Source: Cephalotus follicularis (Eukaryota > Streptophyta > Magnoliopsida > Oxalidales > Cephalotaceae). From it: a DNA stretch of 64,000 nucleotides. The notes under the pieces are model-generated. The model ran no database searches and was not told the origin of the DNA. It worked only from the letters and a program-made list of their open reading frames with translations. The stretch spans positions 434,592 through 498,591 of the forward strand of contig BDDD01000556.1 of assembly GCA_001972305.1 (NCBI GenBank). Reading direction: 5' to 3'. Positions 1-64,000 of this stretch are shown piece after piece (position 1 is the stretch's first letter; every line of letters begins with the position of its first letter). Position numbers and translations under genes: made by a program.

Positions 1-1140
1 AATGAACTCATAACCAGTGATAAAACATAAACATCTTTATTGAATTTATAAATCGTTTATACAAGATAAAGTAAATACAAGCTCGACACTGGCTCACAGC
101 ACTTCATCTCTAACACACTTTGTGGACATTAGTGAGCCGGATAGACTTGCACGTATGTTGCATGCTCATGAAATTGGAGGATGGATTCTCTCACTACCAT
201 CTGTGTTGGACACTAGGGAAAATACGGGGTGCACGCTGGGACTGTGTACACTGAACTGGACCCGCATTGGAGACACTGTTTGGATAGTCGCTATTCTCGT
301 GTTAGTAATGATTCCTACTTGCTGCAGTTGTGTGTAAGTGTTGGTCACTTAGCGAGTTCTCAAACTCGTCTGATCGTTGGACCTCAGCGACTGCTATATA
401 TTGTATGGAGACGGTTATGCTTTAATCTCCACCTTACCTAGTTCTTGCGCAGGACTGGCAATCAGGTGGTCATTGGGTATGATCGAATCTATACGAATAT
501 AAGCGAGTGCGCAATAAGGGATTGTCACACCTAAGCGTAGGTGATCGACCCTATTATGGTCTGATTGTACTTTGCACTTATGAAATCCTTGGCCAAGGTT
601 GAGGTAGATTGGAAATTAGATTTCTGGAGAATCTTTCAAAGGTCCTAGTAATAATCAGATATTTTAGATATTGAGGTTTTATCTAGGATTGACATGTATC
701 CTTACCCTATACCTCAATCGGGGCTAAGTATGACAAGGGATTATAGTACACGTGAACCGACGACTTAGAAAGTCATGCGTTACAGCGGTGTGTAATAAAT
801 TATGGGAAAATTAATTAGATCAATTTTTCTATCTAGATAATATGAGATATAATTCTGAGAGCATTTAAATTGGTCTAGGAGCATTTAGAATGGCTAAACT
901 GAACCCTAGGGGTATTTCGATAATTGATGAACACCTCTGATTTAACCAAGATTTTATAGGGTCCCTGCCCAATAATGATTAGTTTTTTAATATGTTGGAC
1001 ATATTAACTCTTGGTGTAATTTTATCAAATATTGGTTAAGTAGATTTTGCATCTTGTGGAAACACATTTGCCTGATCTTACTTAATCAATATTGGAAGGG
1101 ATAATATAAGTTGGACTTATACTGATTTTTCTTGACTAGC

Positions 1141-1330
1141 CACTCAAAGGTCGTCGCCTTCTAGGAAAGTGTCGACGCATTACAGTAGTCTAAGTGTCGA
1201 CGCCTTCTGGGAAGCGTCGACATTTACCGCCTGTATAGGCGTCTATGTCTTTTAGAAAGACGTCGACATTTTAGTGCATTATTGTATAAGCGTCAACGCT
1301 TTGTTACAAGGCGTCAATACTTTGTGCGTG
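1141..1330 (+). repeat. GTCGAC-core motif cluster in LTR-A
   Basis: About seven spaced copies of GCGTCGACGC-like motifs and decayed forms such as GTCAACG and GTCGACATT, separated by roughly 20-35 bp of unrelated sequence. The cluster ends about 10 bp before a TATA-like box at 1341. Confidence 0.8.
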
Positions 1331-1340
1331 ACATGCAAAC

Positions 1341-1350
1341 CTATTTATGG
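1341..1350 (+). promoter_or_regulatory. TATA-like box of LTR-A
   Basis: CTATTTATGG lies immediately downstream of the motif cluster and is in the orientation of the LTR. Its role as the U3 promoter is inferred. Confidence 0.45.
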
Positions 1351-2092
1351 GCACACGTCGTGGGGCACGTCTTCACTTCCTCTGCAACCATTTTCTCCTA
1401 TCCTTGCATGATGGGAACTCGTGGGAATCATGGCTACATACTCCCTTTGAGGTAGCACCATGATCCTATGAGAATGGGAAAATGGGAGAGTGGGAGAGTG
1501 GGCATTATGGCTGATAATAGTGTGCATGTGAGAGAGAGTTTGGCTGCTGAAAATGATTAAGTGATTTTGCTGGGCAAAAAGAGCAAGTTGTTCTCTCTGC
1601 AGAGTGTGAGTTCCCTTCCCTGATATACACTAAGCAAGTGCTTATCTAGGGTGGATTGATTTTGACTTCTCTTGTCAATCTCAATTTACTCTTCCTAAGC
1701 TTAGAGAGAGAGTGTGTGAGCATTGTGTGTTTGCTTCATCCTTGCTGGGTTGGAGTAGCATCTATACCAAGGTCAGTCTTGAGGTTGTCTTCCCAAGGTT
1801 GTCGCTGCTGAGAAAGGAGGAGCCACCAGCCGAAGGTATAAATTTTATATCTTCCTTTTCTTGGTGGCCTTGTCTTGCTTTGCTTGTGTGTCACCATTAT
1901 ATGAATTGGTGACATCAATTCAACTATTGTGATGATGTGGTGATCCTGGTGTGTTGAGCATTTGTTACATGGACTTAATATGTTTGGTTTAGGGTGTTTT
2001 TCCGTTGCCATTTTGTTATTAAAAAGTTTTGTTTTGCACCCTATATACCTAAGTCCATTTTTGGCTCCGGAGACATTTTACCGTTTCCATTA

Positions 2093-2359
2093 GGCTGACG
2101 AATGTTGTGAATGGTAAGAAGTCTGATGCGTCAGACAATGTTCTTATAGCTTGTTCTGCTGTTAGTCATTCAGATAAAGTCTGGATTATGGATTCGAGAG
2201 CATCATACCACATATGCCCAAATAGAGCCTGGTTCACAATGTATGAATCAGTGAGTGATGGATCAGTATTGATGGGCAACGATATTGTATGCAAGACCGC
2301 AGGTATTGGTACTATTCGAATCAAGTGTTATGATAGAGTAGTGAGAACTCTGACATAAG
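2093..2359 (+). pseudogene. Copia-A Gag end and aspartic protease fragment
   Basis: The frame at 2107-2358 reads WIMDSRASYHICP, the Copia protease active-site region (family form D-S/T-G-A). The catalytic glycine is replaced by arginine (DSRA), so protease activity is unlikely. The fragment ends at VVRTLT followed by TAA, where relatives have Glu, right at the 5-bp TSD of the insertion at 2360. The frame resumes at 2881 as VRH and then LKKNLISLG, which confirms continuity. It is the upstream piece of the Tnt1/Tork-type polyprotein continued at 2876, 9035 and 12625. The start is not a real initiation site because upstream gag is lost or outside the window. Confidence 0.85.
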
Positions 2360-2875
2360 TGAAATAAAACACTCTTGCAATATACAAGAGGGGGGGTGAA
2401 TTGAATATTGAAGAATATGCGGAAATTTAAAAACTTTAAATTTAAAGAGATAAGGAAAGAAAAACTTCTCCGAAATTTAGAGTGGTTCGGCTAACTCTTG
2501 CCTACGTCCACTTTTCCCAAGGGAGCTCCTTGAGTTTCCACTATCTCGATTTGATTAAGGATGTTCCAAAAATGACTGAATGCGTCGATGTTTTCCTGGA
2601 AGGAGTCGATGTCTTCTTGAATGTAGTCGACGTCTTCTTGAAGTAGTCGACGTCTTTTGGTACGGACGTCGATCTCTATACTGGGAGGTAAATGCTTTCC
2701 TTGCAGTTAATTCTGTTACAGAAGGAGTCGATGCTTTAGGAAAGGAGTCGACTTCTTTTTCTGCAGATGGCATTTAGACTTTGATATTCAACTTGTAAGT
2801 CCTTGCACATAAATCAACTTAGTTAGATGCAAATATGTTATCATCAAAACAAGGATTGAGACTTAAACGTCAACA
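2360..2875 (-). mobile_element. Short solo LTR (family S, SIRE-like), TSD ataag
   Basis: The 516-bp segment has TG...CA ends (TGAAATAAAAC on the left, GTCAACA on the right) and is flanked by ATAAG at 2355-2359 and 2876-2880. It splits the Copia-A protease/integrase frame. On the minus strand it begins TGTTGACGTTTAAGTCTC and matches the LTR at 61478-62512, including the 'tggttcggc...ctcttgcctacgt' block near 2490. It is about half the length of that copy, so it is internally deleted or a short subfamily. Confidence 0.88.
2580..2770 (-). repeat. GTCGAC-core motif cluster in short S LTR
   Basis: About seven spaced copies of AGTCGACGTCTTC/T and GTCGATG variants. The flanks differ from the S LTR at 62 kb, whose motifs read GCGTCGACGG. 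Confidence 0.75.
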
Positions 2876-3625
2876 ATAAGTAAGACATATACGAGAGTTA
2901 AAGAAAAATCTGATCTCATTGGGCAGTTTGAATTCCATAGGTTGTGTATACACTGGTGGAGGTGGAGTACTTAAATTCTCCAAGGCAATCTGGTTGTGAT
3001 AAAGGGTAACAAAATAAATCAACTTTATCACTTGTAGTGTAGCACCGTGATGGGTTCTGCTGATGTCGCATACAATTCAGTTTCTGAAGATGATAAAACG
3101 AAACTGTGGCATACGCGTTTGGGCCACATGAGTGAGTGTGGCATGAAAACTTTGAGTAAACGTGGTTTACTTTGTGGGGAGCAGAAGACCTCACTAGACT
3201 TTTGTGAGCACTGTGTTATTGGTAAGTAGTGCAGAGTAAAATTCAGTATAGGAGCGCTTTCGATAAAGGGCACACTCGATTACATCCATTCTGATTTGTG
3301 GGGACCAGCAGAGGTTCCATTTAAAGGTGGTGCACTTTACTTTTTGACGTTTATTGACGACTATTCCATGAAGGTTTGGGTTTATTTTTTGAAGAGAAAG
3401 AGTGACGTGTTTGAAACCTTCAAGAAGTTGAAATCTCTGGTGGAGAATCAGACTGGAAAGAAGATCAAACGTCTTGGGACCGACAATGGTCTTGAGTTCT
3501 GTGGTGGTGAGTTCAATGAGTTCTGCGCAGATTCAAGGATAGTACGACACCGTACAGTTAGGCGCACTCCTCAGCAGAATGGGGTGGCAGAGAGCATGAA
3601 CATGATTCTTTTGGAGAGAGCAAGA
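2876..3625 (+). pseudogene. Copia-A pre-integrase zinc region and N-terminal integrase
   Basis: After the TSD the frame gives LKKNLISLG, then a GAG-pre-integrase region at about 3047-3229 (LWHTRLGHMSE ... CEHCVIGK, an HHCC-type zinc motif), then the integrase core at 3285-3625. The DDE residues are visible as HSDLWGP, TDNGLEF and QQNGVAES. Breaks are a TGA after the WL residues near 2998 and TAG at 3227-3229, where relatives have Gln. The gene stops at LLERAR, where LTR-X inserted, and resumes at 9035 (CMLSN...). Lineage by motif order and wording: Copia, Tnt1/Tork type. Confidence 0.92.
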
Positions 3626-5045
3626 TGTTGGAACCCGGGAGGGGTCCCGGTCGATTTTGGTTCTAGGTTGCAAGTGTGTATAATTTTAATTTCTCAAAAA
3701 CACCAAGACTGCAAGTCAAGGTTCACAATTACATCTTACTACCAAAATCTATGCGCCTAGGATCCCCGTTTAATATTCAATTGAACAAAAGAAAAAAGTC
3801 AATGTAGCGCCCCCGACCCGAGTCCGCTTTATGCTCAAAGCGAGCTCCAAAGATCAGTGCGTTACGTGGGTGTAACCTTTGATCTTCAAATCATATAACC
3901 ATTTAACGATCCATTTCATATCATATAATCTTGGCTTAGATTTAAAACCTAACATTATTACTCAATAACTTCACAAGATTACATATACTTACATCTTTGA
4001 ACACCAAATTCAAAATGTCATATTCTCGTTATCATGATTGTTTCTAATACCTTTGCATTTGTACATTACTTAACATATAACCTTACACAGCGGAAAAACA
4101 TAAACTTATCACATCTAAAATAATCATATACTCGCCTTTACCATTAACTTCTCATACTCTCAAGTATGTTCTATAACTTTTGACATTATCATTTCTCATG
4201 AAAGCATCATAACCTATAACATTCATTTCCTTACTTTAAATCTATACATTGTTTATCGTAAAACATTACATGGCGGAAAACATTAACACATGACATTAAA
4301 ACATAACTTCATAGCAATCATACTTCCTTTCCTTACACTTCTTTCGCGAACTTCCTTTAAAGCTCGCAACTTCACGTTCAACATTTCCTGGAAGATTTGT
4401 TTGAAAACAAGACATTGAAAGGAGTGAGCTTTAAAGAGCCCAGTAAGAATCATAGTCATAAAACGTTATCGAAATCCGTTATTTTTGATAATCTTTATCA
4501 AAACGTTTCAACATCATACATTTCAAAATATCTTTGAAAATCATCTTCTAGTTTTATAAAACCAGAACATTTCTAAAATCAAACAATTTCTGGTATATAT
4601 AACCAGCACACTTGAAAACAATCAAAAAACATTTTCCAATCATTCCTTCTTTTGGCTTGTATCACAGCCATACTTGAAAACATCATTAAAATCATTTTCT
4701 TCATATTCGTAAACAAAACATCTTTAAAACCCCTTTTCTATTCATATCTCATGAAACAGAACATTTCATAAAACTTGATGGTCGTGAACCTCTAATGAAC
4801 CCTTTCACACCGCTTCACCGGGGCATTGTGCACTCCCCGATTACTATCCTTACATCACATGCATGTCCGCGAGCACTTTACGCTCTATTAACATTAATCC
4901 ATCTCGGATTCTTTCCCCTTGGATCGTCATCCAAGGGTGGTTCATTCATTAATCTTTACGAGATTAATCCTCACTGGATCGCAATCCATTAGTTGTTCAT
5001 GTCATAAATTCAGTTCATAAAACATTTCATAAAACATTTCTTAAT

Positions 5046-5310
5046 ACTTTGAGTGACCAGCTCAAAGCATTCGTAACACATTTCTCTTCATTTGAGTAAT
5101 TAACTCAAATGCATTCATAAAACATTTCTCTACGTTTGAGTGCTTAACTCAAATGCATTCATAAAACATTTCTGTTCATTTGAGTAGTTAACTCAAATGC
5201 ATTCATAAAACATTTCTCCTCATTTGAGTGCTTAACTCAAATGCATTCATAAATCATTTCTCTTCATTTGAGTAGTTAACTTAAATACATTCATAAAATC
5301 ATTTCATAAA
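5046..5310. repeat. 44-bp tandem repeat in LTR-G
   Basis: Units recur at 44-bp spacing (TTTGAG at 5094, 5138, 5182, 5226, 5270; a degenerate one near 5051 and another near 5328). Each contains a near-palindrome TTTGAGT-n-TTAACTCAAA and the phrase GCATTCATAAAACATTTCT. Confidence 0.9.
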
Positions 5311-5959
5311 ATATTTTTTAATACCTTGAGTGATCAGCTCAAAGCATTCATAAAATATCGTCATAAAACATTTCTAAAACTGGTTTCTCATGTAGAAACC
5401 TTTATTTCATAATCATAAAACATTTCTCATTACTTTGAGTAATTAACTCAAAAACCTTTAGAAAACAGTTTTGCATAACTTTTCTAAAATAGATATTTCG
5501 TATAAAAATAATGACTTTCATAGAAAACTTAAAACATCAAAGTTAAATTAGACATATCAATGAATCTATAGAGATAAAAATCATAAAATTCCATTGAGAA
5601 ATGAAGCTGCAATGAATTTTTAAATTTGCAGTTCCTTTTGAAAACAGGACTTGAGCAGTAGAATGAAACATGGATTATCATCAATAATTCGATAGAATTT
5701 AGAGAAGTATAAAACATAACAGTTAAAGTAGACATCTTGAAGTTTCCAAAACATTAAACCATTTGACATTTCATTAAGAAATGTGCAAGATATAAATAAA
5801 ACTATCTACTGCATAATTTTGAAGTAAAACAGAGGAAGCTTTGACATAAATGGGTATAGAATTTCCTTACGTTACTTGATCTCCTTCTCTTCTTCTCTCC
5901 CAAGCATCCTCCTCTCTAATCTCAGCAGCAAGCAACCCTTCATCAGCTGAGAATGCACC

Positions 5960-5972
5960 CATATATAAATAG
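5960..5972 (-). promoter_or_regulatory. TATA-like element of LTR-G
   Basis: The plus strand reads CATATATAAATAG, an A/T-rich TATA-like run about 220 bp downstream of the motif cluster in LTR orientation. It is symmetrical enough that its direction is uncertain. Confidence 0.35.
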
Positions 5973-6194
5973 AAAGGGAAACTTGGAGGCCAAGCTGGCA
6001 TGGTGTCATCCATGACCTCACCCATGTGAGTTTGCCTCCCATGTGATTAATTCAATCCAATCCAATGATGCCACCTGCCCCTTTTCAGCAGAAAAACATA
6101 AGTCTTCATTCCCTTGCTTGACACGTATCCCACAATCCATTTAAATCCTCCGAAACGGGATAAAAAGCTAGAATTCTGCACCTGACACAGGGCA

Positions 6195-6425
6195 AAGCGT
6201 CTACTCTTTATCTCTAAGCGTCGCCGCTCACGGGCTTATCTTGAGTTCTCCAACTTCTATCCCGACTAAAGCGCTGACGCTTTCCTACAAACCGTCGCCG
6301 CTTTAAGTCTCCTCCAGGTCAACCTCAATACTTGATCTCGAAGCGTCGAAGCTTATATTTGGAGCGTCGTCGGTTGCCTCCAAAGCGTCGTCTCTTTACC
6401 TGGAACCGTCGGCGCTTAAGCCATA
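6195..6425 (-). repeat. GTCGAC-like motif cluster in LTR-G
   Basis: About eight AAGCGTC-n-CGCTT motifs with cores GTCGCCGC, GTCGAAGC, GTCGTCGG and GTCGGCGC. The outer AAGCGTC...GCTT frame is kept while the core has drifted from GTCGAC. Confidence 0.75.
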
Positions 6426-9034
6426 ATTTCCAGTGCAAAGCAATAACCAATTTCAATTTTCTTCCGGGGGCACTACCCCCAAGCCCCTGCCTGCTGTCCA
6501 GGCAGCGGGACCCCCCATCCGCTCACCGGGGAGTGGAACCCCCGAACCCCCCTAGCGTAGGGTCATACTACGGGTCCCTTGAAATATTTGCCAATTATAC
6601 AATAGCAAATCATCTTTCCATAATTAATATCTGTACTGGAAATTCGGGTCATTACAGTCAAGCATACATCCACTTAACCGAAACCGATTCGATAAACATT
6701 AAAAACATAAGATTATGAACCATACCAACGTTGGCGGCTCCGACACTTTGCCCCTACAGGCTTGCCGAAGCAACTACCGATTACCGGCTCCACTACCGGT
6801 TTCCGTCAGTCCACGAAAACTTCAACCAAGACACCAACGGACTCCAAAAAATCTGCTCAGCTCGTTTTTGGTGGAGACAGGGTGAGAAGCGCCCTGGACG
6901 GTGGCGAACAGTGGTGGCGACTCACTGAGTTTGGACTCAATGAGACTCGGTCAACGCATCATGGACCGGCGATGACATATGTGGATGTCAAACACCCGAC
7001 AAAGCCACTGGTGGTCGAGACTCGGCGAGACTCGGCATGGAACATGGCGAACAGAAGGCGGCGAGTCAACCCGCCCGGCGAAAACATGATCGCCGTGACA
7101 CCGCACCGCCACAACCGGCACCTACAAAGTATGGCCAACACAACCAATAGCAAGACTTGCCATTAATCAGCGCGGAACGCCAAGTCACGGCGCAAAGCGC
7201 ACTGAGTCGCCAGGGTCGACTCAGATGCGCGAAACTGACCAAAAACGTACCAAAAAATGCCTAGTCTAGGTCCAAAATAGGTAGATCCAAGCATGGCTCC
7301 ACCTACCAAGACACCGGTGGTGGAAGAGAAGCCGCAACAGTGGGTGACGCGAAAAAGGCATCGGAAAAAACAAAGAGAAACGGGGAGAAAAGAGAAGGAG
7401 AAAGAGAGGAGGACTCACCATGGACGAGAAGGTCCTCTTCCCAGCCACCGACGCCACCGCGCGTCGTTTTCTCCAGCCAGAAGCGCGCACCAGGTGCAAT
7501 CGCACACGTAGAGTGCGTCTCCTCTGTCAAGTGCATTACCAGGCGCTAAAAGGCATGTCCAAAACGCCAAGAACAAAAGGAAGACTTAGTCTTCAAAAGC
7601 CATGTGTCCTCATTTTGTTTTATTCTCTCTTGTTTTAATTGTGTGCACCCCGCACATTGTATGTTAAACATACTCCCACTGTGGTTTCTCTTAATATATC
7701 AATTTGATAATACAGTGGTAAATTTAAATTAATAAATAAACCACTAATGCCAAATTAATATATACTAGTTAAAACTAGATTTTTCGCCAAGCTAGCATGT
7801 GTGTAGCATGCATCGCTTTTCCAATAATCAGGTGGGACCCAAAAGCCCTGTTTGAATCCGGTACGACTATAAATTTCCTAGAACATCCCATGAGTTTTGG
7901 TACGACCACACTGATAGTCCCCGACAATTAGAATGACCCTGGTGTGATCCCGTCACCCACCGGATCCGTAGAATTAACTACGTTTATAAGTTGACATCCG
8001 GTTAAACAAGTACTTTATCCAGTCAACGACATATGTGTCATGTATCCTATGTCATACTTGGCTTTGACCGTGACCTAGGGTTCGGAATAATGTCACCCCT
8101 AGGTAAAGTCGCGATAACTATAAATTTACGTATGCATTGAGACTTTCGGCAAACATCCCCGGAAACCCCGTTTCCAGTCAGCCTATACCTGATCAGGGTT
8201 TTATGAGTCTCAGTGGACATAAATAATATAGAGCCGATCACCCTTCATACGGGTGTGACGATCCCTTATTACGAACTCGCCAATACATCTCAATGAAGCT
8301 CCCACAAGGCCCAAAGACAACTCTTTTGCCAGCACGTGGCTAGTGCTGGGGAAGGCAGAAATCAAAGCCAAGCAGTCACAACACAATGCATGCCAGACGC
8401 TCAGGTCTAACGATACAACGTGGCTCCACGAATGGTCTACTAGTCACCATAGACAATACACTACCGAGACTATAGGAATCCTATTGACATAGGTATGACT
8501 TTCCAAATAGGTTTCGTATGGTGGGTATGTTCAGTCTCATGCTCCTTAGCACAAACCCCACATTATGCTTTAGGATAAATCCAAATGCTAATGAGATGAT
8601 CCATCCTCTCCTAAACTCGGGAGCAAGCATAGTACGACAAGTCTTTGCGGTTCATCTATTGCCCGAAGAAAGTGAACCTATGACTTGGAAAGTTCTGTCA
8701 AAAGGGAGTAAAGATCTCATTCTCACAACCTCTCAGGCATGAGATCCAACCCCTTGAACGACAGGGCACTATATGTGTACTCATATGACATGGTGATCAC
8801 TCGATCCATTGAGATGGTTTGAGATATACATATAGCCGGTTGCCATTGTTGATTGAATATGCATTATTAAACATGAAAAAGAATTCAGATTGTATAAATA
8901 GAGAGTGTAATATACACACATGCAGCCGCTCTTAGGCTTAAAGAGATATCTCCGGTTAAGAAGTGCATCTCATACATACATATATATTTATGCAGAGCCA
9001 CCTCATGGCATGCAGGGACACCCTTACTCTAACA

Positions 9035-10399
9035 CAAGATGCATGCTCTCTAATGTAGACATGGGGAAGGATTTTTGGGCTGAAGCTGTTAACACAACAT
9101 GTTATTTGGTGATTCGCTCTCCTTCAACAGCAATTGAATGTAAGACTCCTTTTGAGATATGATCAGGTAAGCCTAGTGACTATTCAACTTTAAAAGTTTT
9201 TGGATGCCCTGCTTATTATCATGTTAAAGATGGTAAGCTTGAACCTACAACAAAGAAGTGCTTATTTGTAGGGTATGCTGATGGGGTGAAAGGTTACCGT
9301 TTATGGTGCCAAGAACCTGACTCTCCTAAATTCATTATTAGTAGGGATGTTACTTTTAATGAAATACTTATGCTTAATCAGAGGAAGGTTGTTGATGAGT
9401 TTGCAAGTAAACAAGAGAATGATAAGAATGAGGTGGAGCTCCCAGCAGAGAAGGCATCTTAAAATGCCTTGAGTCAGCCCATTATTAATAGTGTTTCAAG
9501 TTCAGAGGAGGAAGCTGAAGAGGAGGTTAATCAACCTTATTCTATAGCTACTGACAGAGAAAGGAGACAGATACAGCCCCCTCAGAGATATGTGTACTCT
9601 GACTTAGTGGCCTATGCTCTGACGACATCAGAAGACATGGGTATTCAGGAACCCTCTACCTATACCAAGGCTGTCACTTGCCCAGAGTCAGAGAAGTGGG
9701 CTATTTCAATGGTTGAAGAAGTAGAATCTTTAGACAAGAATCAGACTTGGGATTTGGTAGAGCTGCCTAAGGGAAAAAGAGCCATTAGAAGCAAATGGGT
9801 CTTCAAGAAGAAGGAAGGAATACCGGGGGTTGAAAGTGTTAGATTCAAGGCACGACTTGTAGCTATAGGCCATAGCCAGAAAGAGGGAATCGACTACGAT
9901 GAAGTGTTCTCTCTAGTGGTGAAACACACATCGATTCATGTGTTGCTAGCCATGGTTGCTCTGTATGATTTAGAGCTTGAGCAGCTTGATGTCAATACTA
10001 CATTTCTGCATGGCGAGCTTGAGGAGACTATCTACATGGTTCAGCCAGAAGGGTATTCTGTAGAAGGTAGAGAAGACCACGTATGTAGATTGAAGAAATC
10101 ATTGTATGGTCTGAAACAGTCCCCAAGACAGTGGTTTAAGAGATTTGATAGTTTTATGATTGGGCACGGTTATCAGAGGAGCACCTATGGCAATTGTGTC
10201 TACTTCAGATGACTTGCTGATGGCTCCTCTGTCTGTCTTCTCTTATACGTGGATGACATGCTCATTGCTGCGAAGAACATGTCAGAGGTATTGGTTTTGA
10301 AGAAGCAGCTCAGTGAGGAGTTTTAGATGAAAGATCTCGGGCTTGCCAAGAAGATCTTAGGAATGGAAATTCAAAGGGACAAGAAAGTAGAGAAGCTAT
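9035..10399 (+). pseudogene. Copia-A integrase C-part, linker and reverse transcriptase
   Basis: The frame resumes after the CAAGA TSD as ARCMLSNVDMGKDFWAEAVN, completes the integrase (KVFGCPAYYHV, FVGYADGVKGYRLW), crosses an acidic linker (SSSEEEAEEE) and enters RT at about 9640. RT landmarks are SKWVFKKK, ARLVAIGHSQKEGIDYDEVFS, QLDVNTTFLHGELEE, SLYGLKQSPRQW and the catalytic YVDDML at about 10248. In-frame stops lie at 9160-9162 (TGA for Trp), about 9460 (TAA), 10210-10212 and 10324-10326. It ends at VEKL, where LTR-A is inserted, and continues at 12625. Confidence 0.93.
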
Positions 10400-12624
10400 T
10401 GATGGAAACGGTAAAACCATTTTCGGTGCCAAAATGGACAAAGGGTTAAAGGGTGTAGAAATTTTTTTTAACATACATATATAGCAGCGGAATAACACCC
10501 TTTACAAAATAAAACAGTCCATAAAAGCAAGAACACAAGCAACAAGGATCACCACATCATCAACAATAGTTGAATTGTGTCACCATTGCTTGCAATGGTG
10601 ACACACAAGCATGGCAGCCAAAAGAAGAAGACATGGAGATTATACCTTCCGCTGGTGGCTCCTTCGTTCTTTGCCGGTACTAGCTTATGTAGACCACCTC
10701 TTTGATGTTCTCCAAATCCCTGGTACAGGAAGTGCTCCAAACAGCAAATCCAGGACAACAAATGGAACACCCAAAGTTTTTGCTCACTCACTCTCTCAAA
10801 GCTTATAGAGAGAAGATTGAATTTGACAAATGTTGTCAAAAGCAATCCACCCTAAATAAGTAACTTGCTTGGTGAATATCCAGAGAAGAGAATCGTCCAA
10901 GTGCAGAGAGAGGTCTCTAATGATTTTGCCCAGTAAAAGCTCTTAAAAAAACCGACCAATTTTCTGTAGAAAATGCACTCACCAGTCATCTTTCCCACTT
11001 TCCCACTCTACCATACACATAGGATCATGGTCCTCACTCCTAGGGAGCTCGAAGCCATGATCCGCACGTGTCCATATCGTACATGGACAGGAGAAAACGG
11101 CTGGAGATGAGAGAGAAAACATACCCACATTGTATGATCATGCATAGGTTGCACATCTCGCACAAAGCGTCGACGCTTTCAACAAAAACGTCGACACTTA
11201 TATAACATGGCACTAAACGTCAACGTCTTTCTAAAATACATCGACGCCAATACTATCATTAAGCGTCAACGCTTACCAGAAGGCGTTGACGCTTTGTCCA
11301 AAGTAATCCGTCGACGCTTTCCAAGAAGGCGTCGACGCTTTGACTGGTAGGTGAAGCAAATATTGAGTCTAACTCTTTTATTGATTTCAAGAACCCTTCT
11401 AATATTGATTAAGTAAGATCAGGCAAATATGTTTCCACAAGATGCAAAATCCACTTAACCGATATTTGATAAAATTACACCAAGACTTAATATGTCCAAC
11501 ATATTAAGGAACTAATCATTATTGGGCAGGGACTCTATAAAATCTTGGTTAAATAAGAGGTGTTCATAAATTACCGAAATACCCATAGGGTTTAGTTTAG
11601 CCATTCTAAATGGTCATAGACCAATTTAAATGCTCTCAGAATAATATCTAATATTATCCAGATGGAAAAATTAATCTAATTAATTTTCCCATAATTTATT
11701 ACACACCGCCGTAACGCTAGACTTTCTAAGTCGTCGGTTCACGTGTACTATAATCCCTTGTCATACTTGGTCCCGATTGAGGTCTAGGGTAAGGATACGT
11801 GTCAACCCTAGATCAAACCTCAATATCTAAAATATTGGATTATTTTCTCCGAAAATATAATTTCCAATCTACCTCAACCTTGGACAAGGATTTCATAAGT
11901 CCAAAGTACAATCAGACCATAATAGGGTCGATCACCTTCGCTTAGGTGTGACAATCCCTTATTGCACACTCGCGTATATTCGTATAGATTCGATCATACC
12001 CATAGACCACCCGATTGCCAGCCCTGCGCAAGAACTGGGTAAGGTGGAGATCAAAGCATAACCGTCTCCATACAATATGGAGCAGTCGCTCAGGTCTAAG
12101 GATCAGACGAGTTCGAGAACTCGCTAAGTGACTAACACTTATACACAACCGCAACAAGTAGGAGTCACTACTGACACAAGAATAGCGATTATCCAAACAA
12201 TGTCTCCAATGCAGGTCCAGCTAAGTGTACACGCTCCCACCGCACACCCCGTATTTTCCCTAGTGTCCAACACAGATGATAGTGAGAGAATCCATCCTCC
12301 AATTCCACGAGTAGGCAACATACGCGTAAGTTTATCTGCCTCACTAATGTCCACAAAGTGAACCTATGACTTGGAACTAATTCAACATAAGGAATAAGGT
12401 AACCAATCTCACAACCTCCACGCTAGGCATCCAACCTTATGTCAGGGCATCACAAGCGTAAGCAGGTAAATAATAAATTACTTTAATTAAGTGATAAAAC
12501 ATAAGTGATATTGCCATAACAAATTAGCACATGTCATATATAAAAAGAATAAGATTGTTTATATACAAGGATAGATATAATACGATAGCCCATCCAATGG
12601 TTTGTTGGGTCATTACATCTAATA
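10400..12624 (-). mobile_element. Solo LTR-A (Copia), degraded TSD gctat/actat
   Basis: The left end is TGATGGAAACGG; the right end is TCTAATA, which fits a mutated CTAACA. Flanks are GCTAT (10395-10399) and ACTAT (12625-12629), one mismatch. The RT frame runs VEKL directly into YLS...KVLERFGMLNAKSV when the 2225-bp segment and one flank copy are removed, so the boundaries are secure. It is the reverse complement of 1-2092. It shares the block GTGTGACRATCCCYTATTG (near 11946) with LTR-X (about 8252) and LTR-E (about 17131), which makes A, X and E one Copia LTR lineage. Confidence 0.9.
11160..11345 (-). repeat. GTCGAC-core motif cluster in LTR-A (second copy)
   Basis: About seven spaced AAGCGTCGACGCTTT motifs with decay products GTCAACG and GTTGACG. 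It lies at the position matching 1141-1330 in the other LTR-A copy. The TATA-like box of that copy is mutated here (CCTATGCATG). Confidence 0.82.
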
Positions 12625-13449
12625 ACTATATCTCTCATAGAGGAGGTATATTTAGAAGGTACTTGAGAGGTTTGGCATGCTGAACGCAAAGTCTGTTAGT
12701 ACATCGTTGGCATCCCATTTCAGACTCTTATCTCAGAATTCACCTCAGTCAGAGGCCGAGGAGTCGCGATGTCTCATATCCCATATTCCATTGCAGTAGG
12801 TAGCATTATGTATATGATGGTCTGCACTTGTCCCGATATTGCACAGGCAGTTAGCGTGGTTAGCAGATATATGGAGAATCCGGGAAAGGTTAATTGGCAG
12901 GCAGTGAACTGGATACTCAGGTATCTTAGAGGAACAGTGGATTTGGGCTTAGTCTTTGACAGAGATAGTTCGAATGGAACCACAGTTGTGGGCTTTGTGG
13001 ATTTCGACTACGCTGGTGACCTCGATAAAAGGAGATCATTAACTGGGTACATCTTCACCCTGTCTAGTTCAGCTATTAGTTGGAGGTCAACTTTATAGTC
13101 GACAGTTGCCTTGTCTATTACAGAGGCAGAGTACATGGCAGCATCAGAAGCAGTGAAAGAAGCTGTTTGGTTGAGGAATCTTGTTCTGGAACTTGGGCTT
13201 CAGCATGAAGCAAGCTCTGCTGTCTTCTATGACAATCAGAGTGCTATATACTTGACCAAAAACCAAGTATATCATGAGAGGACCAAGAACATTGATGTCA
13301 TGAACCATTTCATCCGAGAAGCAATCACTGATAGAAATATTATAGTGAAGAAGGTTGGTACTGTTGACAATCCCGCTGATATGTTGACTAAGCCAGTCCC
13401 CGCCAACAAGTTTAAGCATTGCTTGTACTTGATTGGCATGATTGTTTGA
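12625..13449 (+). pseudogene. Copia-A RT end and RNase H, polyprotein C-terminus
   Basis: After LTR-A the frame gives the RT end (KVLERFGMLNAKSV, HIPYSIAVGSIMYMMV, PDIAQAVSVVSRYMENP) and RNase H at about 12950-13449. RNase H landmarks are GFVDFDYAGDLDKRRS, TEAEYMAASEAVKEAVWL, YDNQSAIYL and NHFIREAI, followed by ADMLTKPV. The catalytic D, E and D are present. A TAG at 13096-13098 stands where relatives have Gln (STLQSTVALS). The natural stop is at 13447-13449, followed by about 190 bp and the polypurine tract. Confidence 0.93.
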
Positions 13450-13623
13450 TCTGTGCCCCTTTAGGGGCTTTGGTGGTGAGGAGAGAAAGGATTTTCATGT
13501 TCGGTTCATTGAAGTGAACAACTTCTTTTGTTACATATCTTGTTTTTTACACTGAATTCGCTCACGTAAGCTTAGAGCTGTTGGGAGAATGTGTTGAACT
13601 TCTTGACATTTAGAAATTCAAGC

Positions 13624-13636
13624 CAAGGTGGAGATT
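13624..13636 (+). other. Polypurine tract of Copia-A
   Basis: CAAGGTGGAGATT directly precedes the TGTTAAATATG start of the 3' LTR, which is the usual place for the plus-strand primer. Confidence 0.75.
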
Positions 13637-13707
13637 TGTTAAATATGTCTTGAATTTTTTGTCCGACCCGCTCTAGATAAGGAAGTCAGAGCTCCCAGCT
13701 CTCTTCG

Positions 13708-13912
13708 GCAGACTTCTGTGGAACGAAGTTAGAGCTCTCAGCTATCGGGCAGACCTCAATGGAGAGAGGTCTGAGCACTCAACTCTTTGGCAGACCTCAA
13801 TGGAGAGAGGTCAGAGCACTCAGCTCTTTAGCAGACCTCAATGGACGAAAGGTCAGAGCTCCTAGTCTTTGGTAGACCTCGTTGGAAAGTAGTCAGAGCA
13901 CTCAACTCTGCC
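13708..13912. repeat. 41-bp tandem repeat in Copia-A LTR
   Basis: Five 41-bp units start at 13708, 13749, 13790, 13831 and 13872 (GCAGACCTCAATGGA ... GTCAGAGCACTC), with a partial unit before them. It lies upstream of the TATA box, so it is placed like a U3 enhancer array. Confidence 0.92.
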
Positions 13913-13995
13913 TATACTAAACATATTCGAAGTAGGACTCCTTCTACGCGCCGGATTAGGATTCCTTTTGCCAGTCAGATTAGGACTTTGTGAGA

Positions 13996-14006
13996 CTATA
14001 TATATG
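13996..14006 (+). promoter_or_regulatory. TATA box of Copia-A 3' LTR
   Basis: CTATATATATG lies about 85 bp after the 41-bp repeat array, in LTR orientation. Confidence 0.6.
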
Positions 14007-14165
14007 CGGTTCTCGCTTGATATAATGTTTATAGTGAACACACAATACATAATAGTTTTGTGTGAGAGAGTTTGACAAGCTTTGTCTTTGTGATCGATTC
14101 GATATTGTAACTTGTAACTCTTTCGTTTGTTTTAGTGGATTTCTTCTCCCTTGCCTGTCGCTCCC

Positions 14166-15275
14166 TGAACCATGAGGAAATCCCCATGATTTGACATGTG
14201 AGATACCTTCCATACAATCCATTCATCTTATATTATCATACTCCAAAAAGTGCTATAAATTTAAAAATTTAAACAATAAAATCATGTCAGCGGACTAATC
14301 AATGGAATATATTCTAACTCTTATAATTTTATGAAAATCAGGCATGATGTATTCGTTTATCAGACTATGCCCCTTGTAAAGAAAAACACATTTCATATCC
14401 ATACTCCCGAAGGAGGAATCAGCAGTTTATAAATGGTCTCAGCCCTCAGCAGACCACAACTTAAAAGAATATATCATACATATACAGAGGCTAATCATTT
14501 CAACTCGTCAACATGCTGGGCATGTCCATATCCAATACATCAACACACATATCATAAACACTGCAACATGTCGATGGGTCGATAGTTGAAATAAAACATG
14601 TCTCCAGCTCTTCTTTAGATTTCTCTCTTATATATAACAAGTTTTAAACATCTGTACAGATCAGATATAAACACAAGGCCCTTTTATACAAATCATATAC
14701 AAAACCATAAGCACAACCATATACAACATGGCTAACAAAACCTGCTATAGAAAACCCATCCGTCTCAGCCTGTCTCATTGCAATCCATCATCTGGGCCTA
14801 ACCCATTCCATTACAATGAAATGAGTCAGCGACATATAGTCGTGTAAGTATACTATATGCTATGTATGCAACCCATATAACGATATGCCATGCATGAAAC
14901 AAATATATAGTAGTGTGCCATGCATACAACAGATATATATATTAATGTGCCATGCGATGGAACCGATATATCATAGTGTGCCATGCATGCAACAGATATA
15001 ATAATATGTGTGGCATGTCATATATATGAATGAAAATTACGGACAACTTCAGTATACCAACCATGCCTAAGAAGGGGTATACTTAGCTAGTCCTAATCAC
15101 ATCAAAGGCGATAGGCTTGCAGACACTCAATGACAATCCATAACCTTCCATGGGAACAATCAATCCATAGGGACAAGTACTTCCCTGCCTCTCCGGCCCT
15201 AGATAGTACCTCTATTGTCTATGCACTCTCCGTGCCATAGCCATATGGAGCATAGGATAAAACCAGCCACATAGT
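14166..15275. other. Unclassified AT-rich non-coding segment
   Basis: No coding frame with recognisable similarity. It includes a short tandem repeat at about 14850-15010 and text resembling Gypsy LTR material (for example TAAGAAGGGGTATACTTAG near 15070). No TG...CA ends or TSD were found. It is probably a truncated LTR fragment. Confidence 0.4.
14850..15010. repeat. Degenerate ~45-50-bp tandem repeat (TGCCATGC...)
   Basis: Four imperfect units built on GTGCCATGCATGCAAC followed by GATATATAT. Confidence 0.7.
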
Positions 15276-16094
15276 GTTGGGAACGGTCTCAAGCACAATG
15301 GAAAATAACAACCAATTCAGACATTAGGGTTTATGGCGAATTAATTTTCAATTTCATCCAATTGATTAACGCCCAAGCAATGGGATGCCTTAATATAAGT
15401 CTAAATTGTCCCAATGAGTACCAATGAACCCTAATTAAACAAGCAATCAAACTGAAACCAAAACCAAGCATGGGGGATAATCGGGTTCGCCATAGGGTTT
15501 CCATATACCTTAAACAAAGGGGCTGAATAATAACTCACAAGGTCAACACACAAACCCTAGCTAATAAGCCCAAAAACTTGAATCCTAGATTTCCTAACCC
15601 TAATGGTTGCTAGGTTCCCAGCAAAGAAAACCATGGATGTTTGGCTAGGGTACACCCATCCTAACAACAACCCACTGCCACGGAACCATAGACATGGAAC
15701 CACAAAGGAAGGAGAGAAGATATTCTTACCAAGGGTGAAGATTCCTTCCTTCAAGTATAGCTCCCTCTACACTTTTATCCCAAGAACCCAAAGGATCCTC
15801 CTTAAGCCAGGGAAAGGAAGATCAAATGTTGAAGGCCAAGTGTTTATCTTACAATAAATCACTCTAGGTAAATATAAGATGCAGTGTACAAGTTATCTCC
15901 ACTTATCATGAACTTTAAGGGGTGAAAGGAGGGTTGAAAATGACTACTTTTCAAACCAGACGTTTTAGGGGTCAACACCTTGGCCTATGGCGTCAATGTG
16001 TACGCTAGCATTAGAAAGAAGAGAGACGGCAGGGAAGAGAGAGAGAGAGAGAAAGAGAAGTGTGTTGTGCAAGCTTTGACCTCTTGTCCTTTAG

Positions 16095-16104
16095 CTATTT
16101 ATAC
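16095..16104 (-). promoter_or_regulatory. TATA box of LTR-E
   Basis: The minus strand reads GTATAAATAG, close to the plant TATA consensus. It lies about 200 bp downstream of the motif cluster in LTR orientation. Confidence 0.55.
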
Positions 16105-16299
16105 TTTTTGACTTCTCTCATTAAATGTCCAAGCCAACTCTCTAGCTTCTTGAACACACTTCCCAAAACCACACCAACTTCTCTCAAGTTTGGTGAGATG
16201 CTGTGTGTTATCCCTTTCGGCGTCATCGCCATGTGTCTCATCCTATCTCGGAAGTCAACGCCAACGATAAGATGAAACAGGCGTGTTGTCTCTTCCTGT

Positions 16300-16540
16300 C
16301 TTAGCGTCGATGCATAAACATCATAGTGTCAACGCATAAGTGACTGGAATAACATGGCGTCAACACATGCTCTCCACGACTTTAGCTACAGATAGCACCA
16401 ATGCATGCTCTTCATGGTGTCAATGCATAAGTCCCTGTTTTAGATGGTGTCGACGCATGCTATCCATAGCGTCGATGCTCAGGGGCCCAAGATAGACATG
16501 GCGTCAATGCATGCTTTCCATGGTGTCGACGCCTAAGACA
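16300..16540 (-). repeat. GTCGAC-core motif cluster in LTR-E
   Basis: About nine motifs of the form GCGTCGACGCATG or decayed (GTCAACGCA, GTCGATGC), alternating with CTCTCCA/CTTTCCATGG phrases. The CGCATG flank is a dialect peculiar to this LTR. Confidence 0.8.
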
Positions 16541-18924
16541 AGGATGAGACATTCTCTTCTATTTTCAAATCCTCTGCTTGGAATATTTCATCATGGCATT
16601 TCAAGGACCTAAATCCAGCAAATAAAATACTCACTAGCAAAGCAACATCTTCCCTGATGTTGTCCTTTCACTAAATGACATGTGTCCATCATATGTCAAC
16701 CTATTCAACGTTAGACAGGACCTGAAAGCCTGTCGTTCTCCTGTGTGAAGATAAATTCCCGGAACATCCCAATTTTTGGTATGACCATTCCAATAGTCAC
16801 TGACTATCAAAACAGCCCCGGTGTGAGAGCCAGTCACCCCCCGGATCCATGTATTACCACGTCTATCTTTCATAGTCCAAATAGCCAGTCACTTTATCCA
16901 GTCATTGGCATTGTGTAATGTTTCCCTTGTCATACTTGGCTCCGATCACAGCCTAGGGTTTGGATGAATGTCACCCCTAGTTTTACTGCGATAACTATGA
17001 ATCTATGATCGCACTAAGACTATCGGTAGACCTCCCATGGAAAACTCTTGTTCCCAGTCCTCCTATGCCTGATCAGGACTTTTAAGTCTACAACATACAT
17101 AGATAAATAAAGCCGGTCACCCTCAGCCTGGGTGTGACGATCCCCTATTGCACACTCGCCCATACATCTCAATGCAGTTCCCACAAGACCCAAAGGCAAC
17201 CCTTTTGCCAGCACGTGGCTAGTGCTGGGGAAGGCGGAAATAAAAGTTAAGCAGTCACTACACAATGCATGCCAGTCGATCAAGCGAAAGGAGACAACGC
17301 AAGCTATAGACCTATTAGTCACCATAGACTATACAGGACCGAGACCATATGAATCCTATTGACATTGGGTATTGACTATCCAAAAAGGTTTCCTATTGGT
17401 GGGTCAGTTCAGTGTTATGCTCTCTAGCACACACCTCATATTTAGCATTAGGGATAAACCCAAATGGCTACGAGATAACCATCCTCCATTGTTAACTCGA
17501 GAGCAAGCATAACGTGACAAGTCTTTGCAGTTCATCAATGGCCCAAAGAAAGTGAACCTATGACTTGGAACGGTTTGTCATAGGGAGTAAAGATCTTATT
17601 CTCATAGCCTCCTTGGCACGAGATCCAACCCTTTGGTGTGAAAGGGCGCTATATGTGTCACACCCCGTTTTAACAAACATATATGATATCAACATAAATC
17701 CAGTATTATCCAAAAACACATAAAACTTAAAACTTTTGTGGAAGCACAACATACCGGATTGAAAGGGTAGCTTGCACACGCAGCCCATACTACGTACTTA
17801 ACCTCAAAGTACATGTTATATATTACATATGGAAATGTAAATACAACAACGGAGTGTAACTTATTCATTACAAAACATCATAACCATTACACATAACAAC
17901 CTTAAGATAAGCAAAAGCCTCCATGCACGGCTTCAGTAGCTAACTCCACTTCACTTCGACAAATCTGTAGGGTAGGTATTAGCCGTTGTCCTCACTTGGC
18001 TAAGCAGGAAGATATGCATGATAAAGAAATATATGATGCAAAACATGTATGACAGTTTATCATTTTGAAACTAGTTATATATGTCAATATATATAAGAAA
18101 ACATGCCAAGTGGCTACAAATGATCAATCAACAAGAATACCGCACAAGGGTACAATCAATTCAATCATTTGTCCAAAGACCAATATTTGGGTGTCATCTC
18201 GTGCTACCTCCTATCCCAACCGATGCACAACCTAACCATCACCATACACTGCGATGAGGATAGAAAAGGCAAACACTACTGCCGGCACTTGGCGGGCAGT
18301 TAACACTCACAATTTGCATAGCAGATAGGTGGGGTGAATAAGCCCGAGCCAACTCCTGGCAATCCCCTCACCCGCTGTAGTTAGTGACACAGTCCGTCAC
18401 TAAACCATCAGTGTCACACCCCGTCTTTCCATAACAAGACAACACATAAAGTGGTAAGGCAATCAACATGAAATAATCCAGCTCATGCAAAATTACCAAA
18501 AAAATAAAAACTTCAATAGCGGAAGCAATAACATAAATGAGCGAATATAAACACGCATCACGCATCCCATACTACGTGATGCCCACAAGGTTTATCTAAA
18601 ACCCAACATAACTGTCGATCGCCCAAAACGGAGCGTGAAATAATAATACAGTATGAGATAACAAAATATCCTTTGTTACAAAACCGAATAACATGATCAA
18701 TGTTCAATAACCCAAGTACATAAATAAGATAGATAACCAAGCCTCTTCTTAAGCCTGCCAGCATGCAAGCTTTTCAAAATGGTTTAACACTTTTAGGAAA
18801 GCAACCATAATGCAAATCACAGTAACAATGAAAACATATGCTAAGAATGCATATAGGTTCATTCCTAGAGTCGTTTTGGGTCTAGCGGGTCCCATTCAAG
18901 TGAAATTCTACTGATCAGGGGAAA

Positions 18925-19285
18925 AGGCGTCGATGTCTATCCCTAAGGCGTTGACGTCTTTATCATACCAGAGAGTATCATTACGCAAGTTTTGATCCTG
19001 GAGGGTGGAACCCGGCCTTTTAATCCCTCATGTAATCGAATATCACTCTCTAAACGCGTAAGGCATGCTACTAGTTAACAGGAACATAACCAGAACATCA
19101 ATTCAAAACCAAACAGGTGATCCCAAGTGGCTAAATGGCCATCTGAAATGAACATTACAGTTCTATGATTTCCCAGAAAAGGCGTCGATGTTTATCAAAA
19201 GCATCAATGTCTTTCACATTTTCATACGAAGGCATCGACGTCTTTACATAGACGTCGATGTCTTTCACAACCCAAAACGTCTTTT
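18925..19285 (-). repeat. GTCGAC-core motif cluster in Gypsy-C LTR (promoter-distal)
   Basis: About six AAGGCGTCGATGTCT/AAGGCATCGACGTCTTT motifs with irregular spacing, including a gap of about 200 bp. Confidence 0.75.
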
Positions 19286-21159
19286 TCACAGTTTCAATAC
19301 AACAAGCCATTATCCAATCCATCCTTTACACAATCAACTCACATATTCATGTAATCGTACATGCATGATTAACTCAGTGTATCACAGGAACACCATAACA
19401 AGTCCAGAATCACAATCCAACCATTAACATGCAATTCATCATGTTTATTCATTAACTTAAAACCCAAAATGCATGTATAAATCCATCACTTTCCCCTACC
19501 TTATTGTTCCAAGTTAGGAACTGGAAAGTCCACCTCTTTAAGTTCCCAAGTTCTGGCTACCAGCAGCTCCAAGATTCCCTCAGCAACTGCTACCCACGAG
19601 CTCCAATCCCTAGCTCCAAGCAAACTCAACAATGGTGGCTCTCACACTCACTGTTTTCTTTCCTCTCTTTCTTCTGGTGTTTTAAAATAAGAGAGAGAAG
19701 TGGGGATGGTTATTCTTATGCAGATGGCTCCCCCCAACATTTTTTCCCTTACATATAATGGCCACTTTCGTGCTCTCTCCCACTTCCCTTCTTTCTGCAT
19801 TTCTTTTGTTTTCTTTAACCTTCCTTTTGCAGATTGCATGTGTCACACCCCGTTTATATAAAACGCGACTTAAGGCGGTAAAGACAATTAACATAAAGTA
19901 CAGCTCATGCAAAGATCGTGAAATAAAAAAAACTTTTCCAAGTACTACAGTTGCGGAAGCATAAAAGAACATAAGCTGTCAACACGTAACGTGCGTCCCA
20001 TACCGCACGCTACCCAGATACAGGTCGTAAGAGTTAATCGCCCATAAAACGGAGCGTGAATTACAGTACAATACAAAATTCTTTCAGAAACAGAGCCATA
20101 ACAATGGCACATCCGAAAAACATAATCCATAAAGGTTTAAACAAAACAGTAAGATAACGACATCGAAATATAATAGCTTGATCTTTGTCCATGCCGATCC
20201 AACAGCCCACTGCATCAATCTGTGAAGTAGGGGGTTAGCCTTTGTCCTCACTCGGCCAAGTCATAATAGTAATTCGGGATTAACATAATGCATGTCATGA
20301 TATGAATGCATAAATGATACAGTACAGTGGAGACCCAGTTTATACATATCTGAAATTACGTATATCAGTACAGTAAAATATCAGTGTTACATATATAAAA
20401 ATATGTGTATACAGTAACAGTTCAGTAGTAACCCGGCCAGGGCTACGTCAACAAACACAGTAATGTCCGTAAAGGACCAATGAACAGTACAGTGCAGTAT
20501 GTCCACATAGGACCACAATAACAGTCAGGATGTCCACATAGGACCACAATAACAGTTATAGCGCCGCCAACTCCTGGCCCCACGCTACACTCCCACTACG
20601 GTCCCCACATCGGGCAACCGAGCGAGGCAACAGTACAGTGAGTCACCCAGCCATGCTCCAGGCCCCTAGGTACAACCCTACCACTAGTCATCGCTGGCAA
20701 CCTCCGCCAGGAAACTAGCAGCTCAAACACAATCACATAGCAATTCACAAAGCAAGCAGTGAATTCAAACAGTAACAGTACAGTAAACAGTAATGATCGA
20801 TTTGATCAACAACAGGCAGTTTGTTTTTCTAAAATGTTTCAAAATTTGACAACATTTGAAAATAGGTGTTTTCAGTAGAAAATATCAGTAATAGTTTCAG
20901 TAGTATAACTTGTTTATCCGTTCGGTTGAAAATACGTTATCTGATCAATACATATTTTCATACTCAAAATATCTTATTCCGAGTTCATATATGCATTTCT
21001 AAAGTATCAACACATTAGAAATCATAAACAATATACAAACAGTACACAATCAGGCAGTAAACAGTACATATGCAATGCATACATATGCTCAAGTGCACCC
21101 AAATAGGAATTGGGATCATTTCGTATCATTTGAAGAAGAAAACTCCAAACAGTAACAAA

Positions 21160-21425
21160 GACGTTGACGTCTTTCCCAAAGGCGTCGATGTCTTCCAAGT
21201 CAGGCGTCAATGTTCAAGTCCTCAGTGTCAGCGAGTTCTTTCCACAGAAGACGTCGATGTCCATTTCTCACACGTCGACGTTCAAGGTCTGGAACCTCAA
21301 AACGACAGTGTATCATTCAATGGCGTCGATGTCTTTCATAGACGTCGATCCCTTTCAATCGATAACAAGGCAAAACTTAAAAGACGTCGATGTTTAACTA
21401 AAAGACGTCGATGTCTTTTCAACAG
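21160..21425 (-). repeat. GTCGAC-core motif cluster in LTR-D (promoter-distal)
   Basis: About nine motifs such as AAAGGCGTCGATGTCTT, AGACGTCGATGTC and CACGTCGACGTTC. Confidence 0.8.
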
Positions 21426-22169
21426 TAGTCGTCTTCTACCTCACGATTCATCAAACAGTGGCCTTATCAACCCACAATTATGCATAACAACAGGTTTTCA
21501 TAGCAAGAAACCAACATGCAGATACTCCAAACACATCTAGCGTATCGCGACATCAATCCAGTGACAATATCATTCCAAGAATTATGCATTTTTTATACAT
21601 TCAAGATCATAAGCTATGCATGGATATTAAACTCGAAATTACAGTATGGCTTTCCCCTACCTCTGGCTTCAAGTTAGAAACCGAAAGTCCACTTCTTTTA
21701 GTATCCAAGCAGGTCACAGTAGCCCCTCTAGGTCCGTCCCGTAGCTGCACCAGTGGTACCAAGGTCCAAGCTTCAAGCTCCAAGCTCAACAATGGTGGAA
21801 TACACACTGTTCTATTCTCTGTCTCCCCTACTGGTGTTACAAAACGGGAGAGATAAGTGGGAAGGGTGATTCTTATGCAGATTGCTCTCCCCCGACACTC
21901 TTCTCCTCGCATTTGATGGCCATGTTCATACTCTCTCCCACCTACCCTCTTTCTGCATTTCTTTTGCATTCTTTAACCATTCTTTCCTTTGCAAATTGTA
22001 GGTGAGGATTCCTCTGCATGTTCCATGTGAGGAGCATGCTCAGAGCACTCCTGGCAACACACCCACAGGTACAACATGTCAATAAGCACTTGAAAAGGCG
22101 GTAGGTAAGCCTCTAAACAAATCTCCTTGCACGTTATTCTGTCGACGAAGAACGTGCTGGCCATTTTTA

Positions 22170-22330
22170 CAAAGGCGTCGACCGCTTTTACTTAGACGTC
22201 GATGTCTTTTCTCCTTTCGTAAGAAGGTGTCGATGCCTTCTCTCCAAGTCGACGTGCATGCCATGCATCCACGTGTACCTCAATCCCCAAAAGCGTCGAC
22301 GTCTTTCTAAAAGAAGTCGATGTCTTTGTC
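22170..22330 (-). repeat. GTCGAC-core motif cluster in LTR-D (promoter side)
   Basis: About six motifs: AAGGCGTCGACCGCTTTT, TAGACGTCGATGTCTTT, AAGGTGTCGATGCC, AAAGCGTCGACGTCTTT and others. Confidence 0.8.
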
Positions 22331-22679
22331 CCAAAACAGTGTCGTTTCAAGCATCAACACACTTATCCCATTTTCAAAGCCATAACTAAGGTTTGCAATC
22401 ATCCTTTAAGTTCAAAAACTCAACATTCTCATTAACTCAAGTTAAATGATTACATCATAGATCGAAATATTACATTCAGGAAAATATCGGGCATTACAGC
22501 ATGTTAGGATGGCGTAATTCCTTGCATGTTCCATGTGAGGGACATGTTTGGAGCATGCCAGGCAACACCCCATCATTATCCATTCGTCACCATGCACTCG
22601 TTAAGGCATCTGGTAAAGCCCCATAAAAATCCCCTCGCATGTTACTCTGCCAGCGAAGAACATGGCAGACATTCTTTAC

Positions 22680-22835
22680 AAAGGCGTCGACGTCTTTCCT
22701 TAGACGTCGATGTCTTTTCCATTTTCTAAGAAGGTGTCGATGCCTTCTCTGCATGTCGACGTGCATGCCCATGCATTCACGTGTACCTCTGTCTCCAAAG
22801 GCGTCGACGTCTTTTCAAAGTCGTCGATGTCTTTG
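22680..22835 (-). repeat. GTCGAC-core motif cluster in Gypsy-C LTR (promoter side)
   Basis: About six motifs (AAGGCGTCGACGTCTTT, TAGACGTCGATGTCTTT and others) at the position matching 22170-22330 in LTR-D. Confidence 0.8.
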
Positions 22836-23003
22836 TCCCAAAACAGTGTCGTTTCAAGCTTTTGATACACTTTTCCTTCCTTAATCAATATTTAGGGTTT
22901 AAGGACCTCTTTTGAGTTTGAAACTTCAACATTCTCATTAAATCAAGTTTAAGATTACATCATAAATCGAAATATTACATTCAGGAAAATACCGGGCGTT
23001 ACA

Positions 23004-23030
23004 TCCACCCCTCCTTCAAGAAATTTCGTC
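23004..23030 (-). other. Polypurine tract of Gypsy-C
   Basis: The minus strand reads TTGAAGGAGGGGTGGA immediately before the LTR start TGTAACGCC. Confidence 0.8.
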
Positions 23031-23048
23031 TTCGAAATTTACACAGTA

Positions 23049-23790
23049 CTAGAACAAGTGTGGGTAACGTTCTCGGATGTCATCCTCACGTTCCCAAGTC
23101 GCTTCATCCGGCCGATGAAATTTCCACTGAACCTTTACCATCAGAATGGACCGGTTCCTCAAAACTTGTGTCTTCCAATCCAAGATTTTCACGGGTGTCT
23201 CCTCGTAGGAAAGATCATCTCTCACCGTAACCGAGTCATAGTCCAGGACATGTGATGGGTCTCGGATATAACCTCGTAGCATCGATACATGAAAGACATC
23301 ATGTACATTCGACAATGTAGGAGGCAAGGCTAGCTGGTATGCTACCTCCCCAACCCTTTCCAGAATCTCAAAAGGTCCAATATAGCGTGGCGCTAGCTTG
23401 CCCTTTTTCCCAAATCTTTGCACTCCTTTCCACGGAGATACCTTCAGAAACACGTGATCCCCGACATTGAAGGTTAAAGGCCTTCTCTTCACATTGTCAG
23501 CATAGCTCTTTTGCCGACTTTGCGCTGCTAGCAACTTCTCTTTGATGAACTTGACTTTCTCTGAAGTCTCCTCCACTAAATCCGACCCAAGCAACGGTCG
23601 ATCCCCAACCTCGTCCCAACAGACAGGCGACCTACACTTTCTCCCATACAGTGCCTCGTATGGAGCCATACCGATACTCGAGTGATAACTGTTATTGTAC
23701 GAGAACTCTATCAGAGGGATATGGTCCTCCCAAGTCCCACCAAAATCGATCATACAAGCTCGAAGCATATCCTCCAAGGTTTGGATGCTC
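23049..23790 (-). pseudogene. Gypsy-C integrase C-terminal half with chromodomain-like end
   Basis: One open frame of about 240 codons. It starts inside the integrase core just after the catalytic Glu region (LEDMLRAC) and continues through IPLIEFSYNNSYHSSIGMAPYEALYGRKCRSP, then the GPFEILERVGEVAYQLALP domain (GPY/F module) and ends KVQWKFHRPDEATWEREDDIRERYPHLF. That last segment is the chromodomain-like tail typical of Tekay/Del chromoviruses. Upstream pol is cut off at about 23790, where inverted LTR sequence starts. The remaining frame has no stops, so this copy is younger or less decayed than Gypsy-B. Confidence 0.92.
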
Positions 23791-25999
23791 TTGTGGTAAG
23801 CATGGATGTCTTTATGCGATGAGGCAATAGACGTCGACGTCTTAGTTAAGCGTCGATGTCTATTTCAAACATTTGTAGAATGCAATGTTTACTTTTGGAC
23901 CTTATGGATTGCTGATGAGTTGATGATCTGGTTATATGAATAACCTGTTGTGCGCGATACGCTGTGAGTAATGCATCTGGAACTTTGCATGCATGGATGG
24001 AGGATGTTTTCTTCCTTGGGATGGAGATTGGACGAGGTGATACCTCCTAGTACCACTTAAACGTCGACGTCTATGGAAGGCATCGACGTCTTTGGTAGCT
24101 GCGCATTAGGTCTTGCATATAACGCGAGGACGTGTTAAGGTTCCTACCTTAAACGTCGATGCGTTGTGATGAACATCGACGCCCTAGGGTTTTGGCTTGT
24201 AGGCATCGACGCCTACAGAAAAAAAATGTCTACGTGATTCGTACTGTTGTAAGCACTGACCTTGAAGATTAACCTCGACGCTTTTGGGGCAATGAACATT
24301 GACGCGTTGAGAAAAAGCATCGACGTCTTTCCTCCTGGTTTGTATGGTTTGAACCAATTTGGACCCGTTGGCTCCGGAACGATTCTAGAAATGACTCTAG
24401 GCATGTTTGAGCATATGGTTGCATTGCATACTACTGTGATTTAATTGTTGTGATACCGCGTGATTTCTTAAATGATTTTGATTTGAGAAATGCGTATATG
24501 ATGTTGTGTGGAAATAAATATTTTCCAAAAAGGATTGTACAAACGATTTCAAATGTTTGAAATTATGTATACGGAAATAAGTATTTTCGAAGGATTAAAT
24601 ACAGTGCAAAAGACTAGTTATACATTTTGAATAAATGTAATATTGTCAAGTACTTTATATATAATAAATTACTTGGAAATCGATTGCGACGGAAATGTAT
24701 ATTTCCCAAAAAGGATCGCAAAATGGTTTCACATAATTAAAATTATGTTATTCGATCATTAGTATTTTCGAAAGATCGAAGTACATTTTTAAATGTATTG
24801 TTTTCAAGTATTTTATGATACACTAAAACCACTTGAAAAGGATTGAGAAGGACTCTTATATATTTGAGAAAAATATATATATGTTTCAAGAATTTATACT
24901 TATAAAGCACTTGAAAAAGGACTGTGAAATTTTGATAACTACTAAACGCTGTTGGGTGAGTAGCTGAAACTGTAATCTGTGTTAAAAAGGACTAATGCCC
25001 ATTTGGGATGTTTTGATTGCAAGTATTCATTTTTGTTAATTCCTTGTGATGGCTTGTTTGGGTTACTGGACTCTGTTGGGTAAGTATCCAGGAACTCTAC
25101 TACTGAGCTCTGTTGGGAAAGTAGTTGGAAGTTCCATATACGATAGCCACTAAACTCTGTTGAGTAAGTGGCTAGGGTTTTCCACGCAATGGTTACTGAG
25201 CTCTGTTGGGCAAGTAGCTAGGGACTCCCTTTTGGTTACTAAGCACTGCTGTGTAAGTATCCGGTTGTTGAGCCTGGGTGTCAGCAACTTTGATCTGGCT
25301 TGATGGGTCCTTAGTGACCTGATCGTTTTATCTGGCCCTTTCAGGATAGTCTCGTACTTGTGTTATTGTAACCCTCGGGTGATACCTGCTTGTGGATATA
25401 TATATATATATATATATATTCATGTATATCCTGTGTTATTTATGTACTGCATCATGAATGCATTCATTTCATATTATTCATTACTTGATCCCCAAAATGT
25501 ATTTATACTTAGCCGAGTGAGGACAAAGACTAACCCCCTACTATTTCAGATTGACGGAGACAGACGGACAAGTGCGGTTAGGGCCATTTGGGAGCTGCTA
25601 TTTAAAGGTTGCTTAAGCTAATCTTGTATTATGATAATCCTACTCGTGTTGGAGAGGATGATAATTTGTACTTGTTCAATTTGGATAAATTCTAGTTTGG
25701 GTTTTGAACAATGATTTGGGTATTTGATTTATAAATGTGAACTTCTCTATGGGAGATTATTATGGTTAAAATGAAGGTTAATTCATGCTCCGTTTGTGAG
25801 CAATTAACAATGATGTTTGTTTTGTTGTAAGATGTAGTATGGGATGCGTGTTACGTTGTTAGTTCGGCTTATATTTGAAGGCTTCCGCAACTGATATATC
25901 TGTTTTAAAAAGGTTTAAATTCATCATAAAATGAATAAGCCAGATTATTATGTTAATTGCTACCGCTTAAATGTCGTTGTTGGAAAACGGGGTGTGACA
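23791..25999 (+). mobile_element. Inverted Gypsy-C/D-type LTR fragment
   Basis: It ends CGGGGTGTGACA at 25999 (plus orientation) and lacks the TGTAA-type start. Contains GAGGACAAAGACTAACCCC (about 25519) and TCCGTTTGTGAGCAATTAA, reverse complements of the blocks at about 20231 and 20040. Also an imperfect repeat at 24940-25260 built on GTTACT-n-CTCTGTTGGGTAAGTA and a TA microsatellite at 25396-25419. Confidence 0.8.
23815..24330 (+). repeat. GTCGAC-core motif cluster in LTR fragment
   Basis: About eleven ACGTCGACGTCT, GCATCGACGTCTTT and GCATCGACGCC motifs, the widest-spread cluster in the window. Confidence 0.78.
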
Positions 26000-26289
26000 G
26001 TTCAATATTAGTAACCCTTGGAATAAAGATGTTGTAATCATTTTTAGAAAACAGAACATCAATAACACTAGCCCTAGCAATAGGTATGATTGCATGACAC
26101 TTCAAGGATTGCACAAAATAGTCACTCGCCAACATCACATGCTATCAACAAGGATCTATGTAAGTTGTTCACTTGATGTAAAAAAATATAATTAGGAGAG
26201 GTTGATTATTAGAATCATCCCTTATGAACCCAATTTCAATTTCATTCAATTCAGATTAAACAGTAGGCATTAGAGGCAAAATTGTCTCT

Positions 26290-26410
26290 AAACAGTCAGC
26301 TGTTTTCCTTCACAGTCGGCTGTTGCCTTACACAGTAGACTGTTCTATATGAATAGCCGGCTGGATACATAGAGTAGTCCGCTTTTGTACTAAACAGTCG
26401 GCTGTTTAAG
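26290..26410 (-). repeat. CAGTCGGCTG motif cluster in Gypsy-B 3' LTR (promoter-distal)
   Basis: About six CAGTCGGCTGTT-type motifs (CAGTCAGCTG, CAGTAGACTG and others) at about 20-bp spacing. Confidence 0.8.
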
Positions 26411-27129
26411 CCCAGGTTCGTTATTAACAAAAACAGAGCATGAGTTATAACAACTTCCAATTCAATTTCAATCAACATGCAAACAGATATAGGCTATCAT
26501 AACAAGAAAAGCATGCTATATATATCAGAATCATGTCATAAATTCCTTCTACCTACCTCAAACGCTATCCCATAATCAGTTGAAATGATTCTTCTCTCTA
26601 AGTTCCAACTTCCACTTTCAACCAAATCAACCATCAATTCAAGCTACGATCGCATGTTAACAATAGGTATACATAACAAAATCAGTACGTATGTACTACT
26701 GACTAACCACAACAGCAACTAAACTCAAGAACAACAGAAGCTTACCAACTTCCCAGCTTATATTCCATGTTTAACTCCACTTGAACTTCAATTCATCATG
26801 CACACACACAGAAGATAACTTCTCACCTTTCAACATTTTCAACATCCGAAACCATTCATGTGACAGCTGATATAAAGGGATTCGTATCAGCAACCCACCT
26901 GATTCCTTTAACTCAAGTTTTCACCATTTTCCTTCTCTCTCACACTACTCACTATCTTTGGTTTCATTGCAGGTTGCAGGTCGTGCAGAGACATTAAACA
27001 TCAGTATACTTAGTCTATGACACATCTATGCCACTCAACCTTGTGAAATCCGCCGTCCCACACCTGTCCAACTTACAACACGCCACACTCTGTTATCAAG
27101 CAACGCGTAGCCTTCCTGTCCAGACTCCG

Positions 27130-27260
27130 CCAGTCGACTGTTTTTAACTGGCAGTCGACTGCCACCGCTTAACTTCCCAGTCGACTGTTACTCTCCGACA
27201 GTCAGCTGTGGCTTGTACAAAACGAACCAGTCGGCTGTTTTTACAAACGGTCGGCTGTTT
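27130..27260 (-). repeat. CAGTCGACTG motif cluster in Gypsy-B 3' LTR (promoter side)
   Basis: Six CAGTCGACTG/CAGTCGGCTG motifs about 15-25 bp apart, near the LTR start. Confidence 0.85.
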
Positions 27261-27427
27261 TCCCACTAATCACACCACAACACACTTTAACTCAAGCCTT
27301 GCATTTAAACCAACACAACCCAAACAACAATCATAAAAACATAACACTTGGACATTTAATCTCAATTAAATGCATATTTTATTTATTATGGGTACAATAT
27401 ACATTAATTGAAATTTAGGTTATATCA

Positions 27428-27445
27428 TTCCCCCCTCCTTATAAA
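27428..27445 (-). other. Polypurine tract of Gypsy-B
   Basis: The minus strand reads ATAAGGAGGGGGGAA directly before the 3' LTR start TGATATAACC. Confidence 0.85.
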
Positions 27446-27466
27446 AATTTGTCCCCGAATTTCATT

Positions 27467-28273
27467 TTACATTTCAAACAAGTGAGGAAATGTTTCAACC
27501 ATGTCCGCTTCACGGTCCCAAGTTGCTTCATCAACCCCATGGAACTGCCACAGTACTTTCACCATCGGAATAGTTTTATTCCGCAACACCTTCTCATGTT
27601 TATCAAGTATCCGCATTGGTCGTTCCTCATAGGACAGCTTATAACTGAGAAACCAAGGATCATAGCTCAAGATATGAGATGGATCAGGAATGCATTTCCT
27701 TAACATGGAGACATGAAATACGTTATGCACAATCGATAGATTGGGCGGTAGTGCTATCTGATAAGCAAATTCCCCAATTCGGTCCAGTATTTCATACGGT
27801 CTGACATATCTCGGAGCTAATTTCCCTTTCACTCCAAATCTGTGTATGCCTTTAGAAGGCGAGACTCTAAAAAACACATGGTCTCTTACTTCGAACTCCA
27901 GATTCCTCCTCCTTCTGTCGGAATAGCACTTCTGCCGATCCTGTGCAGTGAGTAATCTCTTACTGATTATCGCCACTTTATCAGTAGTCTCCTGGACGAT
28001 ATTAGGTCCCAACACTTGTCTTTCCCCCGCTTCATCCCAACATACTGGCGATCTACACTTCCGTCCGTACAAAGCTTCATACGGAGCCATCCCAATGCTG
28101 GTATGGTAGTTGTTGTTGTAGGAGAATTCTATGAGTGGTATGTGATCCTCCCAACTCCCAGCGAAATAGATGACACAAGCACGGAGCATATCCTCAAGGG
28201 TCTGTATAGTGCGCTCTGATTGTCCATCAGTTTGGGGGTGAAACGCAGTGCTAAAGTTCAAGGTTGTCCCCAA
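27467..28273 (-). pseudogene. Gypsy-B integrase C-half and chromodomain-like end
   Basis: Open frame of 268 codons starting near the integrase Glu region (FHPQTDGQSERTIQTLEDML, catalytic Glu in SER) and running through the GPY/F-like module (ARYVRPYEILDRIGEFAYQIALP, where PRY..P.EIL is the family form) to KVLWQFHGVDEATWDREADMVETFPHLF, a Tekay-type chromodomain-like tail. It is separated from 28258-29115 by a frameshift near 28262. The real stop is at 27467, about 20 bp before the polypurine tract. The first Met is internal, not a start. Confidence 0.92.
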
Positions 28274-29115
28274 TGCTGCTTGGAACTTCTTCCAGGCCTT
28301 GAAGTAAACCTCGTATCACGGTCACACACAATGCTGACCCGAACACCATGCAGTCTCACAATCTTCCGGATATATAATCGAGCCAACTTCTCGATCGAAT
28401 ATGTCATGTTCATCGGAAGAAAGTGCGTAGACTTAGTCAGTCTGCCCACTACAACCCACACTGCTTCCTTTCCATTCTGTGACCGCAGCAAGCCAGATAC
28501 AAAATCCATGGTCACATGCTCCCACTTCCATTCAGCCATTGGTAACATTTGTAACATATCGGCAGGCTTTTGATGTTCAGTCTTCACTCTCTGATAAGTC
28601 AGACATCTCGCTACATACTCGACAATGTCACTCTTCATTCCACTCCACCAGTAGTTCCTCTTCAGGTCATGCCACATCTTAGAGCTTCCCAGATGAACAC
28701 TATACTGCGATTTATGAGCTTGCTGCAGTAGCTCATTCCTTATGCCTTCATCCTCAGGGACACAAACTCTTCCTCGGAACCTCAATATGCCATCTGCATG
28801 TACGGCGAATTCAGAGTCAGGATCTGAACCCAAATTCTCCCGAACATTCCACAACTCAGTGTCACCGTACTGAGCATTAAGAATACGGTCAAGTGGTTCC
28901 GGTTGTGCTCTAAGACTCGCCACAATCATTCCTCGGGAAACCATGAACGGATTCCATCTGTAAAAATCCTCCAAAAGCTTCCACTGTGATACCATCGCAC
29001 CGGCTATCATTGCCTTGCAACTCAAAGCATCCGCAACAACATTAGCTTTGCCCGGGTGGTATTGGATGTTACAATTATAGTCATTGAAAAACTCTACCCA
29101 CCTTCGCTGTATCAT
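28258..29115 (-). pseudogene. Gypsy-B RNase H end and N-terminal integrase
   Basis: It begins with the RNase H end (IQRRWVEFFNDYNCNIQYHPGKANVVADALS), then the integrase zinc region (HLGSSKMWHDLKRNYWWSGMKSDI...CLTYQ, where the last Cys of the HHCC motif is Tyr) and two of the three DDE residues (MDFVSGL, CDRDTRFTS). The frame shifts after RFTSR, so the third residue is in the 27467-28273 frame. A stop at about 29128 separates it from the upstream RNase H piece. Confidence 0.92.
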
Positions 29116-29127
29116 ATTTAGCTCCTT

Positions 29128-29418
29128 CTAGGAAAACAGATATTTTAAGCTCTTGTGGTCGGTAAAGATCTCAAACTGTGCACCATAGAGATAGTGTCTC
29201 CACTTCTGTAATGCAAACACTATGGCTTCCAACTCAAGATCATGTACGGGATAGTTCTCCTCGTAAGGCTTCAACTTTCTTGATGCGTAAGCTATCACAC
29301 GACCACGCTGCATAAGGACACAACCCAGTCCTTTCCCAGAAGCATCGCTATAAACAGTAAACCCCTCATTACCCTCCGGTAATGCCAACACTGGAGCCGA
29401 AACTAGACGACTCTTCAA
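29128..29418 (-). pseudogene. Gypsy-B RNase H segment
   Basis: Ninety-six codons: [81 protein letters not shown]. The conserved D, E and D of RNase H are present. It is bounded by stops on both sides and is part of one polyprotein. Confidence 0.92.
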
Positions 29419-29454
29419 CTCTTGAAAACTTGCCTCACAAGTATCATCCCACTC

Positions 29455-29868
29455 CTAACTTGCTTTCTTTTGAGTTAACCGAGTCAAAGGACTCGCAAGC
29501 TTAGAAAACCCTTCGATAAACATTCGATAGTAGTCAGCCAAACCCAAGAAGCTACGAACTTCTGTAACATTCCTCGATTGGGGCCAATCCACAATACTTC
29601 CTATCTTCGAAGGATCCACTGACAAGCCTCTGCTTGATACAATATGACCAAGAAAAGTCACATGGTCCAGCCAAAACTCACACTTCCTGAACTTCGCATA
29701 CAACTGCTCCTTCCGCAAGGTTTTCAACACAATCCGGAGATGTCGCATATGCTCCTCCACACTCCTGGAATACATCAGAATGTCGTCCAAGAAGATAACG
29801 ACGAACTGATCAAGGTAGGGTTGGACCATATTTGGTTTGAAAAGCAGTCTTTTCCATATCCCCCTCAC
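29455..29868 (-). pseudogene. Gypsy-B reverse transcriptase palm and thumb
   Basis: Contains the RT active site FLDDILMYS, then [33 protein letters not shown] and LTRLTQK. Upstream, about 27 codons normally lying between the FQTKYG and YLDQFVV motifs (the MPFGL region) are missing, and the two RT parts are in different frames. This RT cannot be functional. Confidence 0.92.
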
Positions 29869-30601
29869 GAATCCTTAACTGATGGTAACCTGTCCTCAGG
29901 TCAAGCTTGGAGAATACAGTTGAGCCTTGCAATGGGTTGAACAATTCCTCAGTATGAGGTAGAGGATACTTGTTCTTCACTGTTACTTGATTTAGCAATC
30001 TGTAGATGCATAACCTCATCGATCCATCTTTTTTCTTCACAAACAAGACCGGTGCTCCCCACGGTGACACGCCCTATTTGATAAAACCCTTATGAAGATA
30101 GTCCTGCAATTGAGTTTTCAACTCCTTCAATTCAGCAGGAGCCATTCTGTAAGGAGCTCTAGATATCGGAGCCGTTCTAGGTAACAGCTCAATACTGAAC
30201 TCCATATCTTGTTCCGGTGGCAAAGAAACAAGATCATCTGGAAAAACATCAGAAAAGTCACAGACAATAGGTATCTGATCCAAACTAGGCGTACCTTTCG
30301 TATGATCAATGACATACGCCAAGTAACCTTCACATCCACGCTTGAGATATTTCTGCGCTCGAGTGTAAGAAATGATAGGAGCAGAAACCTTCCTCTCTCC
30401 GACAAACCTACACTCAGTCCCACCAGGCATATAGAAGGTCATCATCTTGTTGTAGCAGTCAACACTCGCATGATGAGCATAAAGCCAGTCCATCCCCAAT
30501 ATAACATCAAAATCTTGGATAGACAACACAATCAGATCAGCAGATAACTGAACCCCACCTATCGTGATCCCACAACCACGTATCACAGTACCAGATAACA
30601 A
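29810..30601 (-). pseudogene. Gypsy-B protease to RT fingers region
   Basis: Two frames joined by a stop near 30072. The upstream part has the protease C-terminal core (DFDVILGMDWL, then HHASVDC) and the PIVCDFSDVFPDDLVSLPPEQDMEF linker with the RT entry (PISRAPYRMAPAELKELKTQL). The downstream part has [46 protein letters not shown] and TAFQTKYG. The catalytic D of the first RT triad (KLDLR) is present. Confidence 0.92.
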
Positions 30602-30607
30602 ACTATT

Positions 30608-31360
30608 TCATGCTGGAGTATTCCCCTCCAGAACATAAGGCAAGCAAGCAGTAACACAATGCAAATCAGACAGAAAACATGATACAATGAATGAATGTGT
30701 AGCACCAGGGTAAATCAGAACTCTAGCTGAAATACCAGATATAGAGATGGTACCTCCCACAACGAAAGTAGACTCTGGTACATCATCCTTAGATAAGGTA
30801 TAGACCATACCTTTCATAACAGCTTTTCCTGAATCTCTTCGCTGTTGAACAACCGCGCTACCCCCACTAGGTCCAGCATCTCCTTGCTGAGCCCTCACAA
30901 TAGGACAATCCTTCATACGATGCTTTTGCGAACCATAGTTCAGACACTTTCCTACCTTCTTCCAGCAATTATTTTCATCATGACTGGGAAGACCGCAGAA
31001 ACTACACCCTCCAGAATTCTGTTGATCACTTCGATTTGGTGTTTGGAATGAGAAGCGTTCATTCGTCCCTTGTTTCCAGACCTTGAAGAACCCACAGGAT
31101 CATTACTTCCTTGCCGGTTTGAAGCAGTAGGCTTCGATTGAGATCCACGAGATCTCTCCATCGTTCTCTCATTAGCATCAGCTTCCAGAATTCTCGCCTT
31201 TTCTGTCATGTCAACAAAAGAAGACAACTGCAAAGCAACCATTATGGATCGGATGTCTGGTCTCAACCCTTTCAAAAACCTCCGCATCTTCCTCGACTCT
31301 CCCTCCACTAGATAGGGCGTGTGTCTGGCCAATTCAATGAACCGTGTCTGGTATTAAGCC
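30608..31360 (-). pseudogene. Gypsy-B Gag C-part, zinc knuckles and protease active site
   Basis: The Gag core end (ELARHTPYLVEGESRKMRRFLKGLRPDIRS) is followed by two CCHC knuckles near 30900-31010: CSFCGLPSHDENNC is intact, whereas CLNYGSQKHRMKDC has its second Cys changed to Tyr. The protease active site reads LIYPGATHSF where the family has D-S-G-A, so both Asp and Ser are lost. Upstream gag is at 44857-45467, separated by solo LTR-R. At the join the frame gives GDMTV then a TAA where relatives have Gln (QYQTRF). Confidence 0.9.
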
Positions 31361-32471
31361 ACTGTTGTAACGCCAAAATTTTATAAATAATTATTGTAAT
31401 ATTGGCACAGTGTATGGCCGTAAGGAGCCGATGGAGCCCGAATCGATAAAAAGTATCACATATTGGATCCGCAAATCATAAGGCCCAAAATAACTAATAA
31501 AGCCCATTTTTAATGCGCGACAATAAGGTCCTATGTTTGCATTATTATTGCGATTATTTTGATTGCCGTTAGGATAATTAATATCGCAATTTGCGGATTA
31601 ATTAGGACCCAGACCTTAGTATTTTAGCTGGTAAATACTAAAGAAGAGACAAAAGACTAAAAGAAAAGAAAAAAAGGGGGAACACACGAGCGCATAAGGC
31701 ACCCGTGTGTGAAGAAGAGACAGGCGTGAGAGTGGGAGAGAGCAACGGGAGAGAAAGGGAGAGAGCAGCGAGAGAGAAAGTGAGAGAGGGCCGTTGGTGC
31801 GTCGGGGAAGACGCCTGAGCTAGCCACCAGACCAGGAAGAGACGACGAATGGTCCAGACCCCCCAACCGGCCGGTAAGCTCTCCTCTTTTCTTCTCTTTC
31901 TTCTCTTTTTCTTCTCCCCGACGCCAAGTCACTGTCGTCGTTTCCGTGTGTTCCACCGTCGGTAATAGTCGCGGGTGGGTCCGGTCTTCACCTAGGGGGT
32001 CGGCTACACTTATTTCAGTGATCGATTAGGCACCATTTGGTCGGAATCAGCCAGATTTGTGTTGCCGAGTTGACTCAGCGAACCCAACTCGCTGTCACCT
32101 ACGACCGCGCTATTAGCTCCAAGTCTCGGTGATTCTCGGGCAGTGGTGTGTTGATGTTATGATTGTGTGGCATTTTCGGGTGGTGACCGAAGTTGTGGAT
32201 GACTGGCGAGTTGTTCACTTAAAAAGAATGTTTTAAAATTTATAGCCGCAAGTGCACGGAACATGCAGTAACGGGTCGAACGCAGGAAAACGTGAACTAG
32301 TTATAATTTATCCAACCTAGGCGAAGTATACCAAATTTGAGATAAACTATTAAAAACTACTCCTAATTATGCCAAAATAATAAAATAATTGAAAACAGGA
32401 AAGAAATAAATAAAATAAAATAACGGACTAAAATAAAGTAATAGAAAAGAACACGTGCAAATTAAAACTAA

Positions 32472-33850
32472 TTAAAACAATAATTGCTCGTTCTCCTTCA
32501 ATGCACCTCCAATACCTGTCTTAGCAAACTCAAGAATACCATGTGAAAGCATAGTTTGAAGAATATAAACATCATCCCAGTGAGATTGCCACCAATAAAA
32601 ACCATCATTAGAACAAGAACATTTGAATGCATCTCCTATACTTCTCATGTCAATTTTAAACATACCATATGATAAAACAATGTTAACAATATAAGAGCAA
32701 TCCCAACAAGATCTCCACCAATAGAAACCATCAAGAGAATCACAAATTTTAGAAAAAATTTCAACAATAAAACAATCATCCCAATAGGATTTCCACCAGT
32801 AAAAACAATGAAGAGAACACGAATAATCACGGACAACCAACCAATCACTCTCATGGTCCATACGAATACACACCCTCCATCCTATTTGATCTTTAGTAAA
32901 GCAAAAGTTATTTTCGAGGATGGTGTGAGGGTGGGATGGCGTGCTAAGCTTATGCGTGAAATGGGACATATCATCCCATTGAACTTCCAAAATCGAATCA
33001 TCGTCCCCATCGTCCAACCAACTCAAAATCTCCTTTTGGGTAACCTCTAATTCCTTAAATTCTCTCAAGCATTCCTTGAAGTTGTTATCGAAATCTTCGT
33101 CAAAATACGTTTGGTCAGGCGTAGCGAGTTTATGTGTGTAATGGGATAGATGATCCCATTTACTATCCGATGTTGGCTCATTAAGCTTTCTTTCTAACCA
33201 TGCTAATGCTTCCTCATTTTCTAGCCACATCAATCTATCCTTTCGTTTAACTTCCTCTATCTCGAATTCCCTTTTGAAATTACGATCAAAGTCGATACTC
33301 AAATACGAATCAATGGTGTCAGGAATCGAGCGAATCACGTAGACATCATCAAAGTCAGATTGATGCTTTCCCAAACGAAAGATGTTAAAGTCCATCGACG
33401 ACTTTCCAAAAATCAACTTCATGAGACCATTTCGGCAATTGATCAATGCATTACTTGTGGCCAAGAATGGTCTACCAAGGATAACTGGGATTTGGTCTTT
33501 TATGTTCGCAACAGGTTGGGTATCTAATACGACAAAGTCGACAAGAAAGAAAAACTCACCAACCTTTATCAAAACATCCTCAATTTTCCCCTTTGGTAAT
33601 TTCACCGACCTATCAGCTAATTGCAAAGTCGTATTGGTCGGGTGCAACTCTCCTAAACCTAGATGCTCAAAAACTTCCGAAGGTAACAAATTTACACTTG
33701 CTCCTAAATCGAGCAAGGCATGCTCGATTTTGGTGTTACCAATCACACAAGAGATTGTCGGGCTGCCAGGGTCTTTATACTTTCGCATCGTGGGTTGCGA
33801 AAACATTGCACTAATGTTGGCTGCCAAGAAAGCCTTTTTCGGAGTCTGAA
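32472..33850 (-). pseudogene. Element F second protease copy with FYWW repeats
   Basis: 451 codons from the first Met, but the frame is open a little upstream (KKRILQTPKKAFLAANIS), matching residues 94 onward of the copy at 33964-35670. Retropepsin-like core: DPGSPTISCVIGNTKIEHALLDLGASVNLLP with the Athila-type DLGA active site at residues 40-43, and ILGRPFLATSNALI. The C-terminal extension carries the WDxxSHYTHKL repeat twice and FYWW-x-S three times (residues about 342, 368, 410; GFYWWQSHWDDVY and variants). It lacks the Gag end, so it is a 3' duplicate of the upstream copy. Function of the repeats is unknown. Confidence 0.85.
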
Positions 33851-33963
33851 GGATCCTCTTTTTCGTGAAAACAAACTAAAGAAAATAAACATGCATGATC
33901 ACAAAAATATAAGAAACAATGCAATAAAATAACGAACAAAGGGGTAGGGTGTACCGGATATGA

Positions 33964-35670
33964 TCATGGAGGCTCAAAATAACGAGGCTCATGAAAGTCT
34001 ATGGCCTCTTTCATCAATGCAGCTTTAACTTTGAAAAACTGTTGCGTTCGTTGCTCATTCTCCTTCAATGCACCTCCAATACCTGTCTTAGCAAACTCAA
34101 GAACACCACGTGAAAGCATAGTTTGAACAATATAAACATCATCCCAGTGAGATTGCCACCAATAAAAACCATTAAAATTAAATTTCAAATCATAGGGTGA
34201 GAAAACAATTATTGCAAAATGAGAAGTATCCCACCATGACGTCTTCCAATAAAAGCCATTAAGAGGACGAAAACAATGAGAAACATTTTCAGCAATAGAA
34301 TAACTGTCCCAATAGGATTTCCACCAGTAAAAACAATAAATAGAACACAAATAATCATGCCCAACCAACCAATCACACACATGGTCCATACGAATGCACA
34401 CCCTCCATCCTAATTGATCTTTAGTAAAGAAAAAGTTATTTTCGAGGATGGTGTGAGGGTGGGATGGTGTACTAAGCTTGTGCGTGAAATGGGACAGATC
34501 ATCCCATTGAACTTCCAAAATTGAATCAACGTCCCCATTGTCCAACCAACTTAATATCTCCTTTTGTGTGGCCTCCAATTCCTCGAACTCTCTCAAGCAT
34601 TCCATGAAGTTGTTCTCAAAGTCTTCATCAAAGTACGTTTGGTCAGTCATAGCGAGTTTGTGTGTGTAATGGGATAGATGATCCCATTCACTATCCGATG
34701 TTAGCTCATTAAGCTTACTTTCAAACCATGCTAACGCTTCCTCATTTTCTAGCCACATCAATCTATCCTTTTGCTTAGCTTCCTCTACCTCGAATTCCCT
34801 CTTGAAATTGTGATCAAAGTCGATTTTAAAATAAGAATCCATGGTATCAGGAATCGAGCGAATCACGTAGACATCATCAAAGTCAGATTGATGCTTTCTC
34901 AAACGAAAAATGTTAAAGTCCATCGACGTCTTTCCAAAACTCAACTTCATGAGACCATTTCGGCAATTAATCAATGCATTACTTGTGGCCAAGAATGGTC
35001 TACCAAGGATAACTGGGATTTGATCTTTTATATTCACAACAGGTTGGGTATCTAATACGACAAAGTCGACAGGAAAGAAAAACTCACCAACCTTTATCAA
35101 AACATCCTCAATTTTTCCTTTTGGAACATTCACCGACCTATTAGCTAATTGTAAAGTCGTATTGGCCGGGCGCAATTCTCCTAAACCTAGTTGCTCAAAA
35201 ACTGATGACGGTAACAAATTCACACTTGCTCCTAAATCGAGCAAGGCATGATCGATTTTGGTGTTACCAATCATACATGAGATTGTCGGGCAGCCAGGAT
35301 CTTTGTATTTTGGAATCTTTGGTTGCGAAATGATCGCAGTGATGTTGGCTGCCAAGAAAGCCTTTTTCGAAGTCTGAAGGATCCTCTTTTTCGTGCATAA
35401 GTCTTTTAGGACTTTTGCGTAAGAGGGCACCTGCCCAATAGCTTCTAGCAATGGAATATTGATTTCAACTTGTTTGAATGTATTCATGATCTTTTCCATT
35501 GCTGGGGCTTTCTTATTTTTCTCTAATCTCTTCGGAAAAGGAGCTGGGGGATCAAATGAACACTTGGGTATTTCCATTAATTGTTCCTTTTTCTCTTCTT
35601 CTTTTTCTTTCTCTTCCCTAACTTCTTCTTGCACATTTAAATTTGTTGGTTGCGCAAAGGAGTCAACCAA
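33964..35670 (-). CDS. Element F Gag-protease protein with FYWW repeats (568 aa frame)
   Basis: Longest open frame in the window. Residues 20-60 are highly charged (KEKEEEKKEQ). About 67-92 read QVEINIPLLEAIGQVPSYAKVLKDLC, the conserved Athila/Tat pre-protease segment. The retropepsin-like domain spans about 120-235 with DLGA at 145-148 and ILGRPFLAT at 221-229. After it comes an extension unlike usual Gypsy protease: WDHLSHYTHKL at 329 and WDDLSHFTHKL at 389 (60-residue repeat), then FYWW/FYWK at 447, 473 and 502, ending in LMKEAIDFHEPRYFEPP. No pol follows. The true start is probably further upstream in the Gag frames at 35701-36320. Confidence 0.85.
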   Translation of the reverse strand: MVDSFAQPTNLNVQEEVREEKEKEEEKKEQLMEIPKCSFDPPAPFPKRLEKNKKAPAMEKIMNTFKQVEINIPLLEAIGQVPSYAKVLKDLCTKKRILQTSKKAFLAANITAIISQPKIPKYKDPGCPTISCMIGNTKIDHALLDLGASVNLLPSSVFEQLGLGELRPANTTLQLANRSVNVPKGKIEDVLIKVGEFFFPVDFVVLDTQPVVNIKDQIPVILGRPFLATSNALINCRNGLMKLSFGKTSMDFNIFRLRKHQSDFDDVYVIRSIPDTMDSYFKIDFDHNFKREFEVEEAKQKDRLMWLENEEALAWFESKLNELTSDSEWDHLSHYTHKLAMTDQTYFDEDFENNFMECLREFEELEATQKEILSWLDNGDVDSILEVQWDDLSHFTHKLSTPSHPHTILENNFFFTKDQLGWRVCIRMDHVCDWLVGHDYLCSIYCFYWWKSYWDSYSIAENVSHCFRPLNGFYWKTSWWDTSHFAIIVFSPYDLKFNFNGFYWWQSHWDDVYIVQTMLSRGVLEFAKTGIGGALKENEQRTQQFFKVKAALMKEAIDFHEPRYFEPP

Positions 35671-35700
35671 CTGTTCTTTTGATTTTTCATGCGCAAATGT

Positions 35701-36033
35701 CTAAACCAACTCCTCGCTCGCATTTTCTATTTTATCCGCTGGTTGGTACTCACTTCCACTTTGCAAGGCAAATGCTTGGTCGGATGGTCCGGAAGAAGAT
35801 GAGCATTGCGGATTAGATTGCGGTTGGATACGATCGGGCTGAATCATAATCGTCCTAGGATTTGATTCGGATTGGGAAGGCATCTTCCCTTTTTCTCTTG
35901 TATGTACCGCTGATGCTAGCTGAGAGATTTGCTTTTCTAGGTTGTGCTGACTAGTCATCATAGTGCTCATGAGAAGCTCTATATTCTTTTCTAACGATGA
36001 AATCCTAGACGCATCTTCCCTTTGGTTCAACAA
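35701..36033 (-). pseudogene. Element F Gag middle segment
   Basis: 110 codons: a coiled-coil-like stretch (ISSLEKNIELLMSTMMTSQHNLEKQISQLASAVHTREKGKMPSQ), which resembles the short helical region before protease in Athila-type Gag, followed by a Pro/Ser/Gln-rich linker. It ends at TAG next to the 35670 frame (FAHEKSKEQL), so it was probably one protein before a nonsense mutation. Confidence 0.8.
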
Positions 36034-36320
36034 TCCAGGTGATTGTTGATTTTGGAATTGATTTGTGGGAAGGGTGATTGGACATTGTTTGAATTTTGGG
36101 AGAACCTTTGAAATGTCTGCTGTGGTGCAGACTGGCTAGGGTAGCTCAAAGGTTGTCCCAAAAAGTGTGAAGGTGGGGCACCAACGCTGGAAGGCTGCCC
36201 CGAAAAGCTTGACTGTCCTCGCATGTTTTGCCCTTGACTCCATGAGAAGTTTGGATGATTTCGCCAACCCGGATTGTAAGTGTTACTATACGGGTTGTAT
36301 TGGTTCATTACAAATAACAT
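36027..36320 (-). pseudogene. Element F Gag N-terminal remnant (NPYSNTYNPGW motif)
   Basis: 97 codons with NQYNPYSNTYNPGWRNHPNFSW, a hallmark of Athila/Tat Gag just after the zinc-finger region, followed by a Gln/Ser/Pro-rich tail. The capsid-like N-terminal Gag is absent, although the element ends only about 30 bp upstream. A one-base overlap frameshift leads to the 35701-36033 frame. Confidence 0.85.
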
Positions 36321-37124
36321 ATTAAAAACAACACATTTTTATGCTAAACACGAGTCAACTCAGTGAGTTGAACTCACAGCCGGCCGTGACAGGGAGTTTC
36401 GGCGCTGATTCACTGCGAGTCTTGAGAGGTTTTGTGTATCTCGTTCAGTGTGGAACCTATTCATGACGTGGCTGGAGCCCCATTGGGTTGGCCGGATTTT
36501 GGCCGGAACTCTGGTGATGACAATGTGTAATTGCTATCTTTGTGCAGGTCGTAACGAATGTGTGATGGTTATTGCAACGATGCTAAAAGAGAAATAGAGC
36601 TATGCTGACACAAGATGGATCTGTGCTTATAACGATGAGTGGAGCTTAGAGGAGGTGGCAGTTCGTCAATTCTACTCAAGTCCTCCCGACTCGCAAGCTC
36701 AATCGTTAACAGGGAGGGTACATTTGCTCCATTGGTACGTGCTCAGATGGCTGTTGCCTTGATCCCATTCATATACGCCGATATGGGACGGTAGTTTACG
36801 AATGGTAGATCACTAGAGTAGGTTATACTACCTGCATTGCATTCATGCATTCTAAATGGTTATATGGATTGATATACATACGATTTGTAATTGTATGAAT
36901 TCATGATTGTGTGTATATATATAGATATATACGAGTATACGGATGGATATGTATATTGCATATGACATATGGTATAAGGGTTAGACATTGAATTGAGAGG
37001 AGATGAGTTCTTGCCTTCTCTCAATTCACGGGCTATGGGATGAATCTTAAAAGGGCTTTGAACTGTTTTGGATATGGTTTTCACTGAATTGCGAACTGTT
37101 TTGCAAAACGATAATTCTGCCAAA

Positions 37125-37240
37125 TCTGTCGACGCTTTTATGTGTTAAACCAAACAGTCTATGCTTTCAAACAAACCGTTGATGCTTTATACCTGTGCTT
37201 TCTAAAACTATTGACGCCCGGGGCTAAGCATTGACGCTTA
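37125..37240 (+). repeat. GTCGAC-core motif cluster in LTR-R
   Basis: Five degenerate motifs: CTGTCGACGCTTTT, CAGTCTATGCTTT, CCGTTGATGCTTT, CTATTGACGCC, GCATTGACGCTTAG. Confidence 0.65.
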
Positions 37241-37810
37241 GTACCCTGTTCAACCCAAACACACTGATTTACATAGTTTTCCATCCAAAATGGTTTTATC
37301 TTCAAATGGATTCTATAGAAAGCGTCCCTAAGGCTTTGTAACCTATGGAAATCCTTCTGTATCACATTTGGTTTCTAAATCAATGTTCAAAGAAGTTTAA
37401 GAAAAGTTCCCAACAAAAGAGTTACACAAACGATTTACAAAATGGTTTTCCATGAATGGTTAGGATAGCTTCATCTGTGGGATATCGGGGCGCGGATATT
37501 CCCCATTTGACTTCTTTTCCATTCACTATACCTTCGATAGGGACCAACCAAATGATATAAGAAAAATAATTGATTACAAAATGGATGATGGAAACAAAAT
37601 GACTTATGACTACGGAAAGGATATTACATAATTGTACGGATGTGAATCCTATGAGATCCTTTACGAAATGGTCCCTATCATTTAAATGGATACATGATTT
37701 TGTGTCACAACTACGGGATGGATCATTGATTGTGTTGTATTAAACTATAGAGATAACCCATTCCTGACTTTCATTTCCATCATGAACATCATGAATGTTA
37801 GACCACAGTT

Positions 37811-38029
37811 TATTTACACCACATTGTGATTGCAGACCATACAAAAGAGCTTACGTCACATTGTGGTTGACCATTATGTACAGTGCTTACCTCACATTGT
37901 GATTGCCGACCATACAAAAGAGTTTACCTCACATTGTGATTGCGGGCCATTATGTACAGTGCTTACCTCACATTGTGATTGCGGACCATAAAAAAAGAGT
38001 TTACCTCACATTGTGATTGCGGACCATTA
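37811..38029. repeat. 36-39-bp tandem repeat in LTR-R, left part
   Basis: Six units built on CTCACATTGTGATTGCGGACC (units start at about 37821, 37858, 37894, 37931, 37970, 38008). Two variants alternate (ATACAAAAGAGTTTAC and TTATGTACAGTGCTTAC), giving an approximately 75-bp higher-order dimer. The array continues at 42964 beyond the CACTA element. Confidence 0.92.
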
Positions 38030-38059
38030 CACTACAAAAAAAAGGGGCAACGGCGAGGG

Positions 38060-38480
38060 CACGTCCCCTCGCCTTCCCCTCGCCATTGTCACAATGGCAA
38101 GGGCACTGCGAGGGGAAGCCACCCTCGCCAATTTTCTCCTTGCCAGCCCCTACAACGAGGGTATGGCAAGAGTACAATGAGGGTTGAGTCCCCTCGCCAT
38201 GCACTGCCCTCGCCATGGAGAGGGTATGGCTAGGGCAGCCTCCCCTTGCCCTCACCATGGCGAGGGGAGACCGCTACCCTTGTAATACCCTCGCCATGGC
38301 GAGGGTATGGCTAGGGGCCCTCTCCTCCTCGGACTGCCCCTCTCCTCGCCACCCTTATCGTTCCCTTGCTATGGCGAGGGCATGGCGAAGGTTTGTGCCC
38401 TCGTCGTGTGTGTTTGCTACAAAATGCCCTCGCCTACGCCTCGCCATGCCCTCGCTGAGCCCTCGCAATTTTGCAGATTC
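38060..38480. repeat. CACTA subterminal repeats (GGCGAGGG)
   Basis: More than twenty copies of CCTCGCC/GGCGAGGG in both orientations, many as near-palindromes CCCTCGCCATGGCGAGGG. Probable binding sites of the element's accessory protein, by analogy with En/Spm. Confidence 0.85.
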
Positions 38481-38729
38481 TGCTGCAGGAACTATCAGTA
38501 GAATCTATGCCCTAAACTCCAAGCAAAACCTGCAATTCATTTCAGCAACAACCACAATAACAATTTATATTTCACAATTCTCACCAGTAGACAAATTTCA
38601 TTCATTCTTAACTAACAAAACAATGGAAAAAGCTTTGTCAGCATTTTATAAAAAGGATAATATGTCAAATACATTTACAGACAGTGTTAGAATATGTCAG
38701 ATACAACAGACTACTACTCGTCATCCCTA

Positions 38730-40378
38730 TCGCTATCGTCCGAATCTCCGGATGGCTGGAAGGCGGGGGAGACCTCGGCGAACCATGATCAGATGGTGTG
38801 CGTGTGGACTAAGACCCCATCATCTGCGTCATCTGAGCCATAAAAGTCTCCATCTTTGACTCCATCCGGTCCAGCTGGCTCTGAAGGTCTGAGACTCTGT
38901 CCGACCCTGGGGTGCTCTGTGATGGGTGTGAAGTGAATGGACAACACTGACCTCCCACTCCTTACTGAGTACCTTGGAGTGCTTGTGGTAGCATCTTCAT
39001 GGAAGTCATGTAGTTCCCTAATCAATGGTACTTGCCCTTCCGCGGACCCCCAGTAGCCTCCATCCATGCCACGACGTCGAAGGGAGCCGGCACCCTAGTA
39101 CCGTCGGGCCCCTCCACATTATCCGGCCCCGCAGCAACCCGGTACTTTTCCTACAAAAAAATACAAGATTAATCAGTTTAGTGATTAAACATATACAAGA
39201 TTAATCAGTGCAGTGACACATTTATTTCAGTTTATAACTCACCATTCTCTCCATTATAATAGGAGATGGAAGAGTATTATCCCCCGCCTTCTTATGGGTG
39301 TCTAAGTATACATCCACATGCGGTTTCCCCTTGGCCCCCTGCAAGTCAAATGGTATTTCGGATTAGTTTGAAACACAAATTAAGTTTATTAATCACCATA
39401 ATCATAAATTTAGTTTATTACTTACCCCATTCTACAACTGTCTCTCCATCGTGTGACTGCCGCCAGTGTAGGTGGTGTGTGCTTCGTTCACCCTATTGGT
39501 ATCATTTGTTCTTGCCCGCTTCTGAAAATCCTTGGACAGCCACCTGTTCACCATTTCATCCCACACCGGCGGTGGTATCTCTGCAGGGCCATGCTGCATG
39601 CACTCCAGGCTCATCTGCTGCACCCCAGCGCCCGTCATTGCCTTCCTCCTATAGTTACGCATCCATTTTGGGTAATTCTCCTGCGCGTAACTATAGAATG
39701 ACAGTCTGCTGTGTGCATCAGAAGGAAGAAATTGGAAGTACTCCTACAAAACATCAGTGTCAAAACAATTAGTGAGTAAAAAAAACCTAAATAATATTTA
39801 CGATAAATTGAAATAGTTTTACCCACCAAGAGCTTCTCCCACAGTAGTTCCTTCTCTGAATTAGGCCACTGGCTCCAAGTGATCCATCGCTATAGTATTC
39901 TGCTCTTGATGATGGACGCTATCGTGTTCTTCACGTCCATCTCCTCAAAACACCTGCAATTAAACAAACAAATATTAGCACATACATCATAGGTTAGTTT
40001 TAAAAAAATGTACTTAAATTACTAGTCACTTTACCCATTCGGACTGATATGCCGAATAGGTCTAGCGTCAACCCCTTGCGGGGGCAAGTCCGCCCCCCTA
40101 CTAGCTCCCCTCCTCCGTCGTTGATGGGAACCTGATTCAAAAACATGGTTATGTTTCACTGTAAACATATATAATAAAATATAACAAAAAAGCTTCAACA
40201 ATACGAAAAACAGTTTAATGTCAAATATCGTGACATAACAAATTTCCTTACTAGCATTGGGAACATCGATATCCTGCTCCTGTGACCCCAGCTCCATGGA
40301 GTCCGGCTCGGGATGTGTAGAACCTGAGGGTGTGCTGGAGTCTCCAGGAATAGAGAGACGTGAGACTCTCCGAGGCAT
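38730..40378 (-). pseudogene. CACTA accessory gene, Transposase_24-type, multi-exon
   Basis: Exons inferred from GT-AG sites: 40250-40378 (MPRRVSRLSIPGDS...), 40035-40131 (HQRRRRGASRGADLPP), 39823-39953 (EEMDVKNTIASIIKSRIL), 39426-39743 (ENYPKWMRNYRRKAM, WDEMVNRWLSKDFQKRARTNDTNRVNEAHTTYTGGS), about 39245-39350 (KPHVDVYLDTHKK) and about 38730-39151 (helical tail DLQSQLDRMESKMETFMAQM). The N-R-x-x-x...GGS and T-H-K-K landmarks match plant Transposase_24. In-frame stops in exons 3, 4 and 6 (one in each) indicate decay. The product would be the DNA-binding partner of TNP2. Confidence 0.8.
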
Positions 40379-40531
40379 ATCTGCAAGAAATCACCATATT
40401 TAAAAACGATACAAACTATATACAGTTGTCCTACTATATATTATCAAATTACAATATCATGTCACATTAGAATATTAAGAATACTATTGCAAATAGTACT
40501 TACTACATATACTACACTATTAACTCACAGT

Positions 40532-41978
40532 TTAATCCGTGCTGTCAATATCCATGTCGTCCTGACTATCGGAATCATATTCCATCACTCCGTCCTCCTC
40601 TTCCATGTCAGAAACATCGTCTTCCCATTCGTCTTCCTCATCATCCGTATTGTCACGGTCTGACGTAGGATCTCTTATTCGAATATCTGGAGGCAATACT
40701 ACCTCCTCCCATTCGCCATCTCCTCGAAGGGAATCTTGACTTTCAGATCCTAAATCAGTTGCAAATGACCGTAGTGGATCGGTAGCGACATCTTCTTGCA
40801 ATGTCATATCCATACCCAAATCATCGCCATATTCTTCCTCATAATCAGGAAGGGTGTAGAAATTTCTGGGTTCCGTTTTTATTACAGTCACCTACCCTTT
40901 GTACCTATGATCATTGGAAACGCTAGGTGCATAGAACACATGCATAGCCTGACTCGCTAGCATGAACGGCTCATATGTGGGGAGTTCCTTTTCTGGGTTC
41001 AGAGGAACAATCCCAAACTCGTCCACTCTGGTACCTCTCTCCGAAGTTTCAACCCAATCACACTTGAATAAAACAACTTATTTGTCTTTTCCATAGAAAT
41101 CGAGCTCCATGACGTCAACCAAGGCTCCGTAGAAGTCACTGCAACTGTCATTCCAAGTGCTTCCCTTGATCACTACACCCTAATTTTGAGTTGTTGAGGT
41201 CCTCGATGCATCTCTCGTGTGAAACTTGTACCCGTTGACGACATACCCCTTCCACGACCTCACTTTTGTCGAAGGTGCACTTGCTCAATTTCGTAGACGG
41301 GCATCAACTTCCTTGTCATTCTTAACCTATTAAGTGTGCAATATAGCCTAATCCCAATGTCTTCATAATTTGTTTCAGCTTGTAATAAGACTCCGGAAAC
41401 TTCTCATCTTCAGGCATTCCACTCTTAACGATCTGAAGAATTTCCTCTGCCCCTTCATTGGGAATCCCATACTTGGACTTGACATTCATGAGTCGTGTCA
41501 TCATAGACAGCTTGGTGTGTTTTTTACAGCCATTCCACAACGGTTCATGGGCATCCTTAAGCAGGTCGTAGAACTTTTTTGCATTGGGGTTCAGAAGTTC
41601 ATCGGCCGTCTCATCATGTTCACCAGTGTCAAAATCAAACCCCCCGACATCCATTACGAGATCAACAAAAGGATTGCTCAGACCCGAGGGGTCTGGCTGC
41701 TCTACTGCAGTCCGACGGCGTTCCATCCTTTCCCCATGTTGATCCCACAACGTGTAATGAGGGGTGAAACCCTTCTTCAACAAATGTAACTGCACTTCAG
41801 ATCGAGTTCCAAACGCCCTTAACTTGCAACGGCTACAAGGACATTTTATCTTACTATCCCGGACAAAATCTTGGTTTGAAAATGCAAAATCTAAGAAAAA
41901 GAGCACACCCCTGTTATATTCCTTCGTTAGTAACCCCCGGACAACCCGCCTACTCATCCAACTCCTGTCAATAGACAT
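40532..41978 (-). pseudogene. CACTA TNP2-like transposase with deleted catalytic core
   Basis: From ATG at 41978: MSIDRSWMSRR...FLDFAFSN, CPCSRCK, HLLKKGFTPHYTLWDQHGE is the Transposase-associated (Transpos_assoc) domain, followed by KKFYDLLKDAHEPLWNGC and DEKFPESYYKLKQIMKTLGL. At about 41325 the text jumps to the DUF4216-like C-terminal region (VVNGYKFHTRDASRTSTTQN, VVLFKCDWVETSERGTRVDEFG, PFMLASQAMHVFYAP, VIKTEPRNFYTLPD) and ends in an acidic tail. The Transposase_21 catalytic core and DUF4218 region between are absent. Stops at about 41328, 41290, 41080 and 40890 break the rest. It cannot encode an active transposase. Confidence 0.9.
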
Positions 41979-42050
41979 TTTTTCTACAAGTAGGGTAGAA
42001 GATTGTTAGATTCAAGTATACTTTTCTGGATATGCATTGACTGAAGTGTA

Positions 42051-42780
42051 TGTAACGCCCCGAATTTCATAAATAATTATTATGGAATTGGTGCGTGTAC
42101 GATCGTAATAAAATCGATAGAGCCCGGAGTAATAAAAAGACATTACGTATTTAAGTCGTAATTGCGTTAGCTAAAGACGGCTAATAAAGTCTGTTTTTAA
42201 CGCGCGACAATAAAGCCCGAATGCTCGCAATATTATTGCGATTATTTTGGCGGTCGTTTGGATAATTTATGTCGCGATTTGCGGAAAAATCGGGACCCGT
42301 ACCTTAGTATTTTACCAGAAAATACTAAGGGGGAAGCAAAAAAAATGAATAAAGGAGAGGGGAAGGGACACGGGCGCAGGTCGCGCCCGTGCAAGAGAAA
42401 GACGCAGGCGCTCTGTGCGCCTGCGCCCGAGAGAGAGAGAGAGAGAAATTATACGTATATACTACTATATATACACTGTATATACTGTAATACATATATA
42501 TTATACACTCATATATATATATACACTATTACATATACATACACTATATATACTGTAGTATATATATATAAACTGGTAGTGAGAGAGAGGGAGAAAGAAA
42601 TTACCTGAGAAGGAGAAAGTGAGAGAGAGAGACTGGCAGTGGAGAGAAGAAAACCAGCGGTGGAGAGGAGGAAACCGGCGGCAGTGAGAGAGAGGGAGAA
42701 AGTGAGGGCTGCGGGAGGGAGAGGAAAAAGAAGTGAGGGAGATGAGGGAAAGGGGGAAAAAAATAGAAGCCCCGATAAAA
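42051..42780 (+). mobile_element. LTR-R fragment inside the CACTA, 70 bp upstream of the TNP2 start
   Basis: It starts TGTAACGCCCCGAATTTC and follows 31366-31650 closely (TTTTTAACGCGCGACAATAA, ATTATTGCGATTATTTTG, CCTTAGTATTTTA). The homology fades after about 42340 into GA- and TA-rich simple sequence (42429-42447, 42458-42570) before the CACTA subterminal repeats resume near 42790. The LTR 3' end (GGGGTGTGACA) is absent, so it is truncated or captured. Confidence 0.8.
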
Positions 42781-42963
42781 ATTAGGGTAACGTCCGAGGG
42801 CATGGCGAGGGCCTTAAGTGCCCTCGCCAGAGGGCAACAATGCCCTAGCCATGCCTTTTCTTTAAAAAAAAAAAAAAAACGGGCTCAACGGCGAGGGGAT
42901 CAAGTGCCCTCGCCATGCCCTCACTGTTTGCCCTCGTCGTTGCCCTGTTTTTTAGTAGTGTTA

Positions 42964-43110
42964 TGTACAGTGCTTACCTCACATTGTGATTGTGGACCAT
43001 ACAAAAGAGTTTACCTCACATTGTGATTGTGGACCATTATGCACAGGACTTATCTCACATCGTGGTATGGACCATACAAAAGAGCTTACCCCACGTTGTG
43101 AGAGGACCAA
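42964..43110. repeat. 36-39-bp tandem repeat in LTR-R, right part
   Basis: Four further units (ACCTCACATTGTGATTGTGG and degenerate CTCACATCGTGGTATGG) continue the array at 37811-38029 after the TTA TSD. Confidence 0.9.
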
Positions 43111-44851
43111 TATGAATTATGAAAGAAATGGCGTGGTTAGTGTTATCTCATTCCTCACACCTCCATGATACCAAAAGTGCGTCGAGGGTGGGATGGACCA
43201 TATGGACCTATTGTCCCTATGATTGATATGGGTTGTTATATGGGATGGACCCTATGGGCTGATTACCCCTATGATTGATATGGATTGTCTGCAGGCCTAT
43301 GGCCTTTGATGTGACATTTGGACTAGCTGAGTATACCACTGCTTAGGGACAGTTGGTATATGGAAGCTGTCCCCACTTGACATTCATGCACATAGCATGC
43401 CATACACACACATACTGTGATACGGTTATATTACATGACATACTATGATGCGGTTGCATTACATGGCATATTGATACACATATATACATTGTTCACCACA
43501 TGGCTTATGATTGTGTTGGTTACATGCATAGCACATCACCACCCTGTGGCATATTGTTATATTGTCGTGTCGTATGCCATATGTACAACTTTCCGTCATG
43601 CGGGTTGTGCAGCTACGATTATGGTACGGTTATGGAATGGTGATGGATCGGCCATGGAATGGCTATGGTTCATATGACTATGGATCGTACGATTATGGAA
43701 TGCATACCAAATGGTTATGGTACGTTATGGGACGGATACGATATGGTGACAAATCGTGTCGTTATGGATCGTAATGGTCCGGATTGTGATGGCATATGGA
43801 CATGGATGGTGGCTGTAGCTAGAGAGACCAGTGTTAGAGAATGTCCATCCTCTCTTCCCTGTTCTACTTACGGATGCTACTCTAATTCTGCCAGCGGAAC
43901 GAGGACTTCTGCCTAGGACGCCAAGGGCGCCTAGTTTGTTTTCTCGGCAAGGAAGGCCGAGAAAAGCTTATATATGCTTTTAAAAGACTTTGGAATGATA
44001 TGGATGCCAAACAATAGTGGAATTGTGTTGGAACCATATGGATATGGTTATTGACTGGTAACTACCATGGAAAATGACATGTTTCTAAATGCTAGCTTTC
44101 ATAGCAAGGTCTATATCGATTGTCATGCACACATCTCTCATGTTGTACATACATCTCATATGGCATACTTATCTGCTACACTCCTATATGTACCTTGCAT
44201 ATGTGTATCCTACACAACCTTTGGGTTGCTGACCCATTGCATTGTATTGTATTGTATTGTATTGTATTGTAATGTAATGGGTCAGGTTCAGATCCAAGTG
44301 ACGTGCATCAATGACTAGCCAGGTTAAAACGCAGGGTAAGGATTTACTTCTCCTCCGACCTACTTTGTATAAATGTGATATTGTAAAAGGATAGATATTG
44401 TATATGGATGTATTTATGGTTATTGTATAAGAGACAAATCTAAAGATGAAATAGAGATATGTTTTATATTCAGCTATCGACCTGCCGACATGTGGCAGTG
44501 CTTATGATATGGGTGTTGATGTAAAAGGTATGGACGGAACCCCCTATTGTGATGTATTGTTGATTTCCTCCTACGGGAGTGTGGTTGTTGAGGGTTGAGT
44601 GCAAGATATAAACTGTGTTTTCTTTACAGGGGGTTATAGTCCAATAAACGAATACTTCATGCCGAAATTTTGGGAGATTTTAAGAGTTAGTTTTTATTTG
44701 GATTGATTAATTTCGTTGTTGTAATACGATTGTTTAAAGTTTTAAATTTGTAGCACTTTTTGGAGTATGAATTATATGATTGAATGACTGAATGGAAGGT
44801 ATATCACGCGTCGGATCGTGGGGGTATGCCTTCGCGGTTCGGGGTGTGACA
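43111..44851 (+). other. Remainder of solo LTR-R, no coding
   Basis: No recognisable protein. Contains phrases repeated in tandem-like fashion (GGGATGGACCATATGGACC near 43190-43270; GTTATGG/GATTATGG near 43620-43780) and an (ATTGT)6 microsatellite at 44241-44270. Ends with the CGGGGTGTGACA LTR terminus. Confidence 0.6.
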
Positions 44852-44856
44852 ACTGT

Positions 44857-45467
44857 CATGTCTCCTTGATGCAGCTCAAGTAACTCTATCTCCCTCCTCT
44901 CCCGCTCCATCTGTGGAACATAAGCGTCATTGAACTCGGACTGAAATCTGTCCCAAGTTCGATCAAGATGCAGGGATTCCCACTTCGCTTCAATCATCTC
45001 CCACCAATGAGTAGCTTCTCCCCATTAGCGGTACACCGCAAAATTTAACGTATGAGCATCAGAACATTCTAAAGCAGCAAAGATCTTCTCCATTTCCTTC
45101 ATCCACTGTTCTGCCACTGTAGCATCCAACTGAACAACGGAGGATTCTGTCACATGAATTGCTCCAAGTCTCTCCCAAATCTGTTAGCCTGGTACACCTC
45201 AGGAGCTCATTGGTATGCTTGATTCACTTCATACATTTGTCGCAAATGCTCCATGTTCGCTACATTAGCCTGAATTTGCTGTTGCAAGAGATCCGCCATG
45301 CAGTCAAAGTTACTCCTTTCATCAGGCATTTATGGCATATTATCTTCTACATTCATCTGTGGAGCATTCTCTCCTTCGTTCGCTTGTGGAACATCACCCT
45401 GTGCTTGTGGTGCATTCACTCCATCCTCGGCCCTAGGCCTTCTCCGCCTTCCTCTTCGGAGATCCAT
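44857..45467 (-). pseudogene. Gypsy-B Gag N-terminal part
   Basis: The ATG at 45465-45467 starts MDLRRGRRRRPRAEDG, about 95 bp after the primer-binding site. The frame continues with a TAA near 45335 (Gln in relatives), DLLQQQIQANVANMEHLRQMYEVNQAY, a degraded middle with further breaks, and the capsid-like segment EMIEAKWESLHLDRTWDRFQSEFNDAYVPQMERERREIELLELHQGDMTV. It joins 31360 across solo LTR-R. Confidence 0.85.
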
Positions 45468-45559
45468 TCTGTTTCCTATAAGGAATGATAATAACCATCA
45501 GGAAACAAATCACTTAATTTTCTGAGAAACTTATCCCAGCTTGAGCATATAAGGAATAT

Positions 45560-45571
45560 GCTCTGATACCA
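45560..45571 (-). other. Primer-binding site of Gypsy-B (initiator tRNA-Met type)
   Basis: The minus strand reads TGGTATCAGAGC, complementary to the 3' end of initiator tRNA-Met, 4 bp after the 5' LTR end (GTGACA-AACA). Confidence 0.93.
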
Positions 45572-46769
45572 TGTTTGTCACACCCCGTTTTAACAAACAT
45601 ATATGATATCAACATAAATCCAGTATTATCCAAAAACACATAAAACTTAAAACTTTTGTGGAAGCACAACATACTGGATTTAAAGGGTAGCATGCACACG
45701 CAGCCCATACTACGTGCTTAAGCTCAAAGTACATGTTATATATTACATATGGAAATGTAAATACAACTACGGAGTGTAACTTATTCATTACAAAACATCA
45801 TAACCATTACACATAACAACCTTAAGATAAGCAGAAGCCTCCACGCACGGCTTCAGTACCTAACTCCATTTCACTTCGGCAAATCTGTAGGGTAGGTATT
45901 AGCCGTTGCCCTCACTTGGCTAAGCATGAAGATATGCATGATAAAGAAATATATGATGCAAAACATGTATGACAGTTTATCATTTTGAAACCAGTTATAT
46001 ATGTCAATATATATAAGAAAACATGCCAAGTGGCTACAAACAATCAATCAACAAGAATACCGCACAAGGGTAAAATCAATTCAATCATTTGTCCGAAGAC
46101 CAATATTTGGGTGTCATCTCGTGCTACCTCCTAGCCCAACCGATGCACCGCCTAACCATCACCATACACTCCGATGAGGATAGAAAAGGCAAACACTACT
46201 ACCGACACTTGGCGGGCAGTTAACACTCACAATCTGCATAGCAGATAAGTGGGGTGAATAAGCTCGAGCCAACTCCTGGCAATCCGCTCACCCGCTGTAG
46301 CTAGTGACACACCCCAATCACTAAAACATCAGCTTTACTCAATCACAATCAATCACTGATATCACACAGAGAACTTAATTCAATAACATTAGGTTTTCTT
46401 TCAAAACAAGTGGAAAACCTTCAAAATATGCATATATCATTTAGTGGTTAAAACGTAATTATGCACATAGTGTTCAATATTAGTAACCCTTGGAATAAAG
46501 ATGTTATAATCATTTTTAGAAAACAGAACATCAATAACAGTAGCACTAGCAATAGGTATGATTGCATGACATTTCAAGGATTGCACAAAATAGTCACTCA
46601 ACAACATTACATGCTATGAACAAGGATCTATGTAAGTTGTTCACTTGCTGTAAAACAATTATAATTAGTAGAGGTTGATTATTAGAATCATCCCTTATGA
46701 ACCCAATTTCAATTTCATTCAATTCAGATTAAACAGTAGGCATTAGAGGCAAAATTGTCTCTAAACAAT

Positions 46770-46885
46770 CAGCTATTTTCCTTCACAGTCGGTTGTTGCC
46801 TTACACAGTCGGTTGTTCTATATGAATAGCCTGATGGATACATTGAGTAGTCAGCTGTTTGTACTAAATAGTCGATTGTTTAAGC
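46770..46885 (-). repeat. CAGTCGGTTG motif cluster in Gypsy-B 5' LTR, B-type part
   Basis: Six motifs parallel to 26290-26410, more decayed (CAGTCGGTTG, CAATCAGCTA, TAGTCGATTG). Confidence 0.75.
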
Positions 46886-47454
46886 CCAGGTTCGTTTATA
46901 ACAGATTCAGAGCATGAGTTATAACAACTTCCAATTCAATTTCAATCAACATGCAAACAGATATAGGCTATCATAACACGAAAAGCATTCTATATATATT
47001 AGAATCATGTCATAAATTCCTTCTACCTACCTCAAACGCTATCCCAGAATCAGTTGAAATGATTATTCTCTCTAAGTTCCAACTTCCACTTTCAACCAAA
47101 TCAACCAGGAATACTTTGATTCAACTACCTACCTCAAACGCTATCCCAGAGTAGTTGAAAACCTTTAATTGTGCATATAGCACTCAGTAGTTAAAATCCT
47201 TGAAACAACAGTATTATGAAATACTTTGATACAACTATGTATAACAGTAGCAATAAGAAATTGCATAGCAGTACAAACAGTAACAATTCAAGGATTCAAA
47301 CAACAGTACAATCAATTTCAATATATGCAATCAAACAGTAGATGCAGAATCCGTTCAATCCTGTATTCAAATTACACATAGCAAAGGTTGATTGTGGAAA
47401 TAATCCGCTATGGAATCCAGTGTAATTCTACGCGATTTAGCCTAAATAGTACAC

Positions 47455-47605
47455 TTAAGCGTTGACAGTATCGACTAAAGCATCGACAGTCCTAGCCCAA
47501 AGCGTCGTCGGTTATCTTAAAGCGTCGACAGTGTTCTTCATTTAAGCGTCAATGCATTTTCACTTAAGCGTCGACGGTTCCTAGTAAAGCGTCGATGATT
47601 TCTAT
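47455..47605 (-). repeat. GCGTCGAC motif cluster in B'-type part of the 5' LTR (promoter-distal)
   Basis: Seven AAGCGTCGACAGT/AAAGCGTCGTCGGT/AAGCGTCGACGGT motifs at the LTR position that holds CAGTCGGCTG motifs in B-type sequence. Confidence 0.82.
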
Positions 47606-48070
47606 TGACCAGGCAATTTAACAGAACATAGCATGTATAATCCACACTATAATTCATTTCAATCAACATGCAATCCGATATAAACCATTCCAACAACAAA
47701 TACATGCAATATCTTCAAAATCATATCATACAACCTACCTAAAATTGCTTTTCCCAGAATCAATTGATTGATTATTCTCTTTATTGCTCAAACTCCTTCA
47801 ACTCCAATCAAACTTCACAATTCCATAATGCAATCCATATTATATGTTTAAGAGTGGATATAAACATGAATTAGTACATGTATATAGGCTGTATAACTAT
47901 AAACCAGTAATAAGATTCGAACTAGGCTTACCAATTCAAATCCAAGCTTCAAACTCAACTTTGACTCTTTTTTCTTGAACCAGAAATTCCCAGTTCAACA
48001 TTCAACCGGTTCCTTCTACTGTTTTCCTTCCTTTCAACATTTCAAACTTTCAATCCATGTTCAAGAGAAG

Positions 48071-48083
48071 CTTATATAAAGGG
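48071..48083 (-). promoter_or_regulatory. TATA box of B'-type LTR
   Basis: The minus strand reads CCCTTTATATAAG, about 310 bp downstream of the 48385-48450 motifs in LTR orientation. The B-type copy has TTTATATCAG at 26868-26877. Confidence 0.45.
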
Positions 48084-48384
48084 TTTTCATTACCTTAGTG
48101 ATTCATCAATTAGTCTAACTCAATTCTTTAACGTTTTCTCTCCTCTCTCAACTGTTTCCTTCTCCATTTTGTTTTTCCCTTTTTGTTTGCAGGTAACACA
48201 CTCACATGACACTAATATGGATGTTGGTAGTAGCTGAGGACACGTTTTGGGCGTCCTTGACACATCCTGGGACACCTGTCCATGTTAGAACGCCATTTCA
48301 TGCCACCACTCTCTGTTAATCGCCTGCAATAGACACTTGTCATCGCGTAAAGATTCGCTGGTTACTCCTTGGCATTGCCGGTTA

Positions 48385-48450
48385 AGCACAAAGCGTCGAT
48401 GCTTTGGTGTTTGGTGTCAACAGTTTACACTTGTTCAAAGCGTCGATGGT
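48385..48450 (-). repeat. GCGTCGATG motif cluster, promoter side of B'-type LTR
   Basis: AAAGCGTCGATGCTTTGG, GGTGTCAACAGTTT and AAAGCGTCGATGGTTTGG. One more (GGCGTCAACAATTTGG) follows LTR-H at 51416. Confidence 0.75.
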
Positions 48451-48459
48451 TTGGCGTTA

Positions 48460-51410
48460 TGTAATACCTCGTTCGTTCACGTGCATATTTCGGATTTTAA
48501 ATTTGATTTATTGGTTGTGTTGGAATATTTTGTTTTGGCATAATGTGTTCCTTGAGCTATGTGAAATTAAACTTAGGGATTTTATTTTATTAGGATATGA
48601 TTGTTGGAAAAACAAAAATCTATTGTCTTGTATTATATGGTTGGATTATGTATATGAATAGGTGAAAAATTAATTGAACTATATTTCGTATAAATATTAA
48701 ATCGGTTTTTATTATCAACGTAGTGAAATTGTTTTAATTGGAAAACAAATCCTTTATTTTGGGCTTTATAAAACCAATTATATTGCCTTTGGATAATTGA
48801 TAAAATGTAATTATAAATAAGTAATAATTGTTGTTGGTATTTTTAAGTGATCAAAATTGGGTTTTAATACAAAAGGATTTTAAAAAGGGAATAAATATTG
48901 TATTTTGGCAAATAAAGTACCTTCTTTCTATTTCTCTCCCTCTCTTCCCGTTTTTCTTCCTTCTCCCTCACAAAAACTGATTTCTTTCCCTCAATTCTCA
49001 CCCACAATCCCAAAATTTTGCTCCTTTTCCTTATTAATACAGATTTTGACTTCCTTTTTGGCTTAGCATGACCTAAATTGCCTTTTCTAAGTTGTATATG
49101 TATGCTATATGTCATGGTTGTGCCTCCCTCCTAGAGCCGAACCTGCAAGATTAGTATTCGTTTTGTTCTTCTTTGATCATCATACCAGGTTTGTCTTCCT
49201 CTGTTATTATGGTTTAACAATTAAAATTAGTTTAATGATGTCCAATGCATGTTCATGTGGTTGCTAGTGAGTTTTAGTTTGATTTCTTACCATGCATGTT
49301 TTGTTACTGTTATGAGATTGTTAGTGAGTCCTGGAAAGTCTAATAATGGCAGTAAACAAGTTTTAAACTTAATGGTTAGTGTTTGACAGGAAATTGATTA
49401 ATAGTTATGCATGCTATGAAGTAGAGTTTGCTTCCTTTAAAAGTAAGATCACCCACTGCATGATTTCTGGATGTTTAAATGCAACTGATAAGTCACATAA
49501 GTCATATGTAAGTGTTTTAAATCATCTAGTATAGTAATATTGGAAGTTTGACAAAAAATTGGAGTTGAATTGCTGTGTTTTTGCTGTTCTGTCGCCCAAA
49601 ACAGTCGACTGCCTCTCAAAGCAGCCGACTGTTTTGCCTTCAACAGTCGACTGGATCCCTGTCACAGTCGACTGGATGCAACCCAGTTTGAGTAGTCGAC
49701 TGCCATCCTTTGAGTAGTCGACTGGATTCATACCCAGTTGAGTAGTCGGCTGCCTATGCCACACAGTTGACTGCCACCTTTGAGTAGTCATCCGTTTGGG
49801 TTTGTAATGAATTGGAGCATGTTTTAAGCATTGTTAAACTACTGTTTGATGTTTGAAAGTGATTTTGAACCCTTGTATGAATGGTATTGTATCTTTTAGA
49901 TTGTTGTGCTTCGAGGGACTTTTAAATTGTTGATCAATTCGTAAAGTTAATTTGTGATCGCTTAAGGCACGGATTTTTCTGCTCTTTGGCTTATTCCTTC
50001 GGTCTTACTGAAATGAATTAAAATCAGTTGTATTCTAGGACCTCGTTTATAGACTTGATTATGTTTTATGATATGTCACATAAATAAATTGGTTTTTAAC
50101 ATTTATGAAATTAAATGGTCCTAATTATATTTTTATGCTAAGATACACTACGATATTTAATGAAATGATCACCTCTTAATAATGGAAAAATAAATGAGTT
50201 GATACAACGTAATGATTTTTGCTATGTCTAGAAATGTTAGAAAATGTGTTTACGTTTTAAAATTTTTTTTAGAAATAAAACAATGTTTTCGAAATAAGTT
50301 TACACACAGAGATATTTCCTACCTATGGAGGTACCATAGGCACGTCGTGGGCCTAGCATGGGGACGTGACATTTCCGTAGCAATGTGATGCGACTACGGT
50401 GTCTCTCTTTGCTTTGAATAAATCCCATGAGGTGGATTTATGGATCCGATATGTTGTGATAGAGGTGTATGGGTATACTCTAGTTTTTGATAGGTTAAGG
50501 ATATGAATTTTGGGGATTGATTGTGTAGTGCCATACACGTCTTTCCGTTTGGCATGTGGGCCTTGCAAACCCCTTGCAACTTTGCATATGTGTATGCGCT
50601 TTGGATCTCGGTGATGAGATATCGGAAATTGGATAAGTCTCTGTTTGTTGTTTTTCGTTTTGAATATGTTTTGTGATTTTGAACTTGGTTTATGTTTTTG
50701 AATTGAATAACGCTTTAAAAATTAGATACTCGTTTTGAATTGATTATATAACTACTCACCTTCGTTCTTTTTGAAAATAATGTTAATTTATTTTATGCAT
50801 AAAGTATATGATACTTAAAGATCCAGGTATTTTTCTATCTCATAAATTATCGTTTTATGTTTTATGATTCTATATCCGTACTGAAGTTTGCTCAGCCGCG
50901 TTTTTGTTTCCATGCGGCAGGTACTATGGGACAGCATCCGGGCAATGTGTGATGAGCGAGATGCCACCTATGATAAGGAACACCTAGGAGATGGACTCAT
51001 TTTTGGCTTAGTTATTTTATGGTCATGTTAGGACCCCTTAAAACTATATTATGTTTTTCAGTTTATGACTTAGAATTATGTTTAAGCTTTTGGTTTATGT
51101 TTAATTTTCCAAGATTATGTTTAAGTTTTCATATCAAGTTTTAGACCATGTTTTCAGATTTTGAATAAAGATTTCAGACTATTTATTAGATTATAATTGT
51201 TACGTTTAGACCATCACGCAAATTTAATAAAAGATGAGTTAATATTTGATAGTAAGAATAAAGGCGAACCTTGATTTATAGTTAAAAATGAATACATGCT
51301 AAGTTAATAAATTGATAAAAAGAAAAAAAATCCAACCATGTCATATGATAGGTTATGAATAGTTTAGGATTAGGACCCGTGACGACTCCCTCCGAATCGG
51401 GGGTGTTACA
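48460..51410 (+). mobile_element. Solo LTR-H (Gypsy), TSD cgtta
   Basis: 2951 bp from TGTAATACCTCG to GGGGGTGTTACA, flanked by CGTTA at 48455-48459 and 51411-51415, inside the Gypsy-B 5' LTR. No coding. Contains a CT-rich stretch at about 48920-48980 and a CAGTCGACTG cluster at 49595-49795. Confidence 0.93.
49595..49795 (+). repeat. CAGTCGACTG motif cluster in LTR-H
   Basis: Nine motifs such as ACAGTCGACTGCC, GTAGTCGACTGGAT and CAGCCGACTG, about 20 bp apart. Same dialect as the B-type Gypsy LTR although the LTR itself is different. Confidence 0.88.
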
Positions 51411-51658
51411 CGTTAGGCGTCAACAATTTGGTGCCATTTCCAGTTTCTTTAAAATTTATTTACCCAACTTCCAATTCAGTTCAATTTAGTCCAATTTCCT
51501 TTCAATTAAGTCTTCAATTTGACAATTAGATCATTCACTCAATCCAATAATAATAATTGGCTAAAACAATTGGACAATCAAGCATTAAATTTCAATTTAA
51601 TGTATAATTTATTCATTAATTATACAATATACATTAATTGAAATTTGCGGTTATTACA

Positions 51659-52249
51659 GAGTCCATCTCGGATTTCATGGCTTCTAGCCATGCCCCGGAT
51701 TCAATGCTCTTCACTACTTCCTCGTAGCTGACAAGCTCATCATCATCAATGTCATTGAGTTCCTCAGTGCCCTCAATGAGAAATAAAGATCTCTCAAGCG
51801 CTATCAGAACTCTGCCTGATCTCCTCATTTGAGGAGTTCCTTACTGAGATCGACTCTCAGGTTGGGAACCTTCCCCAACAATGTCTGTAGAGGGTTGAAC
51901 CTCTAATTCCTCCTCATCCTATGGGCTTTCACCAGGTAATAACTCTCTCAATTTCACCTTGCTCCCACTACTCCCTGCAAGCAGGTATTCCTTCTCTAGA
52001 AATTTTGCAGTTCGCGAAACAAAAGTCTTTCGTTTGTTGGGATCGTAAAAGTAATATCCTATGATTTCCTTAGGATATCCCACAAACTGGCAACGATCTA
52101 CTCGTGCCTCCAGCTTAGAAGGCTCTTGCCTCCTAACATAAGCTAGATAGCCCCAAACCCTCAAATGGTTTAGGCTGGGTTTCCTCCATTTGTAAACGTC
52201 GTAAGGAGTGGAGGGGACAGATTTAGAAGGAATTAGGTTTAGGATGTAC
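51659..52249 (-). pseudogene. Copia-Y integrase end to RT entry
   Basis: The frame resumes across Copia-X as HATVYILNLIPSKSVPSTPYDVYKWRKPSLNHLRVWGYLAYVRR, then the FVGYPKEIIGYYFYDPNKRKTFVSRTAKFLEKEYL module, an acidic linker and EVVKSIESGAWLEAMKSEMDSV. That last motif is the start of Copia RT, where the Gypsy-B LTR cuts it off. Stops occur at about 51919 and 51829. RT and RNase H are not found on the far side of Gypsy-B. Confidence 0.9.
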
Positions 52250-52254
52250 ACCGT

Positions 52255-54860
52255 TGTTAGAGTAAGGGTGTCCCTGCATGCCACGAGGTGGCTCTGCATA
52301 AATATATATGTATGTATGAGATGCACTCCTTAACTGGAGATATCTCTTTAAGCCGAAAAGCGGCTGCATGTGTATATATTACACTCTCTATTTATACAAT
52401 CTGAATTCCTTTTCGTGTTTTATAGTGCATATTCAATCAGCAATGGCAACCCGCTATATGTATATCCTAAACCATTTTAAATGGATCGGGTGATCATCAT
52501 GTCATCCCAGTACACATATAGTGCCCTGTCGTTCGAGGGGTTGGATCTCATGCCTGAGAGGTTATGAGAATGAGATCCTTACTCCCTACTGACAGAACGT
52601 TCCAAGTCATAGGTTCACTTTCTTAGGGCAATAGATGAACCACAAAGACTTGCCGTATTATGCTTGCTCCCGGGTTTAGTGGAGGATGGATTATCTCGTT
52701 ACCATTTGGATTTATCCTAAAGCATAATGTGGGATTCGTGCTAAGGAGCATGAGACTGAACAGACCCACCATAGGAAACCTATTTGGAAAGCCATTCCTA
52801 TGTCAATAGGATTCCTATAGTCTTGGTAGTGTATAGTCTATGGTGACTAGTAGACCATTCGTGGAGCTACGTTGTATCGTTAGACCTGAGCGGCTGGCAT
52901 GCATNNNNNNNNNNNNNNNNNNNNNNNNNNNNNNNNNNNNNNNNNNNNNNNNNNNNNNNNNNNNNNNNNNNNNNNNNNNNNNNNNNNNNNNNNNNNNNNN
53001 NNNNNNNNNNNNNNNNNNNNNNNNNNNNNNNNNNNNNNNNNNNNNNNNNNNNNNNNNNNNNNNNNNNNNNNNNNNNNNNNNNNNNNNNNNNNNNNNNNNN
53101 NNNNNNNNNNNNNNNNNNNNNNNNNNNNNNNNNNNNNNNNNNNNNNNNNNNNNNNNNNNNNNNNNNNNNNNNNNNNNNNNNNNNNNNNNNNNNNNNNNNN
53201 NNNNNNNNNNNNNNNNNNNNNNNNNNNNNNNNNNNNNNNNNNNNNNNNNNNNNNNNNNNNNNNNNNNNNNNNNNNNNNNNNNNNNNNNNNNNNNNNNNNN
53301 NNNNNNNNNNNNNNNNNNNNNNNNNNNNNNNNNNNNNNNNNNNNNNNNNNNNNNNNNNNNNNNNNNNNNNNNNNNNNNNNNNNNNNNNNNNNNNNNNNNN
53401 NNNNNNNNNNNNNNNNNNNNNNNNNNNNNNNNNNNNNNNNNNNNNNNNNNNNNNNNNNNNNNNNNNNNNNNNNNNNNNNNNNNNNNNNNNNNNNNNNNNN
53501 NNNNNNNNNNNNNNNNNNNNNNNNNNNNNNNNNNNNNNNNNNNNNNNNNNNNNNNNNNNNNNNNNNNNNNNNNNNNNNNNNNNNNNNNNNNNNNNNNNNN
53601 NNNNNNNNNNNNNNNNNNNNNNNNNNNNNNNNNNNNNNNNNNNNNNNNNNNNNNNNNNNNNNNNNNNNNNNNNNNNNNNNNNNNNNNNNNNNNNNNNNGG
53701 ACTATTGGGATAGTCGTACCAGAACTCATGGGATGTTCTGAGAAATTTATAGTCGTACCGGATTCAAGCCGGGCTTTCGGGTCCTACCTGATTATTGAAA
53801 AAGCGATGCGTGCTGCACACATGCTAGCTTGGCGGAAAATCTAGTTTTTAAATTAGTATATATTTAATTTGATATTAGTGGTTTTTATTTATTTACCACC
53901 GTACTATCAAATTGATATATCAAGAGAAACCACAGTGGGAGTATGTTGTTACATACATTGTGCGGGGTGCACATATTCTTAACCGAGAGAGAAATTTTGT
54001 TTTGTATAAAATGAAATTAAAAGGAAAAGAGACATATAGAAAAATTAGAGCAATTTTTTGAAGTCTTCTTTTCTTCCTTTCTGGGCGTCCCGTAGACGCC
54101 TCAGCCGAAGGAGAAGCGCGCTCTGTGCGTGCGCAGCGCCTGGACGCGCGTTCTCGGCCGGAGAAGATCGGCGATGGCGTCGGTTACCGGGGAAGAGGCC
54201 GGCTTTCATCCACGGTAACCTCTCCCTCTTTCTCTCCCGTTTTTCCTTCTCTCTCTCTCTCTTTTGGACCGACGCGTTTTTGCGTCACCCACTGTGCCGG
54301 CCTTCTCTTCCGTCGCCGGTGGTCTCGGTAGGTGGAGCTGCCTCAGCTCTACCTATCTCGGCTAGGTGTGACCAGCCGTTGTTTGGCCGGTCTTTGCGCT
54401 TCGGGTCGACCCTGTCGACTTGGAGCGCTGTTCGCCATGGGTCGGCGTTCCACGACGATTCACGGCAGGTCTTCAGCACGGCTATATGGATCGCAAGATT
54501 TGGAGTCTAACCATGGCGGTCCGATGTCACGCCGACGTCGTTGTCGCCGGGTCGGGTCGACCCGCCGTGTTCTCCACGTTCCAGGCCGAGTCTCGCCGAG
54601 TCTCGACCACCAGTGGCTTTGTTGGGTGTTTATCGTCCACATATGTCGCCACCGGTCAATGACGCGTTGACCGGGTCTCACTGAGTCCGAACTCAGTGAG
54701 TCGCCGCCGCTGTTCACCGCCGTTCGGGGCGATTCCGGCCGTGTCTCCGCCACCAGTGAGCTGAGCAGATTTTTTGGAGTCCGTTGGTATCTTGGTTGAA
54801 GTTTTCGTGGACTGGCCGGAAACCGGCAGTGGAGCCGGTAACCGGCAGTTGCTTCGGCAC
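52255..54860 (+). mobile_element. 5' LTR of Copia-X (contains the gap; right end uncertain)
   Basis: Matches solo LTR-X in order (reverse complement of 9034 downward). It can be followed to CGGCAGTTGCTTCGGCA at about 54843-54859. After that it departs from the 3' LTR and solo copies, so about 300 bp of the LTR end and a clear primer-binding site are missing or highly diverged. The GC-rich part at 54060-54700 has short open frames with no protein similarity I recognise. Confidence 0.8.
52905..53698. other. Assembly gap (794 N)
   Basis: Run of N inside the Copia-X 5' LTR. From solo LTR-X, sequence equivalent to about 7900-8400 is expected here. Confidence 0.99.
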
Positions 54861-55599
54861 AAGGGTGCTCCATCGTTGGCCTTCCATAATCTTTGTTGAA
54901 GGGTATGGATATATTGGGGATGGCACTGCTCAGCAGAGGTCCCCCATATGACCATTACTATTCAGCTTCAGTACTGGGGTAGCACTGGAAGGAAATAACT
55001 AAGTTTTGGTGTTCTGACTAGCCTCCTAGTGGATATCAAAACTGGTTCATTTCTTTGAGGATTGTGGGTACGGACTTATACTGAGTTCATACTATTAGCG
55101 CCGCTCAGCGGTGGATTGTATGGGTCGGGAGGCCGAATGGTGTATCGGATCTTGCATATCAAGGGCGAGGCCCTAATGCAATTTGATGCTAAATGCCTAC
55201 CTATTTGGTATTATGGTTTGTTCGCCACAGCGAAGACCATGATATTGCGAGATAGATTCCGATCCCCACTAGGAAGAGGGTGCTTCCCGAATTCCACATT
55301 TGGAGGTGTGGGATACGATTAAAATAGTGGGAGGAGCCATAATTACTAAAGACCGAGGATTATGGTAATAACATGAAATTGAATAATCTGCTAATATACT
55401 CTCTTGTTTCTTCTAATAAGCTGTTAGACATATTCTATATACTCAAATGGCAGACAGCACATTAATTTGGCATGTTTTATATTTTCTTAAGCGACATAAT
55501 CCACGTTCTTTGAATGGTTGCGCATAGTACTCACGAGCATGAGAGTTGCTCATGTTATGACTGAGATAACCCCACATTAGAGATCAATGAATTTGACCA

Positions 55600-56170
55600 T
55601 CACAAGGCCGGGGTGGCTAAGTGGTGGGACGACGATCATAGACCTCAATACATGGCGAGTGTTGCCTTGATGCCAAACTGGCAAACGCTGTGTATTTTTA
55701 CACAGACCTTATGTGCCGTGTTGATACAACTTGAGGAGTTGTTTGGCACACAGTCGTGGACTAATAAGGTAGTTTTGGACCAGTCTGGATCAAAACAATC
55801 TGTGATACCTATTCATTCTTCTGGAACAACCTCAGGGAGAGGTGGATCGAGAGGATCCAGTTCCAAGGGCAAGGAGCCCATAAGGAAGAAAGAAAAGGAA
55901 CCACTTCACGTGGTTTGGGGATACCATTCATTAGAGGATTAAAAAGCTTATTAAGGAGATATCCTGCTTCTGTGTGGGAAGTCAGGATACTGGAAGAAAA
56001 ATTGCGAACAATTTCTTGCTTTCATTGCAGATGGTGCCTCGGGGTTAGGTACCGTCATATTTTTATATTCCATCTAGTTTACAATGTAAGTTCAATTTGG
56101 GTTGTGTACTCAAGTTGTGAGACTAACATTTGTAACTCTTTGCAGGATGCTAAGAGGAGCTAGACAGCTG
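55600..56170 (+). pseudogene. Copia-X Gag end, zinc knuckle and protease remnants
   Basis: A Gag segment at 55613-55942 (MASVALMPNWQTL, LEELFGTQS, then a basic SGRGGSRGSSSKGKEP linker), a zinc-knuckle remnant (CFCVGSQDTG, frameshifted from a CxxC...H...C pattern) at about 55962, and protease remnants near 56075-56160 (IWVVYSSCETNICNSLQDAKRS, where relatives have WVLDTGC.THIC). The D-T-G active site is replaced by Y-S-S. Upstream 54900-55600 has no clear domain. Confidence 0.75.
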
Positions 56171-57300
56171 GGAGTTGAGGATGCAATGGACTTATGACAT
56201 GAAGATCGAGGATCTACTTTTATGTTATAGGATATTTTGATTTGTAAAATTATATAAAGCAATGTGGCTTTTGTATATAGACTAAACTCTTGTAAACATT
56301 GTTAAGAACTTTTGTTCTAAACTTTGATTAGCATATTCAATGTATATTTTATAAAGCTGAGAGCTTTTTGTTTATTACATGTGGATAGTGGCTATTATTT
56401 TCTGGTTGTGTATCAGTCGGCACTGATTAACTAGATAATGAGTTTTTAAGTCTTAAATAGCAATCAAACAATAGCATCAGCTTTTGAGCAAGGAATTAAT
56501 AATAAAAGACTACGAGAGAAATATGATATAAATCCTTCACAACCTTTTGCATTATTGATTAGGTCACTCTAGCGAGGCTAGATAAACACGCTTGGTTAAG
56601 GATAGACTTTTGGACATCCAGGAAAGGGAGTCCCTTCCAACGTGTACATCATGTTTGATTGGTGTAATGACCAAGTCTTCTTTTCTCCAAAGCTGGAGAT
56701 AAGGTGGTGGACATATTGTAATATATCCGCACTGACATTTGTGGTATAATGTCAGACAATGCACGTGAAGGTTTTCACTACTTCATTACCTTCATACTGT
56801 GATTCGTCACGTTTCGGTAAGCGTCTCAGGTGAAACACATATCTGAATCTTTTGAGAGTGTTAAGAGATTTAGATATGAAGTAGAAATGCAAATGGGTAA
56901 ACCCATTAGAACATTATGCTCTGATCGGGAAAGCGAATACCTGTCTGCAGAATTCTTGGGTTATCTGAGAGATAACGGAATTCTTTCTCAATGGATCTTT
57001 TCTGGAACACCATACTGTGATGATGTTTCCAAACGGAGGAAATTGACATTCGTGAATATGTCAAATCCATTATGTCTTTTATTCATCTTCTTATCTCCTT
57101 CTGGGATTATACGTTGCAGTGACAGCGTATATCTTAATCCGGATTCCTATGAAATCCGTCCCCTCCATATCTTTCAAGATTTTAAATAGGAGGAAACCCA
57201 ACCTAAACCAAGAGGGTTAATGGTTGTCCAGCTTTTGTAAGAAGGCGAAAACCTTCTAACCTGGAGGCGCGACCGAATCGTTACCGGTTTTGTGGGATCT
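56170..57300 (+). pseudogene. Copia-X pre-integrase and integrase remnants
   Basis: A strongly frameshifted region. Recognisable pieces are the zinc-region end (TCTSCLIGVMTKSSF near 56640), MKHISESFESVKRFRYEVEMQMGKPIRTLCSDRESEYLSAEFLGYLRDNGILSQW at 56830-56990 (integrase core with the second catalytic Asp in SDR), and a GTP remnant. It aligns with the antisense Copia-Y copy at 59628-60126. Confidence 0.8.
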
Positions 57301-59124
57301 CCTAAGAAGTGCTTAGGAATTCATTTCAACCATCCAAGCGAGCAAATCATATTTATTACGCGTACTGCAAAATTCTTCAAAAGGGGAATACCTGTTTATA
57401 GGAAGCAGTGGGAGTAAGGTATAACTAAGTGAGTTACTATCTAGTGAAAGCCCACAGGACGATGAGGAATTAGAGGTGGAACCCTCTAAAGACAAGATTT
57501 GGGAAAGGGATCCCAACCTGAGAAAGGATCTCAGTAAGGCACTCCTCACAAGAGGAGATCAGACAAGATTTCAACAGCGTCTGAGAAATATGGTTTTCTC
57601 ATGAAAGGCACTGATAAATCTAAAGTCATCGCAAATGACGAGCCTGTCAGCTACAAATGAAATAGTGAAGTGCACTGATTTCTAGGCATGATTGGGAGTC
57701 ATGAAATCCGAAATGGACGCCATATACGTCAACCGAGTATGAAACTTGGTTAATGCTCTCATAGGCAGGTTGCCCAATGGTTGCATATATATCTTCAAGA
57801 GGAAGATAGGCGTTAATGGAAAAGGTTAAAACCTTTAAATCGTAATGATTAATTCCATTCGGATAATGCTTGTAATTGCCACTCGTTATGGGTATAACCA
57901 ATGGCATAAGGATGTCAAGATGTCCTTCGTTAAAGGACTATCTTGAAGAGGACATCTTAATGTCCCAAACCCAAGGGGTTTACATCCAAGGAACATTAAC
58001 ACAGAGTGTGTGCAAGCTCCTAAGGTTTGTGTATGACCTTATACAAGCATCTTGTAGTTGAAACATCTGTTTTTGATTTCATCAGAACGATGCTATGCCT
58101 TAAGTCTACCGAAAATAGGATATCCCAGATATCACTTTCTTAGTATTGTACATAGATAACATTCTACACATTGGTAATGTTGTAGGTATGTTATAGTACA
58201 ATTAACCAAGAACTTCTCCAAAAGGATTTGGGAGAGACTTCCTACGTTTTGAGAATGAAGATCTTAAGAGTAGATCAAGTATGTTGTTTGGACTTTCCCA
58301 AAGCCAGTACATCAGCAGGGTGCTGATATAGTATGAATTACTGAATTCCGAGTTTGGCTTACTACCAATTAGCCAAGGAATTCATCTTTCCAAGAGGATG
58401 TTGAAAGACACGTCAGAGGAAAGTGTTGCATGAGTAGGCTACCTTAAGCTTCGGCTATAGGCTACATCATGCAATATCATACTTTGTACTAGGCCTGACG
58501 TCGAACAAGCCTAAGGGTATGGCTAGTCGATTATCAGTCCAATCCCTGTGAGAGGCACTGGGAATTGTCAAAGAGATCTGAGAGTGACTCAGGATTTCTT
58601 ATTGACATCTGGAGAAGATAGTGAATTGAATAAGAGTTATGTCGACTCTGATTTCAACTGTGATCTGGAGGATCACAACATCGTATCAGGATATGTGATT
58701 ATCCTAAACAAAAGTGCTGTGTGAGTTGGAAGAGTCTACAACAGTGGGATACTGTTAACTCAACCATAGAATAAGAGTATGTTATAACCTATGATACCGA
58801 AAAGTTGCTGTTTGGTAGCGGAAGTTCACTGCGGAACTTCATGTAGTTCCATCTATCGTTCATCTAGTTGTGTAGAGTGACGACGATGAGGACCTTTGCA
58901 CAGGCTATGGAACCCAGGTCTCATTACCGCTCTAATCGTTAAAGCAACGATATCATTATATTATATGATTTATGTGAGATCGTATATAGAGGAAACATTA
59001 TCCTAGAGAGATTTGGAACGTGAGAAAATTTTGGCAGACCCACTGACCAATGCCATGAGCATTAGTAGTACTTGAGCGACAGCGAAAGTGCGATGGGCTT
59101 AGGCTAAAGGTCTTCGTGGCTTGA
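57300..59124 (+). pseudogene. Copia-X RT and RNase H remnants
   Basis: Pieces in all three frames. The linker at 57313-57600 corresponds to 51830-52080 of Copia-Y. The RT part has LKDYLEEDILMSQTQGVYIQGT and VCKLLRFVYDLIQASCS (57900-58070; the family has LEEDVYM.QPEGF and YGLKQASRS). The RNase H tail is near 58600-59060. Codon-level noise is much higher than in Copia-A, so this insertion is older. Confidence 0.75.
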
Positions 59125-59140
59125 GGGCCAAGTGGGAGAT
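59125..59140 (+). other. Polypurine tract of Copia-X
   Basis: GGGCCAAGTGGGAGAT directly precedes the 3' LTR start TGTTAGAGTAAGG. Confidence 0.85.
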
Positions 59141-59622
59141 TGTTAGAGTAAGGGTGTCCCTGCATGCCACGAGGTGGCTCTGCATAAATATATATGTATG
59201 TATGAGATGCACTCCTTAATTGGAGATATCTCTTTAAGCCGAAAAGCGGCTGCATGTGTATATATTACACTCTCTATTTATACAATCTGAATTCCTTTTC
59301 GTGTTTTATAGTGCATCGGCAGTTGCTTCGGCAAGCGCGTAGCGGCAAAGTGATGGAGCCGCCAACGTTGGTATGATTACTAATCATTTGTTTCCGCTGT
59401 GTTTATTGTTTACCGAATTGGTTTCGGTTATTGTGGATGTATGCTTGACTATGATATTTGTTCGATTGAATATTAAACGGAGATCCTAGGCTAATAGATT
59501 TTGGTAGTAAGATGTAATTGTGAACCTAGACTTGCTAGTCTTGGTGGGTTTTGAAAAATCAAAATTATACACACTTGCATCCTAGACCCAAAATCGACCG
59601 TGACCCCTCCTGGGTTCCAACA
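59141..59622 (+). mobile_element. 3' LTR of Copia-X with large internal deletion
   Basis: Only 482 bp. The first 176 bp match the 5' LTR head; then at 59316/59317 (GTGCAT/CGGCAG) it jumps to the LTR tail, skipping what corresponds to 52431-54842. The tail matches solo LTR-X at 3626-3802 and 6662-6780 in reverse complement. Confidence 0.92.
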
Positions 59623-59627
59623 ACCGT

Positions 59628-60126
59628 CGCATGCAGTGCATAATCCTAGAATGATATAGGAAGATCAACGAAAGACATCATGGACCAGACCATATTCATC
59701 AAAGTCCAATTCCTCTGTTCGGAGACATCATTATGACGTGGTGTTCCAGGAGGTGTCCATTGAGAGAGAATTCCGTTATCCCTCAGATAACCCATGGAAT
59801 TCAGCAGATAGGTATTCATCACCTCAATCTGACTGGAGGATCTTAATGGGTTTACCCGTTTGCTTTTCTACTTCTAGTCTAAATTCCTTGAACCTCTCAA
59901 AGGCTTCAGACTTGTGTTTCTCCAGAAACACATGCCCATACCGTGACAAGTCATCAGTGAAGGTAATGAAGTAGGGAAAACCTCCACTAGCATTGATCGA
60001 CATAGGTCCATAGACATTGGTGTGGACAAGTCCCAGTATGTCCACTGCCCTTTCTCCTACCCCGGAGAAGGGAGATTTGGTCATGTTGCCAATTCCACAT
60101 GGCTCACACTTAGGGAAGGACTCCAC
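59628..60126 (-). pseudogene. Copia-Y integrase core
   Basis: Frame at 59824-60126: CEPCGIGNMTKSPFSGVGERAVDILGLVHTNVYGPMS (end of the zinc region and first integrase motif), FITFTDDLSRYGHVFLEKHKSEAFERFKEF, EVEKQTGKPIKILQSD. It continues in other frames with GYLRDNGILSQWTPPGTP and NDVSEQRN (catalytic Glu region). Interrupted by Copia-X at the ACCGT TSD; continues at 52249. Confidence 0.9.
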
Positions 60127-60789
60127 ATCCTAGATGTCCAAAAGACCATTCTTAACCATACGTGTTAGTCTAGCCTCGCTAGGATGACCTAATCTACAAT
60201 GCCATATTTATGAAGGGTTCTTTTAGTGCTTGTTCCAGTTTGAATTGTTAAATCCATTTGTTCATTTGTATTTAAAACATAGATCCCATTGTCAATGTGT
60301 CCATCACATAAAATAACATTGTTATGTATAAGTCTACAGCTATATGCAAAAAAAGTGAGCTCCATGCTCATCTTATACAAATATGAAACAGAAACAACGT
60401 TTCTTACAAGGTTCTTGAAAAAATAGCAAGGATCAAGTTTAATTACATGGCATTTTCCCAAAAACAATTCAAAAACGCCTATTGTCGTGGTATGAATCCT
60501 TGATCCATCACCTAAGAGCAAGTCCAAAGCTTCATCCTCTCTCAGCTGTCTAGTGCCTCTTAGCCCCTGCGAAGAGTTACAAATATTAGTTCCACAACCT
60601 TAATCCAAAACCCAAGTTGAACTAACATTAGTAGCTAGAAAAAGCTCAATCATGAAAGTACCTAACCCTGAGGCACTTCTACATTTGGACTTTTGGAACT
60701 CACTGCTCTGTGATCTCTAATGTCTGTGCTTTTCACAATAAAAGCAACAGTCATCATCCTGTAGCTACCCGATTGTATCAAGCATGGCT
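60127..60789 (-). pseudogene. Copia-Y zinc knuckle, protease and pre-integrase
   Basis: The minus strand from 60760 gives CCFYCEKHRH (zinc-knuckle remnant), then TWVLD-stop-GCGTNIC near 60590 (Copia protease active site; TAA where Thr or Ser is expected after Asp), GLRGTRQL, then LLLGDGSRIHTTTIGVFEL...NVVSVSYLYKMSMELTF...NGIYVLNTNEQ (60189-60527), the usual region before the integrase. Cut at 60790 by LTR-E. Confidence 0.88.
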
Positions 60790-61477
60790 TATTGGGAACG
60801 GGCTCAAGCATAGAGAAAAAATGACATACAATCCGGACATTAGGGTTTAGGGCCGATTAATTTTAAATTTTATCCAATTTATTAATCCCCAAGCAATGGG
60901 ATGCCCTAATATAAGTTCAAATTGTCCCAATGAGTGCCATGGAACCCTAATTGAACAACCAATCAAACTAAAACCCAAAACCAAGCATAGGGTAAAACGG
61001 GTTGGAACAATAGGGTTGCCGTAAACCCTAGAAATGGACTTCAAGATTGGCTCACATGGAAACACACAGACCCTAGCCAAAAGTCCAATCAACCCAAACC
61101 CAAACATCCCTAACCCTAAGGGATGGCAAGGAAACCACAAAGGGGCAAGGGGGTTTGGCTAGGGTTCTCTAACCCAAGCTACAACCCGCTGCCACGGCCA
61201 CAAGAACGAGAAGAGAAGCGATTCTTACCAAGGTGAAGGCTCCTTCCTTCAAGTCAAGCTCCCTCTACCCTTTGAATCCAATAACTCCAAAGCTCCTCCT
61301 TAAGCCACGGATAAGGAAGATGCAAGCCAAGTGTTTATCCTACACTAAATCACTCTAGGTATAGACAAGATGCAGTGTGCAAGTTATCTCCACTTGTAAT
61401 GAACATTGAATGGTGAAAGGAGGGTTGAAAATGGCTGCAAAACGAACCAGGCATTTTGGGCGTCAACACGTAGGCGA
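60790..61477 (-). mobile_element. LTR-E fragment (Copia), second copy
   Basis: Starts TATTGGGAACGGGCTC, the mutated equivalent of TGTTGGGAACGG at 15276, and follows that copy (GCAATGGGATGCC, TTGTCCCAATGAG, AAGATGCAGTGT) until the S LTR begins at about 61478. Truncated on the right. Confidence 0.85.
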
Positions 61478-61922
61478 TGGAGATAGAGTTTAGAGATGTG
61501 CAAACACTAGTTTTAGAGTGGTTCGGCCAAACTCTTGCCTACGTCCACTTTTCCCAAGGATCTCCTTGAGGTTCCACTAATTCTACGAATACAATTACGG
61601 GTGCTATTCGGTTACACCTTGGTGATTGACCTCAATCACTTACAACTCACTTTGGGTTCACTCCCCAAATGTTCTAGGGTTCACTCCCCTATTACAATCC
61701 AAGTATAAAATGATTTGTGTTTGTCACTAAACCTCTCACAAGGTTGGATATTACAATATAGGATTGCTCAATGTAATGAGAACAAGAATTGGCTTAGAAA
61801 GCAAAAATAAGGCTTTTGATTGAGCTCTTTGATTTGAATGCTTTGAATGTGATTTTCTTGAATGATGTTTGTATGCTTGATTCACTTGTGTTGTTCTACT
61901 TTTTGCACTTCAAAACATTCGT

Positions 61923-61932
61923 CCATATATAG
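61923..61932 (-). promoter_or_regulatory. TATA-like box of S LTR
   Basis: The minus strand reads CTATATATGG, about 100 bp downstream of the motif cluster in LTR orientation, with a context very like LTR-A's CTATTTATGG. Confidence 0.5.
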
Positions 61933-62027
61933 CTTAATGCCTCATCGATCCGTTGGGATTAGTTTAGGATTAATTCCTTAATGGAATGTCCACTGAAATC
62001 TGTCAGAAAATTGCTGCAGACGATCAA

Positions 62028-62395
62028 AGCGTCGACGGACTTCTCAAAGCGTCGACGGTCATGTGACTGTTGGGGCTCCCAAGTTTGAATTCTCTGCTTG
62101 AAGCGCAGACGTTCACTTGATTATGTCGACCGCCAGATAAAGCGTCGACCGCCAGCCTTGAGCGTCGTCGCTTAGGCACATTTTAATTGCCATTTACTCT
62201 CTGTACCAGACAGCAGACGCTTTGCAATAAGCGTATGCATTTTGCGCCTCAAAGCGCAGACGCCTGAATCTGAGCGTCGACGCTTGGAGTGTTATTTCCA
62301 ATTCTCCAAGCTTCACCGGTAGACGCTTGGTCCTTTGTCTCGACCGTCAGCTAAAGCGCAGACGCTTTAATATCAAGCGTCGGCGGTCTGGGCAG
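62028..62395 (-). repeat. GTCGAC/GCAGACG motif cluster in S LTR
   Basis: About fourteen motifs in two forms: AAAGCGTCGACGGT and AAGCGCAGACGCTT. The outer AAGCG...CGCTT frame is shared while the core alternates between GTCGAC and GCAGAC. Confidence 0.85.
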
Positions 62396-62512
62396 TTTCT
62401 GCATAATTTCTGATGATATGTTTATCTTTTATCTTTCTTGCACAAAAAGAAACTTTGTCAAATACAAATATGTTATCATCAAAACATAGGATTGAGACAT
62501 AAATGTCAACAA

Positions 62513-62528
62513 TCTCCCCCTTTTTGAT
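62513..62528 (-). other. Polypurine tract of element S
   Basis: The minus strand reads TCAAAAAGGGGGAGAT before the LTR start, the typical SIRE/Maximus-type tract. Further CTCCCCC-rich stretches occur to 62830. Confidence 0.85.
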
Positions 62529-63197
62529 GATGACAAAATTTGTTACAATTAAAGCATAAAATTGTTAGGTTTATAAACATTAACAAAGGAAAAGCATGTG
62601 AAGTAGGAAATGACACTTTAAACCAATTGAATTGAGACTTTTAAACCAATTTGAGTTCAAACATAATAGCTCCCCCTGAGTTTAATGTCTCCCCCTTAGT
62701 CATAGAAGGGTTAAATTTCCTCTTTGATTCTATCTCTTAAAAACTTCTTTCAAAAATGTCATTTCTCCCCCAAAGTTTTAATATTTAAAACATTGAACAA
62801 ATGCATTAAGTGCTTGTATTCTCCCCCTTTTTGTTATCATCTTAAAAGGGATTTTGGGGAACTCATCCAACTTTAAGATTAAAAGGCCTTTGAGTATGCA
62901 AAAATATACCAAAGTTAACAAACCATTTTCAATTTGAATAAAGCCTGTGCATACTAAAACGATTGAACAATATACCAAATATTGAATAAACTACAAGCAT
63001 TAACACCATAGACATTACATCAAGCTGTAGTATAGTACACCAAAGCATTAAAAAAGCATGAACTTCATTTCATTAATGCCATAACATAGTCATTGACATA
63101 AAAAGGTTGAACTTTCAATCTTCAAGCATTAAAACCAGAAAATGCAGAAATGCAAAAGAACAGAAAATGCAGAACACAAAAGACATGATGCACATGC
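62529..63197 (-). other. Element S 3' untranslated region
   Basis: AT-rich with repeated CTCCCCCTT/GCTCCCCCTGAG runs; no coding seen. Confidence 0.6.
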
Positions 63198-63691
63198 TCA
63201 AACCTCCATAGCATCCGTGGCTGCATCGTCCGGTGGATCATCGTCGTGGCTGGATGATGAGGATATGAGGCCATCATACACAACAAGGCCTGCGTCAGCA
63301 GTTCTCTTGAAAAATCTCTTTTGACGCCTCCTCATGCTCTCAATGTTCTTCTGCATGCTCTTGATAACATCGAACATCTCATCCATCCCATGTCTTGGAG
63401 GATGCTCATCTGGAATCTGTTGAGGTGGTGGTTCGATCTGTAACGGTGCATTCTCCGCTTCCTCACCAGCCTCGGCTTCTCCCTCCTCTTGCTCAATTCT
63501 ATTTGAATCCTCATCCCTTGTAATCCAAGCACCTGTCCTCTTGTGCTTTTTGAACCCCATTCTAGCGAGGGTTCCTTTTCCCAGCTTATCTGAACTTTGG
63601 AGGTCATTGTGCACCTCTCCAGTGAAGTCCACACCAAAAGACTCTAGAATCCTGGTGATGATATTGCTGTAACCTAGCCTTGCATTCTCCC
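63198..63691 (-). pseudogene. Element S env-like region (C-terminal part)
   Basis: Open on the minus strand from the insertion of the next LTR at 63691. RLGYSNIITRILESFGVDFTGEVHNDLQSSDKLGKGTLARMGFKKHKRTGAWI resembles the (L)xYG...ITRIxxxFGVD...LxRMGF segment found in the 3' 'env-like' or plant transposon proteins of SIRE-type and some Gypsy elements. Then an acidic Glu/Pro-rich linker and a helical MDEMFDVIKSMQKNIESMRRRQKRFFKR segment, ending at 63198. No signal peptide or membrane segment is visible in the part present. The first 16 codons of the longer open frame are LTR sequence. Confidence 0.75.
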
Positions 63692-64000
63692 TGTCACACC
63701 CCGTCTTCCCACAACATAAAAGTGGTAAAGCAATCAACAAATAAATCTGGCTTATGCAAAATTACCATAAATAAAAAACTTTCTGTATCCAACAATCACT
63801 TGCGGAAGCATACGAATATAAGCCAAATTAAAACACATCACGCATCCCATACTACGTGATGCCCACAAAAACAAACATAACTATTGATCGCCCAAAACGG
63901 AGCGCGAAATAATACGATACAAGATAACAAATATCCAATGTTACAAAACCGAATAACATGATAAATGTTCAACAACCCAAAATAAGAGAAAGTAACAAGT
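63692..64000 (-). mobile_element. Gypsy-C-type LTR, runs past window end
   Basis: The plus strand starts TGTCACACCCCGTCTTCC and follows 18412-18720 closely (CATCCCATACTACGTGATGCCC, then CGCCCAAAACGGAGCG). Inserted in the env-like frame after CTCCC (63687-63691), the expected left TSD. Confidence 0.88.

Follow-up and report, generated by a model that had tools for sequence, protein, structure and literature searches.

GTCGAC-core palindrome arrays in Gypsy and Sirevirus-type Copia retrotransposons of Cephalotus follicularis, a candidate host-factor binding module

Why do LTRs of two retrotransposon superfamilies carry the same short palindrome? The question arises from a window of 64,000 nucleotides of Cephalotus follicularis (contig BDDD01000556.1, positions 434,592 to 498,591), for which a preliminary description reported at least eighteen clusters of GTCGAC and its decay products. 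We counted 47 GTCGAC in the window against a mean of 6.2 and a maximum of 12 in 100 dinucleotide shuffles, and 40 of the 47 had a site of the set GTCGAC/GCCGAC/GTCGGC/ATCGAC/GTCGAT at most 60 bp away. The excess recurred outside the window, with 131 GTCGAC in 198,288 sampled bases (15.3 expected), where it ranked first in over-representation among 4096 hexamers, and 26 in a further 41,632 bases (3.3 expected). The clustering is thus real, and its density lies far above shuffled controls rather than equalling them. Exact genome-wide counts were 197,377 for CAGTCGACTG and 939 for the reversed control. Clusters were counted from GTCGAC together with its three decay pairs, at least one GTCGAC being required per cluster; this yielded 18 clusters with at least 2 sites and gaps of at most 50 bp, 16 when gaps reached 75 bp, and 13 with at least 3 sites and gaps of at most 75 bp; the figure of eighteen stands under the first rule but not under the others. 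The stretch at 54405-54561 was discarded as an array, being a GC-rich stretch instead. GTCGAC was sparser in element coding sequence than elsewhere (per kb, 0.32 vs 0.85 in the window, 0.15 vs 0.74 in the sample and 0 vs 0.69 in loci L028-L032).

The sites are arranged as arrays of 20-22-bp units, each with a palindromic site of 10-16 bp around GTCGAC. Site pairs lay 20-22 bp apart in 36 cases, with none at 13-18 or 23-24 bp and one at 14 bp in a separate count; helical phasing is not strict, because the first Gypsy array has a conserved spacing of 26-28 bp. Two shoulder classes were distinguished, CAGTCGACTG and AAGCGTCGACGCTT, both found in both superfamilies. Among 207 shoulder pairs, 97 were A..T and 44 C..G, the others being hybrids (11 A..G, 3 C..T) or otherwise mixed (52). 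The majority class agreed between two separate arrays in all 10 elements where two could be assigned (Copia L005, L009, L022 and L031; Gypsy L007, L014, L015, L016, L017 and L029). Each class may answer to its own binding specificity, such as that of paralogous factors or of different dimers.

Arrays were located in chromovirus-like Gypsy LTRs, in Sirevirus-type Copia LTRs, and in the Copia stretch between RNaseH and an env-like ORF. Adjacent coding sequence confirms both superfamilies as carriers for part of the arrays; the earlier placement of the clusters in LTRs of both holds to that extent, but some lie just before the env-like ORF. All four Copia elements showing both RNaseH and an ATG-starting ORF (L005, L009, L022, L031) have an array between the two. 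The ORF behind this array contains a stop in L031 and carries PF20167 in L009, to which the L005/L026 ORF is weakly similar (24%). Of 8 distinct Copia LTRs, 5 have a TATA-like box 46-100 bp past the array (raw count, loose pattern), the remaining three having one at 223 bp, one at 464 bp and none; no such box was found within 500 bp for 6 of the 7 Gypsy arrays tested, or for any of 4 pre-ORF arrays. The LTR array of L009 has 17 sites, 9 of them GTCGAC, and the LTR of L005 has 7 GTCGAC against 8 in its partner in L026, the other LTR of the same element. In the L005 LTR, the sole LTR measured, CpG o/e was 1.33 in the array and 0.37 in the part downstream of it. L026 also holds GGGGGAGA three times and a PPT-AT-TG junction, around which an inverted repeat was read by eye (one element examined).

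Table 1. Arrays and associated LTR features in the window.
Feature	Position	Strand	Remarks
Gypsy LTR array, A/T class (CAGYCGACTG units)	27133..27255	-	3 GTCGAC and 2 sense-strand GCCGAC
Start of the Gypsy LTR of array 27133..27255	27410..27427, first base 27427	-	Boundary inferred from LTR-start alignment
PPT-like AAGGAGGGG of the 27427 Gypsy LTR	27432-27440	-	
Gypsy LTR array, C/G class (AAAGGCGTCGACGTCTTT units)	22686..22828	-	LTR start 23003, PPT-like 23008-23016
Second copy of array 22686..22828, in tandem duplication of LTR start	22141..22321	-	
C/G-class array, Gypsy family of 22686..22828	21163..21412	-	Many sense-strand ATCGAC; orientation by flanks
C/G-class array, Gypsy family	47461..47596		Strand unset, orientation weak; outside strict set
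Copia Sirevirus-type LTR array, C/G class	62031..62380	-	AAAGCGTCGAC units and changed units, e.g. GCGCAGACGC
Sirevirus-type LTR around array 62031..62380	61542..62511	-	End near 61542 approximate
Array with mixed shoulders (AGTCGACGTCTTC), short Sirevirus-type LTR (about 2503-2875)	2584..2752	-	Outside strict set
A/T-class array, linker (pre-ORF) family	49604..49771		Unit lengths 20-28 bp; orientation unreliable; flank match 136 bp, 75%
C/G-type array, repeat 116-2090 (family F3)	1171..1297	.	No 5-bp TSD
C/G-type array, inverted copy 10402-12360 of repeat 116-2090	11169..11336	.	
Degenerate array, family F3	16449..16530	.	68% flanks; more decayed sites from 16254
Degenerate array without family	24063..24210	.	

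Within the window, Gypsy coding sequence at 27467-31353 (minus strand) ends adjoining the array at 27133..27255, and the ORF at 23049-23864 (minus) has a Tf2-1-like SH3 domain and a chromodomain match under the curated cut-off. The tandem duplication of a Gypsy LTR start was detected by self-alignment (22008-22498 with 22517-23003, 80%), and the array at 21163..21412 matched the flanks of array L023_8898 at 80% over 601 bp. The Copia LTR at 61542..62511 matched the L005 LTR flanks at 88% over 531 bp. The PPT GGGGGAGA plus AT adjoins its start, with minus-strand TGTTGACATT at 62502-62511 and GGGGGAGATTG at 62510-62520, and a TATA-like box lies 100 bp past the end of its array (taken as 62031, minus strand). 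The array at 2584..2752 has an LTR-end motif at 2500 and 69 bp matching the flank of the 62031 LTR at 93%. We found no env-like ORF adjoining the array at 49604..49771. For F3 (1171, 11169 and 16449), the search gave no 5-bp TSD and no LTR pair, and we therefore claim no superfamily for it.

The families F0, F1, F2 and F3 were not linked by their masked flanks (E-value 1e-6 over 60 bp), so that whole-LTR homology was rejected as the cause, in agreement with the preliminary description. In copies 60-75% identical, the core was retained at 114 of 156 aligned sites (73%), a figure that may be inflated because array motifs help anchor alignments, against 412 of 3855 (11%) for other NNCGNN hexamers and 23228 of 134523 for CpG-free hexamers. 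The corresponding counts for core and other NNCGNN hexamers were 180/268 and 476/1674 in core-holding alignments below 85% identity, and 10/16 and 252/474 in copies more than 90% identical. CpG decay was rejected as the source of variants, the CpG transition being the rarest of three transitions among 72 registered variants (12, against 32 GCCGAC/GTCGGC and 20 ATCGAC/GTCGAT).

Variants were also polar with respect to the sense strand. Using a strict set of 30 arrays whose orientation came from coding sequence or from flanks judged strong, we assigned 94 single-mismatch variants to the left or right half of the site at a ratio of 86:8, which does not count independent events because the copies are related. 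Sense-strand GCCGAC or ATCGAC made up 73 of the 94, with one of each mirror form (1 vs 45 and 1 vs 28). Six of the seven groups in the set leaned left and one stood at 3:2; the 7 strict-set arrays from L027-L032 gave 24:2. Where the homologous copy has GTCGAC the ratio was 38:2, a count that took in L026 as well as L017_9397 (outside the strict set). Without reference to orientation, the variants of an array all pointed the same way in 22 of 32 arrays, against 7.7 expected. Across the genome, GCCGAC pairs one unit apart were in the same direction 57,797 times and opposed 920 + 3,568 times; the reversed-pattern control for this comparison is impure, since the unit itself includes CAGCCG. Same-direction pairs can arise by tandem duplication alone.

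No bias was seen in 15 arrays outside the strict set (28:29), which were dropped after the counts had been seen on the ground that they had no adjacent coding or no flanks judged strong (L008_5610, L008_7478, L008_7659, L012_8320, L016_8072, L017_743, L017_1847, L017_9397, L017_9659, L023_649, L023_3044, L023_4803, W_2584, W_47461 and W_49604); L017_9397 was still used in the unit-spacing and spacer comparisons. Counting all 39 arrays gave 91:33, and C/G-class Copia arrays were unbiased at 20:20 (5:2 in the strict set). Either the sense bias is not universal, or the orientations of the unbiased arrays are wrong. The automatic orientation vote for L027_6671 and L032_1021 opposed the bias and was replaced by the loci's own coding direction, because the voting L009_5841 flank holds a piece of Gypsy LTR; under that vote, the new loci gave 17 GCCGAC, 3 GTCGGC, 1 ATCGAC and 7 GTCGAT. 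We left out L029_486 (3 GTCGGC, 1 GTCGAT and 1 GTTGAC under weak orientation). A general mutational strand bias was rejected, as the sense-strand A+C ratio was 0.97 in flanks and mildly raised, at 1.18, in within-array spacers. This richness of the spacers is in the direction expected of mutational bias.

The spacers, earlier described as unique, were related within the four Copia LTR arrays tested (mutual identity in 21-bp units of 42-47%, against 25-32% when shuffled), and some arrays were picked up by TRF. Comparing the first Gypsy LTR array with the Copia LTR arrays, we found that 5 of 275 spacer comparisons matched at at least 9 of 11 bases (permutation P 0.001; P 0.06 for the best single match), so the statement that Copia and Gypsy LTRs share no alignable sequence fails as an absolute. 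There are hints that some units may be common to LTRs of both superfamilies.

We consider it probable (about 0.7), from these sequence comparisons, that the arrays are cis-regulatory repeats, that is, binding-site arrays for a host transcription factor. The likeliest role of the units is to be bound by a DNA-binding protein of the host and to drive element transcription from the LTR; linker arrays of Sirevirus-type elements would perhaps drive the env-like ORF. Arrays grow and turn over via tandem duplication, and Gypsy and Copia LTRs may have exchanged at least some units. Binding and activation are both what we infer. The original proposal of one core motif, far above shuffles, in LTRs of both superfamilies otherwise unlinked by flanks is upheld, and the motif is predicted to be a protein-binding module.

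Palindromic shoulders go beyond the need of a single AP2 domain, and the CBFHV entry reads RYCGAC. Among named factors, the leading candidate, put forward tentatively, is an AP2 protein of CBF/DREB type; the narrower form of the binding-site explanation, in which the arrays are specifically CRT/DRE sites conferring induction by cold or drought, seems doubtful. PLACE entry CRTDREHVCBF2 gives GTCGAC as the preferred site of barley HvCBF2 (PMC4222965), the very hexamer found here, and most tolerated variants (73 of 94) fit RYCGAC on the sense strand. These points favour the earlier RYCGAC proposal, but the canonical DRE core ACCGAC was not clearly enriched near arrays (4 vs 2.4 expected), the dropped arrays stood at 28:29, and a monomeric AP2 site leaves class-specific palindromic shoulders and orientation unexplained, the arrays here being dense and their shoulders of two classes.

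Neutral minisatellites, in which 21-bp units without function multiply through slippage, gene conversion and nested insertion, would account for related spacers within arrays, units common to both superfamilies, detection by TRF and same-direction coherence, which follows from duplication. We regard this as unlikely, since the core is retained far above other hexamers, shoulder class agrees between separate arrays of an element, GTCGAC density is low in coding sequence with arrays at LTR and pre-ORF places, and decay does not fall mainly on the central CpG (12/72). More improbable still is a role of the palindromes at the RNA level, where they would form hairpins or serve for dimerisation or packaging. 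The units are self-complementary, their variants are sense-polar, and all array places would fall within genomic RNA (transcription would include the linker and, at the 3' LTR, the U3), but the polarity is the wrong one for RNA pairing, which we rejected: the favoured GCCGAC and ATCGAC disrupt pairing when the partner in sense RNA is GUCGAC, and the forms that would preserve it through G-U wobble, the mirror ones, are seldom seen. An antisense-RNA version predicts more GTCAAC than GTTGAC (3 vs 4 in the strict set, 16 vs 6 in all 39 arrays). Least probable is the earlier alternative of a host silencing target, in which CpG-dense palindromes (as in L005) recruit methylation or yield siRNAs, to which maize Sirevirus palindromes are reportedly linked, because elements losing such a target should win, whereas diverged copies and lineages have kept the core.

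The arrays have their closest counterpart in Sirevirus RM boxes, described by Bousios et al. (2010; PMC2829016) as palindromic, CpG-rich motifs of dyad symmetry in many copies (8 or more), one motif per element, sited upstream of the TATA box in the upper LTR, with further copies immediately preceding the env-like gene. There RM was compared within Ty1/copia and called Sirevirus-specific, its role was left open, the Vitis RM CGGTCGACCG contains GTCGAC, and the CGG-CCG core is missing also in Tnd-1 (PMC2829016). The Copia arrays match RM boxes: they are palindromic, high-copy and dyad-symmetric, cluster in the upper LTR with a TATA-like box following (5/8) and high CpG density (L005), and recur before the env-like ORF (4/4); L026, with its multiple PPT octamers, PPT-AT-TG junction and inverted repeat, resembles Sirevirus hosts. 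They differ in a core of GTCGAC rather than CGG-CCG, in shoulder classes that cross superfamilies, in sense-strand polarity and possible unit exchange, and in that like arrays occur in Ty3/Gypsy, where they extend RM boxes. The Gypsy carriers are not Sireviruses, having Gypsy-type coding and a Tf2-1-like SH3 domain, and their arrays may work like RM without RM membership. Literature word searches gave, among the matches listed, no RM-like arrays in Gypsy elements. New here are the core retention, the two cross-superfamily classes, the sense bias of variants and the hints of Gypsy-Copia unit sharing. Stress boxes of plant LTRs (Tnt1 BII, Tto1 MYB sites, ONSEN heat-shock elements) likewise repeat factor sites in U3, tying an element to a host factor, with few sites in one family, unlike one core in two superfamilies at the genome-wide count of CAGTCGACTG. 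In Brassica, transposons amplified the E2F sites of one host factor genome-wide; to our knowledge that case involves other element kinds and lacks the 21-bp arrays that unrelated LTR retrotransposons carry here.

More speculatively, one pair of related host factors may have captured the whole retrotransposon community of one genome, across both superfamilies. Each class would then be a lock for one factor, with an element switching all its separate arrays together and oriented 21-bp enhancer units traded between Gypsy and Copia LTRs. Because the two superfamilies share one countable module that comes in two classes and is polar in most groups, the common-factor idea is directly testable, and any proposed factor must explain these additions to a Sirevirus RM now extended to Gypsy. 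If capture is true, the host factor would face about a million transposon sites (extrapolated from 131 GTCGAC per 198 kb), a common currency through which transposon activity and silencing would be linked to the factor's own evolution. The shared module bears on why some LTR families flourish together in one genome.

The GTCGAC-rich clusters noted in the preliminary description are genuine: we counted 47 GTCGAC in the window (G000:C556:434592-498591, assembly of 1.577 Gb) versus 6.2 expected. The excess was repeated in a sample of twenty 10-kb stretches at round positions, picked blind to their content and totalling 198,288 bases without N (two stretches lie on the window's contig but outside the window). 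Among all 4096 hexamers GTCGAC ranked first there in over-representation (131 versus 15.3 expected), and five more stretches (41,632 bases) gave 26 versus 3.3 expected. The sites form arrays of units of two shoulder classes, A/T (CAGTCGACTG) and C/G (AAGCGTCGACGCTT). Across the whole genome, CAGTCGACTG occurs 197,377 times versus 939 for its backward reading, and AAGCGTCGACGCTT 18,108 times versus 15.

Successive sites are mostly 20-22 bp apart, with more peaks at 41-43 and 62-63, and neighbouring sites show a second spacing of 26-28. Shoulders were complementary in 97 (A..T) and 44 (C..G) of 207 sites, hybrid in 11 (A..G) and 3 (C..T), and of other kinds in 52. An A/T unit consists of CAGYCGACTG and about 11 bases. 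Spacers had been described as unique, which fails for the four Copia LTR arrays tested: in all four the spacers are mutually related, and these arrays are therefore probably degenerate tandem units. ACAGGG was seen in the spacers of A/T arrays from sampled stretches L007, L009 and L022 (Gypsy LTR 5/27, Copia LTR 6/39), was absent from the remaining two groups (0/23 and 0/15 units), and might belong to a longer motif. Two Copia C/G arrays (Table) contain extra units (AAGCGTCTGCGCTT, GCGCAGACGC) with similar arms and an altered centre, as though the core had changed and the arms had been retained.

We grouped 52 arrays of at least 3 sites each by flank similarity, yielding four main families (F0-F3), a further two-member family and five arrays that stand alone. 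F0 (19 arrays) is Ty3/Gypsy wherever coding sequence adjoins; its integrase ORF carries a Tf2-1-like SH3 domain and also matches a chromodomain, below the curated cut-off, and we therefore term the family chromovirus-like. F1 (14 arrays) and F2 (6 arrays) belong to env-bearing Copia elements wherever coding sequence adjoins, which confirms both superfamilies as carriers for part of the arrays. In L007, Gypsy coding lies between two LTRs that are 96% identical, each with two arrays about 1.1 kb apart. In the L005/L026 element (LTRs 99.6% identical), a TATA-like box lies 87 bp after the LTR array, a second array sits after RNaseH and ahead of an ATG ORF, and the PPT octamer GGGGGAGA occurs three times ahead of the 3' LTR, a feature shared with Sireviruses. 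The order RNaseH, array, ORF also occurs in L009, L022 and L031, whose env-like ORFs form one family; relatives of an env-like ORF numbered 282, and the 120 listed were Cephalotus proteins (CFOL_v3). Separately, one Sirevirus-type LTR of the window has a PPT to its right and LTR/internal junction sequence to its left, and so seems to be flanked left and right by internal sequence; tandem elements may have recombined here and left this trace.

Table. Location of arrays, ORFs and other repeats in the window and in sampled or later-added loci (L)
Feature	Location	Strand	Remarks
F3 family	window 1171, 11169, 16449		6 arrays including these; grouped by flank similarity, without superfamily assignment
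Tandem repeat	window 5026-5305		AT-rich unit of 44 bp, present about six times, with inverted repeat TTTGAGT..ACTCAAA
Gypsy LTR	window 22008-23003		first 500 bp duplicated in tandem, 80% identity
Gypsy arrays	window 22141-22321, 22686-22828		therefore paralogous; the second is C/G
Gypsy array	window 27133-27255		A/T
Protease-bearing region	window 32472-35700	minus	tandem duplicate, 1.2 kb, 89%; translation with repeated FYWWxSxWD-like stretches
Tandem arrays	window 37820-38029, 42961-43101		related, 37/73-bp units
Transposase-associated ORF	window 41322-42005		PF13963; near array 42961-43101
Run of N	window 52905-53698		assembly gap or masked stretch
Sirevirus-type LTR	window 61542-62511
Copia C/G arrays	window 62031-62380; L005:3978-4347		extra units
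Env-like ORF (Copia)	L009:7156-8307	minus	PF20167
Env-like ORF (Copia)	L022:6571-7701	minus
Env-like ORF (Copia)	L031:9591-9998	plus

Each shoulder class is present in both superfamilies, and homologous Gypsy LTRs within the window can be of unlike class, the flanks of the arrays starting at 22686 and 27133 sharing 66% identity over 436 bp. The majority class was concordant in 10/10 elements with two assignable separate arrays (L005, L009, L022, L031; L007, L014, L015, L016, L017, L029), a set of mutually related elements, several with few sites. A common reader protein would be a simple explanation of this agreement; spread of units inside one element could also produce it.

When 11-base spacers from the Copia LTR arrays were set against those from the first Gypsy LTR array, at least 9 positions matched in 5/275 comparisons (for example Gypsy TCACAGGGGAG and Copia CCACAGGGGAG), a count reached by column-permuted spacers in 0.1% of 2000 runs; the best single match, 10/11, was reached in 6% of permuted runs. 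Six set pairs were tested, and no such match came from the second Gypsy array or from arrays in pre-ORF position. These matches hint at unit exchange or a longer functional motif and, for the first Gypsy array only, go against the earlier view that Gypsy and Copia LTRs share no alignable sequence.

The core being palindromic, symmetric decay is expected. In 30 arrays whose direction followed from adjoining coding or from flanks judged strong, single-mismatch variants fell 86 times in the sense left half and 8 times in the right half (GCCGAC 45:1, ATCGAC 28:1, GTTGAC 4:3); seven of these arrays, from the later-added L027-L032, gave 24:2, two orientations having been corrected from coding. Where a homologous copy keeps an intact core, the ratio was 38:2. 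Genome-wide, GCCGAC pairs at unit distance number 57,797 in the same direction and 920 and 3,568 opposed, although tandem duplication by itself would yield part of this. The polarity is weakened by the tally of all 39 arrays (91:33), by the lack of sense bias in C/G-class Copia arrays (20:20) and in the 15 arrays outside the 30-array set (28:29), and by array spacers being slightly A+C-rich on the sense strand. On these tallies the sense bias is well supported for A/T arrays of either superfamily and for C/G Gypsy arrays; C/G Copia arrays did not display it.

Between copies 60-75% identical, GTCGAC was retained at 114/156 aligned sites versus 412/3855 for other NNCGNN hexamers and 23228/134523 for CpG-free hexamers, figures that, like those following, are indicative because pairs share ancestry and array motifs help anchor the alignments. 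The core was retained in 46/85 cases versus 512/2026 for other NNCGNN at 75-82% identity, in 36/50 versus 390/918 at 82-90%, and in 180/268 versus 476/1674 in alignments below 85% identity containing the core. Above 90% it decayed about as other CpG hexamers (10/16 versus 252/474). Such retention and decay would fit a sequence that living lineages require and that disappears from copies once they are dead.

We propose that the arrays most likely work in the manner of enhancers, each a string of sites to which a host DNA-binding protein would bind. They lie ahead of the LTR promoter and, where the element is of Sirevirus type, also ahead of the env-like ORF, which they perhaps serve. A TATA-like box lies at most 100 bp after the array in 5/8 Copia LTRs, near 0/4 pre-ORF arrays, and within 500 bp in only 1/7 Gypsy arrays; the promoter link is therefore weak in the latter two groups. 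CBF/DREB, already suggested in the preliminary description, is the best named candidate factor because the preferred site of barley HvCBF2 is listed as GTCGAC in a table of PMC4222965 and the favoured variants conform to RYCGAC on the sense strand, but we consider it unlikely because ACCGAC showed no clear enrichment and the palindromic shoulders favour a dimer.

Passages of PMC2829016 describe a Sirevirus repeated motif (RM) in Vitis that contains GTCGAC, and RM boxes that agree with the arrays in position, symmetry and CpG content; the CGG-CCG core of the published boxes, which Tnd-1 also lacks there, is absent from the Copia arrays. Judged on these sequence features, the Cephalotus Copia arrays are RM boxes, the CGG-CCG core aside. 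The same passages term RM Sirevirus-specific among Ty1/copia, the elements compared, and contain no Gypsy case. Among the matches listed in word searches of a literature collection there was no report of the following four points, which are additions to the knowledge of RM: the Gypsy arrays, the classes across superfamilies, the class agreement within elements, and the polarity.
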